Shown here: positions 1-64,000 of the stretch, one piece after another | Layout: every line of letters begins with the position of its first letter | Numbering within the stretch: position 1 is the first letter of the stretch | Source: Microcaldota archaeon | GTDB taxonomy: Archaea; Micrarchaeota; Micrarchaeia; Anstonellales; J096 | Length of the DNA: 64,000 nt | Direction: 5' to 3' | NCBI GenBank assembly: GCA_015522475.1 | Contig: WAMF01000023.1 | Span: forward strand, 1-64,000 | The notes under the pieces: model-generated | Databases searched by the model: none | Told to the model about the DNA's origin: nothing | What the model saw: only the letters and a program-made list of their open reading frames with translations | Made by a program: the position numbers and the translations under genes

Positions 1-1
1 T

Positions 2-205
2 TTTTGGGTAGAGCCTAAGTACGTCATCGAAATTATGTTTGATGATATAACGAGAAGTCAACAACATACAGCGGGTGAATTCAAAGGCAGAGGTTTTGCT
101 CTCCGCTTCCCGCGCTTCTTTAGGCTAAGGGATAAATCTGCCTATGATGCTACAACTGTTACAGAAATAGAAGAGATGTACAACATGATGCATAAGTTAC
201 ATTGA
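2..205 (+). CDS. lig: ATP-dependent DNA ligase, C-terminal end only (cut by window edge)
   Basis: The open frame runs from the left edge and encodes the last 67 residues of a protein. It reads FWVEPKYVIEI, then DDITRS, HTAG, GFALRFPRFFRLRDKS and DATT, ending TEIEEMY. This is the usual C-terminal end of the OB-fold domain of archaeal/eukaryal type ATP-dependent DNA ligase I, which seals nicks in replication and repair. The adenylation domain with the catalytic lysine lies outside the window, so activity cannot be judged. The stop is TGA at 203-205. A tRNA-Ser gene follows on the same strand about 160 nt downstream. Confidence 0.85.
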   Translation, partial: FWVEPKYVIEIMFDDITRSQQHTAGEFKGRGFALRFPRFFRLRDKSAYDATTVTEIEEMYNMMHKLH

Positions 206-365
206 AAGGTTGCATTGAGAGTGTTCGGCAAAACCAGCCAATCTTTTAACTCTCTTAGGCCATACACCTCTATATACACTTATATCCTTCTTTAACAACT
301 TATCCCATTGATTTTTTAAATTGTTTTGAGCATAAGCCAAGCTACCCATGGTTTACACCTCGGCA

Positions 366-449
366 GCCGAGGTGGCGGAACCAGGCAACGCGCCGGACTT
401 GAGATCCGGTGCCCGCAAGGGCTTAGGGGTTCAAATCCCCTCCTCGGCG
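366..449 (+). tRNA. tRNA-Ser (anticodon UGA)
   Basis: Type II tRNA. The acceptor stem is GCCGAGG (366-372) with CCTCGGC (442-448). The anticodon stem is CCGGA/TCCGG around the loop CTTGAGA, so the anticodon is TGA. A long variable arm has the stem GCCC-GCAA-GGGC. The T arm is AGGGG-TTCAAAT-CCCCT. The discriminator is G449, as expected for serine, and CCA is not encoded. A T/A-rich box (311-320, ATTTTTTAAA) lies about 50 nt upstream as a possible promoter. Confidence 0.93.
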
Positions 450-576
450 CTCTTGCCTTTGGTTTCCGCCTGTAACTATCTTGATTTTGTAAATAGAGAC
501 ATAGGAGCAAAAAGAAGAGTAAGTAGGTGTCCATAAAAGGCGTACTCTTTTAAGCTTTAAGTCACTTTAACCCTTT

Positions 577-642
577 AACCTTGTGATGAGTTTGGAGGAG
601 ACTGAACTTCGCTGTGATGAGGTGACTTGACTCTGAAGGTTT
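577..642 (+). ncRNA. C/D box sRNA (2'-O-methylation guide)
   Basis: The symmetry is textbook archaeal. Box C is GTGATGA at 583-589, followed by a 12-nt guide (590-601). Box D' is CTGA at 602-605, then an 8-nt spacer. Box C' is GTGATGA at 614-620, then a second 12-nt guide (621-632). Box D is CTGA at 633-636. AACCTT at 577-582 pairs with AAGGTT at 636-641 and closes the terminal kink-turn stem. A TATA-like CTTTTAAG (546-553) sits about 26 nt upstream. By the N+5 rule the methylated target bases would pair with G597 and T628. The targets were not identified here; rRNA or tRNA are the usual ones. Partner proteins are L7Ae (a copy lies at 19268), Nop5 and fibrillarin. Confidence 0.9.
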
Positions 643-669
643 TTCATAAAGATTTACGGAGATGGTTTG

Positions 670-1239
670 ATGCCTGCTGACATAAGTAAGACCAAACATA
701 TGCAAAAGAATGAGAAGATATACAGAAGGAAAGAAAAGGACTTCAAGGACGCATGGCCTCTTTTTGACAAGCCCGCAAGAAAGCCTTTTTTGGAAGGACT
801 TCGCCGAAGTACTACTGTTGGTGGTCTACAGAGAGAGGTATTTACTCGGTTGGTTAATGCTATGTCTTATTTAGTTGAGAGAGCTGAAATTAAGGAAGAT
901 GGTTTTATAGAAGTTGTCAAAGAAAAGAAGGCATTAAAGGAGTACTTTCTTCCTGTAAGCTTTACATACAGCAGTTTGGACGAGAATGAAAGGTTTGCTT
1001 TCAGGCAGGTGTTATCCAATTATCTTCTTCGTAATTGGGAGAGAGTGAGTGGTTTGGAGTTAAGGGCTATTGTAAATTTCATATCTATAGTGAAGGATAT
1101 TTCTTTCTTGTCTCTTCTAGAAGAGCTCAGAGGAAAACCTTTACCCAATGACTGTGAAGAACGTCTAGATAACCTGATTAAAGAGTTCTCAGAAGTGCTC
1201 TTTAAGGCGCAACTTAACCTCTTCGAAGACGAACGCTGA
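670..1239 (+). CDS. Hypothetical protein, 189 aa
   Basis: Not recognised. The ATG at 670 is preferred over the TTG at 667 because GGAG (658-661) lies at a good ribosome-binding distance. The product is soluble, charged and mostly helical, with no signal peptide or membrane segment. It has a basic N-terminus (RRKEKDF) and a leucine/glutamate-rich C-terminal helix ending in LNLFEDER. It starts about 30 nt after the C/D box sRNA and could share its transcript. No catalytic motif is visible. Confidence 0.7.
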   Translation: MPADISKTKHMQKNEKIYRRKEKDFKDAWPLFDKPARKPFLEGLRRSTTVGGLQREVFTRLVNAMSYLVERAEIKEDGFIEVVKEKKALKEYFLPVSFTYSSLDENERFAFRQVLSNYLLRNWERVSGLELRAIVNFISIVKDISFLSLLEELRGKPLPNDCEERLDNLIKEFSEVLFKAQLNLFEDER

Positions 1240-1367
1240 CGTACTTAATTATTTAACTTGAGTTTTGAAAACAGAGCTCTCCTTATTTATTGGCTGCACT
1301 CGTTTTCATAGTGTCTTTTCCTACTACTACAAAGCAATCTTTTAAATCTTAGGTATCTATGCCATCC

Positions 1368-2129
1368 ATGGACTACACTATTATGAGCTGGAACATTAAT
1401 GGGTTCAAAGCAGCCGTTAAGCATGGCTTTTTTAGTGTGATAAAAAAATACAAACCAGATATACTTGGTGTTCAAGAAATAAAACATGACACAACACCCC
1501 TTCTCCCGGGAGAGCTTTCTGATTACGCCGTTATATGGTATCCGGCTAAAAAGAAGGGCTATGCAGGAACCGCTCTACTTACAAAGAAAAAGCCCTCGTC
1601 TGTTGTTAAAGGCATAGGTGAGAAAGCCTTTGATGACGAGGGCAGGGTTATAACTGCTGAATATGAGCACTTCTATCTATTAAACATATACTTCCCCAAC
1701 GCCCAACATACACTCGATAGGCTTGACTTCAAGCTTAAATTCGACGACGCATTGCTCAAATGGGTAGAAAAGCTTCGTAGGCAAAAGCCCATTGTTATGA
1801 TGGGTGATTTCAACGTGGCGCATGAGCCCATAGATATAGCGAGGCCAAAACAAAATGAAGGCAACGCGGGCTATACAAAAGAGGAGAGGGATTGGTTTTC
1901 TAAGTTGTTAACTCACGGTTACGTCGACACATTTAGATATAAGCACGGCGACACTGTGAAGTATTCGTGGTGGAGTTACCGCTTCAACGCAAGGGCTCGG
2001 AACATAGGCTGGCGTGTCGATTATATTGTTGTCAGTGAAGAGCTAAAACGGCACGTTGTCGAATCTGACATACTCACAGATGTGAAGGGTTCTGACCACG
2101 CTCCCCTTATAGCTAAGCTCCATTTCTAG
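1368..2129 (+). CDS. xth: Exodeoxyribonuclease III / AP endonuclease (EEP family)
   Basis: Base-excision repair nuclease that cleaves the backbone 5' of abasic sites. It has the endonuclease/exonuclease/phosphatase signatures in order: SWNINGFKAAV at the N-terminus, GVQEIKHD with the metal-binding Glu, GDFNVAH with catalytic Asp and Asn, RIDYI-like WRVDYIVVS, and the terminal GSDHAPLI with the Asp-His pair. The length (253 aa) is normal. The TATA element CTTTTAAAT (1339-1347) is centred 26 nt before the ATG at 1368, which indicates a leaderless start there. An in-frame ATG at 1359 would add MPS. The gene ends only 32 nt from the convergent ilvE stop. Confidence 0.92.
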   Translation: MDYTIMSWNINGFKAAVKHGFFSVIKKYKPDILGVQEIKHDTTPLLPGELSDYAVIWYPAKKKGYAGTALLTKKKPSSVVKGIGEKAFDDEGRVITAEYEHFYLLNIYFPNAQHTLDRLDFKLKFDDALLKWVEKLRRQKPIVMMGDFNVAHEPIDIARPKQNEGNAGYTKEERDWFSKLLTHGYVDTFRYKHGDTVKYSWWSYRFNARARNIGWRVDYIVVSEELKRHVVESDILTDVKGSDHAPLIAKLHF

Positions 2130-2161
2130 CTCGATTGTTAGCTCAGTTGGCGCGGTTGGCG

Positions 2162-3064
2162 TTAGTCCACTTCTGTTATCCAATTCTTGTGCTTTGGGTC
2201 TTCACCCTTAACAACCGCTTTGTACTTTTCCTTTAGCTTAGCAGTAATCTCGCCGACATCTCCATTTCCAATGGTTATGCCATTGACTTCCCCTATTCCA
2301 ACGACTTCTGCTGCTGTGCCTGTGAAGAAGAGCTCGTCAGCAAAAAAGAGCTCGCCAGCCCCTACAGGACGCTCAATAACGTCTAAGCCTAGCTCTTTAG
2401 CTAGTTCCATAACTGTGTTGCGCGTTATGCCTTCTAGTATGTCTTCTGAAGGTGGGGGTGTTATGAGCTGCTTACCTTTTACAATAAAGATGTTCTCACC
2501 GGACCCTTCAGCAACTCTCCCGTTCACGTTCAAAAACAGGGCCTCGTCATAACCTGCGGCTTTAGCCTCTCTCGTAGCTATAATACTATTGACGTAATTA
2601 GATGCAAGCTTGGCCATAACAGGATAACTCTCACTGCTTATCTTGCGCCATCCACTTATCATGACTTTCGACGCTTTCTCGCCCAAAAGAGGCGGGAATT
2701 TTATGGTCATAACGGCTCGATGAAAAGGGCATTTTTCTATGTTTGCTAGGCCGAGCGTGCCAGCTCCGACGAAAAAAAGTGGCCGTATGTAGAGATCGCC
2801 TTCTTCTTTGTTGGCTCGTACTGTTTCCACAATGGCGCGCTTTATCTCTTCTTTGGACCATGCCTCTTTGGCAGCTAGTATTTTTACACTTCTCCTTAGG
2901 CGTTCTGCGTGCTCTTCTAGCCTGAATATGCCTAATTTTCCGTTGGCCAGCTTGTATGCCCTTATACCTTCAAAAGCAGCGTCGCCGTAGTGCAGGCTAT
3001 GTGCCAATATAGGGACACTAACCTTTTTCTCGTCAAAGAGCTTGCCATCGTAGAAGACTTTCAT
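2162..3064 (-). CDS. ilvE: Branched-chain amino acid aminotransferase (PLP fold type IV)
   Basis: A 300-aa class IV aminotransferase that transfers the amino group between glutamate and branched-chain 2-oxo acids. Visible signatures are the N-terminal HSLHYGDAAFEGIRAY, the PLP-lysine segment MAKLASNYVNSI, GYDEALFLN, GRVAEGSGENIF, and the C-terminal ELFFTGTAAEVVGI, which resembles the phosphate-binding Gly/Thr turn. D-amino acid aminotransferase or aminodeoxychorismate lyase are less likely because the EGIRAY and GTAAE signatures are IlvE-like. The start is leaderless, 26 nt from the shared TATA element at 3085-3094. No other branched-chain biosynthesis gene is adjacent. Confidence 0.92.
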   Translation of the reverse strand: MKVFYDGKLFDEKKVSVPILAHSLHYGDAAFEGIRAYKLANGKLGIFRLEEHAERLRRSVKILAAKEAWSKEEIKRAIVETVRANKEEGDLYIRPLFFVGAGTLGLANIEKCPFHRAVMTIKFPPLLGEKASKVMISGWRKISSESYPVMAKLASNYVNSIIATREAKAAGYDEALFLNVNGRVAEGSGENIFIVKGKQLITPPPSEDILEGITRNTVMELAKELGLDVIERPVGAGELFFADELFFTGTAAEVVGIGEVNGITIGNGDVGEITAKLKEKYKAVVKGEDPKHKNWITEVD

Positions 3065-3084
3065 GTAGGGGTGTGACTCCTAGA

Positions 3085-3094
3085 CTTTTTAAAC
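3085..3094. promoter_or_regulatory. Shared divergent TATA element
   Basis: CTTTTTAAAC is centred at about 3090. It is 26 nt from the ilvE ATG (3064, minus strand) and 25-28 nt from the paired ATGs at 3115/3118 on the plus strand. One near-symmetric box can therefore serve both leaderless genes. Confidence 0.6.
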
Positions 3095-3114
3095 ATTTCT
3101 ATACACAAATATAC

Positions 3115-4380
3115 ATGATGAGCAAAGAAAGGGCCGAAGAGAAAGCAGGGCTTGCTCTGAAGGCAAAAAAGAGTTTCCATAAGATAAAGGCTAAACTGCT
3201 TGATGAAGGTAGTTATAAGCTACAGCTTGCTTCACTTAGAAGAAAGCTTGCTAAATTGGAAAGGGCTTTTGGAGCTTGGGAAGAAAAGCATGCCCTCTTG
3301 CTTTTTCTGCTTGGTGAGAGCTTTAGGAGCAAAAGGCTCAAGAGCGAGAATCCCTCTAGTGAGGAGTTGCTGAAAGAGCTTTCCGGGCATTTTCCCTCTA
3401 TTGGGAAGCATATAGAGGTTCTCCCCTTCCTTCAAGACCCCGATGCATTCAAAAGATATTACAACTCCCTATCAACTTATATAGAGGACGCGTTTCTTCC
3501 TTCCCAGAATGGGAGGCCATCTCACATTGAAAAGGTTTTTGAGCGACTAAAGGAATTTGGCTACATAGAGGATTTTTCCATAAACACTTCTCAATATAGC
3601 TTAGGTACAGTTAGTATATATTTTGAGCCTACCTCTGAGGAGGAATTGAAGAAGCGCGAAAACTATGATAGACGAATTCCTTCTCTTCTTGAGGGGCTTA
3701 AGAAGGGCCTTCAAGCTTACGGGCTTGCTAAGTTTGTTGTCGATATTGTTTACAGTATTATATTAAAAGGATATATTTCACACCCTGAGAATGTTTATGC
3801 GGATATCCTAAACAAGTATATTCTCCAAAAGGTAGAGGATAGTGATTCTACATTAGCAAGCGAGCTGAGAAATAGATTAGATGTGCTTTATAGAGGAAAA
3901 GGAACAAGTGGAAAAAATATTCTAGACGACTTAGCCAGCTTAAAGGAAGAGCTTACGCCAGAGCACTTAAAGGCCAGTTCAGATCCAGCGCAGTTCATAA
4001 AAGAAGGGCAGGATACTCTCCAAAAAATAAGCGAAGATTCAGAAGAGCAGCTAAAGGTGCTCGATAATCTGCTGAACAAATTAGAGAAGGATTTAGTGGA
4101 CTTGGACAAGGATATTGCATCGTGTAAGCCGTGTTTTAATATTCTTTTATCAAAAGAGGAATTGTTGAGCTCGCCGCGAGAAAAGCTCGTCGTCACCTCC
4201 TTCCTTGTACTAACGTTTCTCGAAGAGGCCCTTTCAAGGATAACGGCAAAGGCAGGCCTAACAGCGCCTATGAAAGGCATAGCTTATCCAAAGGCTCACT
4301 TAGAGAACTTCATATTGGCCGAAGCAGGTTCAATGGAAGGAGAAAACCCCGACTTCAAGACATTTACTCCAAAGAGATAG
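3115..4380 (+). CDS. Hypothetical coiled-coil protein, 421 aa
   Basis: Not recognised. It is a soluble, highly charged helical protein with heptad-like stretches near the N-terminus (LRRKLAKLERAFGAWEEK) and in the second half (LDNLLNKLEKDLVDLDKDI). No signal peptide or membrane segment is visible. An in-frame GTG at 3073 would give a longer product, but it lies upstream of the TATA element. The ATGs at 3115 and 3118 sit at the leaderless distance, so the shorter form is annotated. The gene is divergent from ilvE and may be co-expressed from the shared promoter. The function is unknown. Confidence 0.72.
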   Translation: MMSKERAEEKAGLALKAKKSFHKIKAKLLDEGSYKLQLASLRRKLAKLERAFGAWEEKHALLLFLLGESFRSKRLKSENPSSEELLKELSGHFPSIGKHIEVLPFLQDPDAFKRYYNSLSTYIEDAFLPSQNGRPSHIEKVFERLKEFGYIEDFSINTSQYSLGTVSIYFEPTSEEELKKRENYDRRIPSLLEGLKKGLQAYGLAKFVVDIVYSIILKGYISHPENVYADILNKYILQKVEDSDSTLASELRNRLDVLYRGKGTSGKNILDDLASLKEELTPEHLKASSDPAQFIKEGQDTLQKISEDSEEQLKVLDNLLNKLEKDLVDLDKDIASCKPCFNILLSKEELLSSPREKLVVTSFLVLTFLEEALSRITAKAGLTAPMKGIAYPKAHLENFILAEAGSMEGENPDFKTFTPKR

Positions 4381-4549
4381 CCTTACATAAAGAGTCACAA
4401 CACCAAACAACACAGTATAATTTTGTGTTTGATTTGCTTGTGTATGATCGACTCGTCCCATTATTATAAAGAGGGAGGGAGGTCCCACCAACTTTTTAAA
4501 ACGTTCTCTTTATAAGGGAGGAGCTAATAAGTCAATGAAGATGTCAAGA

Positions 4550-4728
4550 GCCGCGGTAGCTCAGTCGGCCAGAGCGCCAGACTCATAAGAGCTGAACTAT
4601 CAAACCTATGAGTGCTGAGCTTGCCTATTTTGCTCTTAAAAGAGAAAATAAAAAAGGAAGGCGGGCGTTGATGCAAAAAGACGCTCTGAGTCATCTGGAG
4701 GTCGGGGGTTCGAATCCCCCCCGCGGCA
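4550..4728 (+). tRNA. Elongator tRNA-Met (CAU) with a 105-nt intron
   Basis: Exon 1 is 4550-4587 and exon 2 is 4693-4728. The acceptor is GCCGCGG/CCGCGGC with discriminator A4728. The anticodon stem is CCAGA/TCTGG with loop CTCATAA, anticodon CAT at 4584-4586. The T arm is GGGGG-TTCGAAT-CCCCC. The intron (4588-4692) lies at the canonical 37/38 site. The bulge-helix-bulge is perfect: a 4-bp helix CTCA/TGAG is flanked by the 3-nt bulges TAA (4586-4588) and TCA (4691-4693), with an intron-internal helix GAGC/GCTC. The acceptor sequence fits elongator Met rather than initiator or Ile2. Confidence 0.93.
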
Positions 4729-4755
4729 CTTCTCCACAATTTTACAAGTATTCTG

Positions 4756-5925
4756 CTATTCAGTACCACCCATTATCACTACTGGGTAAACTTCAGACAA
4801 GTTTGGAGGAAGAGGCATATTTCTGAAGTTGTTGTGCACGGCTAAGTTGACCAATCTTTCTATTTCTTCAGGGTGATCATCTTTTGAATCTGATGGGTTT
4901 TCTACTTTAATCTTACTTATTCTTCCCATAGAGTCAGTATATAATCTGACTATGAGCTTTACGCCATGTGGATATGCGCCATGTTTTTGGAGAAGTTGAA
5001 CCTTATCTTTTACACTCTTTCTAATCAGTTCCTCAACAAGATTCAACCTTCCCTTTGTAATGTTTTTTTTCTTCTTTTGATTTAGAAATCTTACTGGTGT
5101 TGGTCTTACTTTCTTTTTTGGTTCCAACTCTATTTTCCTTCCCCTCCTATTTTCAGCTATTTTACCAATATCTACGGTTGTGGGTCCACTAGGCTTTTTC
5201 CTGTGAGTTGGCCCTGTTACCTTGTTATTAGAAGGAGAGGTCCGCTTTCTTTTCTCTCCCCATTTAGAAGGGGTAGTTGCCGAGGATGTTGTAAGCGGTA
5301 TCTCTACATTTGTTTCTCTTCCGATGTGTATTTTTTGAAGCATCTTTTTGAACCAACTGAGCTTTTTTTGCTTTTTTTGGCTCGTGTTTGAAACAGTGTT
5401 TTGGTTATTATTTTGACTTGTATTCTGTGGACTTGTGTTTTGGTGGGTATTTTGAGTTGTAGTAGAAGCTGTGTTTGAGCTTGTGTTTGAGGCAACAGCT
5501 GTGTTGTTTGACCCCACCTTTCCTTTACCTTTTTTGTTATTCTTTTCTGACGTGCCTTTTAAGATCTTCTTTGTTTCCTCTTCTAGCTTTTTCTTTCCAG
5601 CTTCAATTTCACTCTCAGTGATTTTTGCCACAGTTTTTATTTGATTTTTTATCTGTTTCTCAGTGTCCAATACCTTATGGTAGTGCTTAAGTCCGGCGTA
5701 GTACACAATTCCTCCACTCACTAAGAATATGAGGGGAATGGTGGCGTACTTTCTGAATGCTGTGACCAGCTTGTGCCTTTTTTCCTTTCTTTCGTCTTCG
5801 ACTGCTTCTTTGAAGCCACTTATCTCTGCCCTGAGACGTTCGGCCCTTTTCTCAATAGCCTCTCGTCCTACTGCATGCATTTTATGTGCTTTTGGGCCTG
5901 AAGGATGTTCAACTTTCCGTGTCAT
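4756..5925 (-). CDS. Membrane-anchored protein with TonB/TolA-like C-terminal domain
   Basis: 389 aa with a bacterial energy-transducer architecture. A basic, charged N-terminal segment of about 50 residues (likely cytoplasmic) is followed by one membrane helix (IPLIFLVSGGIVYYAG, about 55-75). A long low-complexity linker rich in Asn, Thr, Ser, Gln and Lys follows. The C-terminal domain of about 85 residues reads VKLIVRLYTDSMGRISKIKV, then NPSD, a helix (EEIERLVNLAVHNNFRNM) and PLPPN ... YPVVI. That order (beta strand, D-x-x-G-x-I, strand, helix, P-L-P) matches the TonB C-terminal fold. A TATA-like TTTTTAA centred 27 nt upstream marks a leaderless start. No ExbB/ExbD partners are in the window, so the role is open: envelope tethering or scaffolding rather than proven energy transduction. 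Confidence 0.65.
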   Translation of the reverse strand: MTRKVEHPSGPKAHKMHAVGREAIEKRAERLRAEISGFKEAVEDERKEKRHKLVTAFRKYATIPLIFLVSGGIVYYAGLKHYHKVLDTEKQIKNQIKTVAKITESEIEAGKKKLEEETKKILKGTSEKNNKKGKGKVGSNNTAVASNTSSNTASTTTQNTHQNTSPQNTSQNNNQNTVSNTSQKKQKKLSWFKKMLQKIHIGRETNVEIPLTTSSATTPSKWGEKRKRTSPSNNKVTGPTHRKKPSGPTTVDIGKIAENRRGRKIELEPKKKVRPTPVRFLNQKKKKNITKGRLNLVEELIRKSVKDKVQLLQKHGAYPHGVKLIVRLYTDSMGRISKIKVENPSDSKDDHPEEIERLVNLAVHNNFRNMPLPPNLSEVYPVVIMGGTE

Positions 5926-6074
5926 ATGTTGATATTTTGTGTAGAACCCTTTTTAAGCTTATTGTTGCCTTTTTATTACAAATGAGTAGGATGTTGGCAA
6001 AATTAGCTCTTTTCTCTCCTTTACTCTTGCTGGAAAGGGCTTTCTTTTTAAATGGTTGGTCATGAATGAGGGCT

Positions 6075-7874
6075 ATGCCAAAGATCGGCGTTGAAATTCA
6101 CCAGCGCATCTTTACACACAAGCTCTTTTGCTCTTGCCCTTATCCCGAAGAGGAGCCCGTCGAGCGCTTGGACTGGCTGGACAGGCGCTTACATCCCGTG
6201 CTCTCTGAGATGGGTGAGATCGACGAGGCGGCTAGACTAGAGGCAGAGAAGGGCAGGCTTTATCAATACACGTTCAACGACAACATTTGTCTGGTCGAGA
6301 TGGATGAGGAGCCGCCCCATGAAGTTAACAGAGAGGCATTGAAAGTGGCTTTAAATGTGGCGCTGCAGATGGACATGCAGCCCGTGAACGTGCTTGTATT
6401 CATGAGAAAAATGGTGCTTGACGGCAGCAACACCTCCGGCTTCCAACGGACGGCTCTTCTGGCTATAGATGGCAAGCTCTCGACGAGTAGGGGTGATGTT
6501 GGCATTCAGACGCTGTGCCTCGAAGAGGAGAGCGCGGGCATAGAAGGCGAGGATAGTTTGCGAAAGCGATATAGCCTATTTAGGTTAGGCATTCCTCTCA
6601 TAGAAATTGCGACGACGCCGGACATAAAGGATGGAAAGCATGCTAGAGAGGTGTGCGAAAAGATAGGCCTTATATTGAGGAGCACAGGCAAAGCAGCTAG
6701 AGGTATAGGCACCATAAGGCAGGATTTGAATGTTAGCGTCGAAGGAGGAGCTAGAGTCGAGATAAAAGGAGCTCAAGAGCTTAACATGATAGCCAAGTGG
6801 GTCGACAACGAGATAAAAAGGCAAAAAGCACTCCTTACGCTCATAGCTGAGTTGGAATCGCGGGGCGCATATGAAGCCTTGAAAGCCGTTGATGAGAGCT
6901 ATTTCAAAGATGTCACTGACATAATTAAGCAAGCAGTTAAAGACGAAAAGGCCCTTATACGCCGCTTTTTGAAAGGCGATAGCATAGCTTTAGCTGTTAA
7001 GCTACCTAAGCACGCAGGTTTTTTGGGCAGGGAGCTAGCTTTACGTCGCTATGGCAGTGAACTTTCGGACTATGCTAAGCAGAGGGGTGTTGGAGGTATT
7101 ATCCATTCCGACGAAAAATTAGCGAAATATGGCTTAGATGACGAGGCTGTTAAAGCCATTAAGGAAGCGCTCGACGTGGCTGAGGACGACGCGTTTATAA
7201 TGGTTGTAGCATCGGCAGAGAAGGCTAAGCTGGCGTTAAGCGAGGCGCTCCGTCGAGCTAAAATGGCCTATGTTCCAAAAGAAACACGGAAGGCTCTTCC
7301 AGATGGCTCCACAGCTTACATGCGACCCTTGCCCGGAGCTGCGCGTATGTATCCTGAGACAGATGTGCCATATGTAAAGATAACGCCCTCTATGCTAGAG
7401 GAGGCAAAAGCCTTGGCGGAGTCTTACGAGGAGAAGGTTAAGAAGCTCAAGGCCTTGCTCAACAACGACGAGCTTGTCCAAAAAATGCTGCACAGTAAGC
7501 GCCTCAGCTTCTTTGAGCGCCTTGTGGGAAAAGGCATAGAGCCAAAGATGGCAGCCATTACGCTGGAGGATACACTCACAAAGCTTAGGCGTGAAGGCTG
7601 CCAGCCTATAGACGAGAATGTCGAGTGGGCTCTTCTTCTCTATTCAAAAGGCCATTTTACAAAGAAGACTGTAGAGGCTGCCTTGAAGGGCTTATGCGAG
7701 GGCAAGGCTAAGGCAGCTCTTCAGGCCAAGTTAGCAAAGTTGAGCAAAGCCGAATTAGAAAGCTTATTAAAAACTTATGGTGACAATATGAAAGCCATAC
7801 TTCGAGAGCATGGCTTAAGAGTCGATCCTGCCGAGCTGAAAAAGCTCATCGATGAGGCAAAAAAGAAGGCTTAG
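6075..7874 (+). CDS. gatE: Glu-tRNA(Gln) amidotransferase subunit E
   Basis: Archaeal GatE (599 aa) forms GatDE, which converts Glu-tRNA(Gln) to Gln-tRNA(Gln). The N-terminus MPKIGVEIHQRI starts the GatB/E cradle domain. VEMDEEPPHEVN, FMRKMVLDGSNTSGFQRT and IGTIRQDLNVSV are typical of the family. The region after about residue 280 contains the AspRS-like insertion, and the C-terminus is the YqeY-like tail (EGKAKAALQAKL). The start at 6075 is chosen because the box CTTTTTAAAT (6044-6053) is centred 26 nt upstream; an ATG at 6066 would sit too close. GatD is not in the window. The rpl11 gene follows 43 nt downstream on the same strand. Confidence 0.94.
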   Translation: MPKIGVEIHQRIFTHKLFCSCPYPEEEPVERLDWLDRRLHPVLSEMGEIDEAARLEAEKGRLYQYTFNDNICLVEMDEEPPHEVNREALKVALNVALQMDMQPVNVLVFMRKMVLDGSNTSGFQRTALLAIDGKLSTSRGDVGIQTLCLEEESAGIEGEDSLRKRYSLFRLGIPLIEIATTPDIKDGKHAREVCEKIGLILRSTGKAARGIGTIRQDLNVSVEGGARVEIKGAQELNMIAKWVDNEIKRQKALLTLIAELESRGAYEALKAVDESYFKDVTDIIKQAVKDEKALIRRFLKGDSIALAVKLPKHAGFLGRELALRRYGSELSDYAKQRGVGGIIHSDEKLAKYGLDDEAVKAIKEALDVAEDDAFIMVVASAEKAKLALSEALRRAKMAYVPKETRKALPDGSTAYMRPLPGAARMYPETDVPYVKITPSMLEEAKALAESYEEKVKKLKALLNNDELVQKMLHSKRLSFFERLVGKGIEPKMAAITLEDTLTKLRREGCQPIDENVEWALLLYSKGHFTKKTVEAALKGLCEGKAKAALQAKLAKLSKAELESLLKTYGDNMKAILREHGLRVDPAELKKLIDEAKKKA

Positions 7875-7917
7875 AAGGGTTGGCTCTATACAAGAACATA
7901 GAATTTGGAGGGATACT

Positions 7918-8400
7918 ATGGGAGAAAAAGTTATTAAGTTGATGGTTGAAGGTGGAAAGGCAAGTGGAGGTCCACTCTTAGGGCCAGCACTTGGACCTTT
8001 GGGTATAAACGTGCAGGAGGTTGTCTCTGCCATAAACGAGCAGACAAAGGCGTTTGCGGGCCTAAACGTCCCAGTGAACGTTGTAATAGATACAGCGTCA
8101 AAGGGCTTTACTATAGAAGTGGGCACACCTCCGACGTCTCAGCTTTTGAAGCAAAGGGCTGGCTTAGAAAAAGGCCATGGTAAGGCATGGAGAGAGGGCA
8201 GTGCAGGCAATGTAGCCCTCAAGGACGTCGTAGAAATAGCTAAGAGCAAGACGAACATAAAGGGCCTGTCACTTAAGGCAAAGGCCAAGGAAGTCATAGG
8301 CACAGCTTTGAGCATGGGCCTAACTGTCGAGGGGAAGCATCCCCGAGAACTCCAGAGAGAGATTGATGAAGGCAAACACAACTCTGCTTTTGGCGCTTAA
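7918..8400 (+). CDS. rpl11: Large ribosomal subunit protein L11 (uL11)
   Basis: 160 aa. It shows the L11 N-domain (VEGGKASGGPLLGPALGPLG, then INVQEVVSAIN) and the rRNA-binding C-domain (PPTSQLLKQRAGLEKGHG), ending with the archaeal C-terminal extension. L11 binds the GTPase-associated centre of 23S rRNA. The ATG at 7918 is preceded by GGAGGG (7907-7912), a strong ribosome-binding site; longer in-frame openings overlap gatE and are not used. Unusually, the common partners L1, L10 and P1 do not follow. Instead a secreted protein gene overlaps its last 35 nt. Confidence 0.95.
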   Translation: MGEKVIKLMVEGGKASGGPLLGPALGPLGINVQEVVSAINEQTKAFAGLNVPVNVVIDTASKGFTIEVGTPPTSQLLKQRAGLEKGHGKAWREGSAGNVALKDVVEIAKSKTNIKGLSLKAKAKEVIGTALSMGLTVEGKHPRELQREIDEGKHNSAFGA

Positions 8401-10027
8401 TCTCTTGCTTTTTTTATTTGCCATTAGCTTTGCCGCAGAGTTAACTCAGCCTATTAAAGGTATAGAGAGTTTTGGAAGCTATGTTGTCGCATATTCGGAT
8501 GACACACTTTATTTATTGGATGCAAACACGCTCACAACACTGGATTCTGTTTCTGTGAATGGTATAAAGGGCGTGGCCTTGTCATCGCCATTTATATTTG
8601 CTTATACGGGCAACTCAATATCTGTTTACAACGTCTATAATGGCAAGCTCTACACGAATACGGGCTTGCAGCCCTCTGTTTCGGGCAGCATATCTCATGT
8701 TTGGGCTGTCGGAAATGGGCTTTACCTGCAGCTCGATACATCCAAAGCAGTGAAAGGCGGCCTTCAGAGGCAGACGAAGTTTTTGGCATACAGTTTTGGC
8801 GTTTCCTCGAGAAACAACGAGCTTTCATACAGCCTCGACTTCTCGAAGACATTCACGGGCAGCTATGCTTTGAGCTTTGCATATCCAGATGGCTTTCTTT
8901 TAATCGACAAAGAGGGTAAGGCGATTTTTGTGTCGCTTAAGGGGGATGTAAAGCAGTTAAACCTCCCTAGGGATATCTCTGTGAAGCCTCTTATGTCGAA
9001 TGATGTAGTCATTAGCGGGAACCTATTCGGCGAGCTCTCCATGCAACGCGTCTCAGATAGCAGCGTTATAAAGAAAGTGCAGCTCGACGGTGCAGTAGTT
9101 GGTTTGTCTCGATACTTGGGCAGAATTTCTGTCCTGACAGCCAAGGGAAGTCTCTATAAAGTAGATGAGAGCCTCAATGTTTTGGGCCATACAAAGCAAT
9201 CTTTGTCTTCTATGCCTTTGGAGGTAGATGAAGGCGTATCGACGTTTTACGTGCTTTATCCCAGCTCCATCGTGGTTGAAGATATGTCTAGAGGCGCTTT
9301 AGCTAGATTTACATTTGGCGATGCATATGCATTTGAAGACCTAACAGAATCTGGTTCTACATTGTATGCTGCCGGCTCTTTACAGAAAGCGACTAATTGG
9401 CAAGGTGTCGTCGTTAAAATACCTTCTGCATCGGGTTGCATCATAGAAAGCTCGCCTTCAACAATAGGGTATCTTCCCTTCACAATTTCAGGAAAGGCTT
9501 ATAACATGCAGAAAGTCAGCATTTCTGTCATGGACACAGAGGGCAATACCATCTATACTACAACGGCGCCCGTTAAAAACAGCTCTTTCTCTATTACTTT
9601 AGACCCTCTTATTTTCCCATTCAGCTCTTTAATATTTAAGTGCTCGTCTCCCGATAGCTTGTACTATGACATGGTAAAGCTTGTCAGAGGCAAAAACCAG
9701 CCAAAGGATGTCTTCAGTATAAAGGCAAATAAACCATTAGACAGTCTCAAAGAGAACACTACAGTGACATTTACAGTTAAGGAAGCTATGGGCTTACCTG
9801 TTGCCAACTTCACAGTCAGCGTCGATGGAAAAAAGCAGCTTATAACTAACCCAACACTCACATTGACGTTTTCAAAGAAAGGGAAGCACACACTTGTATT
9901 TGAGAAGGAAGGCTTCAATACGAAGAAGGTCGAGGTGAAGGTCAAAGGTCTGCCTCTTCTGCTCATAGGTGGAGTTGTGCTTATACTCCTCGTCGTGGCT
10001 GTTTATTGGTACATGTCCTCGGCGTGA
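8366..10027 (+). CDS. Secreted/surface protein: signal peptide, beta-propeller-like repeats, C-terminal membrane anchor
   Basis: 553 aa. Residues 1-24 form a signal peptide (KANTTLLLALNLLLFLF, cleavage near SFAAE). The next 330 residues are beta-rich with repeated blades such as IESFGSYVVAYSDDTLYLLD and VSVNGIKGVALSS, suggesting a PQQ/WD-like propeller; the blade count is not certain. A smaller Ig-like domain follows (FSIKANKPLDSLKENTTVTF to TLVFEKEGF). Residues near 530-550 form a membrane helix (LLLIGGVVLILLVVAVYWY), leaving the body outside the cell. The ATG at 8366 lies inside rpl11, so translation is probably coupled. The ligand is unknown. Confidence 0.7.
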   Translation: MKANTTLLLALNLLLFLFAISFAAELTQPIKGIESFGSYVVAYSDDTLYLLDANTLTTLDSVSVNGIKGVALSSPFIFAYTGNSISVYNVYNGKLYTNTGLQPSVSGSISHVWAVGNGLYLQLDTSKAVKGGLQRQTKFLAYSFGVSSRNNELSYSLDFSKTFTGSYALSFAYPDGFLLIDKEGKAIFVSLKGDVKQLNLPRDISVKPLMSNDVVISGNLFGELSMQRVSDSSVIKKVQLDGAVVGLSRYLGRISVLTAKGSLYKVDESLNVLGHTKQSLSSMPLEVDEGVSTFYVLYPSSIVVEDMSRGALARFTFGDAYAFEDLTESGSTLYAAGSLQKATNWQGVVVKIPSASGCIIESSPSTIGYLPFTISGKAYNMQKVSISVMDTEGNTIYTTTAPVKNSSFSITLDPLIFPFSSLIFKCSSPDSLYYDMVKLVRGKNQPKDVFSIKANKPLDSLKENTTVTFTVKEAMGLPVANFTVSVDGKKQLITNPTLTLTFSKKGKHTLVFEKEGFNTKKVEVKVKGLPLLLIGGVVLILLVVAVYWYMSSA

Positions 10028-10126
10028 ATACATGACCCGGGCGTAGACTGTGGAATCAGATCTTTATGTTAATCGAGGATGTTGAGGATAAGCAAATAGG
10101 TCAACCAATAGGCCGAGGGTGGTAGC

Positions 10127-11707
10127 ATGAATAGGAAAATAAGCAAGTCTGATACGGGCAAGATCCGTATAAAGTATAGTGCAAAGCTGGGTGAGATGCC
10201 CCTTATTCAGTTGGTTACAGAAGAGATGCTGGTAGAGGGACATAAGGGCCCAAGAGACTTAAAGGGCCTGCCATGGAAAGCGGCTGGAAAGAGCAAACCT
10301 AGTGAAGGGCAGAGTTATTTGCTCAACACAGGCAAGAAGAGCATATGTTATGTTTATGTGGGCAAAGGCAAGGAGCTCAACCTTCAAGATATCAGAAGCG
10401 CAGCTGTTAAAGCGCATACTTTGGCTAAAGCCCTCAACAGCAAGCGCGTCGCTTTTTCGCCAGCGAAGGGCAAAGTTAAGCTCAGCGAAGCGGAGCAAGC
10501 AGCTGCATTCGCAGAGGGTGTTATACTTGCCTCGTTTAAGCTCAATTATAAGGGCGACAAGGAGAGCGAGGGAGCTAAAGGCAAGAGTAGCAAGGCAAAG
10601 GCCAAAGCTGACGGAGGAGCAGAAGGCAGCGGTCTTCAATGCCTGTTTTTACCACGACTAGATGCTAAAGGGAAAGCGCTTGTGAATGAGGCTGTGATTC
10701 TTGCAAAAGCTCAGAACTATGCTAGAGCTTTAGCCAACTTGCCGGCTAATATAGGCACACCCGAGAGATGTGTAGAAGAGGCGAAGGCGTTGGCAAAAAG
10801 TCATGGTTTGAAGATTACAATATGGGATAAGGCAAAGATGAAAAAAGCAGGGATGAATCTAGCTTTAGCTGTTAATAGCGGTTCTGCTAAGGGAGTTTAT
10901 CTTGTTCATTTGGTATACACGCCTAAAGGCAAGGCAAAGAGCAAGGGAACAGTGGCGGAGTCTAAAGCAAAGCTTATAAAGGTGGCTATTGTAGGCAAGG
11001 GCATAACCTTCGACAGTGGGGGCCTTGGCATAAAACCTGGCAGATATATGCTTGACATGAATCTAGACAAGAGCGGAGCCTGTGTCATGCTTGGCATAAT
11101 AAAGGCAGCTTCGGAACTTGCCCTTCCTATAGAGCTACATGGCATAGCCATATTCACAGAAAACATGCCGGGAGCAGCAGCTTACAGACCTAGCGACGTC
11201 ATAAAAGGCTACAGTGGCAAGACAGTTGAGATACAGCATACGGATGCAGAGGGTCGTCTAATTTTAGCGGATGCTCTTGCCTATGCATCAAAGGTCGTTA
11301 AGCCGAAGTATATGCTCGATTTAGCAACGTTGACAGGAGCCATGTCTGTTGTTTTAGGGAAGTATGCCATGGGCATATTTGGCAATTCTGTTCCTCTTAG
11401 AAGGGCACTTGAGAAAGCAGGAGAAGAAACCTACGAAAGAGTGTGGCCTTTACCCATGTATAAAGAATATGGTGATATGGTTAAGAGTGACATAGCAGAC
11501 GTCAAAAACATAGGTTCTTGGGATGGCGAAGCCGGCAGTATAACAGCGGCGAAGTTCTTAGAAGTCTTTGTAGGCAAGGGTATTGAGTGGGTTCACATAG
11601 ACATTGCGAGCATGATGGAGATGGATCCAGAGAAGTATCCTTTCATAGGCAAGAGAGGAGCAGCTCCGGGCGTCCGCTTGGTAACCAAAGCACTTAAACA
11701 TCTTTGA
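10127..11707 (+). CDS. pepA: Leucyl aminopeptidase (M17 family)
   Basis: 526-aa cytosolic di-zinc exopeptidase that removes N-terminal residues from peptides. The catalytic core is complete. GKGITFDSGGLGIKP carries metal Lys/Asp and the active-site Lys. MNLDKSG carries Asp. HTDAEGRLILADAL carries the Asp and Glu ligands and catalytic Arg; it has His in place of the usual Asn of NTDAEGRL. The N-terminal macro-like domain contains a lineage-specific Lys/Ala/Ser/Gly-rich insertion near residues 145-170 (GKSSKAKAKADGG). The gene ends at a strong hairpin terminator facing the convergent YgjP-like gene. Confidence 0.93.
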   Translation: MNRKISKSDTGKIRIKYSAKLGEMPLIQLVTEEMLVEGHKGPRDLKGLPWKAAGKSKPSEGQSYLLNTGKKSICYVYVGKGKELNLQDIRSAAVKAHTLAKALNSKRVAFSPAKGKVKLSEAEQAAAFAEGVILASFKLNYKGDKESEGAKGKSSKAKAKADGGAEGSGLQCLFLPRLDAKGKALVNEAVILAKAQNYARALANLPANIGTPERCVEEAKALAKSHGLKITIWDKAKMKKAGMNLALAVNSGSAKGVYLVHLVYTPKGKAKSKGTVAESKAKLIKVAIVGKGITFDSGGLGIKPGRYMLDMNLDKSGACVMLGIIKAASELALPIELHGIAIFTENMPGAAAYRPSDVIKGYSGKTVEIQHTDAEGRLILADALAYASKVVKPKYMLDLATLTGAMSVVLGKYAMGIFGNSVPLRRALEKAGEETYERVWPLPMYKEYGDMVKSDIADVKNIGSWDGEAGSITAAKFLEVFVGKGIEWVHIDIASMMEMDPEKYPFIGKRGAAPGVRLVTKALKHL

Positions 11708-11736
11708 TATACGCCGGAAGGTGTAAGCAAGCTTGA

Positions 11737-11782
11737 AGAGGGGCGAAAGCTCCTCTGCTTTTCCTCTTGTTTTTACTTTTTT
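11737..11782 (+). terminator. Hairpin plus T-rich terminator after pepA
   Basis: An 8-bp stem, AGAGGGGC (11737-11744) with GCTCCTCT (11749-11756), is closed by a GAAA tetraloop and followed by a T-rich tract (11757-11782). It lies between the convergent pepA and YgjP-like genes. Confidence 0.6.
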
Positions 11783-12543
11783 CACTTTAGGACATATTTC
11801 TCAGGTATGAGGGCCAAACCCCATGTTTCCAGCCATTCGTCCCCTTTCTTATATGCTGGGAAGCACGTGTTGAGCTCTTCGTAGAAACGCCGAGAGTGGT
11901 TTTTGTGCTTAAGATGAGCGAGCTCATGCACAATGACAGCGTCTTGAACATAGTCTGGTGCCATTATGAGGCGCCAGCTTAGGTTAACATGGCCGTCGAA
12001 GGAGCATGAGCCCCATACAGTTCTAGCATTCGTTATGCGTGTTTTTGTGGGTTCGAGGCTGCATGCCCGCGCCCATTCATTAAGCTTAGCAGGCAGCTCA
12101 TGCTTAGCTTTCTGCTTCAGCCAGTTCACGACCAATTCATAGCGTCTAGGCCATGCCTTTTTGCTTATATAAAATACACCGTCGAAACTCATATCTCCGA
12201 GAACCATGCCCGCATTTCGCTCATTTACTCCCTCTTCTTTTATTAGAGGAAGCTCTAAGCCCCTGTACAAAATGTGGTTGTTCTCATATATGGCTCTAGC
12301 TCTTCCATCTCTCTCCTTCATCTTTCGGAGTGTCCTTTTTATCCATTGCTGCTTTTCTTCTATGAACTGGTTGATCTCTTTCATGCTTGTTCGTAAAGGC
12401 GCTTTGACTAATATACCGTCGGTGTTCACGTACAAAACTAAGCTCCGCCGCCTCTCGCGTGATATATTTAAGCTTGCCGTTATATCGTCGAGTTCGTTGG
12501 TTTTGTTCGCTTTGTCAATTTCATCTAGCCCTTCGCTTTCCAC
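11782..12543 (-). CDS. YgjP/DUF45-type zinc metallopeptidase
   Basis: 253 aa. The C-terminal half contains VWGSCSFDGHVNLSWRL, then IVHELAHLKHKNHSRRFYEE, the HExxH motif with the downstream NHS..F signature of YgjP/WLM-like zincins (DUF45, PF01863). The N-terminal half is the beta-rich domain usual in this family, with IEEKQQWIKRTLRKM. The substrate is unknown; the family is related to SprT/Wss1-like proteases, some of which act on DNA-protein crosslinks. The start matches the leaderless spacing from CCCTTAAAGG (12562-12571). Confidence 0.87.
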   Translation of the reverse strand: MESEGLDEIDKANKTNELDDITASLNISRERRRSLVLYVNTDGILVKAPLRTSMKEINQFIEEKQQWIKRTLRKMKERDGRARAIYENNHILYRGLELPLIKEEGVNERNAGMVLGDMSFDGVFYISKKAWPRRYELVVNWLKQKAKHELPAKLNEWARACSLEPTKTRITNARTVWGSCSFDGHVNLSWRLIMAPDYVQDAVIVHELAHLKHKNHSRRFYEELNTCFPAYKKGDEWLETWGLALIPEKYVLK

Positions 12544-12737
12544 AACCCCATTTGACTAAAAGCCCTTAAAGGCCTTTCTTTTTCTGCTTTACTCTTGTTC
12601 TTCGCTGTTTGGTCTTTGTATTGTTGGCACATTGTTGGAACTCAAACTTCACTTGCCTTAGTACTCTATAAATAGCAGAGGTTGTCTTGGTTGTCTTCTT
12701 TATAAATGTTTCCTCTCCTTATTTATATGGTGAAAGC

Positions 12738-15605
12738 ATGGCGTTTGGTGGGCAATATCCCCAGGGAAACACAGAAGCTACTTATCCCCAATCCACGACA
12801 ACTGCAACATCTTCTGCTCAAAAAATCAAACCCTCTTTACACACCTGGTTAAAGGATGTAAACAACTGGGCGCAGTTCAAAAAGGCTGTGTGCAGCGGAG
12901 ATGCCGACTGTGGCAAGGGCGTCGATAAGCTGAAGAATTACTATAAAGCCCATAACTTAGCTTTTAAGGCAGTGAAGAGCCAACTTCCCTTCCTTATTCC
13001 GTCGACCCTTGCTTTAAAAAACCTCAAGACAGCATTCATGGCCTTTGGTAGGAACAATGCATACAACCAACCTATTGGCCTTAAATGGGCCATTATAAAC
13101 CAATATAAAAAGGAGGCAAGGCTTACGTACGGCGAAGCTATCACACGCTACTACGAAGGCCTGGGCGTTCGCTTTACAAGTAAAAAAGAGAAAGCCGCTG
13201 TTGTGCAATTCTTAAGAAAGGCATTCAATTTTTCGCGAACTGTGCCTTTGGCAGGCAATGTTTATGAAGAGTTTGCTCTCCTCGACGATGCTTTCAATCG
13301 GCTTGTTAAGCCCTCTGCAGTTGCGTCTGCAACATCTTCAGCAGAGTCCACTTCTGCGACGTTGCAAGGCATTTCAACTAAGGCATATAGGCTCGCGGCC
13401 TTTTCAGCATTTCTCGTTGGAGCTGCAAATGCTGCAAGAAGCTACAACATTGTTAATAACGCAGCCTTCTACAACATTCTAAGTGCAGCTTACTCTACTT
13501 ACCTCTCATATATCCCTTCTCGTTTGCCAAGCAACGAGGCAACAGAGGGTGGAGGCGTGGGCGCGGAAGAGGAGCTGCAGCCTATTATAGGGGAAGAAAA
13601 CGATTTGACGAAAAACGTACCTCTCTTTCTTCAGAGATTGGATGTGTTGATTGAAGGTTTAAATCATATGTACATTCAAGCAGGCGAGGTTCTTGGAGGG
13701 ACCTCCTCTTTATACCTTTATCTAGACCTAGTGGCTAGTCCCTTCTCCTCTCTGAAGACTTTTTTAAAATGGGTTGGCCATGGGTTTAGCACCGAAGGCC
13801 TAAAGTTGGATAACAACATTTTAAAGCAGATACTCAATGCTTATGAAGACATGTCCAACAGCTACACGGCGCTTATCAAAAGCTACTACGACTTTAGGAG
13901 ATTGCTTACCGCTAGAGGGGCTGCTCCCTCTTTCTTAGCTAATATAGCCGGCGCCTTCAGCACGTTCACGACAAACTTGGGCAAGTTCATTAGCAGTTAT
14001 GTTAAATTCTTAGACGTTGCTTCGCCCTATTCTACAAAAATGGGTGTGTCCACAGAGAAATTGGCTACAATGGCTGTAAATGGCGTGCTTATTGTTAGCT
14101 ATGCTCTTATGGGGGCGGGTCTTCTCAAGGGGTTTGGAGAGGCTAGCTTAAAGGAGGTGTTTGGCGAAAACTGGAGTGCTGTTAAGGACGTCTTAAAAAA
14201 AGTGTTTTCAAAAGGGGGAATAAAGTCGGGCGCTCTTAAGGAGCTGGCTTCTTTGAGCTTAAAAGGTGTTAAGGGCATCTCCAAAGGAGCAGTAAGGGAG
14301 CTTCTTAGAGGGTTGGGCCTCACGCTACAAACCCTTGGTGAGAAAAAGTTTTGGTTGTATGCTGTCATAGGTATGGGCCTTACTGTCGCATATACGGTCG
14401 GCGAATATGGCTTAAAGAAAAGAGCATTTAGACGCTTTATGCAGGCTGCTGTATCATTTGGCAAAGGCCAAAAAGGAAGCAAGCAATCCCTCGTTAAAGT
14501 ATCAGAAGAGCTCAAAGCAGCTGTTTCAGACAATACGACGAGAAAGAACCTCGATGCCATTATAAGAGAGCTTAAAACCAATAAGCAATTAACGAAGATT
14601 GAGAGAAAAAAAATACTTGAGAGAGTAGCGGGCGTTTTCTTTTTGGTCCTCTTCATAGGTGTAAGCTATAAATATGCTGCCGGAAGAGAAGGTGCTTTAA
14701 CAAAGTTTTTACCCGAAGGGAAGGTTGCTGATGTACCAGCACCCTCTATTCCCTCAGCTCTTGAGAATAAGGAAATTCCGGAGCCTCTAGCTACGTCTCT
14801 TTTTGCCGGTGGAGAAAGCTCTTCTAGCTTAGAAGGCTATAAATTCATGCGAGGATTACCTGCTTCTGGTGATCTGAGTAGACTTCCCTCTATCAGCTCA
14901 GAAGAGCCTCTAATGCTTGGCAACGTTGTAAGGTATATAGAGAGCTTACCCCCAAAGAAACGTGCCTTTGCAATAAAGAACATTGTAAAAGAGCTAGAAG
15001 GATATAGGGATGTCCTTAGTAGACGCGCAGGTATATCTGCACTACCTGAGCTTTCCACTGTTAACACAGCCATAATCTACTTCAGGAGCTGGCGTTTTAA
15101 GCTTGTGTGGCCGACATTGGCGTGCTCTTGGGAGAAAGCTTCTGAGAAATTATCTACAGCCGTGAGGACAGTTTTTGAGAAGAAGGGTATTTCTCTGCCA
15201 GAGACAGATTGGACCAAATTTAGAGCTTCACTCTACTCTTTTTTGGATTGGTGGTGGAATGCAGACCTCCTCAAACCTGTTGCGCGTGGGCCTCGACCTA
15301 AGAAATGGGCTGTTGACATTCTCAATGGAGGAACCGTTCTTCTTAAGCGGATAGCAGGCTCTTCGTTGATGGCTGGATTGACGAGTGTAGGACTTCCTCA
15401 TGAGCCCATACTTGGGCTTGCTGCTCTTGTGGCTGCTATGAAATCTTGGAGGGTTGGAGCCACTACTGCGTTAGCTATGTTTGGCATCGCCGCTACAGCT
15501 GACATGATAAGCTTTTTGAATTGGGTGTATGAGAAGGCGACGGGCGAGAAATCACCCCAAGAATCTCAAGGGTTTGGAGGCTTTAGCCCGAATAAACCAA
15601 AGTAA
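12738..15605 (+). CDS. Large multi-membrane-segment protein, 955 aa, unknown function
   Basis: Not recognised. A Gly/Thr/Ser-rich N-terminus (FGGQYPQGNTEATYPQ) is followed by a helical soluble region of about 250 residues. Hydrophobic stretches follow in the second half, including LATMAVNGVLIVSYALMGAG, KFWLYAVIGMGLTVAYTVG, VAGVFFLVLFIGVSY and ALAMFGIAATADMISFL. The tail is Gly/Pro-rich (GFGGFSPNKPK). TATA at 12699-12707 predicts a transcript start near 12727. GGTGA (12730-12734) precedes the ATG at 12738; an in-frame start at 12687 would lie upstream of the promoter. Nothing suggests transport or enzyme motifs. It could be a structural or cell-contact protein, but that is speculation. Confidence 0.68.
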   Translation: MAFGGQYPQGNTEATYPQSTTTATSSAQKIKPSLHTWLKDVNNWAQFKKAVCSGDADCGKGVDKLKNYYKAHNLAFKAVKSQLPFLIPSTLALKNLKTAFMAFGRNNAYNQPIGLKWAIINQYKKEARLTYGEAITRYYEGLGVRFTSKKEKAAVVQFLRKAFNFSRTVPLAGNVYEEFALLDDAFNRLVKPSAVASATSSAESTSATLQGISTKAYRLAAFSAFLVGAANAARSYNIVNNAAFYNILSAAYSTYLSYIPSRLPSNEATEGGGVGAEEELQPIIGEENDLTKNVPLFLQRLDVLIEGLNHMYIQAGEVLGGTSSLYLYLDLVASPFSSLKTFLKWVGHGFSTEGLKLDNNILKQILNAYEDMSNSYTALIKSYYDFRRLLTARGAAPSFLANIAGAFSTFTTNLGKFISSYVKFLDVASPYSTKMGVSTEKLATMAVNGVLIVSYALMGAGLLKGFGEASLKEVFGENWSAVKDVLKKVFSKGGIKSGALKELASLSLKGVKGISKGAVRELLRGLGLTLQTLGEKKFWLYAVIGMGLTVAYTVGEYGLKKRAFRRFMQAAVSFGKGQKGSKQSLVKVSEELKAAVSDNTTRKNLDAIIRELKTNKQLTKIERKKILERVAGVFFLVLFIGVSYKYAAGREGALTKFLPEGKVADVPAPSIPSALENKEIPEPLATSLFAGGESSSSLEGYKFMRGLPASGDLSRLPSISSEEPLMLGNVVRYIESLPPKKRAFAIKNIVKELEGYRDVLSRRAGISALPELSTVNTAIIYFRSWRFKLVWPTLACSWEKASEKLSTAVRTVFEKKGISLPETDWTKFRASLYSFLDWWWNADLLKPVARGPRPKKWAVDILNGGTVLLKRIAGSSLMAGLTSVGLPHEPILGLAALVAAMKSWRVGATTALAMFGIAATADMISFLNWVYEKATGEKSPQESQGFGGFSPNKPK

Positions 15606-15952
15606 CAGAGTAAGGCTAAATATTGCGTTGCTTTGCCCAACGCCTAAGCTAGCGCAACAAACACTTCTAAACTCTTTTTCTTAAGAGGCTAGCTAGGGGC
15701 TCTGTAGAAACCCTCTACAAACCCTATTAACAATTAATAATCATCCTAACTTTTATCTAAAAGTCAACGCAAAAACAGCGAGATTGAGTAATATAGAGTG
15801 CGTTCAGCTAATTTAAAAGATAGGGTTGCTCATTAAGAGTATGCGGAGAAGGAGTAGGAGGACTTATAATTGTAAAAATCGTAGAAAGTTAAGGGAAAGA
15901 TGGTGCTCTCATTGGCCACTTTTACAGTTCTCAATAGTTATTCAATCTACCT
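15606..15952. other. Intergenic region of about 350 nt, no gene seen
   Basis: A/T-rich, without a credible reading frame or tRNA. A short inverted repeat, GCGTTG-CTTTGC-CCAACGC (about 15625-15643), lies just after the preceding stop and may act as a terminator. No C/D box pair was found. Confidence 0.4.
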
Positions 15953-16447
15953 TCACTCTTTTTTGCCCTCTTTGAATGTATCTCTTGATGTATCAAATTT
16001 AGGGTCAAGGATGTCCTTCCCGAACGCTTTAGCTATTAGATAATAGCCTATGAACACAGTGAGGGATATGGATAAGAATCCCATGACTCTATCAGAAAGG
16101 AAATCATAAACTGTGCTCATGTAAGCAAAAACCAATCCTGCTGAAAGCACTGCAATACCGGCTATGCCCTCACCTATCCTTTTTAGCATGGAAAGATAGC
16201 CCTTTTTTCCAATATGATCATCCTCAACTTTCTCTTCGGAAAGCCGCTTAAGGAGTTCCTTACGCACCTCTTTATTCATACTGCTAATAACTGGATGCTG
16301 TTTAGGATCAAAAGGCTTAGTTCCTTCTTCCTTCAAACCTTGAGATAGCAACTCGCCACGATTAAATGGATTAGGCCGCCTATTTTCACTACTCTGATTT
16401 CCTTTGCAGGAATCCCTATTCCTTCTTCTAAATAACTTCCATGCCAT
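15953..16447 (-). CDS. Small membrane protein, 164 aa
   Basis: Not recognised. It has a basic N-terminus (MAWKLFRRRNRDSCKGN) and a charged cytoplasmic-looking region to about residue 90. Two membrane helices follow (GIAGIAVLSAGLVFAYMS and VMGFLSISLTVFIGYYLIA) and the C-terminus is charged, ending FKEGKKE. The ATG at 16447 is chosen because CCTTAAAAAACC (16471-16482, minus-strand TATA) is about 28 nt upstream. A longer in-frame opening from 16513 lies beyond the promoter. Isolated between two plus-strand genes. Confidence 0.62.
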   Translation of the reverse strand: MAWKLFRRRNRDSCKGNQSSENRRPNPFNRGELLSQGLKEEGTKPFDPKQHPVISSMNKEVRKELLKRLSEEKVEDDHIGKKGYLSMLKRIGEGIAGIAVLSAGLVFAYMSTVYDFLSDRVMGFLSISLTVFIGYYLIAKAFGKDILDPKFDTSRDTFKEGKKE

Positions 16448-16658
16448 GAATAATATTTGTGCAAAGAAATCCTTAAAAAACCAATAGTTATAACAATTCT
16501 GTAGAAACCCCAATTAATAGAGGTATATAAAAAGTCACTATGAGAGAAGTTATGTATAAGAAAGGGGTCTATACTTTTCCCTGTTGTTGTGGAAGTGAGG
16601 ATTTCTACGGTGCCCTAGCTAGGAATAGTTTTATTAAGTCCTCGATTCCATAAGCTCT

Positions 16659-18002
16659 GTGGTTGTCCTCCCGTTTGAAGGCAAGTTGTGCTTTGATAAT
16701 AAGCGCTATATTCAGCTGGAAAGCTCTGCTTTGTCTGAAAGGGCGAGGCATTTTCATAAGCTTTACTTGGAGTTCGGAGGCAAGCTCATACGCGACTACC
16801 ATGCTGCGCGTGTCTTGCCCGGCTATGACACAGACGTCAAGCTGGATGTGTTAAAAAGCCTAAGGAAGAGACACAGTTTGGAGTTCCTTCCTGTGATCAA
16901 CGCGCGCTATGTCGAGAATGATAAGCCGACAGGCAGCTTATCCCTTTCTTACGCCGATTTTGCCGAAGAAATGCTCGCAGACTTAAAAAAAGCGGGCTTT
17001 GCCATGAATACGGTGGTTATAAGCTTCTTCGAGGGGCAGAAGAAGGCGAAGGCTTTAGCCGCACGTCTCCGCAGAGAAAGATACGGCGTTTACTATACAT
17101 ATACCATAAAAGGATATCCGCGGGCTTTTGGGCGAATACTCTCGACAAAGGGCTTTGGCAAACGGCCTTATCTCAAAACAAAGAGTGATATCGTCGTTAT
17201 TACAGCGCCAGGCCCCAACTCGGGCAAGATGGCAACCGCTTTAATGGCAATCTATCAGGACTACTTACGCGGCAAGGATTCCGGCTATGCGAAACTTGAA
17301 ACCTTCCCTGTTTGGAACCTGCCTTTAAACAGCGCCGTAAACGTTGCTTACGAAGCTGCAACTGCTGACATCGGCGACTACAATGCATATGATCCATTTT
17401 ACGAGAAGACTTATGGCAAAAAAGCTGTGAACTACAACAGGGATATAAGGGCGTTCCCCCTGCTTAGACGCCTCATAGAGAAGATTGTTTCAAAGCGGAA
17501 TTACATGCGCGCCCATTACTTCTCGCCTACAGATATGGGCGTTAACATGGTGGGCTGTTCCATACTTCCGCATAAAGGCAAGCTTTGTGAGAAAGCAGCG
17601 AGAGCTGAAATCATCAGGAGGTATTTCCGTTATAAGGCTATGTATTATAGACACGAGTTGGATTCAAAGCCTTATAGGCGCGTTCTTGGCCTGATGCGAC
17701 GCCATAAAATAAGGATAAGCGAGCGCACCGTAGTTATAGAGGCTAGAAAAGCGAGAGGAGCAGCCTTAGAGACAGGCGGCAAGGTCTATGTTGCAAGAGG
17801 GCCAAAAGCATATCTTTTGACTCTCGAAAAGGCCACGGGCATTGTAGCCCCTTCTCTCCGCGCGCTCGTAAAAAAGCTGCCTAAAAAAGACAGACGACGT
17901 TTTTTGGGCAGTGAGCTTCACTCTTTGGGCGAGATAAGCGAGGAGGATGAGCGTCTCCTTCTTGAGCTGGGCATAAACGCCACGTGGGAGCTTCGCAGAT
18001 AG
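16659..18002 (+). CDS. DUF1846 family protein
   Basis: 447 aa. Strong family similarity across the N-terminal two thirds: CFDNKRYIQL, LYLEFGGKLIRDYHAARVLP, VVITAPGPNSGKMATALM, FETFPVWNLPL, VAYEAATADI, NYNRDIRAFP and SPTDMGVNMVGC. DUF1846 (PF08903) members have an ATP-grasp-free nucleotide-binding-like core of unsettled biochemical role. The C-terminal region is shorter than in typical members of about 490-500 residues. The start is GTG at 16659, about 26 nt after the TATA-like GTTTTATTAAG (16628-16638), so it is probably leaderless. Confidence 0.85.
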   Translation: MVVLPFEGKLCFDNKRYIQLESSALSERARHFHKLYLEFGGKLIRDYHAARVLPGYDTDVKLDVLKSLRKRHSLEFLPVINARYVENDKPTGSLSLSYADFAEEMLADLKKAGFAMNTVVISFFEGQKKAKALAARLRRERYGVYYTYTIKGYPRAFGRILSTKGFGKRPYLKTKSDIVVITAPGPNSGKMATALMAIYQDYLRGKDSGYAKLETFPVWNLPLNSAVNVAYEAATADIGDYNAYDPFYEKTYGKKAVNYNRDIRAFPLLRRLIEKIVSKRNYMRAHYFSPTDMGVNMVGCSILPHKGKLCEKAARAEIIRRYFRYKAMYYRHELDSKPYRRVLGLMRRHKIRISERTVVIEARKARGAALETGGKVYVARGPKAYLLTLEKATGIVAPSLRALVKKLPKKDRRRFLGSELHSLGEISEEDERLLLELGINATWELRR

Positions 18003-18208
18003 AGCAGGTAGGGTCTGAATGCCATAAATAAGACATAAGTAAGGGTTAAGTAGGGGTGTAGCATAGGCCTGTTGGCCAATTGGGCTAGAACTCAGTTGCT
18101 TTATAAGTGTTTCCTACTCTAACCTTTTCAATTTGGGCATTTAGTTAAAAGCTTCAAGCAGATGAGAAGGGGATAGGAGTAAATTGGAGATGGAGGAGGT
18201 GGAATAAA

Positions 18209-19192
18209 ATGGCAGTTAAGATAGATAAGCTTGATTATAAGCTACTTTATCATCTTGCACATAACGGTAGAGCTAGCCTTACTGCGTTGGCTAAAGAACT
18301 AGGCTTAAGCAAGCAACGTATAGATTACAGACTGAAGCGGCTCGAAAAGCTGCACGTCATAGATGGCTATTCTGCATTTATAGACGGTAGTCCTTTGGGT
18401 TACACGCTCTATAGAGTAAACCTCCTTACAGAGCGTCTCGATAAAAAGGGTAGGGTGGAGTTTTTGGCCTTTCTTAAAGGTCTTCGCCCCGTCGTCAACA
18501 TTGTCGCGCTTGTGGGCAGGTATGACTACTTGGTGGATTTATGCATAAAGGAGACAAGAGAGCTTATGGAATTTGTCAACAAAGTTGAAGAAAGATACGG
18601 CGACAACATCCTTTCTTTGAATGTAGCTATAGCTGAATCAAGGCATATGTACTCACCAACACATTCTATTATAGAGGGATTGGATTTCTTGGCGTCGAGA
18701 CGCGAACTCTCTTCCAATTACATGAGGACTACTCTCAAAAATATATCAGAGGACAAAGCTCTTAGAGTAGCTTTAGCTATGGAAAAACAAGCCAGAGCTT
18801 CAACAAAGGCGTTGGCAAAGTTGGCTAAGATGTCCTTCCGCTCCTTCACAGAATGGAAGCAACTCCTAGAGAAAAAAGGAATCATAAAGGGATACTTTCC
18901 CCTAATCAACAGAGCAGTCTTAGGTTATAAGGAACACAAACTTTTCCTAGCGTTGGGTTCACATAAACGCTCTGTCATAGAAGAGATAAAAGTGTTCGCC
19001 AGGGGAGACGCTGCAGTGAGCGAGCTCTACTTGTTCACAGAAAGATGGGATGCTGAGTTTACTATAGAGGTCAAAACCGTCGAGGATCTTCTTAATGTCA
19101 TAGAGCACATAAAGTCTCGCTTCTCTTCTGTTTTGACTGACGTTGAAGAGGCAGATATTGTCCAAGTGGAGGGTGTGCAGAAGCTTTTCTAA
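18209..19192 (+). CDS. Tandem Lrp/AsnC-type transcriptional regulator
   Basis: 327 aa, about twice the usual Lrp length. The first module is a helix-turn-helix (KLDYKLLYHLAHNGRASLTA, then LAKELGLSKQRIDYRLKRLE) followed by a RAM/AsnC-like sensor domain (VNIVALVGRYDYLVDLCIK). A second winged-helix-like segment starts near residue 195 (STKALAKLAKMSFRSFTEWK) and is followed by another alpha-beta region (LYLFTERWDAEFTIEVK). It therefore looks like an internal duplication that could act as a pseudo-dimer. ATG at 18209 follows GGAGGTGG. TATA-like GCTTTATAAG sits about 105 nt upstream, leaving an unusually long leader for this genome. The gene lies upstream of the ribosomal cluster, but targets are unknown. 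Confidence 0.83.
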   Translation: MAVKIDKLDYKLLYHLAHNGRASLTALAKELGLSKQRIDYRLKRLEKLHVIDGYSAFIDGSPLGYTLYRVNLLTERLDKKGRVEFLAFLKGLRPVVNIVALVGRYDYLVDLCIKETRELMEFVNKVEERYGDNILSLNVAIAESRHMYSPTHSIIEGLDFLASRRELSSNYMRTTLKNISEDKALRVALAMEKQARASTKALAKLAKMSFRSFTEWKQLLEKKGIIKGYFPLINRAVLGYKEHKLFLALGSHKRSVIEEIKVFARGDAAVSELYLFTERWDAEFTIEVKTVEDLLNVIEHIKSRFSSVLTDVEEADIVQVEGVQKLF

Positions 19193-19250
19193 GCTACTTC
19201 AACACTTGCCCTTACTTTTATAAACCCTTCCTCCAATAACTCCAGAGCCA

Positions 19251-19271
19251 ATGAGTGAGGTGAGGCTATGA
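19251..19271 (+). promoter_or_regulatory. Six-codon upstream reading frame overlapping rpl7ae
   Basis: The TATA box CTTTTATAAAC (19215-19225) predicts transcription from about 19246-19251. The first ATG (19251) opens a frame MSEVRL whose TGA (19269-19271) overlaps the rpl7ae ATG as ATGA. The same stretch contains GGTGAGG, which may simply be the ribosome-binding site, so the peptide itself may be incidental. Confidence 0.35.
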
Positions 19272-19810
19272 GCAAGGCACCACATGTAAAATTTGAGACA
19301 CCCGAGGATGTGCAGAGGCGCACCTTGGAAGTCGTTAAATCTGTTAGAGAGCAAAATGGCAGAATACGCAAGGGCGTAAACGAGACGACAAAAGCCATTG
19401 ACAGAAGTCAAGCAAAGCTTGTTGTTATAGCAGAGGATGTGAATCCGCCAGAGGTGGTTATGCACTTGCCTAAGCTGGCTGAAGAGAAGGGTATTCCTTA
19501 TATATATGTTGCAGCCAAGGAAGACTTGGGCAGAGCGACTGGCCTTCAAGTAGGGACCAGCAGCGTTGCTATCGTTGAAGTAGGTGGAGCGGGTGATGCA
19601 TTCCAAAGCTTGCTTACGACTGTCAAAAAAATACTAGAGACCCAAGCGAAGCCTGCAAAGCCAGAGGCAAAGCCCAAAGAAACCGGTGCTAAGGAAGAGA
19701 AGGTCAAAGAAGAAAAGGCAAAGCCCAAGGAAGAAAAAGCCAAGGCTGAAGCCAAAAAGGCTGAAAAGGCCGAGAAAAAAGAAAAGCAGGCTAAGCCCAA
19801 AAAGGCTTAA
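19268..19810 (+). CDS. rpl7ae: Ribosomal protein L7Ae (eL8), kink-turn binding
   Basis: 180 aa. The first 120 residues are a full L7Ae: RKGVNETTKAIDRSQAKLVV, IAEDVNPPEVVMHLP, EEKGIPYIYV and LGRATGL. L7Ae binds kink-turns in 23S rRNA, RNase P RNA and C/D and H/ACA sRNAs, and is a likely partner of the C/D sRNA at 577-642. The last 55 residues are a Lys/Ala/Glu/Pro-rich tail (repeats like KAKPKEEKAK), an extension absent from most homologues. First gene of the cluster L7Ae, S28e, L24e, Ndk, which is typical of archaea. Confidence 0.95.
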   Translation: MSKAPHVKFETPEDVQRRTLEVVKSVREQNGRIRKGVNETTKAIDRSQAKLVVIAEDVNPPEVVMHLPKLAEEKGIPYIYVAAKEDLGRATGLQVGTSSVAIVEVGGAGDAFQSLLTTVKKILETQAKPAKPEAKPKETGAKEEKVKEEKAKPKEEKAKAEAKKAEKAEKKEKQAKPKKA

Positions 19811-19913
19811 AAACAAAGACAACGTCGTTTGGCTGGTAATTAACACTTAAAACAACGTGATAATATTAGACTAAATATGAACTACTAAAGGGAACTACTG
19901 AAGGGTTGATAAC

Positions 19914-20147
19914 ATGGCCAAAGAGAAAGAAGTAAAGGATCACGACAGGGGCTTTCTCGCGGAGATCGTTGAGATTAGAGGTAAGACGGGTGTATATGGC
20001 GAGATTTATCAATGTCTCGTCAAGATTTTAGAGGGCAAAGACAAGGGCAGAGTTATATTGAGGAACATAAAAGGGCCCGTCTTCAAAAAGATGCTCATAG
20101 TGCTGCGCGAAACAGAGAGGGAAGCCCGCGAGATAAAGGCCAGCTAA
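19914..20147 (+). CDS. rps28e: Small ribosomal subunit protein eS28
   Basis: 77 aa, OB-fold. It shows [38 protein letters not shown] and the near-terminal [10 protein letters not shown], equivalent to the conserved ESEREARRLR end of S28e. Archaeal/eukaryal-specific, located near the mRNA exit region of the 30S subunit. The length is slightly above the usual 70. Second gene of the ribosomal cluster, 103 nt after rpl7ae. Confidence 0.94.
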
Positions 20148-20249
20148 AGCTAGCTGAGGCCGAATGCTTGAATAGGCTGAATGAGGGGTTTGTAGGCTGC
20201 GGTTCGGTCGTACCTACAACATTTGTAGATTGTGTATAGAGGGATATTT

Positions 20250-20519
20250 ATGGTTAGATGCGCATTTTGTGGTAAGGAAATTCCCAAAGGAAAAGGTATT
20301 ATGTATGTAAAGGCAGACGGTAAAGTGTTGTACTTTTGTTCTTCTAAGTGCAAGAAGAACGCCCTCAAGCTGAAGCGCTTGGGTAGGCACTGGAAGTGGA
20401 CGCAGAGCTACGTCGAGTTCAAGGAGCAGCAAAAGAAGCAGGCAAAGAAGAGGGGCACAAAAAAAGAGGGTGCGAAAGCCACAAAGTCAGCCGAAGAGAA
20501 AAGCCCCAAGAAGGCTTAA
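20250..20519 (+). CDS. rpl24e: Large ribosomal subunit protein eL24
   Basis: 89 aa. The N-terminus carries the zinc-ribbon cysteines (CAFCGKEI and FCSSKCKKN) and RHWKWTQSY, typical of archaeal L24e. The remaining 25 residues are a Lys/Ala-rich tail (KKQAKKRGTKKEGAKATKS), longer than most archaeal copies. ATG at 20250 with GAGGG (20239-20243) is preferred over an in-frame ATG at 20232, because the family begins immediately before the first Cys pair. Precedes ndk. Confidence 0.94.
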   Translation: MVRCAFCGKEIPKGKGIMYVKADGKVLYFCSSKCKKNALKLKRLGRHWKWTQSYVEFKEQQKKQAKKRGTKKEGAKATKSAEEKSPKKA

Positions 20520-20562
20520 ATCTGTATACGGAGATTTTTGAGTTATGAGTAGAGGTGAAAGG

Positions 20563-21024
20563 ATGGAAAGGACACTTATATTATTCAAGCCGGATGCCAT
20601 TCAGAGAGGGCTTGTTGGTGAGATTTTGAGCGTCTTCGAAAAGAAAGGCTTTAAGATTGTGGGTACGAAGATGCTTAAAATGACGCCAGAGCTAGCTAAG
20701 CGCCACTATGCTCATCTCGTAGACAAACCCTTTTACCCCGATTTGGAGCGCTTTATGACCTCTCAACCTATCATAGCAATGGTCATAGAGGGTGTTGACG
20801 TTGTATCTGTTGTTAGAGATATTGTCGGCGCGACGAACGCAAGGCAGGCAGCTCCAGGGACTATACGGGCAAGGTTCTCAAACAGCGTTAGCAGAAATGT
20901 CATACATGCAAGCGATTCTGTTGAAACAGCTAAGAAAGAAATCGCAAACTTCTTTAGTGAAGAAGAGCTCTTTGACTATGAGCTTGTGCTTAAGCCTTTC
21001 TTCTACGCAGGCGACGAGGAGTAA
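20563..21024 (+). CDS. ndk: Nucleoside diphosphate kinase
   Basis: 153 aa. Transfers the terminal phosphate between NTPs and NDPs through a phosphohistidine. Seen: ERTLILFKPDAIQRGLVGEI (family start), HYAHLVDKPFYPDL, VGATNARQAAPGTIRARF and the catalytic His in NVIHASDSVETAKKEI. The start at 20563 is chosen because GAGGTGAAAGG lies directly upstream and the family begins MERT; an ATG at 20545 is possible. Last gene of the L7Ae-S28e-L24e-Ndk cluster. Confidence 0.95.
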   Translation: MERTLILFKPDAIQRGLVGEILSVFEKKGFKIVGTKMLKMTPELAKRHYAHLVDKPFYPDLERFMTSQPIIAMVIEGVDVVSVVRDIVGATNARQAAPGTIRARFSNSVSRNVIHASDSVETAKKEIANFFSEEELFDYELVLKPFFYAGDEE

Positions 21025-21087
21025 CTCCTGTTGATGGCTAATTCGTACTATAAACCCTCTATTTTTTAATATTCGCTTTCTTCTTAC

Positions 21088-21804
21088 ATGGGGCAAAGCA
21101 TGAGGCGCTATAAGGCATCTATAGTTATTCCTGCCTACAACGAAGAGAAATATCTACCAAAAACGCTCGAGAGCATATCGAGGCAGAGCTGGCAAAACTA
21201 TGAGCTTATAATTGTGGATAGTGAGAGTGAAGACAGAACCGTTGAGATTGCTAAATCCTACGGCGCAAAGATTGTTGAAGCGCCTAGAGGCAACATAGGG
21301 CTGTGCAGAAAAAAAGGAGCTGAAAAGGCTAGCGGCGATTTTATCGTGAGTGCATCTGCAGATACTGTCTACGATAAAGAGTGGCTTGAAAAGCTTATCT
21401 CACCCATCATCGACGGCAAGAAGGCGACAGCAGGGGCGCTGCGCATATATGAGCCGCGCCCCTTGGAGGCAGCCTTTACGTCTGTTTTTGTGAATTGCGT
21501 CGTGCCCTTACTTTATTTTGTGGGCTTTCCCTATGCCTCTGCTGATAATCTAGCGTTGGAGGCGCGATTTTACAAGAAAATTGGCGGCTTTAGGGCTCTG
21601 CCAACTGCAGAAGAGATTGACTTACTCAAGCGCGTTGTTAAAGCAGGGAAGAAGGTTGTGTATGTTAAAGATGCCATAGCCTATGTGAGTCCTCGACGGA
21701 TAAGGGCATGGGGGGCTTTCCATTATCTCCTCTTTCATACAAAAAACTTCCTCAAATACAATGTGTTTGGCAAGGTCGAGAAAAGCTATGAGCCTGTGCG
21801 TTGA
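21088..21804 (+). CDS. Family 2 glycosyltransferase
   Basis: 238 aa with a GT-A fold. KASIVIPAYNEEKYLPKTLE opens the nucleotide-binding domain. IIVDSESEDRTVEIAK is the usual second strand and DDGS-like region. SASADTVYDKEWLEKL is the likely acidic metal-binding DxD-like site. IGGFRALPTAEEIDLLKRV is the acceptor-side ED motif, here EE. The C-terminal segment is amphipathic (WGAFHYLLFHTKNFLKYNVF), suggesting membrane association. It probably adds sugar to a lipid or protein acceptor; the exact sugar cannot be read. TATTTTTTAATATT (21059-21072) upstream fits a near-leaderless start. Confidence 0.87.
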   Translation: MGQSMRRYKASIVIPAYNEEKYLPKTLESISRQSWQNYELIIVDSESEDRTVEIAKSYGAKIVEAPRGNIGLCRKKGAEKASGDFIVSASADTVYDKEWLEKLISPIIDGKKATAGALRIYEPRPLEAAFTSVFVNCVVPLLYFVGFPYASADNLALEARFYKKIGGFRALPTAEEIDLLKRVVKAGKKVVYVKDAIAYVSPRRIRAWGAFHYLLFHTKNFLKYNVFGKVEKSYEPVR

Positions 21805-21918
21805 TTGCCAGTCGTCGTGTAATTTCGTTATTTGATCATTATTTGGTTTTACTGGTTTATGCCGTTTTTGTTCGCGCATTTGTGCTGTATTAAAAGGTTT
21901 TCTTTCTATAAGCGGGCT

Positions 21919-22407
21919 ATGGCTGTCATATCTCCAGATGAATTGCTAGCTAAGAAAATTGTTGAAGTGGTGGATGAGAAAGTGCAGAAGCAGCAAGCGG
22001 GTATCGACGTGACTGTGAGAGAGGTTTATGTGCCAAAGAGCTCCGCAACCATCGACTTCGACAACAAAGGGAGGCGCCTACCCGAATATGAACCCCTTGA
22101 ATGGAAAGACGACAAAGTTGAGCTTAAGCCCGGCATCTACAAGGTTGTGATAAACGAGGTCGTTCGCATACCAAAAGATGCAGCTGGCATATGCTTACCT
22201 CGGAGCACACTGACGAGGAGCGGCTGCACAGTCTACACGGCGCTATGGGACCCGGGCTATATAGGCAGAGGGGAGCTAGCCCTTTCTGTGCAAAATCCCT
22301 ACGGTCTCGTCTTGAAGAAGAATGCGCGCATAGCCCAAATTTTCTTCATACGTCTCGAGAAAGAGGCTGAAGAATACAAGGGCGCTTATAAGCACCAAAA
22401 TATGTAA
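21919..22407 (+). CDS. dut: dUTPase of the dCTP deaminase-like family
   Basis: 162 aa. Motifs of the trimeric DCD/DUT fold: GIDVTVREVYV, LPRSTLTRSGCTVYTALWDP, GYIGRGELALSVQNPYG and NARIAQIFFIRLE. The WDPGYxGRGxL form and the absence of the deaminase glutamate in the LELSN position favour archaeal dUTP nucleotidohydrolase over dCTP deaminase. The start at 21919 fits leaderless transcription from TGTATTAAAAGG (21884-21895). Longer in-frame openings upstream have no support. Confidence 0.8.
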   Translation: MAVISPDELLAKKIVEVVDEKVQKQQAGIDVTVREVYVPKSSATIDFDNKGRRLPEYEPLEWKDDKVELKPGIYKVVINEVVRIPKDAAGICLPRSTLTRSGCTVYTALWDPGYIGRGELALSVQNPYGLVLKKNARIAQIFFIRLEKEAEEYKGAYKHQNM

Positions 22408-22647
22408 AAAACATGTAAAAACATATGAGTGTATAGGAGGGATGCAGGAGGGGATGTAGGAGGGACGTAGGAAGAATGTGTAAGGAGGAAGTACAAGACT
22501 AAAGAGCAAGTCTAGAAGGAGATGTAAGAAGTAAGTGAAGAAGTAGATATATGATAGTAAATAAATGGGAGGAGTAATTAGGAATTGTATAGTTGTATAG
22601 AAATCAATCAAATTACAGAGACCGATTAGAAGATTAGAAGGGAAACT
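22408..22647 (+). repeat. Purine-rich spacer with degenerate 11-12 bp tandem repeats
   Basis: From about 22434 to 22489 the unit GGAGGGATGTA recurs about five times in degenerate form. It is preceded by a doubled ATGTAAAAA (22402-22420). The rest is A/G-rich on the plus strand. No reading frame or RNA fold was recognised. Confidence 0.5.
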
Positions 22648-23601
22648 ATGATTAGGATTATCGTTATGAATATAATGCTTATAATTGCAAGTGGTGTTGC
22701 CGCAATGCTCTTTGCCAATTTTATTATGACTTTTGCGAGCTTTTCTACACGTCTCTCGATGAACATCTCAGACTTTTTTTACAAGTATTATGTTTTGCCT
22801 ATTCAGATGCATGCGGGCTATAACGTAGTGAATACGTTGACATACGCCATTTTAGCATTGCTTGGCCTTTATGTTGTTTATGTGTGGTTCAAGAAAGAAG
22901 GCTGGGCCTTTGATATGACCTTTGCTAAATCCCTGCTGCCATGGCTTCTTTTCGGCAGCACAAAACGTGTTATAACAGATGCTGTCTATGCAGGCACTCT
23001 TAGTGGTCCATTTTATTCACTTTATCAATGGAGTTGGTTTAACGTGAGCCCAGCCATCTATGTATTTACGGCCGTGCTTTTTTTCATAAGCTTTTGGCTT
23101 GAGAAGCGCCTTGGGAAGAAGGGGTTGTGTGAAAACATTGGTTGGCTCTTCTTTACCTTTCATTTCCTTCTTCTTTTGCCGGCTCTTCGATATCTTGGTC
23201 GTGCGCTTATAGTTGTGGGTCTTTGGCTTCTCGTTTATGGGGCTCTTCTTTCTCTGGAGCGCTTGCAACACTCAAAGTGCTGTGGTTGGGTGAAATCGCT
23301 TAAGCTTTCTAAGCTTTCTACATGGGCTGTTTTGGGACAGGCGCTCGACGGCGCAGCTACTTTCATAGGCGTGTCTTTTTTTGGCTACGGAGAGCAGCAT
23401 GTTCTCTCTTCGTTCATTGGCAATACGTTTGGCTACGGCGTCTTTTTCATCTTAAAGGTTATAATCGCGTTTGCTTTGGCGTGGTACGTCGAGAGATGTG
23501 CAGAGACTGAAGATGAGAAAAACATTATACTCCTAGCGGTGCTTACAGTGGGTGTGGCTCCTGGCTTTAGAGACCTTCTCCGTCTAACAGCGGGTGTTTA
23601 G
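22648..23601 (+). CDS. DUF63 family multi-pass membrane protein
   Basis: 317 aa with about eight hydrophobic segments. Family signatures of archaeal DUF63 (PF01889) are PWLLFGSTKRVITDAVYAG after the third segment and GQALDGAATFIGVSFFGYGE near residue 230, which carry conserved polar residues inside the membrane. The function of the family is unknown. The gene lies in tandem with dphB, 70 nt upstream of its start, and may be cotranscribed. The ATG at 22648 follows AAGGGAAACT. Confidence 0.82.
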   Translation: MIRIIVMNIMLIIASGVAAMLFANFIMTFASFSTRLSMNISDFFYKYYVLPIQMHAGYNVVNTLTYAILALLGLYVVYVWFKKEGWAFDMTFAKSLLPWLLFGSTKRVITDAVYAGTLSGPFYSLYQWSWFNVSPAIYVFTAVLFFISFWLEKRLGKKGLCENIGWLFFTFHFLLLLPALRYLGRALIVVGLWLLVYGALLSLERLQHSKCCGWVKSLKLSKLSTWAVLGQALDGAATFIGVSFFGYGEQHVLSSFIGNTFGYGVFFILKVIIAFALAWYVERCAETEDEKNIILLAVLTVGVAPGFRDLLRLTAGV

Positions 23602-23671
23602 AGAAGTTCATGAAGATGTATTTTATGAAAACGTATTGGTGATGTATAAGGGATGTATAAGGGGTGTGAAC

Positions 23672-24577
23672 ATGGCCATGTTTTTTGTTGGTATGGGTAT
23701 AGACTTGTCTCTTACAGAAAAAGGCCTAGCGCTTATCCGCGAGGCAGACGAGGTTTGGCTGGACAACTACACTGTTATAATGCCGGAGGCAAAGTCTGTT
23801 CTTGAGAAAGTTCTTCGCATAAAGACCCTTGGCAAAGAAGAGAATGAGAGAACTGGAGAAGTGAAGCTAGCCAATAGAGATGTGCTTGAAAGCTCTGCCC
23901 TCATTGACAAAGCGGAAAAAGCCAACATAGCCTTAGTCAGCGTCGGCGACCCCTTTTTTGCGACGACACATGTAACTCTCTACATAGAGGCGCTGAAGCG
24001 CAACTTGGACATGAAGGTAGCACACAACTCCTCTATTTTTTCTGTCGTAGGCAGAGTGGGTCTCAGCCCCTATAAATTTGGGGCTGTTGTTACATTGCCC
24101 AAGTGGTTGTCCAATTATAAGCCTAGCTCGGCATTCGAGAGGCTTGAGAGAAACCTTAGTTGTGGGCTCCACACGCTTATGCTTGTAGATATAAGCGATG
24201 GAAAGCCCATGCCTTTCGACGAGGCAATTAGAACCATCCATAATATAGAGGAGGCTTTAGGGCACAAAGTTGTATCCAATAGAGAACTCTTTCTTGTAAG
24301 CAGAGCTGGCTTAGGTGATGAGCTTATCCTCTTTGGTAGCTTGGATGAGCTTGAAAGGGTATGTGTGGGTAAGGGGAAGAGTGACAAGGAGAGTGACAAA
24401 GCAGTGACTGAATGGAAGGCAGCTAAAACTAAAGGTGCAGAGGAGTATGTAGAGGATTATTGCCCCAAACATCCCTATTCATTCATCGTGCCCTCTCAGC
24501 TCAAGGGCTTTGAGACAGAGGCTGCTAATTTCTGGCGCGAGAGAATGAAGATAATAAGGAGAAGGAGAGGGGAGTAA
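23672..24577 (+). CDS. dphB: Diphthine synthase
   Basis: 301-aa SAM-dependent methyltransferase of the diphthamide pathway that trimethylates the modified histidine of elongation factor 2. N-terminal MFFVGMGIDLSLTEKGLALI, then EVWLDNYT, VSVGDPFFATTHVTLYIEA and HNSSIFSVVGRVGLSPYKFG match the tetrapyrrole-methylase fold of Dph5/DphB. The start at 23672 follows AGGGGTG; an upstream in-frame ATG at 23594 gives an extension unlike the family. The segment before the C-terminal PYSFIVPSQLKGFETEA holds a charged insertion (KGKSDKESDKAVTEWKAAK). Confidence 0.92.
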   Translation: MAMFFVGMGIDLSLTEKGLALIREADEVWLDNYTVIMPEAKSVLEKVLRIKTLGKEENERTGEVKLANRDVLESSALIDKAEKANIALVSVGDPFFATTHVTLYIEALKRNLDMKVAHNSSIFSVVGRVGLSPYKFGAVVTLPKWLSNYKPSSAFERLERNLSCGLHTLMLVDISDGKPMPFDEAIRTIHNIEEALGHKVVSNRELFLVSRAGLGDELILFGSLDELERVCVGKGKSDKESDKAVTEWKAAKTKGAEEYVEDYCPKHPYSFIVPSQLKGFETEAANFWRERMKIIRRRRGE

Positions 24578-24795
24578 GAGGGGGAGTAAGAGAAGAGTAA
24601 AAGAGCAAAAAAGAAAGTAGAAGGAAGGTACAAGGAGCGTTTGGAAATGTTTTAGAGAGCTTGTGGATATAATAACTTAAAGGCCGGCTGACATAAAGGC
24701 CAGCCTAATTTCTGACTTTGATTCACTCTCGAATCCCATGTTTGATTCTTGCCTTTAACGACACACTTAAAAAGCCTTCTTCTCCTCATTAAAGC

Positions 24796-26049
24796 ATGGT
24801 TTCTTTGCCTGCTTTACCCGCTTTGCCATCTTTTCTTCAAGGTAGCGAGCAACTCATACTTTTTACAATATCATTTGTTATACTCTCTATTGCAACTGAC
24901 GCAGTAGTTACGTTCTTCATATTGGGCTTTGAGCATGTTGCTAAGAAAACACGTAACGAGTTGGACGATGAGATTGTAAGAATCTTGAACAAGCGGAAAA
25001 AATACTTTTCTATACTCCTTGGTGTATTCGTAGCTGCGGAACTTATATATGGCAATGCTGTTGTTTTGGGCGTCACTGTATACAATTGGTTCATTGTTTT
25101 CTTGCTTTTGCTTGTGGGTGTTGTCAGTGCAGATCTGACGGATGTACTCCTTATCTTCTACATGCACAAAATTGCGCCTAAAACTAAGAGCCGCTTAGAT
25201 GATGAGGTCTTGCCTCTTGCGCGTAACATTATAAAGATAAGCATATATGTGCTCATATTCACGATAGCTTTAAGTCAGCTTGGCATAGATATCGGCCCTA
25301 TTATAGCAGGTTTAGGCATTGGAGGTTTAGCCATAGGTTTGGCTTTGCAAGATACTCTAGCTAACCTCTTCGCTGGCATGCACATCATAATTGATAGGCC
25401 CATACGCGTTGGCGACTATATACAAATGGGCAACTACGAAGGCACAGTTAAGGAAATAGGATGGCGCACGACAAAGATCCTAGCTCCTGGCAATAAAGAA
25501 ATCATTATTCCAAATAGAGAGCTTGCCAACTCTGTTATAATAAATTATCTCAAACCAGATTCGCCTACTGGCCATGTTGTTACGTTTGGTGTAGCCTATG
25601 GCAGCGACGTTGAAAAGGTAAAAAGCATCTTTATGGATGTGTGCAAGCAGATGAAAGAAGAAGGCCTTATAGAGGGTGGAGAATGGGTTAGGCTCGACAG
25701 TTTGGGTGACAGCTCGCTTAACTTTAAAGGCGGTTTTATGGTTCCTCTCTATACAAAGAGGTTCGCGGCCCAAGGTCGCTTCTACGAGCTCATATATAAT
25801 AAGCTCAACGAGGCTGGTATAGACATCCCCTTCCCTACGCAGACGTTGTATTTGCCCGAAGGTGTTAAAGTCAAGCTTGAGTCTGTTCCTTCATCTGCCG
25901 CTTCATCTACCACTGACAAAGAAGCAGTCAAGAAGTCAGAATCAAGAAAAAGTTCAAGAAAGAGTTCGAGCTCAAAGGCAAAGGTCCGCTCGAAGGCGAA
26001 AGCTCAGAGAAAGGCGAAGGAGAAAAAACAAGGCCCAAGGAGAAAATAG
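24796..26049 (+). CDS. mscS: MscS-type mechanosensitive channel
   Basis: 417 aa. Several N-terminal membrane helices (TISFVILSIATDAVVTFFIL, FIVFLLLLVGVVSADLTDVL) are followed by the pore helix GPIIAGLGIGGLAIGLALQD, the Gly/Ala-rich MscS TM3. The beta domain follows with DRPIRVGDYIQMGNYEGTVK, EIGWRTTKI and IIIPNRELANSVIINY. The last 60 residues are a Ser/Lys/Arg-rich cytosolic tail, much more basic than usual. Probably relieves osmotic downshock. TATA CTTAAAAAG (24766-24774) lies 26 nt before the ATG, so it is leaderless. Confidence 0.92.
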   Translation: MVSLPALPALPSFLQGSEQLILFTISFVILSIATDAVVTFFILGFEHVAKKTRNELDDEIVRILNKRKKYFSILLGVFVAAELIYGNAVVLGVTVYNWFIVFLLLLVGVVSADLTDVLLIFYMHKIAPKTKSRLDDEVLPLARNIIKISIYVLIFTIALSQLGIDIGPIIAGLGIGGLAIGLALQDTLANLFAGMHIIIDRPIRVGDYIQMGNYEGTVKEIGWRTTKILAPGNKEIIIPNRELANSVIINYLKPDSPTGHVVTFGVAYGSDVEKVKSIFMDVCKQMKEEGLIEGGEWVRLDSLGDSSLNFKGGFMVPLYTKRFAAQGRFYELIYNKLNEAGIDIPFPTQTLYLPEGVKVKLESVPSSAASSTTDKEAVKKSESRKSSRKSSSSKAKVRSKAKAQRKAKEKKQGPRRK

Positions 26050-26207
26050 AGAAGACAACGAGCTAGGTTAGCTTTGAAAGTTGACTGTGGCTTGAGTGCG
26101 CGCTTAGCTGTATTGACATCTTCAGCACAACAAAATTTATAACTCAACTTGTATGTTATGTACCAATCTATTTTTCTATTTTTGTATCCGTTCTTTTTCA
26201 TGTTTTT

Positions 26208-26960
26208 TCATTCTCTCTCCATTCTTGCCCTTACTTCTTTTAATGCCTCTTCAAACGATATAATCTCGTAGTCAGAGCGAAGGATCACATTGAGCCTATT
26301 TTGTATGGGCAATGCACGGAATACAATTGTGCTTATCGTTGGAAATAAACCCATTCTTATATCTCGTTCTATTCTGCAAAACTCATCAACATCATATACA
26401 TCTAATGTAGAGGCGCTATCCTTGCCTACTTCATTTATATCGTCTGTGAAATCTCGCTTTGCATAGTTGCTTATGAGATTTATACTTGTGAAATAGATCT
26501 CCCATGGAAACATTTCAGCAGAGTTGCCGCTTTGAGCCCAGAGATTGGTTATTCTTCCCCAGCTCACTATTCTTGAGCCTTGGAATGTTGTTGCCTCTGG
26601 AAGATACCACACTTCTGGATAGCTTTGATCTTTGTCAAATACGGCCTTAATGAGGGAAAGATCTTGGAAGAAGCGTGTTAGCCATACCTCATCTAACCCT
26701 TCTAGGAGTTGTGAAATAGATCTTGCAATAGCTTCAGTTGTCTTTACTTTCAGTGAACTCAAGGGCATATCCTGCGGAGAAATGTTGCCAGCTTTCCATA
26801 AAATGCCTTTAAACTGTTCTTTGTCCCTATTCACAGATAGGTATACATGCAAAGCAGTTATTGCACTAGCTTTTATTTGCATTAATTGCCATCTAGGACT
26901 ACTTTTGTCCTCTTCTCCAATTCTTTGCTTACTTACATTCTTTGTTTTTGTTTTGTTCAT
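26208..26960 (-). CDS. Hypothetical protein, 250 aa
   Basis: Not recognised. Soluble and mixed alpha/beta, with a basic N-terminus (NKTKTKNVSKQRIGEEDKSS) and an acidic/basic C-terminal helix (FEEALKEVRARMERE). No signal peptide or membrane segment. GGTGG lies 5-9 nt upstream of the ATG at 26960. It follows the TraB-like gene by 21 nt on the same strand, which implies cotranscription and possibly a shared task. Confidence 0.62.
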   Translation of the reverse strand: MNKTKTKNVSKQRIGEEDKSSPRWQLMQIKASAITALHVYLSVNRDKEQFKGILWKAGNISPQDMPLSSLKVKTTEAIARSISQLLEGLDEVWLTRFFQDLSLIKAVFDKDQSYPEVWYLPEATTFQGSRIVSWGRITNLWAQSGNSAEMFPWEIYFTSINLISNYAKRDFTDDINEVGKDSASTLDVYDVDEFCRIERDIRMGLFPTISTIVFRALPIQNRLNVILRSDYEIISFEEALKEVRARMERE

Positions 26961-26981
26961 ATTTCCACCTAATAATTTAAT

Positions 26982-27857
26982 TCAAACATTTTCCTTTCCT
27001 TTGGGCTCTTGTTTTTTTGTTCTTTTTGCCTTTATTTGCTTTAAGGCTGTTGCTCTCACTATTAATTCCTCATCGTAGCCCAAAATCATAGGGAAAAGCC
27101 CATTGTCCAAGAGCATGTCATACAAGGCTGAGATATGTGCTCTGCCCACAACCGCCATTAAGCAATACTTGTCTCCGTAACGCTTTGCGGCTTTATGTAT
27201 TCTATAAGCAAAAAGTTCATTGCGTAGCTCGAGTGCAAAGCGGCTGCGACTTAAGAGCTCTGTTATGTTCTCAATGGTGAGGGCGTTTTTTCCTATAAGA
27301 CGGAGTATATGCTTTTCGTCTTCTTTTATCGCGTCTTCAGCTTTGCTTAGCCACGATATTATCTTTTCATTTTTCTCTCTGCCGTACATATTTAAAAGCG
27401 CCGAAATTACTTTTTTCCTGCTAAAGGAATATGCCTCAATCAAAGTATGAATTTTATCTATTTCTTTGGGAAAAAGGGCTAAGTTTCCATCATCATCCCT
27501 ACCCAATAAATAGAAGAAAGGATTGAAGGGAAATACCGCCGATTCCAAACCTAAGATTCTTATGTGGAGCTCATTGACCTCAACGGTTTTGTTATTTTTG
27601 GGGAAAACCCACTTAAAGATGTTTTTCGTTCGCTTATTTTCTTTTAGTCTATAAACAACTTCTCTGATGAAGTCATCCCTAATGGGATAGAGGCTTGCAC
27701 CTATGACCTCTTTGAAAACCAGCCTGTCTTTGTTTGAAAGTGTGCCTTCATTTAAGAGTATAGATGGCTTCCTCTTACTTAAATTGAGTAGCTTATCAAC
27801 TTCTTTCTTTATGAAGGCTTTGGAGTGTTCCTCACCAGAGAGGATGACTGTGTCCAT
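26982..27857 (-). CDS. TraB/GumN-like (Tiki-related) protein, divergent
   Basis: 291 aa. The N-terminus MDTVILSGEEHSKAFIKKEV has the early strand-turn-E-H layout of the TraB/PrgY family. The C-terminal LRNELFAYRIHKAAKRYGDK, then CLMAVVGRAHISALYDML, matches the conserved R-N...VVGxxHvxGi element. The middle is divergent and the basic tail (KRTKKQEPKGKENV) is unusual. Members are proposed metallopeptidases or regulators; the role here is unknown. The start at 27857 is leaderless relative to the box CTTTTTAAAT (27879-27888). Assignment is moderate, resting on two motifs. Confidence 0.55.
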   Translation of the reverse strand: MDTVILSGEEHSKAFIKKEVDKLLNLSKRKPSILLNEGTLSNKDRLVFKEVIGASLYPIRDDFIREVVYRLKENKRTKNIFKWVFPKNNKTVEVNELHIRILGLESAVFPFNPFFYLLGRDDDGNLALFPKEIDKIHTLIEAYSFSRKKVISALLNMYGREKNEKIISWLSKAEDAIKEDEKHILRLIGKNALTIENITELLSRSRFALELRNELFAYRIHKAAKRYGDKYCLMAVVGRAHISALYDMLLDNGLFPMILGYDEELIVRATALKQIKAKRTKKQEPKGKENV

Positions 27858-27971
27858 AGTGAACCTCAGTTTGAAACTCTTTTTAAATATATGTGCAACT
27901 TTGTACCATTGCGCCAAACATGCAGTCCAAAACAAGAAGCCTTTTAAAGACGACGCTCAATAAAAGCATCT

Positions 27972-28057
27972 GCAGGGGTCGCCAAGCCTGGTCAACGGCG
28001 CAGGGCTTAGGACCCTGTCCCTTAGTGGGTTCGTGGGTTCGAATCCCACCCCCTGCA
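27972..28057 (+). tRNA. tRNA-Leu (anticodon UAG)
   Basis: Type II tRNA. Acceptor GCAGGGG/CCCCTGC, anticodon stem CAGGG/CCCTG around CTTAGGA (anticodon TAG), variable arm CCC-TTAGT-GGG, T arm GTGGG-TTCGAAT-CCCAC, discriminator A28057. No intron and no encoded CCA. It is followed at once by a T run (28058-28062) that may terminate it. Confidence 0.95.
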
Positions 28058-28197
28058 TTTTTACATTTCAACTCCGTTTGTTCTCGCCTCTTAGCTTGCT
28101 TTTTCACTCTTTTTTCACGCTTTTTACCCTACTTAATTGAATGGTATATGGTAATAACGACAGCAATAATATTAGCTGAGCCTCATTGACACCAATA

Positions 28198-29400
28198 TCA
28201 GTCGTGGCATGAAAGATGCCTGCATACAGCCTTTTTTATCTCTTTTTCTTCCATGGGCGCGCGGGCTAGTCCCTCTTCTATGGCTTTTTCTGCTACACTA
28301 ACAGCTACGTTAACGGCAGCATCTCTGTTGAAAGGAGCAGGTATAATATGGAAGGGCTCTGGATGCTGTTCTGTATTGGCGAGCGCTTCTGCCGCAGCGA
28401 GCATCATGCTTTTACTTATGCGCTTTGCTCTAACGTCGAGAGCCCCTCTAAACAAGCCTGGAAACACGAGCAAGTTGTTGACTTGATTAGGCAGGTCGCT
28501 TCTGCCTGTAGCGACGACCCTGGCGTAGCGTTTACTTACCTCTACAGGGATTTCTTGAACGGGGTTTGCCAATGTGAAAATTATTGCGTCGTCTGCCATG
28601 AGCTTTAAGTCCTCTTCTTTGACACTGCCGGGCGCGCTCGCAGCTATGAGCACATCCGCGCCTTTGAAGACATCTTCTCTGCTTAGCTCATTTCCTTTAA
28701 CGATCTCGAGAAACTTCTCTTTGTATGTGCCTTTTATGTCTTCTCGAGCTTTGTAGATGACGCCTCGTGAGTCTAATATGTGAAGGTCTTTGAAGCCATA
28801 TGCTGCTAACAATTCAGCTATGCCTAGCATGGCAGAGCCCGCGCCGATAAGCACAACCTTTACTTCTTTGCCCTTGCCTACGACCTTTAATGCATTTATG
28901 AGGGCTGCTAGCGTTACAATACCTGTGCCTTGTCTGTCGTCGTGGAACACGGGAATGTCGAGCTTCCCATCGAGTCTTTCAAAGAGCTCTATAACAACGT
29001 CCTTTCTTATGTCTTCTAAATTTATGCCACCGAAGCTGGGTTGTATGGCTTTTACAAAGGTGGCTAAACCCTCTATGTCATGGATGTCGACACAAAGAGG
29101 TATAGCATCTACGTCGCCAAAGGCCTTGAAGAGGGCTGCCTTGCCTTCCATAACGGGCATGCCCGCTTCTGGTCCTATATTACCCAAGCCCAAGACGCGG
29201 CTGCCATCGCTGACAATAGCTACTGTGTTGCCTCGCCACGTCGCCGAGAAGCTCAAGTCTTTATTTTTCTCGATGGCTCTGCTCACTTCTGCCACGCCGG
29301 GCGTGTATGCCCAGCTGAGCGCCTCTCTACTGTCGAGCTTTACCTTTGGTCGAATCTCTATCTTGCCTTTAGCTTTCAAATGTTCTTCGAGTGGGTCCAT
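28198..29400 (-). CDS. NAD(P)-dependent malic enzyme
   Basis: 400 aa, the short prokaryotic malic enzyme form. It oxidatively decarboxylates malate to pyruvate. Seen: SWAYTPGVAEVSRAI, VSDGSRVLGLGNIGPEAGMP, VEGKAALFK-like MEGKAALFKAFG, metal site GGINLEDI, FHDDRQGTGIVTLAALINA and the Rossmann turn VVLIGAGSAMLGIAELL. Co-substrate preference cannot be read. The start at 29400 (MDPLEEH) fits the box near 29416-29428 (minus-strand CTTAAAACT). A longer opening to 29442 is unsupported. Confidence 0.93.
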   Translation of the reverse strand: MDPLEEHLKAKGKIEIRPKVKLDSREALSWAYTPGVAEVSRAIEKNKDLSFSATWRGNTVAIVSDGSRVLGLGNIGPEAGMPVMEGKAALFKAFGDVDAIPLCVDIHDIEGLATFVKAIQPSFGGINLEDIRKDVVIELFERLDGKLDIPVFHDDRQGTGIVTLAALINALKVVGKGKEVKVVLIGAGSAMLGIAELLAAYGFKDLHILDSRGVIYKAREDIKGTYKEKFLEIVKGNELSREDVFKGADVLIAASAPGSVKEEDLKLMADDAIIFTLANPVQEIPVEVSKRYARVVATGRSDLPNQVNNLLVFPGLFRGALDVRAKRISKSMMLAAAEALANTEQHPEPFHIIPAPFNRDAAVNVAVSVAEKAIEEGLARAPMEEKEIKKAVCRHLSCHD

Positions 29401-29460
29401 GGCCTTTCTCTGTAAGAAAAGTTTTAAGAACCTACGCATCAAATATTCGTCGGCACGATG

Positions 29461-29842
29461 ATGACGGCGAGAACACAGAGCTCCTTTCTATACAAGGGCC
29501 AGGGGCTGGCCTTGAGCCATAGGCTTTTAGGTTGCTCTTAGCTGCCCTTAAATCTAAGGTGTGTTTGTGCACCTAAGGCTATGAGCGGCTGAGTTGGCAG
29601 ATGGCTAGGCTAAGGCTAGGGGCTGTGACGAAGATGTTAAGTGCCGAGTGCCGGCTTTGCCGGCTTTAAAAGCTTAAAGGCTTTTAGTAATGTCTTTTAA
29701 GACGTTTAAGATGTTTTAGCGATCTGTACGTTTTGGGCCCAAGAGTAAAGCTTTAAAAATATATCGCAACTCCTAACTAGGCACCGCTTTTTTATTAGAC
29801 TAGGGGAGCTGAGATGTTCCCATCGATTTTAGAGGGGTATAA
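29461..29842. other. Intergenic region of about 380 nt with several hairpins
   Basis: No credible reading frame. Inverted repeats are GCCGGC-TTT-GCCGGC (29650-29664), AAAAGC-TTAAAG-GCTTTT (29668-29685) and AGGTG...CACCT near 29558-29576. The first 200 nt are G/C-richer than other spacers here, which could mean a structured RNA. A purine-rich leader (AGAGGGG, 29831-29837) precedes the fttA start. No tRNA, RNase P or SRP signature was recognised. Confidence 0.35.
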
Positions 29843-31735
29843 GTGGAATCGCGTATTGAAGCAGAAGTTAGAAAAATCTTAGGGAGTGATGTAAGTAAAG
29901 TAGAGCTTTGGGGACCTATCGTCGCCGTCTATGTCAATAGCTTGGCTCCTTACTATGCAGACAGGTCTAAGCTTAAAGAGCTAGCAGGTCTTCTTAAGCG
30001 CAAGGTCGTCGTGAGGACAGAGCCCAATAGGCGCAGCTCGGCTGAGATCACACGCAGCTTAATAGAGGAGCTAGCTAAAGAAGCGAAAATAACGAATGTA
30101 TGGTTCAGCGAGCCTTTCGGTGAGGTTGTTATAGAAGCATACAAGCCGGGCATAGTTATAGGCAAAGGCGGGGAAAATCTCCACAAGATAGCTGCAGAGA
30201 CAGGTTGGAGCCCTGTTGTTAGGAGAACACCGACAATGCCGAGCTTTACAGTTGAAGGTGTCAGAAAAAGCACGATTGCTCAAGCAGAGTCGCGCAAAAA
30301 GTTTCTCCAAAGGTTGGGCCAGAAGCTCCTTAAAGCAGCTCCTGAGACGACGTGGATACGGGCTGTTATGCTCGGTGCCTTTAAAGAAGTAGGAAGGAGC
30401 GCTCTTCTTATACAGACGAAGCACAGCAAAATTTTGCTTGATGCTGGTGTGCATACGGGCTTAAACCCCCTCACTGCTGACAAGGAAGAACTCTATCCTT
30501 ACATAAACTTATTCAATTTTCCCGTTAACGAGCTTGACGGTGTAGTCATAAGCCACGCCCATATGGATCACATAGGCTTTCTTCCCTTCTTGTTTGCAGC
30601 AGGCTACAACGGCCCCGTCTATATGACGCCTCCAACGAGAGAACTCATGGCTCTTTTGCAGCTAGACTATTTGAACCTTCTCAGCAAGGCATACAATGCA
30701 AATCCACCATATACAAAGAAGGATATAAGCCACGAGCTGAACAACGTCATTCCTGTAGAGTACGGCGAGGTCGTCGATATAACACCAGAGGTAAAGCTCA
30801 CGCTCTACAACGCTGGGCATATTCTGGGAAGTGCCATCATCCACTTGCACATAGGAGAGGGAAAGCACAACGTCATATACACAGGAGACTTCAAGTTTGG
30901 CTACACGAAGCTGCTCAACCCCGCTAACGCCGATTTCCCAAGGGCAGATACTATATTCATGGAGTCGACGTACGGCGGAGCCAAAAACATCATGCCCAAC
31001 AGGCGCGAGAGCGACGAGAAGCTGATGAAAATCATCCGAGAGACCATCGAGAAGAAAGGCAAAGTGCTCATTCCTGTGTTTGCCGTTGGTAGGAGCCAAG
31101 AGGTGCTTTTGACCATAGAGAGCTTTGCCCGCGAAGACAAAGATTGGAACATTCCTATTTATATAGATGGCATGATTCTTGAGGCTTCAGCTATACATAC
31201 TGCTTATCCTGAATATCTAAAGACGAGCCTCCAGCGCCGTATTCTCAGCAATGACTCCCCCTTTGAGTTTGAGCACTTGAAGATAGCGCATGGCGTCGAT
31301 AAGCAAAGCATAACAGAAGGGGAACCAGCGGTTATACTTGCACCCTCTGGCATGCTTACAGGTGGGCCATCTGTCGAATACCTAAAGCTTTTGGCAGAAG
31401 ATGAGAAAAGCACGCTTATATTTGTCGGTTATCAGAGTGCCCTTTCATTAGGCGCTAAAATACAACAGGGCATAAGAGATTTTCAATTGCCAACAGACGA
31501 TAAAATAAAGCACTACACGCTTAAGATGCGCGTTGAAACGGTTGAGGGCTTCTCCGGCCACAGCGACAGAAGGCAGTTGCTTGCGTGGATAAAGAATCTC
31601 AAGAGCAAGCCCCGCCGCGTCTACACAATGCATGGCGATTTTTCGAGGACAGAAGAGTTGGCCAACGGCATACACAAGCTCTTTGGCATACACGCCGAAA
31701 CGCCATGGGACATGGAAGCCAGACGACTGAGATAA
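29843..31735 (+). CDS. fttA: Archaeal termination/cleavage nuclease FttA (aCPSF1)
   Basis: 630-aa beta-CASP ribonuclease that cleaves nascent RNA and terminates archaeal transcription. The N-terminal KH domains include VIEAYKPGIVIGKGGENLHK. The metallo-beta-lactamase core has ISHAHMDHIGFLPFL (HxHxDH), GHILGSAIIHL and YTGDFKFG. The beta-CASP region has ESTYGG, IPVFAVGRSQEVLL, ILAPSGMLTGGPSVEYL and the C-terminal VEGFSGHSDRRQL. The length matches the family. The start is GTG with AGAGGGG upstream. Stands alone, as usual for this gene. Confidence 0.96.
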   Translation: MESRIEAEVRKILGSDVSKVELWGPIVAVYVNSLAPYYADRSKLKELAGLLKRKVVVRTEPNRRSSAEITRSLIEELAKEAKITNVWFSEPFGEVVIEAYKPGIVIGKGGENLHKIAAETGWSPVVRRTPTMPSFTVEGVRKSTIAQAESRKKFLQRLGQKLLKAAPETTWIRAVMLGAFKEVGRSALLIQTKHSKILLDAGVHTGLNPLTADKEELYPYINLFNFPVNELDGVVISHAHMDHIGFLPFLFAAGYNGPVYMTPPTRELMALLQLDYLNLLSKAYNANPPYTKKDISHELNNVIPVEYGEVVDITPEVKLTLYNAGHILGSAIIHLHIGEGKHNVIYTGDFKFGYTKLLNPANADFPRADTIFMESTYGGAKNIMPNRRESDEKLMKIIRETIEKKGKVLIPVFAVGRSQEVLLTIESFAREDKDWNIPIYIDGMILEASAIHTAYPEYLKTSLQRRILSNDSPFEFEHLKIAHGVDKQSITEGEPAVILAPSGMLTGGPSVEYLKLLAEDEKSTLIFVGYQSALSLGAKIQQGIRDFQLPTDDKIKHYTLKMRVETVEGFSGHSDRRQLLAWIKNLKSKPRRVYTMHGDFSRTEELANGIHKLFGIHAETPWDMEARRLR

Positions 31736-31889
31736 CCTTACTAGGATAATCTTTGATAGTTACCCAAATGGCTTACTCAAGTGGCTTGAATGATTGGAAC
31801 GAGCGGCGAGCGGCAGCAGTGAGCCGTTTTACTTATAAATATCTCTGTTGTACGCATAAGATAACAAAGACATAAAATACGCCACCGTT

Positions 31890-32681
31890 TTATTCAGTGA
31901 ATGCATAGGCGCCATAACCAACGACGCTGCTTTTGTCTTCCCAAACATCACCCGAGTTCATGTATTTAAGGAAGTGACCTTTCCAACTGCGCTTTTTTGC
32001 AATGTGAAGAAGCGCTAAAATGCCTATCTTGCCGCAAGCCTCTACTTTATCAGCTACACACTTCACGTCGAGATTTGGTATGCATTTATTGGCGAAGCTG
32101 TCTAATTGATTGGCGTATTCGTAAGGATAGTAATGGCTCAAGTCGCTGCTCACGACTAAAAGCTTATCGTCGAGGAATGGCTCAAGGGCTGAAGCAAGTT
32201 CTTCTGGAAAAGCGTCTCCAACGACAACAGGGTAGAGGGCTCGTCCTTTCAATCCCTCCAACACATATTGAAGAAAAGGAATCTGAACCTCTATGGAATG
32301 CTCTTTGTTATGGGTCAACTCGTATTGGAAGAAGTGGGGTAGAGCTTTTACTTCGACAGTGCCTAGAGGCGTTTCCCATGTGTCGCTCTCGGGCGCTGCA
32401 AAGCCTTCAAAAGCTATGTAGTGGGAGGGGCCCACAACAACTATATCTTTGAAGTCATTCTTATGCTCTCTTACAACGCTGTATGCTGTGGCAGCTACCA
32501 AACCAGAGAAGACATAGCTTGCATGAGGTGCGATGATGGCCTTAAGTCTCTCTTTAATCTGGGGCCTTTTAGCTTTCTCACTTTCTGCTTTCGCTTCTTT
32601 AAACAGCTTGTCCATAAGGGCTAGCAGCTTGTCTTTTTCAGCAGGATAAAACCTTCCTGCAACGGCGGGTTTGCGAAGCAT
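31890..32681 (-). CDS. amrB: Memo-family protein (AmmeMemoRadiSam system protein B)
   Basis: 263 aa. The fold is related to extradiol dioxygenases. Visible metal-site and family motifs: RKPAVAGRFYPAEKDKL, IIAPHASYVFSGLVAA, VVVGPSHYIAFEGFA, THNKEHSIEVQIPFLQYV and VVSSDLSHYYPYE. A radical SAM partner of the same group lies at 35302-36342, and the AMMECR1 partner is not in the window. The group is linked to an uncharacterised radical-SAM modification. The start is leaderless from the shared box at 32702-32711. Confidence 0.9.
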   Translation of the reverse strand: MLRKPAVAGRFYPAEKDKLLALMDKLFKEAKAESEKAKRPQIKERLKAIIAPHASYVFSGLVAATAYSVVREHKNDFKDIVVVGPSHYIAFEGFAAPESDTWETPLGTVEVKALPHFFQYELTHNKEHSIEVQIPFLQYVLEGLKGRALYPVVVGDAFPEELASALEPFLDDKLLVVSSDLSHYYPYEYANQLDSFANKCIPNLDVKCVADKVEACGKIGILALLHIAKKRSWKGHFLKYMNSGDVWEDKSSVVGYGAYAFTE

Positions 32682-32701
32682 AAAGAAGAAAGGCAGAGAG
32701 A

Positions 32702-32711
32702 GTTAAAAAGC
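32702..32711. promoter_or_regulatory. Shared divergent TATA element
   Basis: GTTAAAAAGC is centred near 32706, 24-25 nt from the Memo ATG (32681, minus) and 25-26 nt from the HAD-like ATG (32731, plus). This is the same geometry as at 3085-3094. Confidence 0.5.
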
Positions 32712-32730
32712 CTTTCCCTCTTTTCCATCT

Positions 32731-33357
32731 ATGCCCCTAGACAAAGATGAGCAGAACACTGGAAGCGACGAAAAAAACAGCTCGAGGAAGTTTGTATTCG
32801 ACATTATGGGTGTGCTTCTCGAGCCGGCCCACCTCATAAAAAATGCCTTCCATAAGTACACCAAGAGTAAAGGATTAAATATGACCTACGAAGAGGTTAA
32901 GCGCTTATACAAGCTGGCTAGCAGGGGCGACGCATGGGCTTTGAATCACACCTTTTCTATAGAGGAGCAGAGGAGCTTCCTTTCTCAGTATGTCTACAAA
33001 AAACCCAAGAACTTCCGGGCTTTCGAGAGCCTTTTGGCACGCGGCAAAAGACTCTACCTCTTAACAAACATGCCCTGCTTCTGGGGCATTCATATCTACG
33101 ACGCGTTTTTCTCCTCTTTGCCTATATCCGGTCTTTATATAAGCGGCTGCTGCACACTGAAGAAACCCGAGCAGCTCTTTTTTGAGCACGTAAACCGCGC
33201 ACTTAGACAGCAAGCTGAAGAGACAGACGAAACCAAAATAGAGATACACCTCTTCGATGATAAAGATGAGAACCTCGCCTCAGCTAAAGCCATTGGCTGG
33301 CACGCACATAAAATAAGTAAGGATGGGGATGTTGAAGAAGAGTTGAGAGAGTTTTAA
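32731..33357 (+). CDS. HAD-superfamily hydrolase-like protein
   Basis: 208 aa. Motif I is FVFDIMGVLLEP, with the nucleophile Asp present but Met where the second Asp (acid/base) normally stands. Motif II is LYLLTNMP, the motif III lysine is in LKKPEQLFFEHV, and motif IV is LFDDKDENLASAKAIGW. The helical cap is between motifs I and II. Replacement of the second Asp occurs in FDLGGVL-type members and may alter or remove phosphatase activity. The start is leaderless from the shared TATA. Substrate unknown. Confidence 0.78.
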   Translation: MPLDKDEQNTGSDEKNSSRKFVFDIMGVLLEPAHLIKNAFHKYTKSKGLNMTYEEVKRLYKLASRGDAWALNHTFSIEEQRSFLSQYVYKKPKNFRAFESLLARGKRLYLLTNMPCFWGIHIYDAFFSSLPISGLYISGCCTLKKPEQLFFEHVNRALRQQAEETDETKIEIHLFDDKDENLASAKAIGWHAHKISKDGDVEEELREF

Positions 33358-33399
33358 ATGATTGAATGAGTCAGAAAGGCTGTATGAAAAAGGAAGAAA

Positions 33400-34434
33400 T
33401 TATTTAGCAAGATCTATTTCATACAATTTATTGGGTTGTATGCTTATTTTGTTTCGAGATATATCTATGCCGGTAGCGTAACCGGGTATGAACGAATCTA
33501 CTCCTTCCTTTGATGTGCTATCAAAAAGAGCAAAACTTAAGCTTTTTACTCCTGTTTTATGAGGAAGTACTGTAGTAAGATAGTATCCTAAGCCATTTAC
33601 ACTTCCCATCAATCCATCTGCTACGAGCCACTTGTTTTTCCATTTGAAAGCGGTGGCAGCGTGGTAATGAGATATTAATGGATCGTTTTCGCGGATATTC
33701 TTGTCGTAGTGAAGATCCACAAACAAAAGTGCTGATGGAATGTTGAGCTTTTTGAATACTGCAAGAAATAAGGCTGCTTCGTTAAGGCAGACACCTTCTT
33801 TCTTATTAAGGAGTGTTTCTACATCGATGTACATTTTTCCTTCATCTACTGCATAGGGATGAAGGCCTTCATTCATATACTTTACAGCTTTGATTATATC
33901 CTCCAACGTTTGCATGCCGTTGAATCGTCGTATGAATGACAAAATTTCAGCATTTAACTGAGGCCCGCTTAAAATAAGGACATTTGGTTGGTCTCCATTG
34001 AAGACAGGATATATCAAAATATCCTTTAATTGCGGTTGAGGCATTACATTTATTTCTAGGATTTCTCCACTTCTAATCTGCCTGTTCTCCTTTTCTTTAT
34101 ACTCTTTGTGCTTTTCATTTATCTCGTCTGATTCAGACCTTTTGATGTGATATGCAGCAGGTGTAGCAGGATTTGCAAGATCTATCTTCGAATAAGAGGA
34201 GTATGAATTTAAGTAGATGTAAACACCGAATAGAATGCTTGCAGTTGTGAATAAGAGGGGAGTAATAAGTTGCTTAACGCGTAAGCGCCTCTCTTTTGTT
34301 TCTTTTAGATGAGGAGATATTAAAGGAACCTGCTTGTTTGATATCTCTTTTTGCCCTTTGATTCTATTCTTTTCATCCTGTAAGGATGAGCTGGCTTGCT
34401 TTGTCTTTTTCCTTAACTCCTTTGTACTAGCCAT
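33400..34434 (-). CDS. Membrane-anchored transglutaminase-like protein
   Basis: 344 aa. A basic N-terminus (to about residue 55) is followed by one membrane helix (ITPLLFTTASILFGVYIYLN), placing the rest outside. The C-terminal 170 residues have a transglutaminase-like triad: Cys in KKEGVCLNEAALFLAVFKKL, His in SHYHAATAFKWKNKW and Asp in LVADGLMGSV. Such domains are cysteine proteases, amidases or crosslinkers; an envelope role is likely from topology. TATA-like TTTATAAG/GTTTAAATG sit 20-30 nt upstream. Confidence 0.75.
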   Translation of the reverse strand: MASTKELRKKTKQASSSLQDEKNRIKGQKEISNKQVPLISPHLKETKERRLRVKQLITPLLFTTASILFGVYIYLNSYSSYSKIDLANPATPAAYHIKRSESDEINEKHKEYKEKENRQIRSGEILEINVMPQPQLKDILIYPVFNGDQPNVLILSGPQLNAEILSFIRRFNGMQTLEDIIKAVKYMNEGLHPYAVDEGKMYIDVETLLNKKEGVCLNEAALFLAVFKKLNIPSALLFVDLHYDKNIRENDPLISHYHAATAFKWKNKWLVADGLMGSVNGLGYYLTTVLPHKTGVKSLSFALFDSTSKEGVDSFIPGYATGIDISRNKISIQPNKLYEIDLAK

Positions 34435-34561
34435 ATATTAATTGTGTTTATAAGTGTTTAAATGCCTTTCGTTTACCTAAGAGTATGGGCCTCAAAAGAA
34501 ATAGACCCACCGGTCTAATTCAGTTAATAAAAATTTAGCTCGACTAAGGTCAAATGTGATG

Positions 34562-35227
34562 CTAGAAAGGTCCGCCGAGAAATTCATTTATTGTTTTATA
34601 GGTGTATACTTTTCCATCCAAGGTCTTTAAAGTTATAGGGGGAATTTTTTCTTGTTGGAATGTTGCTCTCAAGTAAACTCTAAGGATATAAACCTTCTTT
34701 CCACCCTTAAGTGTTTCTTCTATGCCATAATAATGATCTGACCTATTTTTCGAATCTGCCTTTAGCCAGTCTTTCAAGGCTTTTTTAGATGAGAAGCTGC
34801 CAACAAACAACTCGTTTTTGGCCGTGAATGTACTGCTTGTGTTGTATTTTGCCATAAGCTGTCCGGTAGGCCCATAAATAATCACAGCAGGATCCTTTTC
34901 CCCTCTTTTAACGAATTTCACGTTGATATAATACTTCTCACGTGTTTTAGCTGATTGTGCCTTATTGGACGATTGAGTAGGTATCTTCTTGATTCGTATC
35001 ACAGCAGTGTAGGGCCCTCCTGTAGTAGACTTTGACAGTCCATTGGCTAATGTTGCAGCAAATCGATGGAGGTCTTGGAGATTTGTGAAGGGTAAGCTAT
35101 ATGTGATGTCCGAAATAGGGGTTGTGGTGTTGTATTGCAGATCCTTTATAATGGAGTTGGCTTCTTCTACTGGTGTAGGTTCTTTGACTCTTCTCTGTTG
35201 ACCTATCTTTTCGATTCCGCCATTCAT
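34562..35227 (-). CDS. Hypothetical protein, 221 aa
   Basis: Not recognised. Beta-rich and basic, without signal peptide or membrane helix. Segments YTAVIRIKKIP, YYINVKFVKRGEKDPAVIIY, VYILRVYLRATF and ITLKTLDGKVYTYKTINEF alternate strands and turns, and the protein ends LGGPF. TTTATAAAG (35249-35257) is 26 nt upstream, so it is leaderless. It lies between the transglutaminase-like and radical SAM genes but has its own promoter. Confidence 0.6.
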   Translation of the reverse strand: MNGGIEKIGQQRRVKEPTPVEEANSIIKDLQYNTTTPISDITYSLPFTNLQDLHRFAATLANGLSKSTTGGPYTAVIRIKKIPTQSSNKAQSAKTREKYYINVKFVKRGEKDPAVIIYGPTGQLMAKYNTSSTFTAKNELFVGSFSSKKALKDWLKADSKNRSDHYYGIEETLKGGKKVYILRVYLRATFQQEKIPPITLKTLDGKVYTYKTINEFLGGPF

Positions 35228-35301
35228 ATGTAAACAACTCCGGGAAGATTTATAAAGTCAACCCTTGGCCAATCCTTCTACTCTCTCATTAATTATTTTT
35301 C

Positions 35302-36342
35302 TCATTTCTCTATGGCCATTTTCTTGTTCCATATGCCAGCTATTTTTTCACCACAGCGTCTGCATGTGCCATGTTCTACGTCGAGGTTCACAACAAAGGA
35401 CTTGAAGCCTTCTCTTCTAACAAGGAGGGCTCCACATTTTGGGCAGTATGTGTTCTCATAGTCTGTTTGGACGTTCCCTACATAGACGTAGGAGAGCCCC
35501 TCTTCGAGCGCCACCTTTCTTAGCTTTATAAGCTCCTCTGCTCTTGTTCTCGGCCTGTCGAGCATCTTATAGTCTGGATGGAAAGCTGTGAGATGCCATG
35601 GCATTTCAGGGTCTACTGATTTTAAGAATCGGGCTGCTTCCCTTATTTCGTCTTCGCTGTCGTTTAAGCCAGGGATGATGAGCGTCGTCACTTCCACCCA
35701 TATGCCACGCTTCTTAGCCTCTTTTATAGATTCAAGGACGGGCTTGAGCGTGGCCTTTGTGTATTGCCTGTAAAACTTGTCTGTAAAGGCCTTTAGGTCT
35801 ATGTTAACGGCGTCGAGGAATCTGGCAAGGTGTGCCCATGCTGTTTTTGTTTCATAGCCCGAGCTTACGAATACGTTAAATAGGCCCTCCTTTCTCGCTA
35901 GTCTGCCTATGTCTCGAGCGTATTCGTACCATATGATGGGCTCGTTGTATGTATAAGCTATTGTAGATGCAGAGTAACGCTTTGCCTCTTGCACGACGAT
36001 TTTGGGCGGCAAATCATAGTAAAATGAGGTGTCTAAACCTTCTCTGTAAGCTTGGCTCAGCTCCCAATTTTGGCAGAATTGGCACATGAAATTACAGCCA
36101 TATGTGCCTAACGAATAGGCTGTAGTGCCCGGCAGGAAGTGAAATAGAGGCTTTTTTTCTATAGGATCGATGCCAAGGGCCGCTGGCTTTCCATAGACAA
36201 TCAGGTCTAGCTTGCCGTTTACGTTTTTCCTAACGCCGCAGACACCTGTTTCTCCCGGCGGTATAATGCAATGCCTAGAACACGCCAAACACTGAATGTA
36301 GTTGTTTTTGAGCTTTTTAACCAAAGGCCAGCGTACAATCAT
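35302..36342 (-). CDS. amrS: AmmeMemoRadiSam system radical SAM enzyme
   Basis: 346 aa. The radical SAM cluster motif CxxxCxxC is in LGTYGCNFMCQFCQNWELSQ. The N-terminal CLACSRHCIIPPGETGVCGV and the C-terminal Cys pairs (CPKCGALLV and CRRCGEKI) form extra metal sites typical of this PflA-like family. Further signatures are TIAYTYNEPIIWYEYARDIG and VNIDLKAFTDKFYRQ. Works with Memo (31890-32681) and AMMECR1 in an unresolved modification. TATA (TTTTTAAGC, 36365-36373) is 27 nt upstream, so it is leaderless. Confidence 0.92.
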   Translation of the reverse strand: MIVRWPLVKKLKNNYIQCLACSRHCIIPPGETGVCGVRKNVNGKLDLIVYGKPAALGIDPIEKKPLFHFLPGTTAYSLGTYGCNFMCQFCQNWELSQAYREGLDTSFYYDLPPKIVVQEAKRYSASTIAYTYNEPIIWYEYARDIGRLARKEGLFNVFVSSGYETKTAWAHLARFLDAVNIDLKAFTDKFYRQYTKATLKPVLESIKEAKKRGIWVEVTTLIIPGLNDSEDEIREAARFLKSVDPEMPWHLTAFHPDYKMLDRPRTRAEELIKLRKVALEEGLSYVYVGNVQTDYENTYCPKCGALLVRREGFKSFVVNLDVEHGTCRRCGEKIAGIWNKKMAIEK

Positions 36343-36497
36343 AAAGACAAATGAGCCTCGCCCTTTTTAAGCTTACGTTTTAGCTGGCCTTGGCTGGGTC
36401 TTGTAGCTGCAACTGAGACTTCAAGAGTGTAAAGATGTTGTGCATCTAGAGGTGCACGTCTAAGAGGGGGTATCCAAGCAGGCAGGACGAGAGGAAC

Positions 36498-37526
36498 CTA
36501 AGAGGAGGTCTCATTCTTGGCATTCTTGGATGCTTCCTTTATAGAGCCCACAGAAAGCTCATATTTTAGAATCCAATCGCCGCTAACAGTGACATTACCC
36601 ACCAAGCTCACATTGCTGCCAGCAGATAGAGGCTCGCGGAGTGTTAAAGGTATACTACCTATTTTTGGAACATATACAATGGCCTTTTCTACAAAGGTGT
36701 AGTTGAAAGGCAAATCTAGAGGCTTAGGGCTAAGAAGGTAAGAAGGCTTAGGTTTAGCGTCTTTGAAGTCCTGCTTGAGCTCTGTTATATTTGTGAAGTT
36801 TTTGTTTACAATGACGTAGCCGTTGCCAACATAGCTTGTGTAAGGTGTTTCATGGGCGTAGTTCGTCAATACAATGTCGCTTATGTGTGCTAGCTTCTCA
36901 CCTCTAAAGGCCGTTCTATTCTCAAAGGGCAGGGTGTAGTTGTAGAAGGCCTCGCTCACGTTGATTATTTGAGCGGTCTCGTTGACGCCTTTGTTTAAGA
37001 AGAATAATCCCGATGGATAAATCTCGACTATGGACCCATTCTTCATAGCTACTTTGCCCGAGAGCGCCACTTTTTTGCTGAGGGGGATGAAGCGCTTTAA
37101 TTTAAGTTCCACGTCGTAGTAAGCAGGTATTGTTCCATTGGCTAACGTGACATTGACGACAGTAAGCTTTTCTGTGAACACGGCTGAAACATTGCCAGCT
37201 GAGACGGCAGAGAGGTTTGATAACTTTTCCAGCCCTTCGTTGGCCATGTATGTGTTTTCTAGCTGTATGACGGGTATGTCTGCTTTTCTCATGGCATTGG
37301 CGAAATCTGCGTCGTCAGTTGAAACCATTTCTATTGACGATACGTTGGCTGTGAATATGGCTGGCTCGATTATGGGCTTAGTCTCCACAACCTTCCTCTT
37401 CTCTACTTGGTGTATAAAGAAGGAGTAGAGCATCTCTCCTAAGAAAAGCAGCGTAACTATCCATATGGCAAGTTGCTTGAGCAGATTTTTGTCGAGCAGC
37501 TTAGCTTTTATGCTATTCCAATCCAT
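36498..37526 (-). CDS. Membrane-anchored surface protein dense in N-glycosylation sequons
   Basis: 342 aa. A cytosolic N-tail of about 18 residues precedes a membrane helix (LAIWIVTLLFLGEMLYSFFI). The extracellular region of about 300 residues carries 16 N-x-S/T sequons by my count. It is beta-rich with no catalytic motif seen. ATG at 37526 has GAGGG about 5 nt upstream; a longer opening to 37595 passes through the promoter. It diverges from the FKBP gene, and the A/T box GCCTTAAAATACC (37560-37572) may serve both. Confidence 0.68.
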   Translation of the reverse strand: MDWNSIKAKLLDKNLLKQLAIWIVTLLFLGEMLYSFFIHQVEKRKVVETKPIIEPAIFTANVSSIEMVSTDDADFANAMRKADIPVIQLENTYMANEGLEKLSNLSAVSAGNVSAVFTEKLTVVNVTLANGTIPAYYDVELKLKRFIPLSKKVALSGKVAMKNGSIVEIYPSGLFFLNKGVNETAQIINVSEAFYNYTLPFENRTAFRGEKLAHISDIVLTNYAHETPYTSYVGNGYVIVNKNFTNITELKQDFKDAKPKPSYLLSPKPLDLPFNYTFVEKAIVYVPKIGSIPLTLREPLSAGSNVSLVGNVTVSGDWILKYELSVGSIKEASKNAKNETSS

Positions 37527-37604
37527 TCTATCCCTCGAAGCGAAGCATATTGGGGCAGTAAGCCTTAAAATACCATAGGCAGAAAGGCAAGGCAAGGTGG
37601 AAAT

Positions 37605-38210
37605 ATGGCAGTATTTGGCGACTTCATCCTCATAAAGATGAGGATCAAAGACAAAGAAGGTAATGTATTAGAAGAAGGTAGAGATAAAGGCGACGTTTAC
37701 GTCTATGGGCTGAATAGGATCTTGCCCAAAGTGGATTTGGCTATAGCTCAAATGAAAGAAGGGGAAGAGCGTGTGCTCACACTTGAGCCTCAAGATGCTT
37801 ACGGCATGCCCAACCCCGAGCTCATAAAGACATATCCTGCAGCTCAGTTTAAGCAAGTGCCAAAGGTAGGAGATGTGCTTGAGTCACAGACGCCTCAAGG
37901 GCCTATACGCGGTGTTGTTAAGAGGGTCGAGAATGGCCGCATTACTATAGACTTCAACCCCCAATATGCGGGTAAGACACTTGTATTCGAGGTAAAGGTG
38001 TTGGGCATAGCTAAAGACGAGGCAGAGAAGATCAAGTATACACTCATGCAGTACGATGCCGAAGACAAAGTAGATGCCGATACAAAGGCGAAGAAGTTTG
38101 TTATAAAGGACGCTGAGCTCTATGGCAAAGTTGGGCCTACACTTGCCTTCCTCTTCCCAGAATACAGCTTGGAGTTGAAAGAAGGGGAAGGGCAGAAGAA
38201 AGAAGCCTGA
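37605..38210 (+). CDS. FKBP-type peptidyl-prolyl isomerase (SlyD-like)
   Basis: 201 aa. Catalyses proline isomerisation and acts as a chaperone. MAVFGDFILIKMRIKDKEGN starts the FKBP fold. VYGLNRILPKVDLAIAQMKE is the active-site loop and AYGMPNPELIKTYPAAQF starts the inserted IF chaperone domain. The FKBP fold resumes with NPQYAGKTLVFEVKVLG. The C-terminal 60 residues are an archaeal long-type extension. ATG with AGGTGG upstream. Cytosolic. Confidence 0.92.
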   Translation: MAVFGDFILIKMRIKDKEGNVLEEGRDKGDVYVYGLNRILPKVDLAIAQMKEGEERVLTLEPQDAYGMPNPELIKTYPAAQFKQVPKVGDVLESQTPQGPIRGVVKRVENGRITIDFNPQYAGKTLVFEVKVLGIAKDEAEKIKYTLMQYDAEDKVDADTKAKKFVIKDAELYGKVGPTLAFLFPEYSLELKEGEGQKKEA

Positions 38211-38267
38211 GTTGAGTAAGTAAAGAGTAGCTAAAAATAGTAATAAGTAGCAGAAATAAGCAGGGAT

Positions 38268-38315
38268 AATTAGCGAGCGGAGCGAGCATTAGGAGCTCAT
38301 CCTGCTTGTTTTAAT
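38268..38315 (+). terminator. Hairpin terminator after the FKBP gene
   Basis: AAGCAGG (38268-38274) pairs with CCTGCTT (38301-38307), extended by AT/AT past a bulged G. The loop is a GCGAGCGGAGCGAGC imperfect palindrome. TTTTAATCTTATTTTT follows. Confidence 0.5.
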
Positions 38316-38458
38316 CTTATTTTTCCACCTCTATCTTTTTTATGTCCATTTTCTATCTTCAAAAAACAGAGGGATGAAAAATAAAAAAGGGTTTTTGATA
38401 CCTATGGGCAGTGCTCAGTCATAGGCGGCACAGATATACCTCAATACATTTTTGCTTA

Positions 38459-38707
38459 TCATATGTTGAAATCAACAACATCCAGCTCGCTTATATTGAC
38501 ACTGTCATTTACTTCTGCCAAATCGCTGTCATTTATGGAGATGTTTACTACACCTACTTCGTTGGCACTACCTGCTCCTTGATTAGCGCTTCCTTGTCCA
38601 CCTTGCCCAAGCTGTGCTCCTGTGTTAGATTGGCTCTTACTCTGTACACAGCCTGCTATGAAGAGGAGGCTAGCTAGAAGAAACACTGCTAGTATAGCTT
38701 TTTGCAT
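38459..38707 (-). CDS. Small lipoprotein
   Basis: 82 aa. The signal peptide ends in a lipobox: MQKAILAVFLLASLLFIAGC with Cys at 20, so it is probably lipid-anchored outside. The mature part is Gly/Gln/Ser/Asn-rich and then acidic, with four N-x-S/T sequons (for example VNISINDSDL). Start ATG 38707 is preceded by GGGGAT. Another in-frame ATG (38719) abuts the TAA of the upstream gene, so the pair is an operon. Confidence 0.75.
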   Translation of the reverse strand: MQKAILAVFLLASLLFIAGCVQSKSQSNTGAQLGQGGQGSANQGAGSANEVGVVNISINDSDLAEVNDSVNISELDVVDFNI

Positions 38708-38719
38708 GATATCCCCCAT

Positions 38720-39847
38720 TTAGCTACTGTTGCTGCCATTTGCTTGGCTGCTTGCTTGATTTGACTTATTTAAGTTCGAGCTCTTTGAGCCGTTCATTCC
38801 TTTTCCAGCTTTCATATGGGCACCTGCACCCGCTTCGGCTCTTACTTCGGCATGAAGTGAACTTAGTGCTTGTCTAAGTTCTTTGTAGGCAGAGATTACG
38901 TCACCCTTAGCTTCTCTTAATTGTTCAGCGCTTGCATTGCAGTCGTTAATCAGGGCTTTTGCGCTTTCTATCTTTGCCTCAAAGGTTTGGAGAGCTTCTC
39001 TTGTTTTAGACATGTCAAAGCCTTTTGCTTCGAACTTTGCTGTGGCATTTTCCAACCTTTGGCCGGCTCTTTCAGCTCTGTTTACAACTGCCTTTAAAGC
39101 TGTGCATTGTCCATATATTGCTACTTCTTTGGCATCCTCTTTAGCCGCTTTCCATCCCTCCCTTATTTTTTGTACACCTGCTCTTACTTCGTCTATGCTT
39201 GTTGCATTGTGTATACTTTGGTTGAGCTCTTCTAAGTTCTCGATGTGAAGTTGTATCTTGGCTAGGATTTCTGCCTTTGTTTCATTGTCTATATGGGAGT
39301 TTTGCTGAATGAAGCTGGAGATTTGTTGGAGCTCACCTATGGCTACGTTTAAGCCTCTTGCAATGTACTCCTTTGAAAGGTTGAGCTTTTCCTCCGGCGT
39401 AGCATTGGCCATCTTCTTCCGGAGCATTGCTTTCTCTTTTATATAGGATTGGATTCTCGTTCTCATTTCAGCTCTCTTTTGAAGGAAGCGCTGTCTTGCC
39501 TCTTTCCATGCTTCAACTGTCTTTGGCATTTTCTGCCTGAACTGACTGACGAGTGTTCTATATCGAGCAGCTCTTTCAGGAGGGACGCGCGTTAAGATGG
39601 GCTTTACTGGCGCTATAACAGGCCTTATTTGGTTTTTCCTCGTTTGAGGTATGCCTTCCCCTGAGACACGCTCAGAGATGTTCGCGCTTCCATTTACGCC
39701 TCCAGCTTGTGCATGCATCGATGTATTTACACTTACATTACCGCCTTTTGTGTTGACCATAGCGCTGCCTTTAACAAAGCCACCCCATGCGCTTGTAAGG
39801 CCTATAGCCAACACAACCAACACAATCATACTTATGTAGCTTTTCAT
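38720..39847 (-). CDS. Secreted helical protein, 375 aa, with sequons
   Basis: Not recognised. The N-terminal signal sequence (KSYISMIVLVVLAIGLTSAW) is followed by a Gly/Asn/Val-rich segment and then a long helical coiled-coil-like region (WKEARQRFLQKRAEMRTRIQ). The C-terminus is Asn/Ser-rich. About a dozen N-x-S/T sequons are present, so it is a candidate glycoprotein. ATG at 39847 follows GGTGAT; GTTTATAAAC (39880-39889) is about 26 nt before the expected transcript start. Operon with the lipoprotein. Confidence 0.68.
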   Translation of the reverse strand: MKSYISMIVLVVLAIGLTSAWGGFVKGSAMVNTKGGNVSVNTSMHAQAGGVNGSANISERVSGEGIPQTRKNQIRPVIAPVKPILTRVPPERAARYRTLVSQFRQKMPKTVEAWKEARQRFLQKRAEMRTRIQSYIKEKAMLRKKMANATPEEKLNLSKEYIARGLNVAIGELQQISSFIQQNSHIDNETKAEILAKIQLHIENLEELNQSIHNATSIDEVRAGVQKIREGWKAAKEDAKEVAIYGQCTALKAVVNRAERAGQRLENATAKFEAKGFDMSKTREALQTFEAKIESAKALINDCNASAEQLREAKGDVISAYKELRQALSSLHAEVRAEAGAGAHMKAGKGMNGSKSSNLNKSNQASSQANGSNSS

Positions 39848-40017
39848 GCTATCACCCAACGAGCCCTCGCATTACTTGTTTATAAACATTCTTTAGCAAC
39901 CCTTTAGGAAAACTTTAGTAAAGCTTTAGAGCAAGGTGTTGGGCTTAAAGAAGGAGACAGCTTCCCCTTTGTAGAACCATAAGTTTATAAACATTTTTCC
40001 ACACATTACAACTTTAT

Positions 40018-40416
40018 ATGATTCCCTTCTCCACTCAGCAATTAGGGAAAGCAAAGCCCTTGAGGGCTAGGCCGCAGGAGGTTAAGCGAAGGAAGGCCAA
40101 GGCGGCTAAGCTCTTTGCAGCTTTCTTCTTAACCAGCTCTCTGCTCGTTGCCTCGCCAGCACCCTCAAAAACTGTGGAACCTGTTAGGGCTGTAAGGGTG
40201 AAGGAAAGGTTAAAAGTAGGAAAGAAGCAACCCTTTGAAAAGCTGACTTGTTGCCACACAGCACAGTCTGAGGTAGAGAAGGAGCCCTTAGACAAGTCCT
40301 CTCATCCACCTACTCTTAAGGACAAGGTCTGGAAAGTGGTTATACGCTTGCTCCTCTTTGGGGGTGCCATTGCCACATTTTTCACCACTCTCGGCCTTCT
40401 TGTCATGTCTTTATAG
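40018..40416 (+). CDS. Small two-helix membrane protein, 132 aa (possibly truncated by TAG)
   Basis: Not recognised. It has a basic N-terminus, a hydrophobic segment (AAFFLTSSLLVASPAP), a basic middle with Cys-Cys (KLTCCHTAQ) and a C-terminal membrane helix (VIRLLLFGGAIATFFTTLGL). It ends at TAG 40414-40416. The same frame stays open for another 181 codons, up to 40962, so the stop may be an interruption of a longer gene. TTTATAAAC (39990-39998) is 24-26 nt upstream, so it is leaderless. Confidence 0.6.
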   Translation: MIPFSTQQLGKAKPLRARPQEVKRRKAKAAKLFAAFFLTSSLLVASPAPSKTVEPVRAVRVKERLKVGKKQPFEKLTCCHTAQSEVEKEPLDKSSHPPTLKDKVWKVVIRLLLFGGAIATFFTTLGLLVMSL

Positions 40417-40551
40417 TTTCTTGGCAGATATTTAGACTATCTTTTAGACTATCAAAATGTAGATGAATTTATCAAGAGAAGGCTGTGGGTATGGAAGCAC
40501 CAGCTTTCCTTCTTCTTCAAAAAGAAGAGGGAAGAGCTCTTCTATCAGACA

Positions 40552-40962
40552 GTGATGGAGAGCTTTTCTGAGGATGAGGACATCGCTTCCAAAGGCAGGG
40601 AAAAGCTTCGTGCCATAGCGAAGAGGCGCTCTTTGGCCAAGCTTTTCAGGGAACTAGAGAAAGAGCAGAGAGAAGAAATCGTTAAGAAGGTCGAGGAAAG
40701 GTTAAAGAAAGGCATACTCCCCGGTTCACTCAATAGACTTCTTTGGTTAATTGAAGAGCTGCTTATAGTGGAGGCTCTTCCTCAAGTTCTCTGTTTCTAC
40801 AATGAGCGGAAGGAGAATGAAACCACTTACTCCGCAGCTAAGGTTGAGAAGGTCCTGAAAAGGCTTTTAAAAGAGGGCCAAGCCATGAAGTTCATCAATC
40901 CCTTCTCAGAAAAGAGCCCTACCTTTAACTCCCTCCTTTTCTTCTTAAGCCATCTCTGTTAA
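40552..40962 (+). CDS. Downstream in-frame segment after TAG, 136 aa, helical
   Basis: It is in the same frame as the gene that ends at 40416. Codons from 40417 are open but the first usual start is GTG/ATG at 40552/40555. The product is charged and helical (REKLRAIAKRRSLAKLFREL, then IEELLIVEALPQVLCFYNER). It is either an independent gene with a poor start signal, or the 3' part of a gene broken at or read through the TAG. It ends four bases from the stop of the convergent HEAT gene. Confidence 0.45.
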   Translation: MMESFSEDEDIASKGREKLRAIAKRRSLAKLFRELEKEQREEIVKKVEERLKKGILPGSLNRLLWLIEELLIVEALPQVLCFYNERKENETTYSAAKVEKVLKRLLKEGQAMKFINPFSEKSPTFNSLLFFLSHLC

Positions 40963-40965
40963 CTA

Positions 40966-43083
40966 TTAGAGGCAAAGCACTACCATAGCCACAGCTAGCT
41001 CTTCGATGCGCCTTTCCTTTGCGGCAAGGGCAAAGGGATTATCCAATGAGAATTTGCCCTCTCTAACCTCTTGCTTCTTCTTCTCAGCTAATGAAGCAAG
41101 GGCTTTTCTTGAAGCGCCTTTGACATCAGGATCTTCATCATAAGCGAGCTCTGATAAAGTATACAAGAACTCTTCTTGTAAGCCAAGCTCGCCTATGAGC
41201 TTGGCTGCCGCTACTTTCTTCCCCCATTTATCACTCATCGCTGCCCATTTTATCAATTCCTCTACTCTCTCCTTTTTCTCCTCTTCCATAGCTTCATACT
41301 CAGCCTTTACATCGTCTAATCCAGCATTTTCCCACGTATCCTCAGCTGCTTTTCTCACACCTAGATCACCGTCAAATTTCAATATCATCAACTCGGCCTT
41401 AAACTCCTTCTGTAAGCTAAGCTCATCTATGAGCTTGGCTGCTACATAGTGTCTCTCTCCATCCTCCCATCTCACCACATCCCATATAAATCCTTTTACT
41501 CGCTCTTTTTCCTCTTCTTTCATTCCTCCATACTCAGCCTTTACATCGTCTAATCCAGCATTTTCCCACGTATCCTCAGCTGCTTTTCTCACACCTAGAT
41601 CACCGTCAAATTTCAATATCATCAACTCGGCCTTAAACTCCTCGTGCAAGACTAGCTCGCCTATGAGCTTAGCTACTACATATCGTTTCTCTCCATCCTC
41701 ACTTCTCGCCACATCTCTTAGCAACTCTTTCAGCCGCTCTTTCTCTTCCACCTTCATCCCTTCATAAACGGCTTTCACATCCTCAATGTCATATTCCCAC
41801 ACCCATTCAGCTGCCTGTCTCACATCCTCATCAATGTCAAACGCCAATAACAGGAGTTCAGCTTTGAACTCCTTCTCTAAGCCAAGCTCGCCTATGAGGT
41901 TAGCTGCGGCTTCCCGCCTGCTAGAGCTGCCATTCCTCGCTGCTTCTCTTGTTAGCATCTTCAGCCGCTCTTTCTCTTCTTCATCCATAGCTTCATACTC
42001 AGCCTTTACATCACCTAAATTAGCTTTCTCCCATGCATCCTCAGCTGTTTCTCGCACATACGGATCACCATCAAACGTCAACAACAGCAGTTCAACTCTG
42101 AACTCCTCCTGCAGACCTAGCTTACCTATAAGCTCAGGCGCTCCATATCGCCTCGGATCGTCATCACTTCTCGCCACATCTCTTAGCAACTCTTTCAGCC
42201 GCTCTCTATCCTTCACCTTCATCTTCTCATAGACAGCTTTCACATCCTCAAAGCCAGCTTTCTTCCACACATCTTCAGCAGCATCTACCACATCCCACTC
42301 ATCAAACATTAGTAACATCAACTCGGCTTTAAACTCCTCTTGCAATCCCAACTCGCCTATGAGCTTGGCTGCTGCATAGCGTCTCTCTCCATAGTCACTT
42401 CTCGCCGCATCCCATATAAATCCTTTCACTCGCTCTTTTTCGTCTTCTTTCATCTGCTTATACTCAGCCTTTACACCAACTAAGTTAGCATTCCTCCATG
42501 CAGACCTAGCTCTTTCCCCAACATCCTTATAGCCATCAAACATCAGCAGCATCAACTCTGCTTTGAATTCCTCTTGCAAGCCAAGCTCACCTATGAGATT
42601 AGCTGCCGCTACTCGGCTTTTCCGGTAATCACTCCTTGCTGCTTTCCTTAGTACAGTTATAGCAAAGGCCTTCTTTACATCCACCTCACCTTTTATCTCC
42701 TTTAACCCAGATAAGGCAGCTAAGGCCATTACTGCTTTAGCTGTTTTTTCATCGTTTAAGGGCAGATTGAGGCCATTTCTATCCAACCAATCTAACCACT
42801 TTCCAAGCTCTTCATTCTCAAATTCAGGTGCTTTTATCCACCTCCACTCAGCCTCACGGCTGATGATGCCGACGAGGTCAAGGGCCTTTTCATTATCCTG
42901 CTTGTAAATGGCATAAAGGGCCTCTCCTAACTTTCTCCAATCATTCCCTGCTTGTCTTAACAGCTTAGCAACCTCTTTCTTCAGCTGCTCTTGTCGCTCT
43001 TCTAAGGGCTTAGCATCTGTCCTTTGCGGCCCTTCCACTTGCTTTCTTTTCTTTCCCTCCCCCTTCAACCCCTCCTTGCTCAT
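40966..43083 (-). CDS. HEAT-like repeat protein 1 of 6 (705 aa, 7 modules)
   Basis: Member of a local paralogous family. It has a Lys/Glu/Gln-rich N-tail, a common N-terminal domain (LLRQAGNDWRKLGEALYAIY to AFAITVLRKAARSD), then seven helical modules of about 77 residues. Each has a core like AAKLIGELGLQEEFKAELML, then FDG..VR.AAEDAWE, then DVKAEYEAMKEEEKERVKEL. The C-terminus carries the family motif NPFALAAKE ... MVVLCL. All modules are of the A type (the KAEYE form). Two modules share a 114-nt identical DNA stretch. No enzymatic motif; a solenoid for protein binding is inferred. A promoter just after the preceding gene suggests independent expression. Confidence 0.75.
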   Translation of the reverse strand: MSKEGLKGEGKKRKQVEGPQRTDAKPLEERQEQLKKEVAKLLRQAGNDWRKLGEALYAIYKQDNEKALDLVGIISREAEWRWIKAPEFENEELGKWLDWLDRNGLNLPLNDEKTAKAVMALAALSGLKEIKGEVDVKKAFAITVLRKAARSDYRKSRVAAANLIGELGLQEEFKAELMLLMFDGYKDVGERARSAWRNANLVGVKAEYKQMKEDEKERVKGFIWDAARSDYGERRYAAAKLIGELGLQEEFKAELMLLMFDEWDVVDAAEDVWKKAGFEDVKAVYEKMKVKDRERLKELLRDVARSDDDPRRYGAPELIGKLGLQEEFRVELLLLTFDGDPYVRETAEDAWEKANLGDVKAEYEAMDEEEKERLKMLTREAARNGSSSRREAAANLIGELGLEKEFKAELLLLAFDIDEDVRQAAEWVWEYDIEDVKAVYEGMKVEEKERLKELLRDVARSEDGEKRYVVAKLIGELVLHEEFKAELMILKFDGDLGVRKAAEDTWENAGLDDVKAEYGGMKEEEKERVKGFIWDVVRWEDGERHYVAAKLIDELSLQKEFKAELMILKFDGDLGVRKAAEDTWENAGLDDVKAEYEAMEEEKKERVEELIKWAAMSDKWGKKVAAAKLIGELGLQEEFLYTLSELAYDEDPDVKGASRKALASLAEKKKQEVREGKFSLDNPFALAAKERRIEELAVAMVVLCL
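41295..41408 (-). repeat. 114-nt identical internal repeat (copy 1)
   Basis: Identical to 41529-41642, offset 234 nt (78 codons, one HEAT module). Neighbouring modules are more diverged, which points to a recent unit duplication or gene conversion. Confidence 0.85.
41529..41642 (-). repeat. 114-nt identical internal repeat (copy 2)
   Basis: Second copy of 41295-41408, base for base. Lies within the same HEAT gene, one module away. Confidence 0.85.
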
Positions 43084-43146
43084 CCTTTCACCTGTAGAAT
43101 TAGGAAAGACAATGCTTAAAAGCCACTACGAGCAGAGCGCTACCAT
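43081..43146 (-). promoter_or_regulatory. HEAT cassette junction: stop motif plus promoter (copy A)
   Basis: Near-identical to 47042-47107 (about 66 nt). Read on the minus strand it contains the end of the upstream gene (codons for the terminal LCS and the TAG), then the TATA-like GGCTTTTAAGC. A leader with a CCTGTAG-like end (CTAATTCTACAGG) and GAAAGG follow, just before the next ATG. Confidence 0.7.
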
Positions 43147-46023
43147 CGCCGAGAGCAACCTCTCGCTTAGCTTGACGTCTTCGCTAAGGGCGAAGGGGTT
43201 GGGTAAAGAGGCTTTACTTTTCTTTATTTCATCTTTTATCCCTTGAATTCTATCTCTCCACAAGCTTCCCTTAGATAAGTTTAACGCATCTAAAAGTTGT
43301 ATAGCAGCACTCTGTAAATAAGTTAAACTTCTTGTTAAAAACATATTAGTCCCTAGTATCTCTAAGATGGTGTCTCTTACCCTTCTTTTTTCCTCCTCAC
43401 TCATCTGCTCATACTCGCTTTTCACATCACCAAATCCAGCAGCCTCCCATACCTCCCAAGTCGCTTCTCTCATATTACTATATTCATATCTATCAAACCT
43501 CAACACCATCAACTCAGGCTTAAACTCCTCCTGTAAGCCAAGTTCGCCTATAAGCCTAACTGCTGCATATCGCCTTTTCGCCTCATCACTCCTCGCCGCT
43601 TCCCTTATCTGCTCTTTAACCATTTCTTTCTCTTTCTTCTTCATCTGCTCATACTCGCTTTTCACATCACCTAAGCCAGCTTTCTTCCATGCATCCTCCG
43701 CTAGTTCTCCCACCTCAACATAATCAAACATCAATAACATCAACTCAGCCTTAAACTCTTCTTGCAAGCCCAGCTCACCTATGAGCTTTGCCACTGCATA
43801 GCGTTTTATCCATTCCCTACTCCTCGCCGCTTCCCTTATCTGCTCTTTAACCATTTCTTTCTCTGTCTTCTTCATCTGCTCATACTCGCTTTTCACATCA
43901 CCTAAGCCAGCTTTCTTCCATGCATCCTCAGCAGCTCTCCTCACACCCACAACATAATCAAACCTCAACACCATCAACTCAGGCTTAAACTCCTCCTGTA
44001 AGCCTATCTCGCCTATAAGCTTAGGTGCTGCATATCGCCTTTTCGCCTCATCACTCCTCGCCGCTTCCCTTATCTGCTCTTTAACCATTTCTTTCTCTTT
44101 CTTCTTCATCTGCTCATACTCTTCCTTTACATCATCTAACTCAGCTTTATCCCATGCCTCTTCAGCCACTTCTCTCACACCCACAACATAATCAAACATC
44201 AACAGCATCAACTCAGGCTTAAACTCCTCCTGTAAGCCAAGCTCGCCTATAAGCTTAGGTGCTGCATATCGCTTTACCCAATCACCACTCATCGCAGCAT
44301 CTATTATCCTTTTCTTCGTCTCATTGGCCCATCCTTTCCTTTTCTTATCCAGCTCAGCCATCACACTACTTCCTTTCCTTCTCAATTCTTTATTCCACTT
44401 ACCTAGAGCTTCAGCCGCTGCTTCGACTACACTTGAGTGTTGTCTATCGAACGCTAGCTCAATAAGCACATCTAAGAATTCCTCCTGTAAACCTAGCTCA
44501 CTTATAAACTTAGCCGCTGCTCTTCGCCTCCCCCAACCACTCATCGCAGCATCTCTTATCCTTTTCTTCGTCTCATTGGCCCATCCTTTCCTTTTCTTAT
44601 CCAGCTCAGCCATCAAACTACTGCCTTTACTCTTCAATTCTTTATTCCACTTACCTAAGAATTCAGCTGTTGGAGCAGAGATCCTGCTATATTCATCCAA
44701 TGCTAACTCGATAAGCACATCTAAGAGTTCCTCCTGTAAACCTAGCCCCATTATAATCTTAGCTGTTGTATATCGCGCATAGAACTCATCTTCTCTCGCC
44801 CATTTTCTTATCCATTCTTTCACCTCTTCACTCCAGCCCTTCTTTCTCTTCTCCAGTTCATTCATTACACTACTACCTTTCCTTCTCAATTCTTTATCCC
44901 ACTTACTAAGGGCTTCAACAGATAAGTTTGCTACACATGGAGCGCTACGTATATATGGATCAAATGCTAACTCTATCAACTCCTCTAAGAATTCCTCTTG
45001 CTGCAAACCCAATTCACTTATGAGCTTAGGTGCTGCTCCTCGTATATATAGGTTATCTATGCTATAGTCCCCTGCCACTTTTCTTATCCATTCTTTCACC
45101 TCTTCACTCCAGCCCTTCTTTCTCTTCTCCAGTTCATTCATTACACTACTACCTTTCCTTCTCAATTCTTTATCCCACTTACCTAGAGCTTCAGCCGCTG
45201 CTTCGAATACATTTGGGTGTCCATCGAATGCTAGCTCCATTAACTTATTTAAAAATTCCTCCTGTAAGCCAAGCTCGCCTATGAGCTGAGCTGCTGCCTC
45301 TCGGGTATATGTACATTCACTCGTCGCAGCATCTCTTATCCTTTCCTTTAATTTTTCACTCCAGCCCTTCTTTCTCTTCTCCAGTTCATTCATTACACTA
45401 CTACCTTTCCTTCTCAATTCTTTATCCCACTTACCTACAGCTTCAGCAGCTGCTTCGAGTACACTTGGGTGTCTATCGAACGCTAGCTCGATAAGCACAT
45501 CTAAGAGTTCCTCCTGTAAACCCAGCTCACCTATGAGCTTAGCTGCTGCTTCTCGCCTATGATCGCGTTTGCTCCTCGCTGCTTCTCTCAGCACAGTGAT
45601 GGCAAAGCCCTTCTCCACATCCTCTTCATTTTCTATCTCTCTTAAACCAGAGAGAGCAGCTAAGCTTAGCACTACCTTAGCTGTTCTTTTATTGTTTAAG
45701 GGCAGATAGAGGCCATTCCTATCCAACCGATCAAGCCACTTTCCAAGCTCTTCATCCTCCAATTTAGGTGCATTTATCCACCTCCACTCCGCCTCACGGC
45801 TGATGATGCCGACGAGCTCAAAGGCCTTTTTCTTATCTTGCTTATAAACAGCATAAAGCTCCTCGCCTAACTTCCTCCAATCATTGCCTGTTTGCCTCAG
45901 CAGCTTAGCTGCTTCCCTCTTCAGCTCTTCCTCCCTCTCCTCGAGAGGGTTAGCTTCTGCTCCTCGCTGCTGCTCTTTCTTCACCTGTTTTTCCTGTTGC
46001 TTTAGCCCTTCCTTGCCACGCAT
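43126..46023 (-). CDS. HEAT-like repeat protein 2 of 6 (965 aa, 9 modules)
   Basis: The largest paralogue. It has the same N-terminal domain (LLRQTGNDWRKLGEELYAVY to AITVLREAARSK). It then has five B-type modules (core LLDVLIELAFDRHPSVLEAA, then KWDKELRRKGSSVMNELEKR and KKGWSEEVKEWIR) and four A-type modules (ELMLLMFDYV, AEDAWKKAGLGDVKSEYEQM). A single protein therefore joins two repeat classes in blocks. The C-terminus is PNPFALSEDV ... MVALCS. DNA of adjacent modules is almost identical (for example around 43620-43720 and 43850-43950). A solenoid scaffold is inferred. TTTTAAGCC (minus strand, about 46055-46063) and GGGCGAGAG precede the start. Confidence 0.75.
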   Translation of the reverse strand: MRGKEGLKQQEKQVKKEQQRGAEANPLEEREEELKREAAKLLRQTGNDWRKLGEELYAVYKQDKKKAFELVGIISREAEWRWINAPKLEDEELGKWLDRLDRNGLYLPLNNKRTAKVVLSLAALSGLREIENEEDVEKGFAITVLREAARSKRDHRREAAAKLIGELGLQEELLDVLIELAFDRHPSVLEAAAEAVGKWDKELRRKGSSVMNELEKRKKGWSEKLKERIRDAATSECTYTREAAAQLIGELGLQEEFLNKLMELAFDGHPNVFEAAAEALGKWDKELRRKGSSVMNELEKRKKGWSEEVKEWIRKVAGDYSIDNLYIRGAAPKLISELGLQQEEFLEELIELAFDPYIRSAPCVANLSVEALSKWDKELRRKGSSVMNELEKRKKGWSEEVKEWIRKWAREDEFYARYTTAKIIMGLGLQEELLDVLIELALDEYSRISAPTAEFLGKWNKELKSKGSSLMAELDKKRKGWANETKKRIRDAAMSGWGRRRAAAKFISELGLQEEFLDVLIELAFDRQHSSVVEAAAEALGKWNKELRRKGSSVMAELDKKRKGWANETKKRIIDAAMSGDWVKRYAAPKLIGELGLQEEFKPELMLLMFDYVVGVREVAEEAWDKAELDDVKEEYEQMKKKEKEMVKEQIREAARSDEAKRRYAAPKLIGEIGLQEEFKPELMVLRFDYVVGVRRAAEDAWKKAGLGDVKSEYEQMKKTEKEMVKEQIREAARSREWIKRYAVAKLIGELGLQEEFKAELMLLMFDYVEVGELAEDAWKKAGLGDVKSEYEQMKKKEKEMVKEQIREAARSDEAKRRYAAVRLIGELGLQEEFKPELMVLRFDRYEYSNMREATWEVWEAAGFGDVKSEYEQMSEEEKRRVRDTILEILGTNMFLTRSLTYLQSAAIQLLDALNLSKGSLWRDRIQGIKDEIKKSKASLPNPFALSEDVKLSERLLSAMVALCS

Positions 46024-46066
46024 TTCTCTCGCCCATAAGCTTATGAAAGGTAAGGCTTAAAACCCA

Positions 46067-47044
46067 CTACGAGCAGAGCACTGCCATTGCTAAAAGCACT
46101 GGCTCATAGAGTTCCTTCTTTGCAGCAAGGGCAAAGGGATTGGCTAAGCGAGCCTTGCCTTCCTTTATCTTAGCCTTTTTCTCTTCGAGCTTTTTACCCT
46201 TCTCCTTGGCCCACGAAGCAAGCGCTTCTTTTGCAACTTCCATATTATTCTTATCGGCTAGCTCTATTAGTTTATCTAAGAACCCCTCCTGCAACCCAAG
46301 CTTCCATATCAACTTAGGTGCTGCTTCTCGCCTCCACAAGTCATTACTTCTAACCGCTTCTCTTATCAACTCTTTTACTCGCTCTTTTTCCTCTTCTTTC
46401 ATTTCCTCATACACAGCTTTTACATCACCAAATCTAACTTTCCATGCATCCTCGGCTGCTTTTTTTGTATCGTTCCATTCATCAAGCATCAACAGCATCA
46501 ACTCTGCTTTAAGATCCTCCTGCAACCCAAGCTCGCCTATGAGCTTAGCTGCTGCTTCTCGCTTCCAGAACGGATCACTCCTCGCTGCTTTCCTTAGCAC
46601 TGTTATAGCAAAGGCCTTATTTACGTCATCTTCGCTTTCTATCTTCTTTAAGCCGGAGAAGGTTGCTAAGGCTAGCACTGTCTTAGCTATTTTTCCACTA
46701 TTTAAGGGCAGATTGAGGCCATTTCTGTCCAACCAATCAAGCCACTTTCCAAGCTCTTTATCCTCTAATTTAGGGCCTTTTATTCCCTTCCTCAACTTGT
46801 CGTCGTGACTAATAGCTTGGATAAGCCCAAAGGCCTTCTCCTTATCCTCTTTATAGATGGTGTAAAGAGCTCCACCCAGCTTTTCCCAATCATTCCCTAA
46901 TTGTCTCAGCAGCTTAGCCGTTTCCCTCCTTAGCTTTAGTTCTTCTCGTTTTCTCTCTTGTGTTTCTTCTATAGGTTCAGCCTTTGCTTGCTGCCCTTTA
47001 ATGTGTTTTTCTTTCTTCCCTTGCTTCAGCTCCTCCTCGCTCAT
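46067..47044 (-). CDS. HEAT-like repeat protein 3 of 6 (325 aa, 2 modules)
   Basis: The shortest form. It has the common N-terminal domain (LLRQLGNDWEKLGGALYTIY to AITVLRKAARSD), one A module (AKLIGELGLQEDLKAELMLL), a partial second module (PKLIWKLGLQEGFLDKLIEL), then the terminal motif ANPFALAAKKELYEPVLLAM with LCS as the last residues. It shows that the N-domain and C-motif are constant while the repeat number varies. The promoter is part of the duplicated junction at 47042-47107, with GGCGAAAGG before the ATG. Confidence 0.73.
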   Translation of the reverse strand: MSEEELKQGKKEKHIKGQQAKAEPIEETQERKREELKLRRETAKLLRQLGNDWEKLGGALYTIYKEDKEKAFGLIQAISHDDKLRKGIKGPKLEDKELGKWLDWLDRNGLNLPLNSGKIAKTVLALATFSGLKKIESEDDVNKAFAITVLRKAARSDPFWKREAAAKLIGELGLQEDLKAELMLLMLDEWNDTKKAAEDAWKVRFGDVKAVYEEMKEEEKERVKELIREAVRSNDLWRREAAPKLIWKLGLQEGFLDKLIELADKNNMEVAKEALASWAKEKGKKLEEKKAKIKEGKARLANPFALAAKKELYEPVLLAMAVLCS

Positions 47045-47107
47045 CCTTTCGCCTGTAGAATTAGGAAAGACAATGCTTAAAAGCCACTATGAGCAGAGCA
47101 CTACCAT
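47042..47107 (-). promoter_or_regulatory. HEAT cassette junction: stop motif plus promoter (copy B)
   Basis: Second copy of the junction at 43081-43146 with only a few substitutions. TATA-like GGCTTTTAAGC at about 47074-47084 lies 30-40 nt upstream of the ATG at 47044. Confidence 0.7.
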
Positions 47108-48907
47108 GGCTAAGAGCAAATTTTTAGTAAGCTCTCTTCGCTTATTGGAGGCAAAGGGGTTGGCTAAGGGAGCTTTACCCTTCTTTATCTCAGTAATCCT
47201 TCTTTTCCTGTCCTTAATCCATGAGTTCAGTGCTTCTGCAGCCTCGGGTCTATAACGGGCAAGGCTTCTTAACTCATCCAAGAACTCCTCTTGTAAGCCA
47301 AGCTCGCCTATGAATTTAACCGCTGCTTTTTGTCTCTGCTTATCGCCACTCATCAGTGCATCTCTTATTTTTTCCTTCACCTCTTCACTCAGTCCTATAT
47401 CTCTTTTCTCTAATTCATCCAGCATACTACTGCCTTTCTTCCTGAGCTTTTTGTCCAAGTTGGCAAGGACTTCAGCTGCTGCTATAGCTACATTGGTGTT
47501 CCTATCTAGTACTAACTTCAACAATTCATCTAAGAGCTCTTCCTGCAACTCTAACCCATCTATAAGCTTAACCGCCGCTATTCGGTTGTATTTATTGTCG
47601 CTTCTTATTCTTTCTCTTATCCTTCTCTCCACTTCCTTAACCCATCCTTTCCTTCTCCTCTCCATCTCCACTATCAAACTGCTTCCTTCCTTTTTCAGCT
47701 CTTCATTCCACTTAGCGAGGGCTTCAGCCGCTATTATAGTTACATAAATTCCGTGAACGGTCTCGTCTTTATTAGTCACCAACCCTATCAGCTCATCTAA
47801 GAACTCTTCCTGCAGACCAAGCTCGCCTATCAGCTTAACCGCCGCTTCTCGCCTTCTTAAATCATTACCCTTAGCTGCTTCCCTTATCAATTCCTTTACT
47901 TGCTTCTTCTCTTCTTCGTTCATCTTCTTGTATTCAGCTTTTACGCTACCTAATCCAGCCTTCTTCCATGCCTCATCAGCCGCTTCTCTCACAGCCTTAG
48001 CCTCATCGAACACCAACAGCATCAACTCAGGCTTGAACTCTTCCTGCAAGCCCAGCTTGCCTATAAGCTTAACCGCCGCTTCTCGCCTTTCCCATACGTC
48101 ACTCCTAACTGCTTCTCTTGCGAGCTCTAGTAGTTCCTTTTTCTCTCTGTTATTAAGTCCTTCATATACTCGTTTGGCATCGAATTCCAGCCCCTTCTTC
48201 CCCTTCTTATCCTTAATACCATTTTCATTGACCCATGCTGCATGAGCCAACTCAGACACCTTCATCTTAGCTAACTGAGTAGGAGCGGTTTCATCAGCCG
48301 CGTAAACTTTCATATTATATTCGTCAAACATTGCAAGGAGAGCCTCAGGTAGGCATGGCTTGTACATACCTAAAAAGTACATGAGCATTGCCCCTATACG
48401 TCGATATCCTCCTTCATCCTGTCTCAGGAGTTCTTTGGTGATGGGCACTAGTCCTGCCTTGACTATATCCTTATCACTATTGAATGCCTTGATGCCTGAG
48501 AGAGTGGCTAAACCCAGAATAGCCTTGCTTGTATCCTCTTCTAACTTTTTTAAGGATTGCGGCATCTTTCTCTTAATTAATACATCTGTGGTAAGCTCTT
48601 CGAAGGCCTTTTTGAAGATTCTTTTTTCTTCCTCTGTTTTGAGCTTTATTCCCCTATGCCCATTAATTTTGTTGATAGCTTCTAGAAGCCTTAAAGCTGC
48701 CTTTTTATCTTGCTTGTAGATAGCGTAGAGCCGCTTCCCAACTTCTAACCATTCTCCATTACTCTCTCTTAATAGCTTTTTTGCCTCTTTTTCTGACTCA
48801 TCTCTTTTATCATTTAATGTTGGTTTTTTCTTCAAAATTTTATCACTTCTTTTGGCTGTTTCTTGGAGGAACACTCTCAATTTACTCATGCAATACTTCC
48901 AACTCAT
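47087..48907 (-). CDS. HEAT-like repeat protein 4 of 6 (606 aa, 4 clear modules)
   Basis: Directly downstream of the VWA gene and coupled to it. The ATG at 48907 lies 4 nt after the VWA stop codon (48912-48914), and GGAGG in the VWA 3' end serves as ribosome-binding site. The N-terminal domain is more divergent (LLRESNGEWLEVGKRLYAIY, then LATLSGIKAFNSDKDIVKAG). A unique region (about 200-260) is followed by one A module, one transition module and two B modules (KKGSSMLDELEKRDIGLSEE). The C-terminus is ANPFASNKRR ... MVVLCS. Coupling to the VWA gene marks it as the paralogue most surely tied to the ATPase system. Confidence 0.75.
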   Translation of the reverse strand: MSWKYCMSKLRVFLQETAKRSDKILKKKPTLNDKRDESEKEAKKLLRESNGEWLEVGKRLYAIYKQDKKAALRLLEAINKINGHRGIKLKTEEEKRIFKKAFEELTTDVLIKRKMPQSLKKLEEDTSKAILGLATLSGIKAFNSDKDIVKAGLVPITKELLRQDEGGYRRIGAMLMYFLGMYKPCLPEALLAMFDEYNMKVYAADETAPTQLAKMKVSELAHAAWVNENGIKDKKGKKGLEFDAKRVYEGLNNREKKELLELAREAVRSDVWERREAAVKLIGKLGLQEEFKPELMLLVFDEAKAVREAADEAWKKAGLGSVKAEYKKMNEEEKKQVKELIREAAKGNDLRRREAAVKLIGELGLQEEFLDELIGLVTNKDETVHGIYVTIIAAEALAKWNEELKKEGSSLIVEMERRRKGWVKEVERRIRERIRSDNKYNRIAAVKLIDGLELQEELLDELLKLVLDRNTNVAIAAAEVLANLDKKLRKKGSSMLDELEKRDIGLSEEVKEKIRDALMSGDKQRQKAAVKFIGELGLQEEFLDELRSLARYRPEAAEALNSWIKDRKRRITEIKKGKAPLANPFASNKRRELTKNLLLAMVVLCS

Positions 48908-48911
48908 CCTT

Positions 48912-51900
48912 TTATTCCTCCTTGCTACTAGGTATATGGACATTTGTGGCCTTTGCTTCACCTGAGCGGTAAACCCCCATGAGCTTTTTCATGTGCTCGG
49001 GAGCATCGTCGCTGTTGTAAAGAATGAGTGTGTAATCTTCGCCTAAATACTCCTTAATTTTCTCATAAGGTGCATTCTCATCCACCCTGTTGTCAGGCGA
49101 TATAAATATCACACCAACAGAAGCCCTCTTCGCATTGATATACTTGGAGGCTTCGCCTATAAGTTCGGAGTCTTCGTTATATTGAAGGGCAATTTGCGCT
49201 ATGGCTTTAAGCCCCTCTTCGACATTCCCACCCCAATCTCCAAAGTCCGTCCAGAATATGAACAGTATATTTGGTGTTAAGGCTATCCTTCTTATACCTT
49301 CCAAGAATTCCTCCTTAACCCTCTTTTCATTCTCTTTTATTGTTTCCACAGCCGACTTCATCATAGCACCAAGGTCTGTTCCTCCTGTTAACTCTAGAGG
49401 ATTGGGCATCTTAATAGTGACGTCCCCTTTCTTTCCACTACTTTCGATACGTATATCTGAGGGTTTTATAACAATTTTGTCGCCGGAGTTTGCCACACCG
49501 ATAATTTCCACATTCAATATATCCTTATCTATGTTCCCCTCTTCTAAAAGCTCCTTGTACGCTGTCAGAATCGCTAAGTTGTTGTATAAAGCGAACCTGG
49601 CTCTCGTTTTAACTGTATGCCCCTCCTTATCCTTGGCCAGTTCAGATGACATAAAATCATCCATCAGTTTACCCTCACTATTTGTTTCTAAATCCATACT
49701 CCCACTAACATCCACGACCAAATACATGGTTATGGGTCTCTGGAATAGGTAGTGGCCTTTTTTCTCATCTATTCGTAGCTTCTTCTTTTGGAAGAATGTT
49801 TTGCTCTTCATTCCTTTGCTGTATATAAATTCAAGGATTCTCCTCTCGTTTGGCCTTCCACTTATTTTTGACCATTCCTTTACAGGTGTGATTGTGCCAA
49901 CTTTCACTTCTTTAAGCGCTTCTTTGTACATCTCTATGGATGAGCGAGGTATCGTTACGCTTATTTCGTACTTTGCTTCTACCTCCTCAGCAGTTTCTCT
50001 ACCGGGTCCTCCTCTCTGCTCACCATACTTCGTTTTTCTCTCCTCTGGTTTAAGTCTTTCTAGTTCGCCCTCTTCACCTTTTTTCATGTCATCTTTGCCA
50101 GGATCTGGTTCTTCACTCTTTTCCTCTTCTTTGTTTAGCTCGTCTCCTTCACTCTCTTCTTCACTACCACCTTCTTCACTCTTTTCCTCACCTTTCCTAT
50201 TCTCTTGCTCAGCGCCGCCTCTTTCTTCATTTTCCTCCTCTTCATCTCCCTTTCCTTTACCTTTGTCTCCTTTGCCCTTCTCTTTGTTCTCATCCTCGCT
50301 TTTTTCTCCACTCTTCTGTCTGCTCCCTTGGCTTTCTCTACTTTGCCCCCTGCCACTTTTGTTGCAGGACTTTCCAGATTTCCTTTCCGGTTTGTTTAAA
50401 TTGTTCTTTAACTTATCTTTTAAGTCTCTAATTGTCCTTCCCATCTCTTCAGTGTCGCTTGCTATAAGCGTAAAGAATAGAGCTGCCTCAAATGTAGCTT
50501 CCCATGAATCCTTACCATGCATCTTTCTAACCATATTGCCCTTTTCGTCTCTCGGGAGCACTTTTTCCATTACGGCATCCATAATAGCAAAAATCTCCCT
50601 TTCCCTCTCACTCAGTTCTTCATCTTTAAGCAGAGCCTTCATTACTGGCCCGGTCTTCGAATAGGCTAGGAGCATACTTACTAAGAAGTTAAAGTTGTCT
50701 TTGACATCTTGTGAGGCCTTTGCATTGAGCACACTCATCATAGCTCGCCTAAGTAAGAGGTATTTACCCAAATCATAACCCATTCTGAACGCCGCTAGTT
50801 TTTCTTCTTCATTCCTAGTACCTATGTCTATAAAGTTGAGAAATGGATCTCTTACACCATCCGGATCCTCCATGAAAAGGTTATCTATTCTGTAGTCCTC
50901 CACAATGTTTTGGAGCTGGTCAAACATAGTGGCACCGGTTTGAGGGTCTACTATTGATGAGATAAGATATGCAAATGCCTCTACTCTATTGCCTAAAATC
51001 TTCAAGTTTAACTTTTCTAACTCTTTTACAGTTGTTTCCAAAAGATATTCTTTTGCTTCTCTTAAGCTCATACCAGTTTTCTCGATAGTTTCTTTGCTAT
51101 CTTGCATAGGCACATCCTTTTTTATCTTTCTGTAGAATTTGTCAAATATCTTCTCAAATGCCCTTTCTATCTCTTCGAGCTCCTCTTTAAGCTCCTTTAC
51201 GCTGACCCCCTCCTTCTCCGCGAGGCTCTTCATGATAGTGGGTATTCTCTCTTCGTACCTCTCGAAGTTGATGGTTGGTTGTGGGTCGTAGGGGAAGCGA
51301 AAGGAACCATACTTTATGTGCCTCGTCTCGTGGGTTATCACAGACAGCATGGCAAGTTGATTTAAGGGATAGGTGGGGAAGTACGTATAAAAAGGCGTTA
51401 CATATATCTCCTCTCCGTTTGTGAATGCTTCGAAGGGGCTGGTGGTGTCTATTCCTCTTAGCCTAAGATGGAGCTTATCGGAGATGTTTTTAAGCACGAT
51501 GGAGGAACGCCAAAACTTGAGCACGCTACTCCTCTCCAAATCCACTGAAAATAGGCTGAAAACCCGCACATCTTCCAGCGTTAAAAGTTGGGATTTCATG
51601 TCCCTCGCTAGAAGTATCTCCTGAGGGAAGAAGTAGAGTGTCCTCTCCCTGTTAATTTCGCGCATCATGTCTCCGAACAGCGTCAAAATACCGTTTTTCT
51701 CCCTTTTTTCCTCTTCTTCATCTTCCTCTTCTCTTTCCTTACTCTTCTTGCCGAAGAGATCTCCACCTCTCTCAAGGGTTTCTAAGATACCTTCATTGGC
51801 AATACCTATTTTTTCAAGAGCCTTCTCCGGAGATAAGCCTATTTCTTTACCTATGTATTCTGCGTTTAGGGGTGGCAAACCCATTCCTTGCCTCAACGAG

Positions 51901-52904
51901 TAGATATAGGCTAGCATCCACGAAATATTTTTCTCTACTTCCTCGTCTCCCTTGAAAAAAGCCCTCAGGTAGTTATCTAGGGCAACGTCGCCATGAACAT
52001 ATGCTGGTATGAGAAAGATTTCCGGTTGCTGCAGGAGCTTGGTGAACTTCTCTTCAATGCTTTCTTGCCACACCGTGTTTAGCGTGTCCTTTGATAGCTT
52101 CCCTTCTTTCTCAGCGGCTTTAACGGTTTCTTCGAGTACTAAGCCCAGTACTCTGTAGAGCTGGCCCGGAAGATGTCCTTCTAAAGTGCCTTTCTCATAG
52201 AATCGTTCTGCAGGGTAGTTGAGAAGTATTGTCATCTGCATATAGAGCTTATCCTTAACAAGCGGGAGCATGTCTTCTGCAAAGAATTCTTTGAACAAGG
52301 TTTTCTTTTCTTCTATAACTTTAATAAGTGCCTTTATCTCCTCTTTTTCAGATATGTTTTTTTCCAAATCGTTATGGGCTTTTAATGCATCCAATGTATT
52401 TTCAAAAGCTCTTTCAGCGTCCCCCAACAAAATAACATCCTCTATTGCATTTTTTACACTTTTAACAGCTCTTTCAATAGCGTGGTCCACATATTCGAAA
52501 ACAATTTTAGTTTCCTCTTTGGAGAGATGCTTTAAGTAGCGGCCTTCAAGGTTGCTTTCAGCTAAAATCTTCTTCAAGAGGTATAAATAACGTGTATCTG
52601 CTACGAGTTTTCTTATGGTTCTTTTTAGAGGGAGAAACACACCTATATTTTCCAGTTCTTCTTCAAGAGAAGGTAGTTCACTCTTTAACTCTTTGTATAT
52701 TTTATCGAATGCTACAAGGATTCTATCGTCTGACCACTCTTCTGGATGAAGGGTCTTGCTCAACGCTCTTCTGAAACGGATAAACCCTTCTGGCAACCGA
52801 CCTTCATGAGTTTTCTCTCTGTCTTTTTTATAACTGCCTTTTCTTATAGACTCTGGCTCTTGCTCTCTTTTTTTTGCTAAGGTGTTGAGATATAAACCGC
52901 ACAT
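48912..52904 (-). CDS. Giant VWA protein with zincin-like motif and acidic linker (1330 aa)
   Basis: Three regions. Residues 1-850 are mostly helical and include HETRH at 525-529 (in LSVITHETRHIKYGSFRF), followed much later by NIVEDYRIDNLF, an arrangement like the HExxH plus E/D third-ligand layout of VWA-linked putative metallopeptidases (DUF2201, NorD/CbbO relatives). Next is a long Lys/Glu/Gly/Ser-rich acidic linker, as in CobT and Rea1. The C-terminal VWA domain (about 1055-1300) has a complete MIDAS: D1065-x-S1067-x-S1069, T1176 (GGTD) and D1220 (WTDFGD). Such proteins couple AAA+ ATPases to targets through the metal site. GGGTGAG precedes the ATG; it is 4 nt from the upstream 108-aa gene. 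Confidence 0.82.
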   Translation of the reverse strand: MCGLYLNTLAKKREQEPESIRKGSYKKDREKTHEGRLPEGFIRFRRALSKTLHPEEWSDDRILVAFDKIYKELKSELPSLEEELENIGVFLPLKRTIRKLVADTRYLYLLKKILAESNLEGRYLKHLSKEETKIVFEYVDHAIERAVKSVKNAIEDVILLGDAERAFENTLDALKAHNDLEKNISEKEEIKALIKVIEEKKTLFKEFFAEDMLPLVKDKLYMQMTILLNYPAERFYEKGTLEGHLPGQLYRVLGLVLEETVKAAEKEGKLSKDTLNTVWQESIEEKFTKLLQQPEIFLIPAYVHGDVALDNYLRAFFKGDEEVEKNISWMLAYIYSLRQGMGLPPLNAEYIGKEIGLSPEKALEKIGIANEGILETLERGGDLFGKKSKEREEEDEEEEKREKNGILTLFGDMMREINRERTLYFFPQEILLARDMKSQLLTLEDVRVFSLFSVDLERSSVLKFWRSSIVLKNISDKLHLRLRGIDTTSPFEAFTNGEEIYVTPFYTYFPTYPLNQLAMLSVITHETRHIKYGSFRFPYDPQPTINFERYEERIPTIMKSLAEKEGVSVKELKEELEEIERAFEKIFDKFYRKIKKDVPMQDSKETIEKTGMSLREAKEYLLETTVKELEKLNLKILGNRVEAFAYLISSIVDPQTGATMFDQLQNIVEDYRIDNLFMEDPDGVRDPFLNFIDIGTRNEEEKLAAFRMGYDLGKYLLLRRAMMSVLNAKASQDVKDNFNFLVSMLLAYSKTGPVMKALLKDEELSEREREIFAIMDAVMEKVLPRDEKGNMVRKMHGKDSWEATFEAALFFTLIASDTEEMGRTIRDLKDKLKNNLNKPERKSGKSCNKSGRGQSRESQGSRQKSGEKSEDENKEKGKGDKGKGKGDEEEENEERGGAEQENRKGEEKSEEGGSEEESEGDELNKEEEKSEEPDPGKDDMKKGEEGELERLKPEERKTKYGEQRGGPGRETAEEVEAKYEISVTIPRSSIEMYKEALKEVKVGTITPVKEWSKISGRPNERRILEFIYSKGMKSKTFFQKKKLRIDEKKGHYLFQRPITMYLVVDVSGSMDLETNSEGKLMDDFMSSELAKDKEGHTVKTRARFALYNNLAILTAYKELLEEGNIDKDILNVEIIGVANSGDKIVIKPSDIRIESSGKKGDVTIKMPNPLELTGGTDLGAMMKSAVETIKENEKRVKEEFLEGIRRIALTPNILFIFWTDFGDWGGNVEEGLKAIAQIALQYNEDSELIGEASKYINAKRASVGVIFISPDNRVDENAPYEKIKEYLGEDYTLILYNSDDAPEHMKKLMGVYRSGEAKATNVHIPSSKEE

Positions 52905-52908
52905 TTAC

Positions 52909-53235
52909 TCACCCTGTGAAATAAAAAATGGGCCTACCTTCTTTTCTCATTTTTGTGTATGCCACTCTGTTTAAGAAGTAGCCTTCAAAATATAGCTTAG
53001 CAGACTTCTTCCTTTCCTTTAGCAACTCACTTATGGATATATTGGAGAGTGTATATAGGAGCGCCTCTTCTAGAAGGGTATCGTCTGCGTTCTGTTGTGC
53101 TTTTTTATATGTGGCTATTATCCACTCAGCCAATACCTCCTTTTCTTTGTTGGGTAGGGCTAAGTTTTCTATAACTTTTGAGACTTTGTTTGCCAACGCC
53201 TTGTTCATAATCTTGTCAAGTTCGAGTTCTATCAT
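52909..53235 (-). CDS. Small helical protein between the ATPase and VWA genes (108 aa)
   Basis: Not recognised. All-helical and charged (MIELELDKIMNKALANKVSK, then LLEEALLYTLSNISISELLK), ending GRPIFYFTG. It is 12 nt after the AAA+ gene and 4 nt before the VWA gene, with GAGGTGA upstream, so it is translationally linked to both. Most likely an adaptor or regulatory subunit of the ATPase/VWA complex, by position only. Confidence 0.65.
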   Translation of the reverse strand: MIELELDKIMNKALANKVSKVIENLALPNKEKEVLAEWIIATYKKAQQNADDTLLEEALLYTLSNISISELLKERKKSAKLYFEGYFLNRVAYTKMRKEGRPIFYFTG

Positions 53236-53247
53236 ATGTTCACCTCT

Positions 53248-56079
53248 TCATTCATTATTCTTCTCAGTTCCTTTGCTTGCAATAGCCGTTTCGAGCCTAT
53301 TTTCAATAAGCCCAAGCAGATATATTTCCCACTTTTTCAGTCCCTTCTTCTCCTCACTTTCTTCTTCCATCCTTTCTTTAATTTCAAGGCCCGCATCCAG
53401 AGGATTTATCTGTTGGATACTTCCTAGTACATCATGCACTCTCAATGATTTTACAGCTTCGCTTAATTCTTTATTATTTTCTTCTAATTGTGAGAAAAAC
53501 GTTCTAAGGAGTATTTCGCTTTTAGAGGCCGCTTTATTTTCATCACCATATGCAACGGCTAGGATTTCTGTAGTCCACTCCAGTAAGGGTAGATATATCT
53601 TGCCGTCTATGTCCTCTGGCTTTGTGGCTACCTTACTTAGCTCTGGACTAAAATAATATACAAGCACAGCCCTACTTATAAAGTTGTCTATGTATTGAGT
53701 GGAGACGTTACTTGTACCTATGACTATAATATTGCTCACATCGTACACTTCTTCTCCTAAATGGAGGGTATCTGATGTGAGAAGCTCATTGAGGTGTTGC
53801 GTAAAATCGAGCGCATCAATCTCATCTATTGTTACAAGATATAATATATCTTTGTGTTTTTGGGCTTCTTTGACTACAGACAGCAACTTTGGTTCGCCCG
53901 TAAGACTTTTCTCGTTGCCTTCAGATTCACTTTCTTCCACCTTGATCGCTCCTTCTACAAGTTGGGCTTCTTCCGAAGGGTTCTCAATATCTACCATCTT
54001 AATGCCTTCAAATGGGAAAAAGGGGAAAAGCCCATTCTCCAACTCTTTGTTGCGCTTCATCTCTTTTATGAGTGTGTTTAATAAATAGGGCAATATTTTC
54101 TTACTCATTGTTGTTTTACCTTCCTGTGTTATGCCCGTGTAGAAGAAAAACTTTTGGCCAGCCAACAAGCTTGTAAATGTAGAGAGTAAATACATGTAAT
54201 AGATAGGGCTTAAGTAATACGAGTAGCCACTCTTTTCGCCATTTAATTCCAATACTACTAAATCTCTATCTTTTTCAAGAGAATCTGGCAGATAATCTTT
54301 CACTTCTTTGAAAACTTTGTCTAGTGTAATCTCTACTTGAGTAGTGTCTAACTTGTCAACTTCACTTCTAATCATAATACTCCCAGTCTTTATATGTGCT
54401 TGGGCCCTTAACATGGCGCATATAAAGTTTAAGTACCCTTCTGGAGAGACTTCTATTTTCTTCAAAACCTCTTCTAATGATGGGATGTTGTTATCAAAAT
54501 TGAATGAGACTTTTTGGATCATCTTTATTGTGCCTCTGTCTGTGCTCTCTACTTTCTCTAATAATGCTGGCATATCTAAGCCTCTCATTTTTCCAATCTC
54601 TTTCTCCCCTAATCTCATACTCTGTAAAACTTTTTCAATTGTATAAAAGCGAAAGACTGCTTTCGCGGCGCCTTCTATGTTTCTCAAAGAGGGTAAAATG
54701 TGCACTTTCTTCTCCTTCCATTGCTCGTATAAGGCTTTGTATGTCTTAAGTATCTCGGTCTTTATGGTTTTTAAGCTATTTCTATCTAAATTTACCTCTC
54801 TGCCTCCAGCTTTCTCATACCACTCATTTAATTTTTCCTCTAAAAAGTGTTCGACACCCTCTGGTGGAATGTAGGTGACTCTATATGTAAAGAGACGCTC
54901 CTTTGTGGACTTCATTAACCCAACAATATTATCACTTTCACTATCTCTTATATTACCTGTGCCTATGATAATAAAATTAGGGGGGATTTCAATCCTTAAG
55001 CTTTTTTCACTTGTCCACTTTGCTAAACCTTCCTTTACAAGGCGGTTTACGATATTCTTTGTTTCGGGTGAAAGTTCTTCTTCTGAAATACTCATCTCGT
55101 AGGGGTCACCTTTTAGATAAGCATCAAAGAAAGGGTGAAGAATCTTAGGTGATTTTTCGGAATCTATCTTAACTAGTTCAGAGAGCTCATCTAAGATGAG
55201 GATTGTAAAATGGCCTTCTGCAGCTTTCCCAATTAGAGAAAGTAATTTAGATGTTACTTCTTTTTTTAGAATTTCTTTCCTGCGTACTTTGTATTCTCCT
55301 TTCTCAATAAACTCTGAAGATGTTTCTTGAGCTGGCATAACAACTTTATCAACTACGATCTTCTCTTTCCATTTTAAGTTTTTTAGGCCTTTCACAACAT
55401 GTGAAGTTAATATGTCATAGTACATAGTAGTGAATACCCTCTGTAAATCTTTTTTTATTCTTTCGTCGCCAACTTGCTCCATTCTTTTGGCCATTGTATT
55501 GACAATCTCCTCCAGGGGTTTATTTAAAACTACTCTGCCTTTTTTAACATCTTCTTTGAATATCTCTCTCAGGCTCTCTTCCTTTTTTTCTGTCTTTTTG
55601 GCTTCAGGAATCAATTTATCGATATTTTTCAATAACTCTTTTTTATCCTTCGGAGGTTCATCTGAAGTTACAGTATTCAAAACTTTTTCTATCCACTTGC
55701 TTAGCACAAACTCTGCAGTGAACGTCTTTCCCGTACCGGGCTCACCTTCTAGAAAGATGACTTTGTAAGGTGTTTCTGACGGTTCTTTTTTGCTAATATA
55801 AAGTGCACTCTTACCTTCATCTTTTTCAACATTCTCTGAAATCTTGTTTAATCCTCTGAGACCACTACTAATATGGTTTGCTACATTACGTATTGTATCC
55901 ATTGCTGCAGCCAAAGCAGCTTCAATAGATGCATTTTCTTCTACAATGCCCGCTTTTCTTATCCTTTCTAAGTAGTTCGGCGCTTCAATATTCCTTTGCG
56001 AAGCACCTTCTATTCTTGGGGTTTTTCCTTCTGCTTCAATCTCTTCTTTTATTTGTGCCCATTGTTGTGTTGATGCCAT
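53248..56079 (-). CDS. Tandem AAA+ ATPase of MoxR/midasin-like type (943 aa)
   Basis: Two ATPase modules in one chain. Module 1: Walker A GEPGTGKT (112-119), Walker B FTILILDELSEL (about 291-301), sensor-1-like IIIGTGN (about 371-377) and a candidate arginine finger in KERLFTYRV. Module 2: a variant Walker A, GITQEGKTT (649-657), Walker B LVTIDEIDAL, sensor-1 IIVIGTSN and SRAVLVYYF. The linker is helical. Fusion of two modules resembles midasin/dynein rather than single-module MoxR. ATG at 56079 (GGTGGAG upstream) is preferred over GTG at 56085. First large gene of the unit with the VWA partner downstream, so a chaperone/remodelling motor is inferred. Confidence 0.85.
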   Translation of the reverse strand: MASTQQWAQIKEEIEAEGKTPRIEGASQRNIEAPNYLERIRKAGIVEENASIEAALAAAMDTIRNVANHISSGLRGLNKISENVEKDEGKSALYISKKEPSETPYKVIFLEGEPGTGKTFTAEFVLSKWIEKVLNTVTSDEPPKDKKELLKNIDKLIPEAKKTEKKEESLREIFKEDVKKGRVVLNKPLEEIVNTMAKRMEQVGDERIKKDLQRVFTTMYYDILTSHVVKGLKNLKWKEKIVVDKVVMPAQETSSEFIEKGEYKVRRKEILKKEVTSKLLSLIGKAAEGHFTILILDELSELVKIDSEKSPKILHPFFDAYLKGDPYEMSISEEELSPETKNIVNRLVKEGLAKWTSEKSLRIEIPPNFIIIGTGNIRDSESDNIVGLMKSTKERLFTYRVTYIPPEGVEHFLEEKLNEWYEKAGGREVNLDRNSLKTIKTEILKTYKALYEQWKEKKVHILPSLRNIEGAAKAVFRFYTIEKVLQSMRLGEKEIGKMRGLDMPALLEKVESTDRGTIKMIQKVSFNFDNNIPSLEEVLKKIEVSPEGYLNFICAMLRAQAHIKTGSIMIRSEVDKLDTTQVEITLDKVFKEVKDYLPDSLEKDRDLVVLELNGEKSGYSYYLSPIYYMYLLSTFTSLLAGQKFFFYTGITQEGKTTMSKKILPYLLNTLIKEMKRNKELENGLFPFFPFEGIKMVDIENPSEEAQLVEGAIKVEESESEGNEKSLTGEPKLLSVVKEAQKHKDILYLVTIDEIDALDFTQHLNELLTSDTLHLGEEVYDVSNIIVIGTSNVSTQYIDNFISRAVLVYYFSPELSKVATKPEDIDGKIYLPLLEWTTEILAVAYGDENKAASKSEILLRTFFSQLEENNKELSEAVKSLRVHDVLGSIQQINPLDAGLEIKERMEEESEEKKGLKKWEIYLLGLIENRLETAIASKGTEKNNE

Positions 56080-56107
56080 TTCCACTCCACCCTTTTTAAC
56101 TGTCTAT

Positions 56108-56791
56108 TCACGCGGCATTATCCAGCCTTTGGCTTTCTTTTATGAAGTAGAGCTTATCCATGATTTGGGGTGGATGGTAACCCTCTATTATTGTGGTTAG
56201 AAGATATTCAATGTCACCGTCATTTGGTGGAGCCAGTCCTTTTACATTCCCTTCTAGAGCACTTAACAAGATTCCAGCACCCCTAACTATGTTACCCTCT
56301 GTTCTGTCGGCTAAGCTGTCTGCAAAATTCGTCGTTGTTCTAGGTGTGCCGTCCTCTTTTACCCAATATTGCACAACAATTCTTGCCACATCCTTATCTT
56401 CAATGCTAGGATTTTCTAGAGTGTATATACTTTTCACCAAGCCCATAAGCACAGCCAGAGAACCAACTTTGCTCATAGGAGCACCATTTTCCTTGGCCAT
56501 AATTGCGTAGTGATTTATGTTCTCTATAACTTTGCTGAGGCTGCTAGCTATCAAGGCCGCTGCCACAATCTTCTCATCTTCTGTTTTTGCTTGCTCTATC
56601 AGCCTTCTCGAATCCTCAGGAAGGTTTGCCAAAGTCAGACTTCGTATGAGTCTTTTCATGGCTTCGTTTTTGAAGGAGATGTTGTCCTTTGCTTCTTTGA
56701 GCAAGCTATCTTCAGCTCTCAACATGGCATCCAAACCCATTTTTGGGTTCTCAAAAAACTCATCACATATTATACTGTCAATTCCTGCCAT
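56108..56791 (-). CDS. Hypothetical 227-aa protein, first gene of the AAA/VWA unit
   Basis: Not recognised. Soluble, helical and acidic (LDAMLRAEDSLLKEAKDNIS, then AALIASSLSKVIENINHYAI). It ends LYFIKESQRLDNAA, 28 nt before the ATPase start, so it is cotranscribed. GGTGG lies just upstream of the ATG. The near-palindromic TTAAGCTTAA (about 56826-56835) provides a TATA-like box roughly 35 nt upstream and may also serve the plus-strand RNA at 56853. A role as a subunit or sensor of the ATPase system is inferred from position only. Confidence 0.65.
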   Translation of the reverse strand: MAGIDSIICDEFFENPKMGLDAMLRAEDSLLKEAKDNISFKNEAMKRLIRSLTLANLPEDSRRLIEQAKTEDEKIVAAALIASSLSKVIENINHYAIMAKENGAPMSKVGSLAVLMGLVKSIYTLENPSIEDKDVARIVVQYWVKEDGTPRTTTNFADSLADRTEGNIVRGAGILLSALEGNVKGLAPPNDGDIEYLLTTIIEGYHPPQIMDKLYFIKESQRLDNAA

Positions 56792-56852
56792 TTGACCACC
56801 ACTTATATAGTGTATATAGGTGTTTTTAAGCTTAACGTTTATGGTTGTTTGT

Positions 56853-57060
56853 GAAAATTGCGGGAAATTGTGGTTTTGGTGTGAAAAAGCTTACAATATG
56901 ACAAAGCAATCCAGGAAGCACTCTTTAGAGGAGGTTTTGCCTTCTCTAGAAGGTGGAATCTTCGAAGCTGCCCCCTCGGTCTCTCGGGGCGGCAGGAGCG
57001 CCGATGGGAAACTCCGAGGTGTTTAGCCGGCCGCTACTAATGGGCTCGCCTAGTAATTAC
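56853..57060 (+). rRNA. Isolated 23S rRNA 3'-terminal fragment (candidate)
   Basis: The core (56899-57050) reads like the end of domain VI. TGACAAAGC...CAGGAAGC resembles the conserved TGAAAGCATCTAAGCGGGAAGC block. GGAG...ACTCCGAGGTGTTTAGCC is the last hairpin and its 3' flank. GCTACTAATGGGCTCGCC corresponds to the near-universal GGTACTAAT...CCG 3' end. CTGCCCC...GGGGCGGCAG forms an internal hairpin. The sarcin-ricin loop and all earlier 23S sequence are absent. The TATA-like TTTTTAAGC (56823-56831) could drive a separate RNA. It is a split rRNA piece, a duplicated fragment or a pseudogene. The alignment was made from memory, so the 5' limit is uncertain. Confidence 0.55.
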
Positions 57061-57143
57061 CCATCTTCCTCTTCCTGCACTATTTTTAGTCGTTACCGGT
57101 TGGAATAATTCGAGAAATAAGACGTTAAATCTCGGTTTATCAG

Positions 57144-58148
57144 TTAGAGGCAGACCCCTGCAATAGCTAAGAACAGCTCCTCCTTGAGCTCTTCCTTGTT
57201 GGTAAGGGTGAAGGGATTAGCTAAGTGGGCTTTGTCTTCTTTCACCTCTTCTACTATCTTCTTGACCCAAGAGACAAGAGCTTTTCTTGCCGGGTGGCTG
57301 ACAACAAGATCTTTATCGTAAGCGAGCTTCATGAGGGGATCTAACAACTCCTTCTCTAAGCCCAGCTCGCCTATAAGCTTGGCTGCTGCTTCTTGTCTAT
57401 CCCAATAATCACTCCTCGCCGCTTCCCTTATTAGCTCCTTCACTCTCTCTTTCTCCTCTTCATCCATCGCCTCATACTCTGCCTTTACATCACCTAACCC
57501 ATCCTTCTCCCACACCTCCTCAGCCGCACCACTTGCCTTATACCACCCATCGAACATCAACAACATCAACTCAGCCTTTAACTCCTTCTGTAAGCTTAGC
57601 TCGCCTATGAGTATGGCTGCTGCTTCTCGGTTCTGGGACAGCAGATCACTTTTCACTGCTTCCCTTAGCACAGTTATAGCAAAAGCCTTTTTTACATCCT
57701 CCTCACCTTTTATTTCCCTTAACCCGGACAAAGCAGCTAAGCCCAGCACGGCTTTACTCAACTTTTCATCATCCAATGAGAATTTAAGCTTTTTATCCCT
57801 TAGAAGATCTAGCCATTCCTTAACTAACCATTCATTAAGCTGTTCATCCTTCAATTCAGATGCTTTTATCCCATTCCTTAACTTCTCATCGCGGCTAATG
57901 GGTTCAATAATCTCGAAGGCTTTTTTCTTATCCCGCTTATAAATCCCATAAAGGGCTTCGCCTAGCTTTTCCCAATCCCCCTTCGCCTCCTCAACCAGCT
58001 TAGCTGCTTCTCTCTTCAATTTTAGCTCCTTTTGCCTTCCTTCCTGCTTTTCTTCTAAGGGCTCAGCCTCTGCCTTCCGTTGCTTCTCTTTAGCTCCTTT
58101 TTGTTTTTCTTTCCTTTTCAACCTCTTTTTCCCATCCATTTTCCCCAT
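57144..58148 (-). CDS. HEAT-like repeat protein 5 of 6 (334 aa, 2 modules)
   Basis: Basic N-tail (KKRLKRKEKQKGAKEKQRKA), common N-terminal domain (VEEAKGDWEKLGEALYGIYK to AITVLREAVKSD), two modules (AILIGELSLQKELKAELMLL and AKLIGELGLEKELLDPLMKL), and the terminal motif ANPFTLTNKEELKEELFLAI with VCL at the end. Same plan as protein 3, from the other side of the ATPase unit. The leader has a TATA-like TTTTTAAGT (about 58166-58174). Confidence 0.73.
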   Translation of the reverse strand: MGKMDGKKRLKRKEKQKGAKEKQRKAEAEPLEEKQEGRQKELKLKREAAKLVEEAKGDWEKLGEALYGIYKRDKKKAFEIIEPISRDEKLRNGIKASELKDEQLNEWLVKEWLDLLRDKKLKFSLDDEKLSKAVLGLAALSGLREIKGEEDVKKAFAITVLREAVKSDLLSQNREAAAILIGELSLQKELKAELMLLMFDGWYKASGAAEEVWEKDGLGDVKAEYEAMDEEEKERVKELIREAARSDYWDRQEAAAKLIGELGLEKELLDPLMKLAYDKDLVVSHPARKALVSWVKKIVEEVKEDKAHLANPFTLTNKEELKEELFLAIAGVCL

Positions 58149-58178
58149 AAATTTAGGAAAAGTAATACTTAAAAACCT

Positions 58179-60446
58179 CTACGAGCAGAGCAGAGCCATG
58201 CCTAAGACAAGCTTATCTCTAAGCTTCTCAGCCTCGTTAAGGGCGAAAGGGTTGGGTAAAAGGGCTTTGTCTTCCTTCATTTTAACAGCTTCTTCTCCAA
58301 CTCCTTTCCTATTTCTTTTAGCCCATGAGCTCAATGCTTTTCCTCCAACACTTCTAACCTTTTTGGCATCATCCAAGACAAACTTTATTAATATTCTCAA
58401 CAACTCATCTTCCAATCCCAATTTGCTTATTAGCTTAGCTGCTGCATACCATCTATCTCTACAATAACTCCTCGCCGCTTCCCTTATCAGCTCTTTCACT
58501 CGATCCTTATTCTTTTCACTCATTTTCTCATATACTCTTCTTACGTAACCTAAGCTAGCCTTCTTCCACACACTCTTAGCTATTTTTCTTACATCCTTAT
58601 CACCATCAAACATCAGCAGCATCAACTCAGCTTTGAACTCCTCCTGCAAGCCCAGCGCTTCTATGAGTTCAATTGCCGCATGTCGCCTTTTTGAGTAATT
58701 ATTTCTCATTGCTTCTCTTATCAATTCCTTCACTTGCTCTTTCTCCCCTTTTCTCATCTCATCATAAAAAACCTTCACATCACCAAACCCAGCTCTCTCC
58801 CATGCATCCTCAGCAGCTCCTCTCACACCACCATTGTCATCAAAGCTCAAAAATATCATCTCAATCTTATATTCCTCCTGCAAACCCAGCCCACCTATAA
58901 GCTTAACCGCCGCTTCTCGCCTTCCACTCCTTACCCCCACTCTTATCTTCTCCTTTACTTCCTCAGCCCATCCTTTCCTCTTCTTCTCCAGCTCAGCCAT
59001 TACGCTACTCCCTTTCTTCTCCAGCTCTTCATTCCACTCGCCAAGAATTTCAGCTGCCGTTGCACTCACATATTTATCCTCATCAAGCGCTAGCTTCACT
59101 AACATATCTAAAAACTCTTTTTGTAACTCCAAATGTTTGATAATGAAAAGCGCGTTTTCTGATCTCAACACATCTTCAGAGAGTACAGCTTTAACTATTA
59201 GCTCTTCTATCCTGTGTTTTTCCTGGTCACTTAACACCTCTCCATATATCTCTTTTCCAGTTTTTCCGGCTGTCCTTTCATAAGCAGCCAATGCTTCTCT
59301 AGCTGCATCCATTGCATTTAAATCCTCGTCATAAGATGTCAAAACAAGCTCGGGTAAGAATCTTTCTTGAAGATCAAAAACCTTTGTTGCAATGGCTGCG
59401 GAGGCCCTTCGATTACTGGATTTATCATAGAATGACTTTTTTATCTGTTCCACTATCCAGTTAGATAACCCTATCCAGTTAGATATCCCCATCGTTCTTT
59501 TTTCAAACTCTTCAAGCAGGCTATCATCTTTTTCTCTCAGCTCTTTAGCCCACTCCTCCAAGACATATCCTGCTTCTGTTTCTCCATGTTTGAGAAGGAG
59601 TGTGTTTAAGTCATACCAATATTCTTCCTGAAGGCCAAAGGCCTTTATGAGAGAGATAGCGTATTTCCATGTAATGCTCTTTGCCAACCATTTTTTTATA
59701 TCCTTCTTTATCTCTTCACTCCATCCTTTTCTTTTCTTCTCTGCCACTTTCAAAGCATTGCTACCCTGTTTCTTCAGCTCCCTAGCCCACCTACTCAACA
59801 TTTCATTAACAAACTTTTTTCTTATATAGAAGGAAGAGAAATTCCTCATTTCCCATCTCTTCATAATCTCCACTAACTCTTCTAAGAGGTCTTCTATGAG
59901 ATTGAGCTTCTCCGTGAGTTTAGCTGCCCGCTCGTAGTCTGGCTTAGGTGGAAAGAAGGCATCCCATGTCAGAGCTATAACGGTGACTGCAAAACCCCTC
60001 TTCACATCCTTCTCACCTTTTATCTCCTTCTTTAAGCCAGAAAGGGCAGCTAAGCCAAGCACTGTTTTAGCCCTTTCCTCATCATCTATAGGGAAGTTAA
60101 ATTCCTCCTCTTCCAATATATCTAGCAATATACCTAGCCACTGCTTTAACTGTTCGTTTTCAAATTTCATATATTTGTAGCGTCCTCTTTTCTTGTTTAT
60201 TTCACTTATAACTGCAAAGGCCTCCTCTTTATCCTCCTTATAAATCTTGTAAAGTTCTTCGCCCAAAGCCCTCCATTTGCCCCCTATTTTATCTATTAGT
60301 GCCTTGACTTTTTCCTCCCTACTTACTATGAGTTTGTCTTCTAATGGCTCCAATGACTGTGGTTGTCTTTCGCTTTTTGATTTCTGTCTTTCTTTTGTTC
60401 CATTTTGTTTATTTAATTCTTTTCTCTTAACCATTTTTTCACACAT
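58179..60446 (-). CDS. HEAT-like repeat protein 6 of 6 (755 aa, about 7 modules, most diverged)
   Basis: The N-terminal domain is recognisable (IGGKWRALGEELYKIYKEDK to GFAVTVIALTWD). The first four modules are degenerate (for example ISLIKAFGLQEEYWYDLNTL and LFIIKHLELQKEFLDMLVKL). The last three are near consensus (VKLIGGLGLQEEYKIEMIFL, IELIEALGLQEEFKAELMLL, AKLISKLGLEDELLRILIKF). The C-terminus is PNPFALNEAEKLRDKLVLGM with LCS last. It is the outermost member and probably the oldest by divergence. ACTTTATAAAGG (about 60464-60475) precedes a leaderless ATG. Confidence 0.73.
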   Translation of the reverse strand: MCEKMVKRKELNKQNGTKERQKSKSERQPQSLEPLEDKLIVSREEKVKALIDKIGGKWRALGEELYKIYKEDKEEAFAVISEINKKRGRYKYMKFENEQLKQWLGILLDILEEEEFNFPIDDEERAKTVLGLAALSGLKKEIKGEKDVKRGFAVTVIALTWDAFFPPKPDYERAAKLTEKLNLIEDLLEELVEIMKRWEMRNFSSFYIRKKFVNEMLSRWARELKKQGSNALKVAEKKRKGWSEEIKKDIKKWLAKSITWKYAISLIKAFGLQEEYWYDLNTLLLKHGETEAGYVLEEWAKELREKDDSLLEEFEKRTMGISNWIGLSNWIVEQIKKSFYDKSSNRRASAAIATKVFDLQERFLPELVLTSYDEDLNAMDAAREALAAYERTAGKTGKEIYGEVLSDQEKHRIEELIVKAVLSEDVLRSENALFIIKHLELQKEFLDMLVKLALDEDKYVSATAAEILGEWNEELEKKGSSVMAELEKKRKGWAEEVKEKIRVGVRSGRREAAVKLIGGLGLQEEYKIEMIFLSFDDNGGVRGAAEDAWERAGFGDVKVFYDEMRKGEKEQVKELIREAMRNNYSKRRHAAIELIEALGLQEEFKAELMLLMFDGDKDVRKIAKSVWKKASLGYVRRVYEKMSEKNKDRVKELIREAARSYCRDRWYAAAKLISKLGLEDELLRILIKFVLDDAKKVRSVGGKALSSWAKRNRKGVGEEAVKMKEDKALLPNPFALNEAEKLRDKLVLGMALLCS

Positions 60447-60502
60447 AATTTATTATGGAAAACCTTTATAAAGTGTTCTCTAATCCCTTCTTTTCTTCGC
60501 AG

Positions 60503-62116
60503 CTACTCCACAGCCTCTTTAATGTGTGCTTTAACCTTCTCTGCTAGTTCATTCGCCCACTGCTCATCCCTTGCCTCTACGACGATGCGTAGCAAGCTGG
60601 GTTCTGTCCCACTTTGTCTTACTAAAAGCCAAGTATGTTTCTCAGGGAAGTCCATGCGAAGACCATCCATTGCGTTTATTTCTGGCCTGTAAGACGAGAA
60701 GGCTTCTTTGAGCTTATCAAATACGTTCTCTAGTAAGGACGAGGAAGCTGAGGAGGAAGCCGAAGAAGTTGTGGAGCTTGAAGAAGCAGATGAAAGGGCT
60801 GTAAGGCGCACTTTGTCGTATATGCCATAATAGCGGGGATACGCCTGCATGAAGGCATCTAGTCCATTGATGGGCTCAGCTGACGATCCAGGAGAGCTTG
60901 CAACCTTTTTCCTTTTCACTATGTATGAAAGGGCAAGTGCTGCCGAGAGTAAGCCGTCTTTTGCGTAGCTCAGCTTTTTGAAGACTATACCCCCTATATT
61001 CTCTCCGCCGAACATCGCTTTTTCTCTCTTTTTTAGGCACTGCAGGATGAAGGGGCTGCCCACGCGTGTTCTTCTTACTGAGAAGCTGTAATGCCTTGCC
61101 ACGTCATCTATGAGCTGCGTTGTGGCTACGGTTGTGCAGACATCCCCCTTGTAACCGCGCTCGTAGAGTTCGGCTAAAGCGAGGGCAAAGACATAGTCTC
61201 CGCCGAGGAAGCCGTATTTTGCGCTCAACAGGCTAGCCCTATCTCCATCACCGTCGAATGCAAAGCCCACATAGTCTTTGCCTTCTTGTTCGGCTTTCTT
61301 TTTGAGCGCCGCCATTAAAGCAGAGAGGTTTTGCCTGCTTGGTTCAGAGGGGCGCGAGGAGAAAAAGGGATCGAGCTCATCGAAGAGAAAAGCATAGGGC
61401 AGCTTGAGTATGCGCTTAAGCAAGGGTTTGGCTGTGAGCACTGTTGTGCCCCCGCCTAAATCAAATAGGACTCCAACGTCTGTCCCCTCACTTACTTTAT
61501 CTCTGTTTTGTTCTTTTTGTGCCCCTATTACTACCGCCTCTATCGGCCCTAAAAAGCGGGCCATCTCGTCTATATATGTCGGCAGAGGATCGGCCAAGCT
61601 CATCTTTCCCACACTTTGCCACTCAGCAGCCTTTTGGTTACATTCACTGAAGATGGCATTGCCTTCTTTCTCGTCGAATTCCATGCCATCTCCTTTGAAG
61701 ATTTTTATGCCATTGTCTGGCGCTGGGTTATGGCTGGCGGTGATGACAAATAACATGCCAGCTTCGTCTGCCTTTGAGTGAAGGTAGAGCTCTGCCGTCG
61801 GTGTGGGCGCTATGCCTAAATATACAACATCGTGACCAGCAGTAAGAATACCACTTATTAAGGCTGTAGCTAAGACATCTCCTGTTATTCGGGCGTCTTT
61901 GGCTACAAAGGCCTTTTTGCCCTCAGGGATGTGCTGAGCGAAGCAGTTGCCTATCTTGAAGGCAAGCTCCGGCGTTAGATGGGCAAAGTCTCCTCTTATG
62001 CCTGCTGTGCCAAAACGGGGCTGTGCAGGCCCAGCACGCTCGGTTGACGCGTTACTCTTATTAACCCCTATGTCATTTTCGCTATTTTCCTTACCAATGT
62101 CCTTTTTGGTGTCCAT
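60503..62116 (-). CDS. manB: Phosphomannomutase / phosphoglucomutase
   Basis: 537-aa alpha-D-phosphohexomutase, probably supplying sugar phosphates for glycans. N-terminal RFGTAGIRGDFAHLTPELAF, active-site serine loop VITASHNPAPDNGIKIF, metal loop FAFDGDGDRASLLS, sugar-binding loop FGGENIGGIVF (GGE[NH]SG region) and the phosphate-binding end LVRQSGTEPSLLRIVVEA. A Ser/Thr-rich insertion (ASSSSTTSSASSSASSS, near residue 430) sits in the C-terminal domain. Substrate (glucose, mannose or glucosamine phosphate) cannot be told. An N-tail of about 30 residues precedes the family start. Confidence 0.92.
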   Translation of the reverse strand: MDTKKDIGKENSENDIGVNKSNASTERAGPAQPRFGTAGIRGDFAHLTPELAFKIGNCFAQHIPEGKKAFVAKDARITGDVLATALISGILTAGHDVVYLGIAPTPTAELYLHSKADEAGMLFVITASHNPAPDNGIKIFKGDGMEFDEKEGNAIFSECNQKAAEWQSVGKMSLADPLPTYIDEMARFLGPIEAVVIGAQKEQNRDKVSEGTDVGVLFDLGGGTTVLTAKPLLKRILKLPYAFLFDELDPFFSSRPSEPSRQNLSALMAALKKKAEQEGKDYVGFAFDGDGDRASLLSAKYGFLGGDYVFALALAELYERGYKGDVCTTVATTQLIDDVARHYSFSVRRTRVGSPFILQCLKKREKAMFGGENIGGIVFKKLSYAKDGLLSAALALSYIVKRKKVASSPGSSAEPINGLDAFMQAYPRYYGIYDKVRLTALSSASSSSTTSSASSSASSSLLENVFDKLKEAFSSYRPEINAMDGLRMDFPEKHTWLLVRQSGTEPSLLRIVVEARDEQWANELAEKVKAHIKEAVE

Positions 62117-62172
62117 AACCCCACCTTTCCTACAAGACCTGCTTTTTTACTTCCTCAAGTGAATACTAAGCT

Positions 62173-63465
62173 CTATGATGTTGGTTGTGGGCTCTCCTTC
62201 AAGAAATCTTCGAGTGCAGCTACAACAGCAGCAACGACTTCGTCTTTAAACGACGCATCTCTTATTTTAAAACTAGCTGCGTTTGCATGCCCTCCCCCAC
62301 TAACGATGAATGAAACCTTTTCGACAAGGTAGTCTACAAACTTGGACAAATCGAGTGTGTCCCTTTTGACGAGCCTGAAGCTTAACATCTTGCTTGTTAC
62401 AGAGAGGACTATGGCCTTCTCTTCCGGCTTTTTCTCTCTTATATGCTCAGCAAGCAGTGTAGCCATCTTACCACTGCCGGGGAACTCATACTTCTCTCCT
62501 ACATCTTCAGCGTCGAAGAAATAGAGTGTAAAACCCGCCGGCAGCGTCTTTGTCTTGGAGATTTGCAGAATTCTTTTCAATGCCAAGTCCAAGGCTTCTT
62601 TAGCCTTTTCGTAGAGTGTATTCCTTATTTCTTTGTCGTGGAGAATTTCTGTGTATAGAGAATAAGCGAGGCCATAGGGTGTATAGTAGGCGGCGTAATC
62701 CAGAGCCAAAGCGGTTTTTGCTGCATCTTCGCTATAGCCCAGCTCGCTCTTGTCGCCCGCTAACGAGACCTCTGCCAAAGCATCGATGTCTATGGAAAAC
62801 TGCTTTATAATTTCAGACATGATATAACCCGTTGTATAGTCAGAAGGCAGCTCATGCTTTAAGGGATTGACAAGCAGGGCTTTCTCTTCGACGCGCTTAT
62901 CGTAGGGGTGATGGTCTATGACGAGCACTTCTGCCCCTCCTGAAGAGAGAATGTCATATGCATCTAAACTCTCTTCGCTGCTGCCAAAATCTAGAGCTAC
63001 TGCTAAAGGTTTAGGAAAGAAATGGAAGTTGCTTAAATCGGCTAGTGCATCTCTCTTGCCGTAAGTCACGACGTTTTGGGGAACTTTATGGCAGGGGTTT
63101 ATCTTGCTTAAGAGAATAGCAGCTATTATGCCGTCTGCGTCGTTGTGAAAGCGCGCTATGCATGGCCTATTTAACAGAGCCGCGGCCTTTAGCTTCCGTC
63201 CGGCAGAGGACAGCTCGGGCATAAGCTCGCTCTCTTGGATGGATAAGCCATTCTCGACGGATGCGAAAAAGTTCTTTAGCTCTTCTTCTGATGGACGCCA
63301 AGCTTCTCTGCTCTCCATGTCAACAAAAAAGCCCTCGTATATATAGTGGCCATCTCTAACGGAAAATGCCTTTACAGGCTCTACGCGTTCCTCTCTGCCG
63401 TTTGAAAGGACTACGTTTGTTTTTTCTCCTCTTCCTATGAGCTTTTTTACGTACCACACACCCAT
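62173..63465 (-). CDS. DHH-family phosphoesterase / RecJ-like nuclease
   Basis: 430 aa. Motif I is CIARFHNDADGIIAAILL (DADG), motif III is VLVIDHHPYDKR (DHH), and the C-terminal DHHA1 domain ends with VSGGGHANAASFKI. N-terminal 90 residues form a small beta domain (NVVLSNGREERVEPVKAF). Archaeal RecJ-like proteins of this type include exonucleases associated with GINS/CMG and oligonucleotidases; which one cannot be fixed from motifs. Downstream of the unknown gene at 63538, but probably with its own start. Confidence 0.85.
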   Translation of the reverse strand: MGVWYVKKLIGRGEKTNVVLSNGREERVEPVKAFSVRDGHYIYEGFFVDMESREAWRPSEEELKNFFASVENGLSIQESELMPELSSAGRKLKAAALLNRPCIARFHNDADGIIAAILLSKINPCHKVPQNVVTYGKRDALADLSNFHFFPKPLAVALDFGSSEESLDAYDILSSGGAEVLVIDHHPYDKRVEEKALLVNPLKHELPSDYTTGYIMSEIIKQFSIDIDALAEVSLAGDKSELGYSEDAAKTALALDYAAYYTPYGLAYSLYTEILHDKEIRNTLYEKAKEALDLALKRILQISKTKTLPAGFTLYFFDAEDVGEKYEFPGSGKMATLLAEHIREKKPEEKAIVLSVTSKMLSFRLVKRDTLDLSKFVDYLVEKVSFIVSGGGHANAASFKIRDASFKDEVVAAVVAALEDFLKESPQPTS

Positions 63466-63537
63466 GCTTGGCTTTTTGTTGAAAGGTGTTTTAAAAGGCT
63501 CGTTTGCCCAATTTAAACCTCCATTAAATCTGCAACT

Positions 63538-64000
63538 CTACAGCTCTTGGCTTTCTGGCTGATTCTTTGCTTGGCTCTTTGATTCCAGGCTAGACGTCAA
63601 ATCTTTTTTGAGCTTGTTAACTCCATTCTTATAGGCTTTAATTAACTTTACACCTACGGGCACCGCAAAAAAGTCTTGGGCAGTCAAGTCCGAAAATGTA
63701 AGAAGAGGATTGCGCCTCCTTCTCCTTGCTTCTCTTAAGACGAGCTCACTTATCTCTACTATGTGCTCCTTGACATTGCAGTGCTTGCTCCGCATTTTCA
63801 TTTGCCAGCATTGAAGGTTTTTGTATTCAGGCAAAAGTTTGAGAAGTCTGTAAACGCTGTCGTACAGTTTAATTAAACGGTCAAAACCCAGTTCTATGAA
63901 ATCTTTGAGCCATATATCAACGAGCTTTCCTTCAGAGGGATCTACATTTCTGCCTTCCAATCTTACGCGTTCAACTACAAGGCGTACAGCTTCTACCACA
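63538..64000 (-). CDS. Unknown protein, 5' end cut by window edge
   Basis: Not recognised. The frame is open through the right edge. A GTG at 63997-63999 could be internal or the start. About 153 residues are visible: helical, basic, with a Cys pair (LQCWQMKMRSKHCNV) and Arg run (REARRRRRNPLLTFSDL), ending in a Ser/Lys/Gln-rich tail. Encoded upstream of the DHH gene on the same strand, so it may share its transcript. Confidence 0.55.
   Translation of the reverse strand, partial: VVEAVRLVVERVRLEGRNVDPSEGKLVDIWLKDFIELGFDRLIKLYDSVYRLLKLLPEYKNLQCWQMKMRSKHCNVKEHIVEISELVLREARRRRRNPLLTFSDLTAQDFFAVPVGVKLIKAYKNGVNKLKKDLTSSLESKSQAKNQPESQEL

Follow-up and report, generated by a model that had tools for sequence, protein, structure and literature searches.

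Can an archaeon carry a protein of the TonB/TolA type, and what would such a protein do there? The question is raised by a single gene near the start of a 64,000-nucleotide stretch of DNA from a Microcaldota archaeon (the window, C23:1-64000), part of a 0.91 Mb genome assembled in 23 contigs and 88% complete. The TonB/TolA head is known from didermic bacteria, in which it operates with ExbB/ExbD or TolQ/TolR, and a sequence-only reading of the gene had proposed a bacterial-style transducer with a membrane helix, a low-complexity linker and a TonB-C-like domain. The open reading frame is a real coding gene: its 389 codons exceed the longest stop-to-stop run (274 codons) found across 30 order-2 random 64-kb sequences, and its mean in-frame codon log-odds of 0.103 stands above the highest value among 26 shadow ORFs (0.028). 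This score resembles those of five other scored genes in the window (range 0.068–0.182) and amounts to 0.13–0.19 per 180-base segment, the low-complexity linker excepted (0.016 and –0.020). Promoter and terminator scanning gave results no better than shuffles. The gene and the parts of its product are as follows:

4756..5925 (-), whole gene, 389 aa, ATG start (ORF; coding score)
5746..5925 (-), residues 1-60, highly charged N-terminus of net charge +7, predicted helical (helix 12-60 in the full-length model)
5686..5745 (-), residues 61-80, single membrane helix (one hydrophobic segment starting at residue 61)
5530..5685 (-), residues 81-132, predicted long helix past the membrane (helix 67-132 in the full-length model)
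5386..5529 (-), residues 133-180, N/T/S/Q-rich low-complexity linker (composition; pLDDT <50 over 141-184)
5326..5385 (-), residues 181-200, short predicted helix, Lys-rich (full-length model)
5068..5325 (-), residues 201-286, basic linker, mostly disordered (composition; full-length model)
4759..5067 (-), residues 287-389, C-terminal domain with predicted TonB/TolA-like fold (AlphaFold2, Foldseek, VIA-align)

The membrane helix and the low-complexity linker are thus both present, the former as a segment from residue 61 and the latter as N/T/S-rich and Lys-rich stretches. By the positive-inside rule the helix is probably oriented with its N-terminus inside, because the preceding flank is more positive than the following one, and residues 1–60 are probably cytoplasmic. 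The inverse arrangement, in which the Lys-rich linker and the C-terminal domain would lie in the cytoplasm and hold nucleic acid, the ribosome or a cytoplasmic partner at the membrane, appears improbable. Many basic tails bind nucleic acids, and the net charge of +22 over linker residues 186–290 fits such a role and is unusual for an outside segment; moreover, N-glycosylation sequons occur in the linker at the frequency expected from its composition (p 0.37–0.48), and so provide no argument for an external location. Because the linker is basic and not enriched in sequons, a cytoplasmic C-terminus stays under consideration, but the asymmetry of the flanks favours the N-in orientation, and the head of bacterial TonB and TolA is an outside domain.

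The C-terminal domain was modeled in two AlphaFold2 runs without relatives, one of residues 271–389 alone (pLDDT 67.1, pTM 0.51) and one of the whole protein (pLDDT 58.3), both of low confidence. The former comprises H21-44, E52-60, E66-72, H82-97 and E107-114 in model numbering, and the latter H283-314, E325-330, E336-342, H352-367 and a two-residue strand near 379. The helix-strand-strand-helix order is common to both models, with a third strand of 8 residues in the domain model versus 2 in the full-length model. In the domain model the predicted elements map to the gene as follows:

4984..5055 (-), residues 291-314, helix 1
4936..4962 (-), residues 322-330, strand 1
4900..4920 (-), residues 336-342, strand 2
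4825..4872 (-), residues 352-367, helix 2
4774..4797 (-), residues 377-384, strand 3

For TonB, the topology of the C-terminal domain is described as alpha1-beta1-beta2-alpha2-beta3 in a review on the Ton motor (PMC7014051). Structural comparison pointed to the same family. Among the best 10 Foldseek matches of the domain model in the PDB (350,542 chains), ranks 1–4, 6–8 and 10 are TonB, TolA or FusB C-terminal domains and ranks 5 and 9 are not; the best match has an E-value of 0.015 and a probability of 0.97, and the TonB/TolA matches have TM-scores by target length of 0.31–0.53. For the full-length model, all of the best 12 matches are C-terminal domains of TonB, TolA, FusB or HasB (best E 0.081). 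Every Foldseek E-value, for both models, is above 0.001. VIA-align of the domain model reached Z >= 5, over the whole of that model, in 11 of 995 chains, where a Z below 8 can reflect just a common arrangement: the first ten among the matches listed are TonB or TolA C-terminal domains (Z 5.3–6.2; rmsd 3.2–4.7 over 82–95 residues), and the eleventh is a DUF5043 protein (Z 5.2). A viral fold library contained no clear match for the predicted structure.

These comparisons allow for a different account, a possible though doubtful one, in which the orphan gene product is a protein of the surface or membrane, and its small alpha/beta domain has no kinship with TonB and TolA but matches them through a simple, common arrangement. 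The pLDDT values of 58–67, the Foldseek E-values and the lack of sequence support are consistent with this account, and the unrelated folds DUF5043, OsmC and EsaG attain VIA-align Z-scores of 4.4–5.2. On the other hand, two differently bounded predictions rank the same narrow superfamily first among all 350,542 chains, and the order of elements matches that of TonB. We therefore consider that the C-terminal domain rather probably has a TonB/TolA-like fold, as predicted at low confidence. Structure prediction was the check that the sequence-only reading had named for its TonB-C-like domain, and the outcome was a domain of TonB/TolA type at that same low confidence.

The sequence of the domain does not add to this result. 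Searches of Pfam, NCBIfam and PHROGs profiles, and phmmer against PDB sequences, gave chance-level matches only; MCD_N (E 0.06–0.17) and ribosomal L30 (E 0.042) were dismissed on this ground. An NCBIfam match to EbpS over residues 34–187 (E 1.8e-05; 23.8 bits versus a cut-off of 300) was rejected as compositional, because it spans the anchor, the helix and the low-complexity linker. The protein has no match above cut-off to the TonB_C profile (PF03544) and none to the TolA profile (PF06519); the latter does find its positive control, E. coli TolA (E 4e-40). However, E. coli TolA itself matches PF03544 at just E 0.053 and TonB_2 at 0.0019, such that a missing profile match is weak evidence against kinship. 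Smith-Waterman alignment to five TolA and six TonB sequences was not significant (Z –0.2 to 2.0), and the best case (L041) was equalled by 2 of the 235 chunks of the window. With hhalign, 5 of 235 background chunks and 1 of 100 shuffles equalled the score against TonB, whose top local match is a hairpin at residues 324–341 (score 16.6), and alignment to TolA was plain background (64 of 235 chunks and 25 of 100 shuffles equally high). The hhalign test is itself weak, as true TolA sequences missed the TonB profile and true TonB sequences likewise missed TolA; because the two families fail to find each other, the sequence test speaks neither for nor against kinship. Of the TonB-C-like domain proposed earlier, the predicted fold is what stands, with the profile, PDB-sequence and pairwise comparisons not clearly above background.

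The gene was found in a single genome, and at the sensitivity of these searches its product is an orphan. Matches to the full protein occurred in 0 of 38 other genomes and to residues 271–389 in 0 of 9 at E <= 10; order-level C-terminal matches in 6 of 83 other genomes (E 0.024–0.13) were weak, three of them with stops, and were set aside as chance. Scanning of viral contigs yielded no relative, and neither did a peptide pattern scan against 84,980 species, each represented by one genome; starting from a single sequence, both scans can reach only close relatives. The gene is convergent with a tRNA at 4550-4728 (+) and divergent from a 602-aa gene at 6066-7874, which we take to be GatE. In a genome of the same genus (G001) the 602-aa gene and the next four genes are conserved, and the upstream position is held by an unrelated 207-aa gene, presumably TYW3-like. 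The tRNA directly downstream of the orphan gene scores 58.3 bits against the Rfam tRNA model, has 107 bases unaligned at the anticodon loop after CAU and was not called by ARAGORN; it is probably an intron-containing tRNA-Met. Within the window, no second exact copy (>=16 bases) of its 3′ end was found that would indicate integration at a tRNA target.

This distribution bears on whether the archaeon acquired a bacterial TonB or TolA gene from which the protein derives. The predicted fold and domain order, the archaeal relatives without a homologue, and the different upstream gene in the related genome would all fit acquisition. However, similarity to TonB or TolA sequences is not significant, the pattern scan of close relatives across 84,980 species was empty, and the codon score is like that of the neighbours. 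FttA-type and DUF63 genes are archaeal, and the window contains both (at 29843-31735 an FttA-type gene, which carries a KH_TffA domain, and at 22648-23601 a DUF63 gene). The earlier suggestion of transfer from bacteria finds no support, given host-like codon use, archaeal neighbours and the lack of a TonB or TolA sequence match; we regard a bacterial origin as very improbable, and recent transfer as unlikely.

Elsewhere in the window, a 344-aa protein at 33400-34434 (-) has a basic N-terminus, a membrane helix and a Transglut_core domain (E 4.4e-05), an anchor layout that matches that of the orphan gene, and a likewise low G+C content (0.37). The proteins at 36498-37595 (-) and 38720-39859 (-) have an N-terminal hydrophobic segment, 16 and 15 N-x-S/T sequons, respectively, and no Pfam match, and are possible surface glycoproteins. 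A run of adjacent large genes occupies 40966-60446 (-); those at 40966, 43126, 46067 and 57144 have Lys-rich N-termini that look similar by eye, HEAT repeats are over cut-off in 40966 and 43126 and sub-threshold in 46067, 57144 and 58179, and a 945-aa AAA/STAND-like NTPase lies within the run at 53248-56085.

A transducer in the Ton sense would call for a motor and for outer-membrane receptors. Profiles for these partners, all of which gave matches in the E. coli control, were searched in the genome itself and, ExbD and TonB_2 apart, in 301 genomes of the phylum. The genome, at its 88% completeness, has no match at E <= 1 to ExbB (MotA_ExbB, PF01618) or ExbD (PF02472), profiles that also represent the TolQ/TolR-type partners; TonB_C gave no match in it or in any of the 301 genomes, and TonB_2 none in it at E <= 10. 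Across the phylum, MotA_ExbB above cut-off, the receptor Plug domain (the present genome included) and Omp85 were each found in 0 of 301 genomes. Elsewhere in the phylum, two genomes have sub-threshold PF01618 fragments (E <= 0.001), G097 in L042 (E 2.1e-4, 26 profile positions) and G009 in L043 (E 3.1e-4, 54 positions). SxxxH in the membrane helix marks TonB, and the sole SxxxH of the orphan protein lies at residue 347, outside that helix. A working Ton-like energy transducer whose motor has diverged too far for recognition would agree with the architecture, those fragments being in genomes other than this one; the empty ExbB and ExbD searches, the lack of Plug and Omp85 and the membrane helix without SxxxH make it the least probable account considered here. 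The transducer of the sequence-only reading, for which a genome search for ExbB/ExbD or further TonB-C proteins had been proposed, is therefore unlikely. Nor was its suggestion of an unusual envelope borne out; the missing Omp85 and Plug matches speak against a bacterial-type outer membrane. For comparison, published work describes an S-layer as the outer cover of an archaeon in culture that belongs to the former Micrarchaeota (PMC11329633), and a double membrane in Ignicoccus, which serves as host to a DPANN archaeon (review, PMC6349945).

The best, if tentative, reading of these data is a lineage-specific, membrane-anchored tether beneath the archaeal surface layer, equipped with a TonB/TolA-like binding head. 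The single-pass protein would have its N-terminus inside, in an orientation predicted at low confidence, and the long helix together with a flexible basic linker of ~155 residues would hold the small C-terminal head away from the cytoplasmic membrane. There, the head would most likely bind a partner, either at the surface layer or below it. Members of the TonB/TolA superfamily bind partners via beta-strand addition, and by analogy the grip could perhaps involve adding a strand to the partner's sheet. Layers or partners might thereby be tethered passively, without a proton motor of ExbB/ExbD type. A tether between cell layers had been among the earlier suggestions; the TonB/TolA-like layout agrees with it, and the tethering itself is what we infer. 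A related reading, possible though somewhat less likely than the tether, is that of an archaeal counterpart of TonB/TolA, convergent or anciently related, with a motor-free stalk and a head gripping proteins of the surface layer or of a partner cell; the stalk would cross the space under the S-layer in a lineage in which bacterial-type outer-membrane machinery was not detected. If the fold is true in an archaeon without motor or outer-membrane receptors, then both the head and the anchor-spacer-head layout would be usable motor-free, and the protein would offer a concrete means of asking how small archaea join their membrane to a surface layer or to another cell.

No archaeal TonB-like protein appeared in literature titles and the starts of abstracts, a coverage that lies outside most subscription journals and bioRxiv, and none is described in the excerpts available of PMC3600143 or PMC12505986. 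By the tests made, the orphan protein belongs to neither TonB nor TolA, and the likeness to each lies in layout and in the predicted, plausible fold of the head. Like TonB, it has an N-terminal membrane anchor and a long flexible spacer, its C-terminal domain is predicted to run helix-strand-strand-helix-strand, and the H. pylori and E. coli TonB C-terminal domains are among its best PDB matches. Unlike TonB, whose spacer is Pro-rich, its spacer is N/T/S/K-rich; it also carries a 60-residue N-terminus before a membrane helix that is devoid of SxxxH, and neither a profile match nor ExbB/ExbD or receptors were found. The same differences apply to the TonB paralogues FusB and HasB, the C-terminal domain structures of which are within the best 12 full-length matches. 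In contrast to TolA, there is no PF06519 match and no match of TolQ/TolR type, and pairwise alignments are at background. Nevertheless, TolA domain III structures occupy VIA-align ranks 2–9 for the domain, and the protein, like TolA, is predicted to have a long helix after the membrane helix and a small C-terminal head, a layout that would be similar overall, with a helix shorter than that of TolA domain II.

Follow-up and report, generated by a model that had tools for sequence, protein, structure and literature searches.

An AAA+/VWA gene core with solenoid neighbours and cysteine-ended C-terminal tags in Micrarchaeota

The locus described here raises the question of what an archaeal AAA+ ATPase and its VWA partner act on when the neighbouring genes encode a family of paralogous repeat proteins. 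To our knowledge, known AAA+/VWA machines have one dedicated client each, and how VWA proteins recognize clients is still largely open. The window, a 64,000-nucleotide stretch of DNA, represents contig C23 of a 0.91-Mb Micrarchaeota genome in 23 contigs (G000). An earlier note on this DNA had described an AAA+ ATPase, a VWA protein, two small proteins and six HEAT paralogues on one strand, and all of these ORFs do lie on the minus strand. Their order, 5' to 3', is HEAT755, HEAT334, a 352-base gap, a four-gene core, HEAT624, HEAT325, HEAT965 and HEAT705. The core consists of a 227-aa protein of unassigned fold (56108–56791; from the ORF list and comparison with relatives), a tandem AAA+ ATPase of 945 aa (53248–56085), a 108-aa protein placed between ATPase and VWA (52909–53235; from position and comparison with relatives) and a 1330-aa VWA protein (48912–52904). 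The spacers within the core are 22, 12 and 4 bases long, and the start of HEAT624 overlaps the end of the VWA gene. A 136-aa plus-strand gene (40552–40962) converges on HEAT705 end to end. Housekeeping genes flank the locus. Its GC content of 42.3% gives no clear sign of an island, the value for 19-kb stretches across the genome being 43.9% (sd 0.9).

We ran profile searches on 301 Micrarchaeota genomes; the relatives are mostly MAGs called Candidatus Micrarchaeota. The AAA and VWA profiles each matched the same five genomes: the window genome, G001 and G002 from its genus, G005 from its family and G011 from its order. This co-occurrence supports the AAA+/VWA pairing proposed in the earlier note. 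Weak AAA matches in G004 and G008 were rejected: on reading, one proved to be a Cdc48-type ATPase and the other an unrelated protein of 223 aa. When conserved peptide patterns were searched for in 84,980 species genomes, a set from which the window genome may be excluded, only four of the same five came up, all Micrarchaeota. Scanning species-genome contigs with a single AAA protein found nothing, and no AAA or VWA relatives were found in IMG/VR, phage or plasmid records within the sensitivity of the scan. We rejected an origin from a mobile element or virus on the basis of this lack of viral, phage or plasmid relatives and of the housekeeping flanks.

Gene order around the pair is partly retained. 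G001 and G002 retain the succession of AAA, a small protein and VWA; in G011, AAA and VWA are adjacent. The full order in G001 is a 229-aa protein, AAA, a 102-aa protein, VWA and one HEAT protein (428 aa). Upstream of its AAA gene, G001 encodes a counterpart of the 227-aa core protein with 43% identity; the small proteins that G002 and G011 have at this position (167 and 419 aa, respectively) show no detectable homology to it. The 108-aa position is also occupied by small proteins in G001, G002 and G005, with weak but detectable homology to those of G001 and G002. AAA and VWA are followed in G011 by two ankyrin proteins on the same strand (414 and 148 aa), and ankyrin proteins adjoin AAA and VWA fragments in G005. 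In G002, AAA, a 114-aa protein and VWA are followed by genes for ribosomal proteins, and its short contigs show no solenoid gene beside the pair. Solenoid genes thus adjoin the core in four of the five genomes, as HEAT proteins in G000 and G001 and as ankyrin proteins in G005 and G011. The solenoid neighbours are conserved, but their fold is not. The earlier note had cast the HEAT proteins as the third component of the system; solenoids beside the core bear out that part of the idea, but HEAT as such is not what is conserved, since two relatives have ankyrin proteins instead. A survey of the open-access literature found no paper joining Micrarchaeota with HEAT repeats and none on this arrangement, which is weak evidence of novelty.

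Both modules of the ATPase, already read as tandem, are complete: the Walker A and Walker B motifs, sensor 1 and an arginine-finger residue are present in each and are conserved among relatives. The Walker A motifs are GEPGTGKT in module 1 (residues 114–121; 55723–55746) and TGITQEGKTT in module 2 (residues 649–659; 54109–54141), and the Walker B motifs are at residues 295–304 and 751–759. Pfam matches were to AAA_22 (E = 7e-10) and AAA (E = 1.5e-7). Motifs and Pfam placement together identify a double-module AAA+ ATPase. The MoxR/dynein-type model AAA_5 matched three of four members (best 6.6e-8), with AAA_22 and AAA scoring higher; the window protein scored 21.1 against it, just under the cut-off of 22. 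Judged from sequence, the clade is plausibly MoxR-like. The AAA gene of G005 has a frameshift between its two modules (L025, G005:C55, about 900–970), which may be an assembly error or decay.

No Pfam or NCBIfam model names the window VWA protein, and it has no significant sequence match in the PDB. Its MIDAS is complete, with DVSGS starting at residue 1065 (DVSGSM, 49695–49712), GGT at 1174 (T, 49371–49385) and TDFGD at 1219 (D, 49236–49250). The acidic linker that had been seen together with the MIDAS spans residues 843–975 or so, and the N-terminal region, about 480 aa, is helical. We ran AlphaFold2 on residues 400–1330. The model was poor overall (pLDDT 47), with a usable VWA domain at about 1060–1250 (mostly pLDDT 70–88). 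When this model was compared with 350,542 PDB chains in Foldseek, the best match was 9qh6_G, which is NorQ with the NorD VWA domain (E = 5e-6, probability 1.0). Its E-value was two orders of magnitude ahead of that of the next VWA, and Rea1 was also in the list. Structure prediction thus recovered the VWA fold, and its closeness to the NorQ-bound NorD domain makes the core a divergent AAA+/VWA pair.

NorQ/NorD is a MoxR AAA+ with a VWA partner that functions in nitric oxide reductase maturation. In the NorQD complex, a finger of the VWA protein reaches into the AAA+ pore, and NorD binds the postS1 loop of NorQ through its C-terminus (PMC13036017). Two places in our VWA proteins are conserved. 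The five VWA proteins are only 22–36% identical, yet K and N of the C-terminal K-(A/T)-(T/S)-N motif (48939–48953) are invariant in all five, and the alignment has a conserved segment directly before the MIDAS strand (49779–49865). From the alignment, the fold match and the published complex (PMC13036017), we infer that this segment is the counterpart of the NorD finger segment.

The earlier note had overlooked an HExxH motif in the VWA protein, as well as the tagged 136-aa gene, the change of solenoid fold and the common Cys-ended tag. The motif (HETRH; residues 525–529; 51318–51332) has H525, E526 and H529 invariant in 5/5 proteins. It is followed by an NIxxDxR(I/V)D motif at residues 666–674 (NIxEDxRID in the window; 50883–50909), in which N, I, D, R and the last D are likewise invariant. 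Together, these two sequence motifs suggest a zincin-like domain. The HExxH region of the model is mostly below pLDDT 50, and the protein has no Pfam metallopeptidase match.

The HEAT-like nature of the six paralogues, as first proposed, was upheld by Pfam and Foldseek. HEAT_2 matched HEAT965 with an E-value of 2e-23. The AlphaFold2 model of HEAT334 (pLDDT 82) matched the PP2A scaffold and alphaRep with probabilities of 0.99–1.0, but with E of about 0.01 and low TM-scores. Variable repeats had been taken in the earlier note as a sign of changing targets. The most variable repeat positions are in the inter-helix loops (15–18 and 47–53), and variability located in loops does not by itself demonstrate target-driven diversification. 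Near-identical spacers, containing a TTTTAAG box and GGNGAAAGG, lie upstream of HEAT705 (43084–43125), HEAT965 (46024–46066) and HEAT325 (47045–47086), and a related TTTTAAG spacer lies upstream of HEAT334 (58149–58178). Near-identical spacers upstream of four HEAT genes are what would be expected from recent tandem duplication.

All six HEAT proteins end in a C-terminal tag of about 28 residues, consisting of NPF, a spacer and LLxAMxxLC(S/L). The genes, all on the minus strand, are HEAT755 (58179–60446; tag 58182–58262), HEAT334 (57144–58148; tag 57147–57227), HEAT624 (47087–48961; tag 47090–47170), HEAT325 (46067–47044; tag 46070–46150), HEAT965 (43126–46023; tag 43129–43209) and HEAT705 (40966–43083; tag 40969–41049). 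The tag of HEAT334 was modelled as a separate low-confidence helix (319–333) beyond a flexible stretch, outside the solenoid. The 136-aa neighbour carries the same tag (40894–40959) and is weakly related to a tagged protein of 230 aa that G001 encodes at the margin of its locus. Across 860 kb, or 94% of G000, the tag occurs in 8 of 743 ORFs versus 0.29 expected after tail shuffling; seven are at the locus and one (517 aa) is on contig C18. A tag profile found 8 proteins in G000 and at least 15 in G001. Elsewhere it gave single weak matches in three genomes (E = 3.6e-4 to 0.0095), of which the best is a 411-aa ORF with no Cys near its end. An initial idea, that no other part of the HEAT proteins is as conserved as the tag, was dropped, since mean pairwise identity is 48% in the tag, 47% in the N-domain and 52% in the repeats. 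The point of the tag is its restriction and its invariant NPF and Cys residues.

Ankyrin proteins of G005 have a Cys-ended tail of their own, F...F..C(T/I)x. Of 239 ORFs in the G005 contigs that were read, 17 have it, all of them ankyrin-like, against an expectation of 0.42. The corresponding profile found about 26 proteins in G005 and otherwise only weak single matches (E ≥ 0.0036) in ten genomes. A Cys-ended C-terminal tag is therefore common to G000, G001 and G005, in lineage-specific form. What the HEAT and ankyrin tags have in common is the Cys at the end and an amphipathic stretch leading up to it. They are not confidently alignable, and so they are possibly unrelated; the ankyrin-tag profile does not find HEAT tags (best cross-match E = 0.5). 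CaaX-like lipidation was considered for the ankyrin tails, many of which end in CxxX. We did not adopt it because the Cys is followed by a variable number of residues, and in HEAT tails by one residue or none.

The three tag genomes all fall within the five machine genomes, an outcome with a random chance of 2.2e-6 if relatedness is ignored; given their kinship, there are only about two independent tag origins. By ORF tails read and by profile, the HEAT-rich G003 and the ankyrin-rich G006 and G009 are untagged, and all of these are without AAA-VWA. Whole-genome profile searches of G002, with tails read in about 177 kb, found no tagged proteins, and the ankyrin neighbours in G011 have no Cys tag. 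Most tagged genes of G001 and G005 lie away from the core.

We consider, with a probability of roughly 0.45, that the locus encodes a NorQ/NorD-like remodeller together with tagged solenoid clients or adaptors. The double-module ATPase would form a ring, and the VWA protein would plug into it via the pre-MIDAS segment and the conserved C-terminus, presenting its MIDAS, zincin-like region and long helical stretch to clients. A lineage-specific family of cytoplasmic solenoids, HEAT in G000 and G001 and ankyrin in G005, would serve as these clients or as adaptors. The Cys-ended tag would be recognized as a common handle, and the variable solenoid would bind different targets. ATP-driven motion could then remodel, unload or, if the zincin-like region is active, clip the tagged solenoids. 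The strongest argument is that the solenoid fold changes by lineage while the neighbourhood and the Cys-ended tail recur only with the motor, which suggests that the motor handles interchangeable, tagged binding proteins. The strongest objections are the motors of G002 and G011, which have no Cys tag to go with them, and the scattered location of tagged genes. More tentatively, this may be an undescribed archaeal AAA+/VWA platform whose motor stays the same while different lineages couple their own solenoids, HEAT or ankyrin, to it via a Cys-ended tag; target handling would then be modular, ATP-driven and possibly proteolytic, and a genome would supply dozens of binders. That ankyrin proteins take the place of HEAT proteins next to the same motor suggests that the binding scaffold is exchangeable in evolution. 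A variable binding body with a constant tail on many paralogous solenoids would offer a simple, testable handle on client recognition by VWA proteins and, if the reading is true, would give a function to the large families of repeat proteins found in some of the reduced genomes of Micrarchaeota.

Comparison with known AAA+/VWA systems shows where this one differs. It shares with NorQ/NorD an AAA+ gene beside a large VWA gene, a complete MIDAS, a disordered linker before the VWA domain, a conserved VWA C-terminus and the best PDB fold match. Unlike NorQ/NorD, it has two AAA modules fused in one chain, an extra HExxH region, the long helical N-region, extra small proteins and no sequence-family match; solenoid neighbours replace the respiratory enzyme, and we saw no NOR genes among the ORFs of the locus. 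CbbQ/CbbO, RavA/ViaA and CoxD/CoxE also pair an AAA+ with a VWA partner on a third protein, but their clients are single dedicated enzymes rather than multi-copy tagged solenoids, and no sequence match to them was found. CobS/CobT and Mg-chelatase resemble it in AAA+/VWA organisation, in the acidic linker and in a weak CobT match of one member (E = 0.046); they differ in that the AAA is double here and no chelatase partner gene was seen at the locus. Rea1/Midasin likewise has several AAA modules per chain and a MIDAS VWA, and it appeared in the fold search, but here the VWA is a separate protein and there are two AAA modules instead of six. MoxR-vWA ternary systems combine an AAA+/VWA core with a diverse third component, as this locus does; superstructure-forming repeats occur in some of them, as do C-terminal peptide precursors (Kaur et al. 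2020, PMC7159879). Some bacterial members include a metallopeptidase and a variable precursor with a conserved C-terminal FxSxx-COOH peptide (PMC7159879). At our locus, however, the repeats are separate proteins that are not fused to the vWA protein, and PMC7159879 does not mention ankyrin. Searches of the core and HEAT proteins with Pfam, NCBIfam and PADLOC found no VMAP, iSTAND, FtsH, beta-propeller third component or effector domain.

Other explanations weigh the same evidence differently. One is that the client of the AAA-VWA pair is something conserved and unrelated to the tagged solenoids, which would be a separate expanding family (for example scaffolds, symbiosis factors or Cys-anchored membrane-associated proteins) located nearby by chance. 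G002, where the pair sits beside ribosomal protein genes without tagged solenoids, fits this explanation, as does the dispersal of most tagged genes in G001 and G005; the HEAT genes, with their own near-identical TTTTAAG upstream spacers, are possibly autonomous tandem duplicates. We think it rather doubtful, since solenoids adjoin the core in four of five genomes despite the change of fold and tags occur only in machine genomes. Another takes the HExxH/NIxxDxR(I/V)D region to be an active metallopeptidase and has the machine cut off the C-terminal tags, so that solenoids or tail peptides are activated or set free. The invariance of HExxH in such divergent proteins favours cleavage, and the tags are short, C-terminal, flexible and common to otherwise variable proteins; the FxSxx-COOH precursors near some MoxR-vWA systems are a precedent (PMC7159879). 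This is nonetheless unlikely, because a third zinc ligand is not established, Pfam gives no metallopeptidase match, the model is unreliable in this region and neither a radical-SAM gene nor any other modifying gene turned up at the locus.

A role in conflict or defence, with variable solenoids sensing invaders and the AAA-VWA machine triggering a response, is very improbable. Patchy distribution (5/301), paralogue expansion with gene remnants and a formal similarity to the ternary conflict systems of the MoxR-vWA type (PMC7159879) would suit it, but the locus has no toxin, nuclease or other effector domain, no PADLOC match, no mobile-element signature and no GC anomaly, and its neighbours are housekeeping genes. 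The earlier suggestion of adaptation to viruses, host surface proteins or conflict is not supported: there is no PADLOC match and no GC anomaly that would indicate an island, and the scans of IMG/VR, phage and plasmid records gave no relatives.

The tagged-client reading aside, several features of repeat-protein genes in relatives were recorded. G005 has a very large ankyrin expansion (91 Ank_2 matches), tagged in part only (L121–L140). G003, which has neither AAA-VWA nor tags, has expanded its HEAT genes independently (41 HEAT_2 matches; L159, L160, L215–L217). HEAT remnants in G001 include a tail-only ORF between VWA and the 428-aa HEAT gene (L020:11793–11933) and an N-terminal-only ORF elsewhere (L145:8322–8573), which indicates birth and death of HEAT genes. 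G001 also encodes a tagged 1408-aa protein (L145:3975–8201) that is apparently composed of all-helical repeats and has little Pfam similarity.
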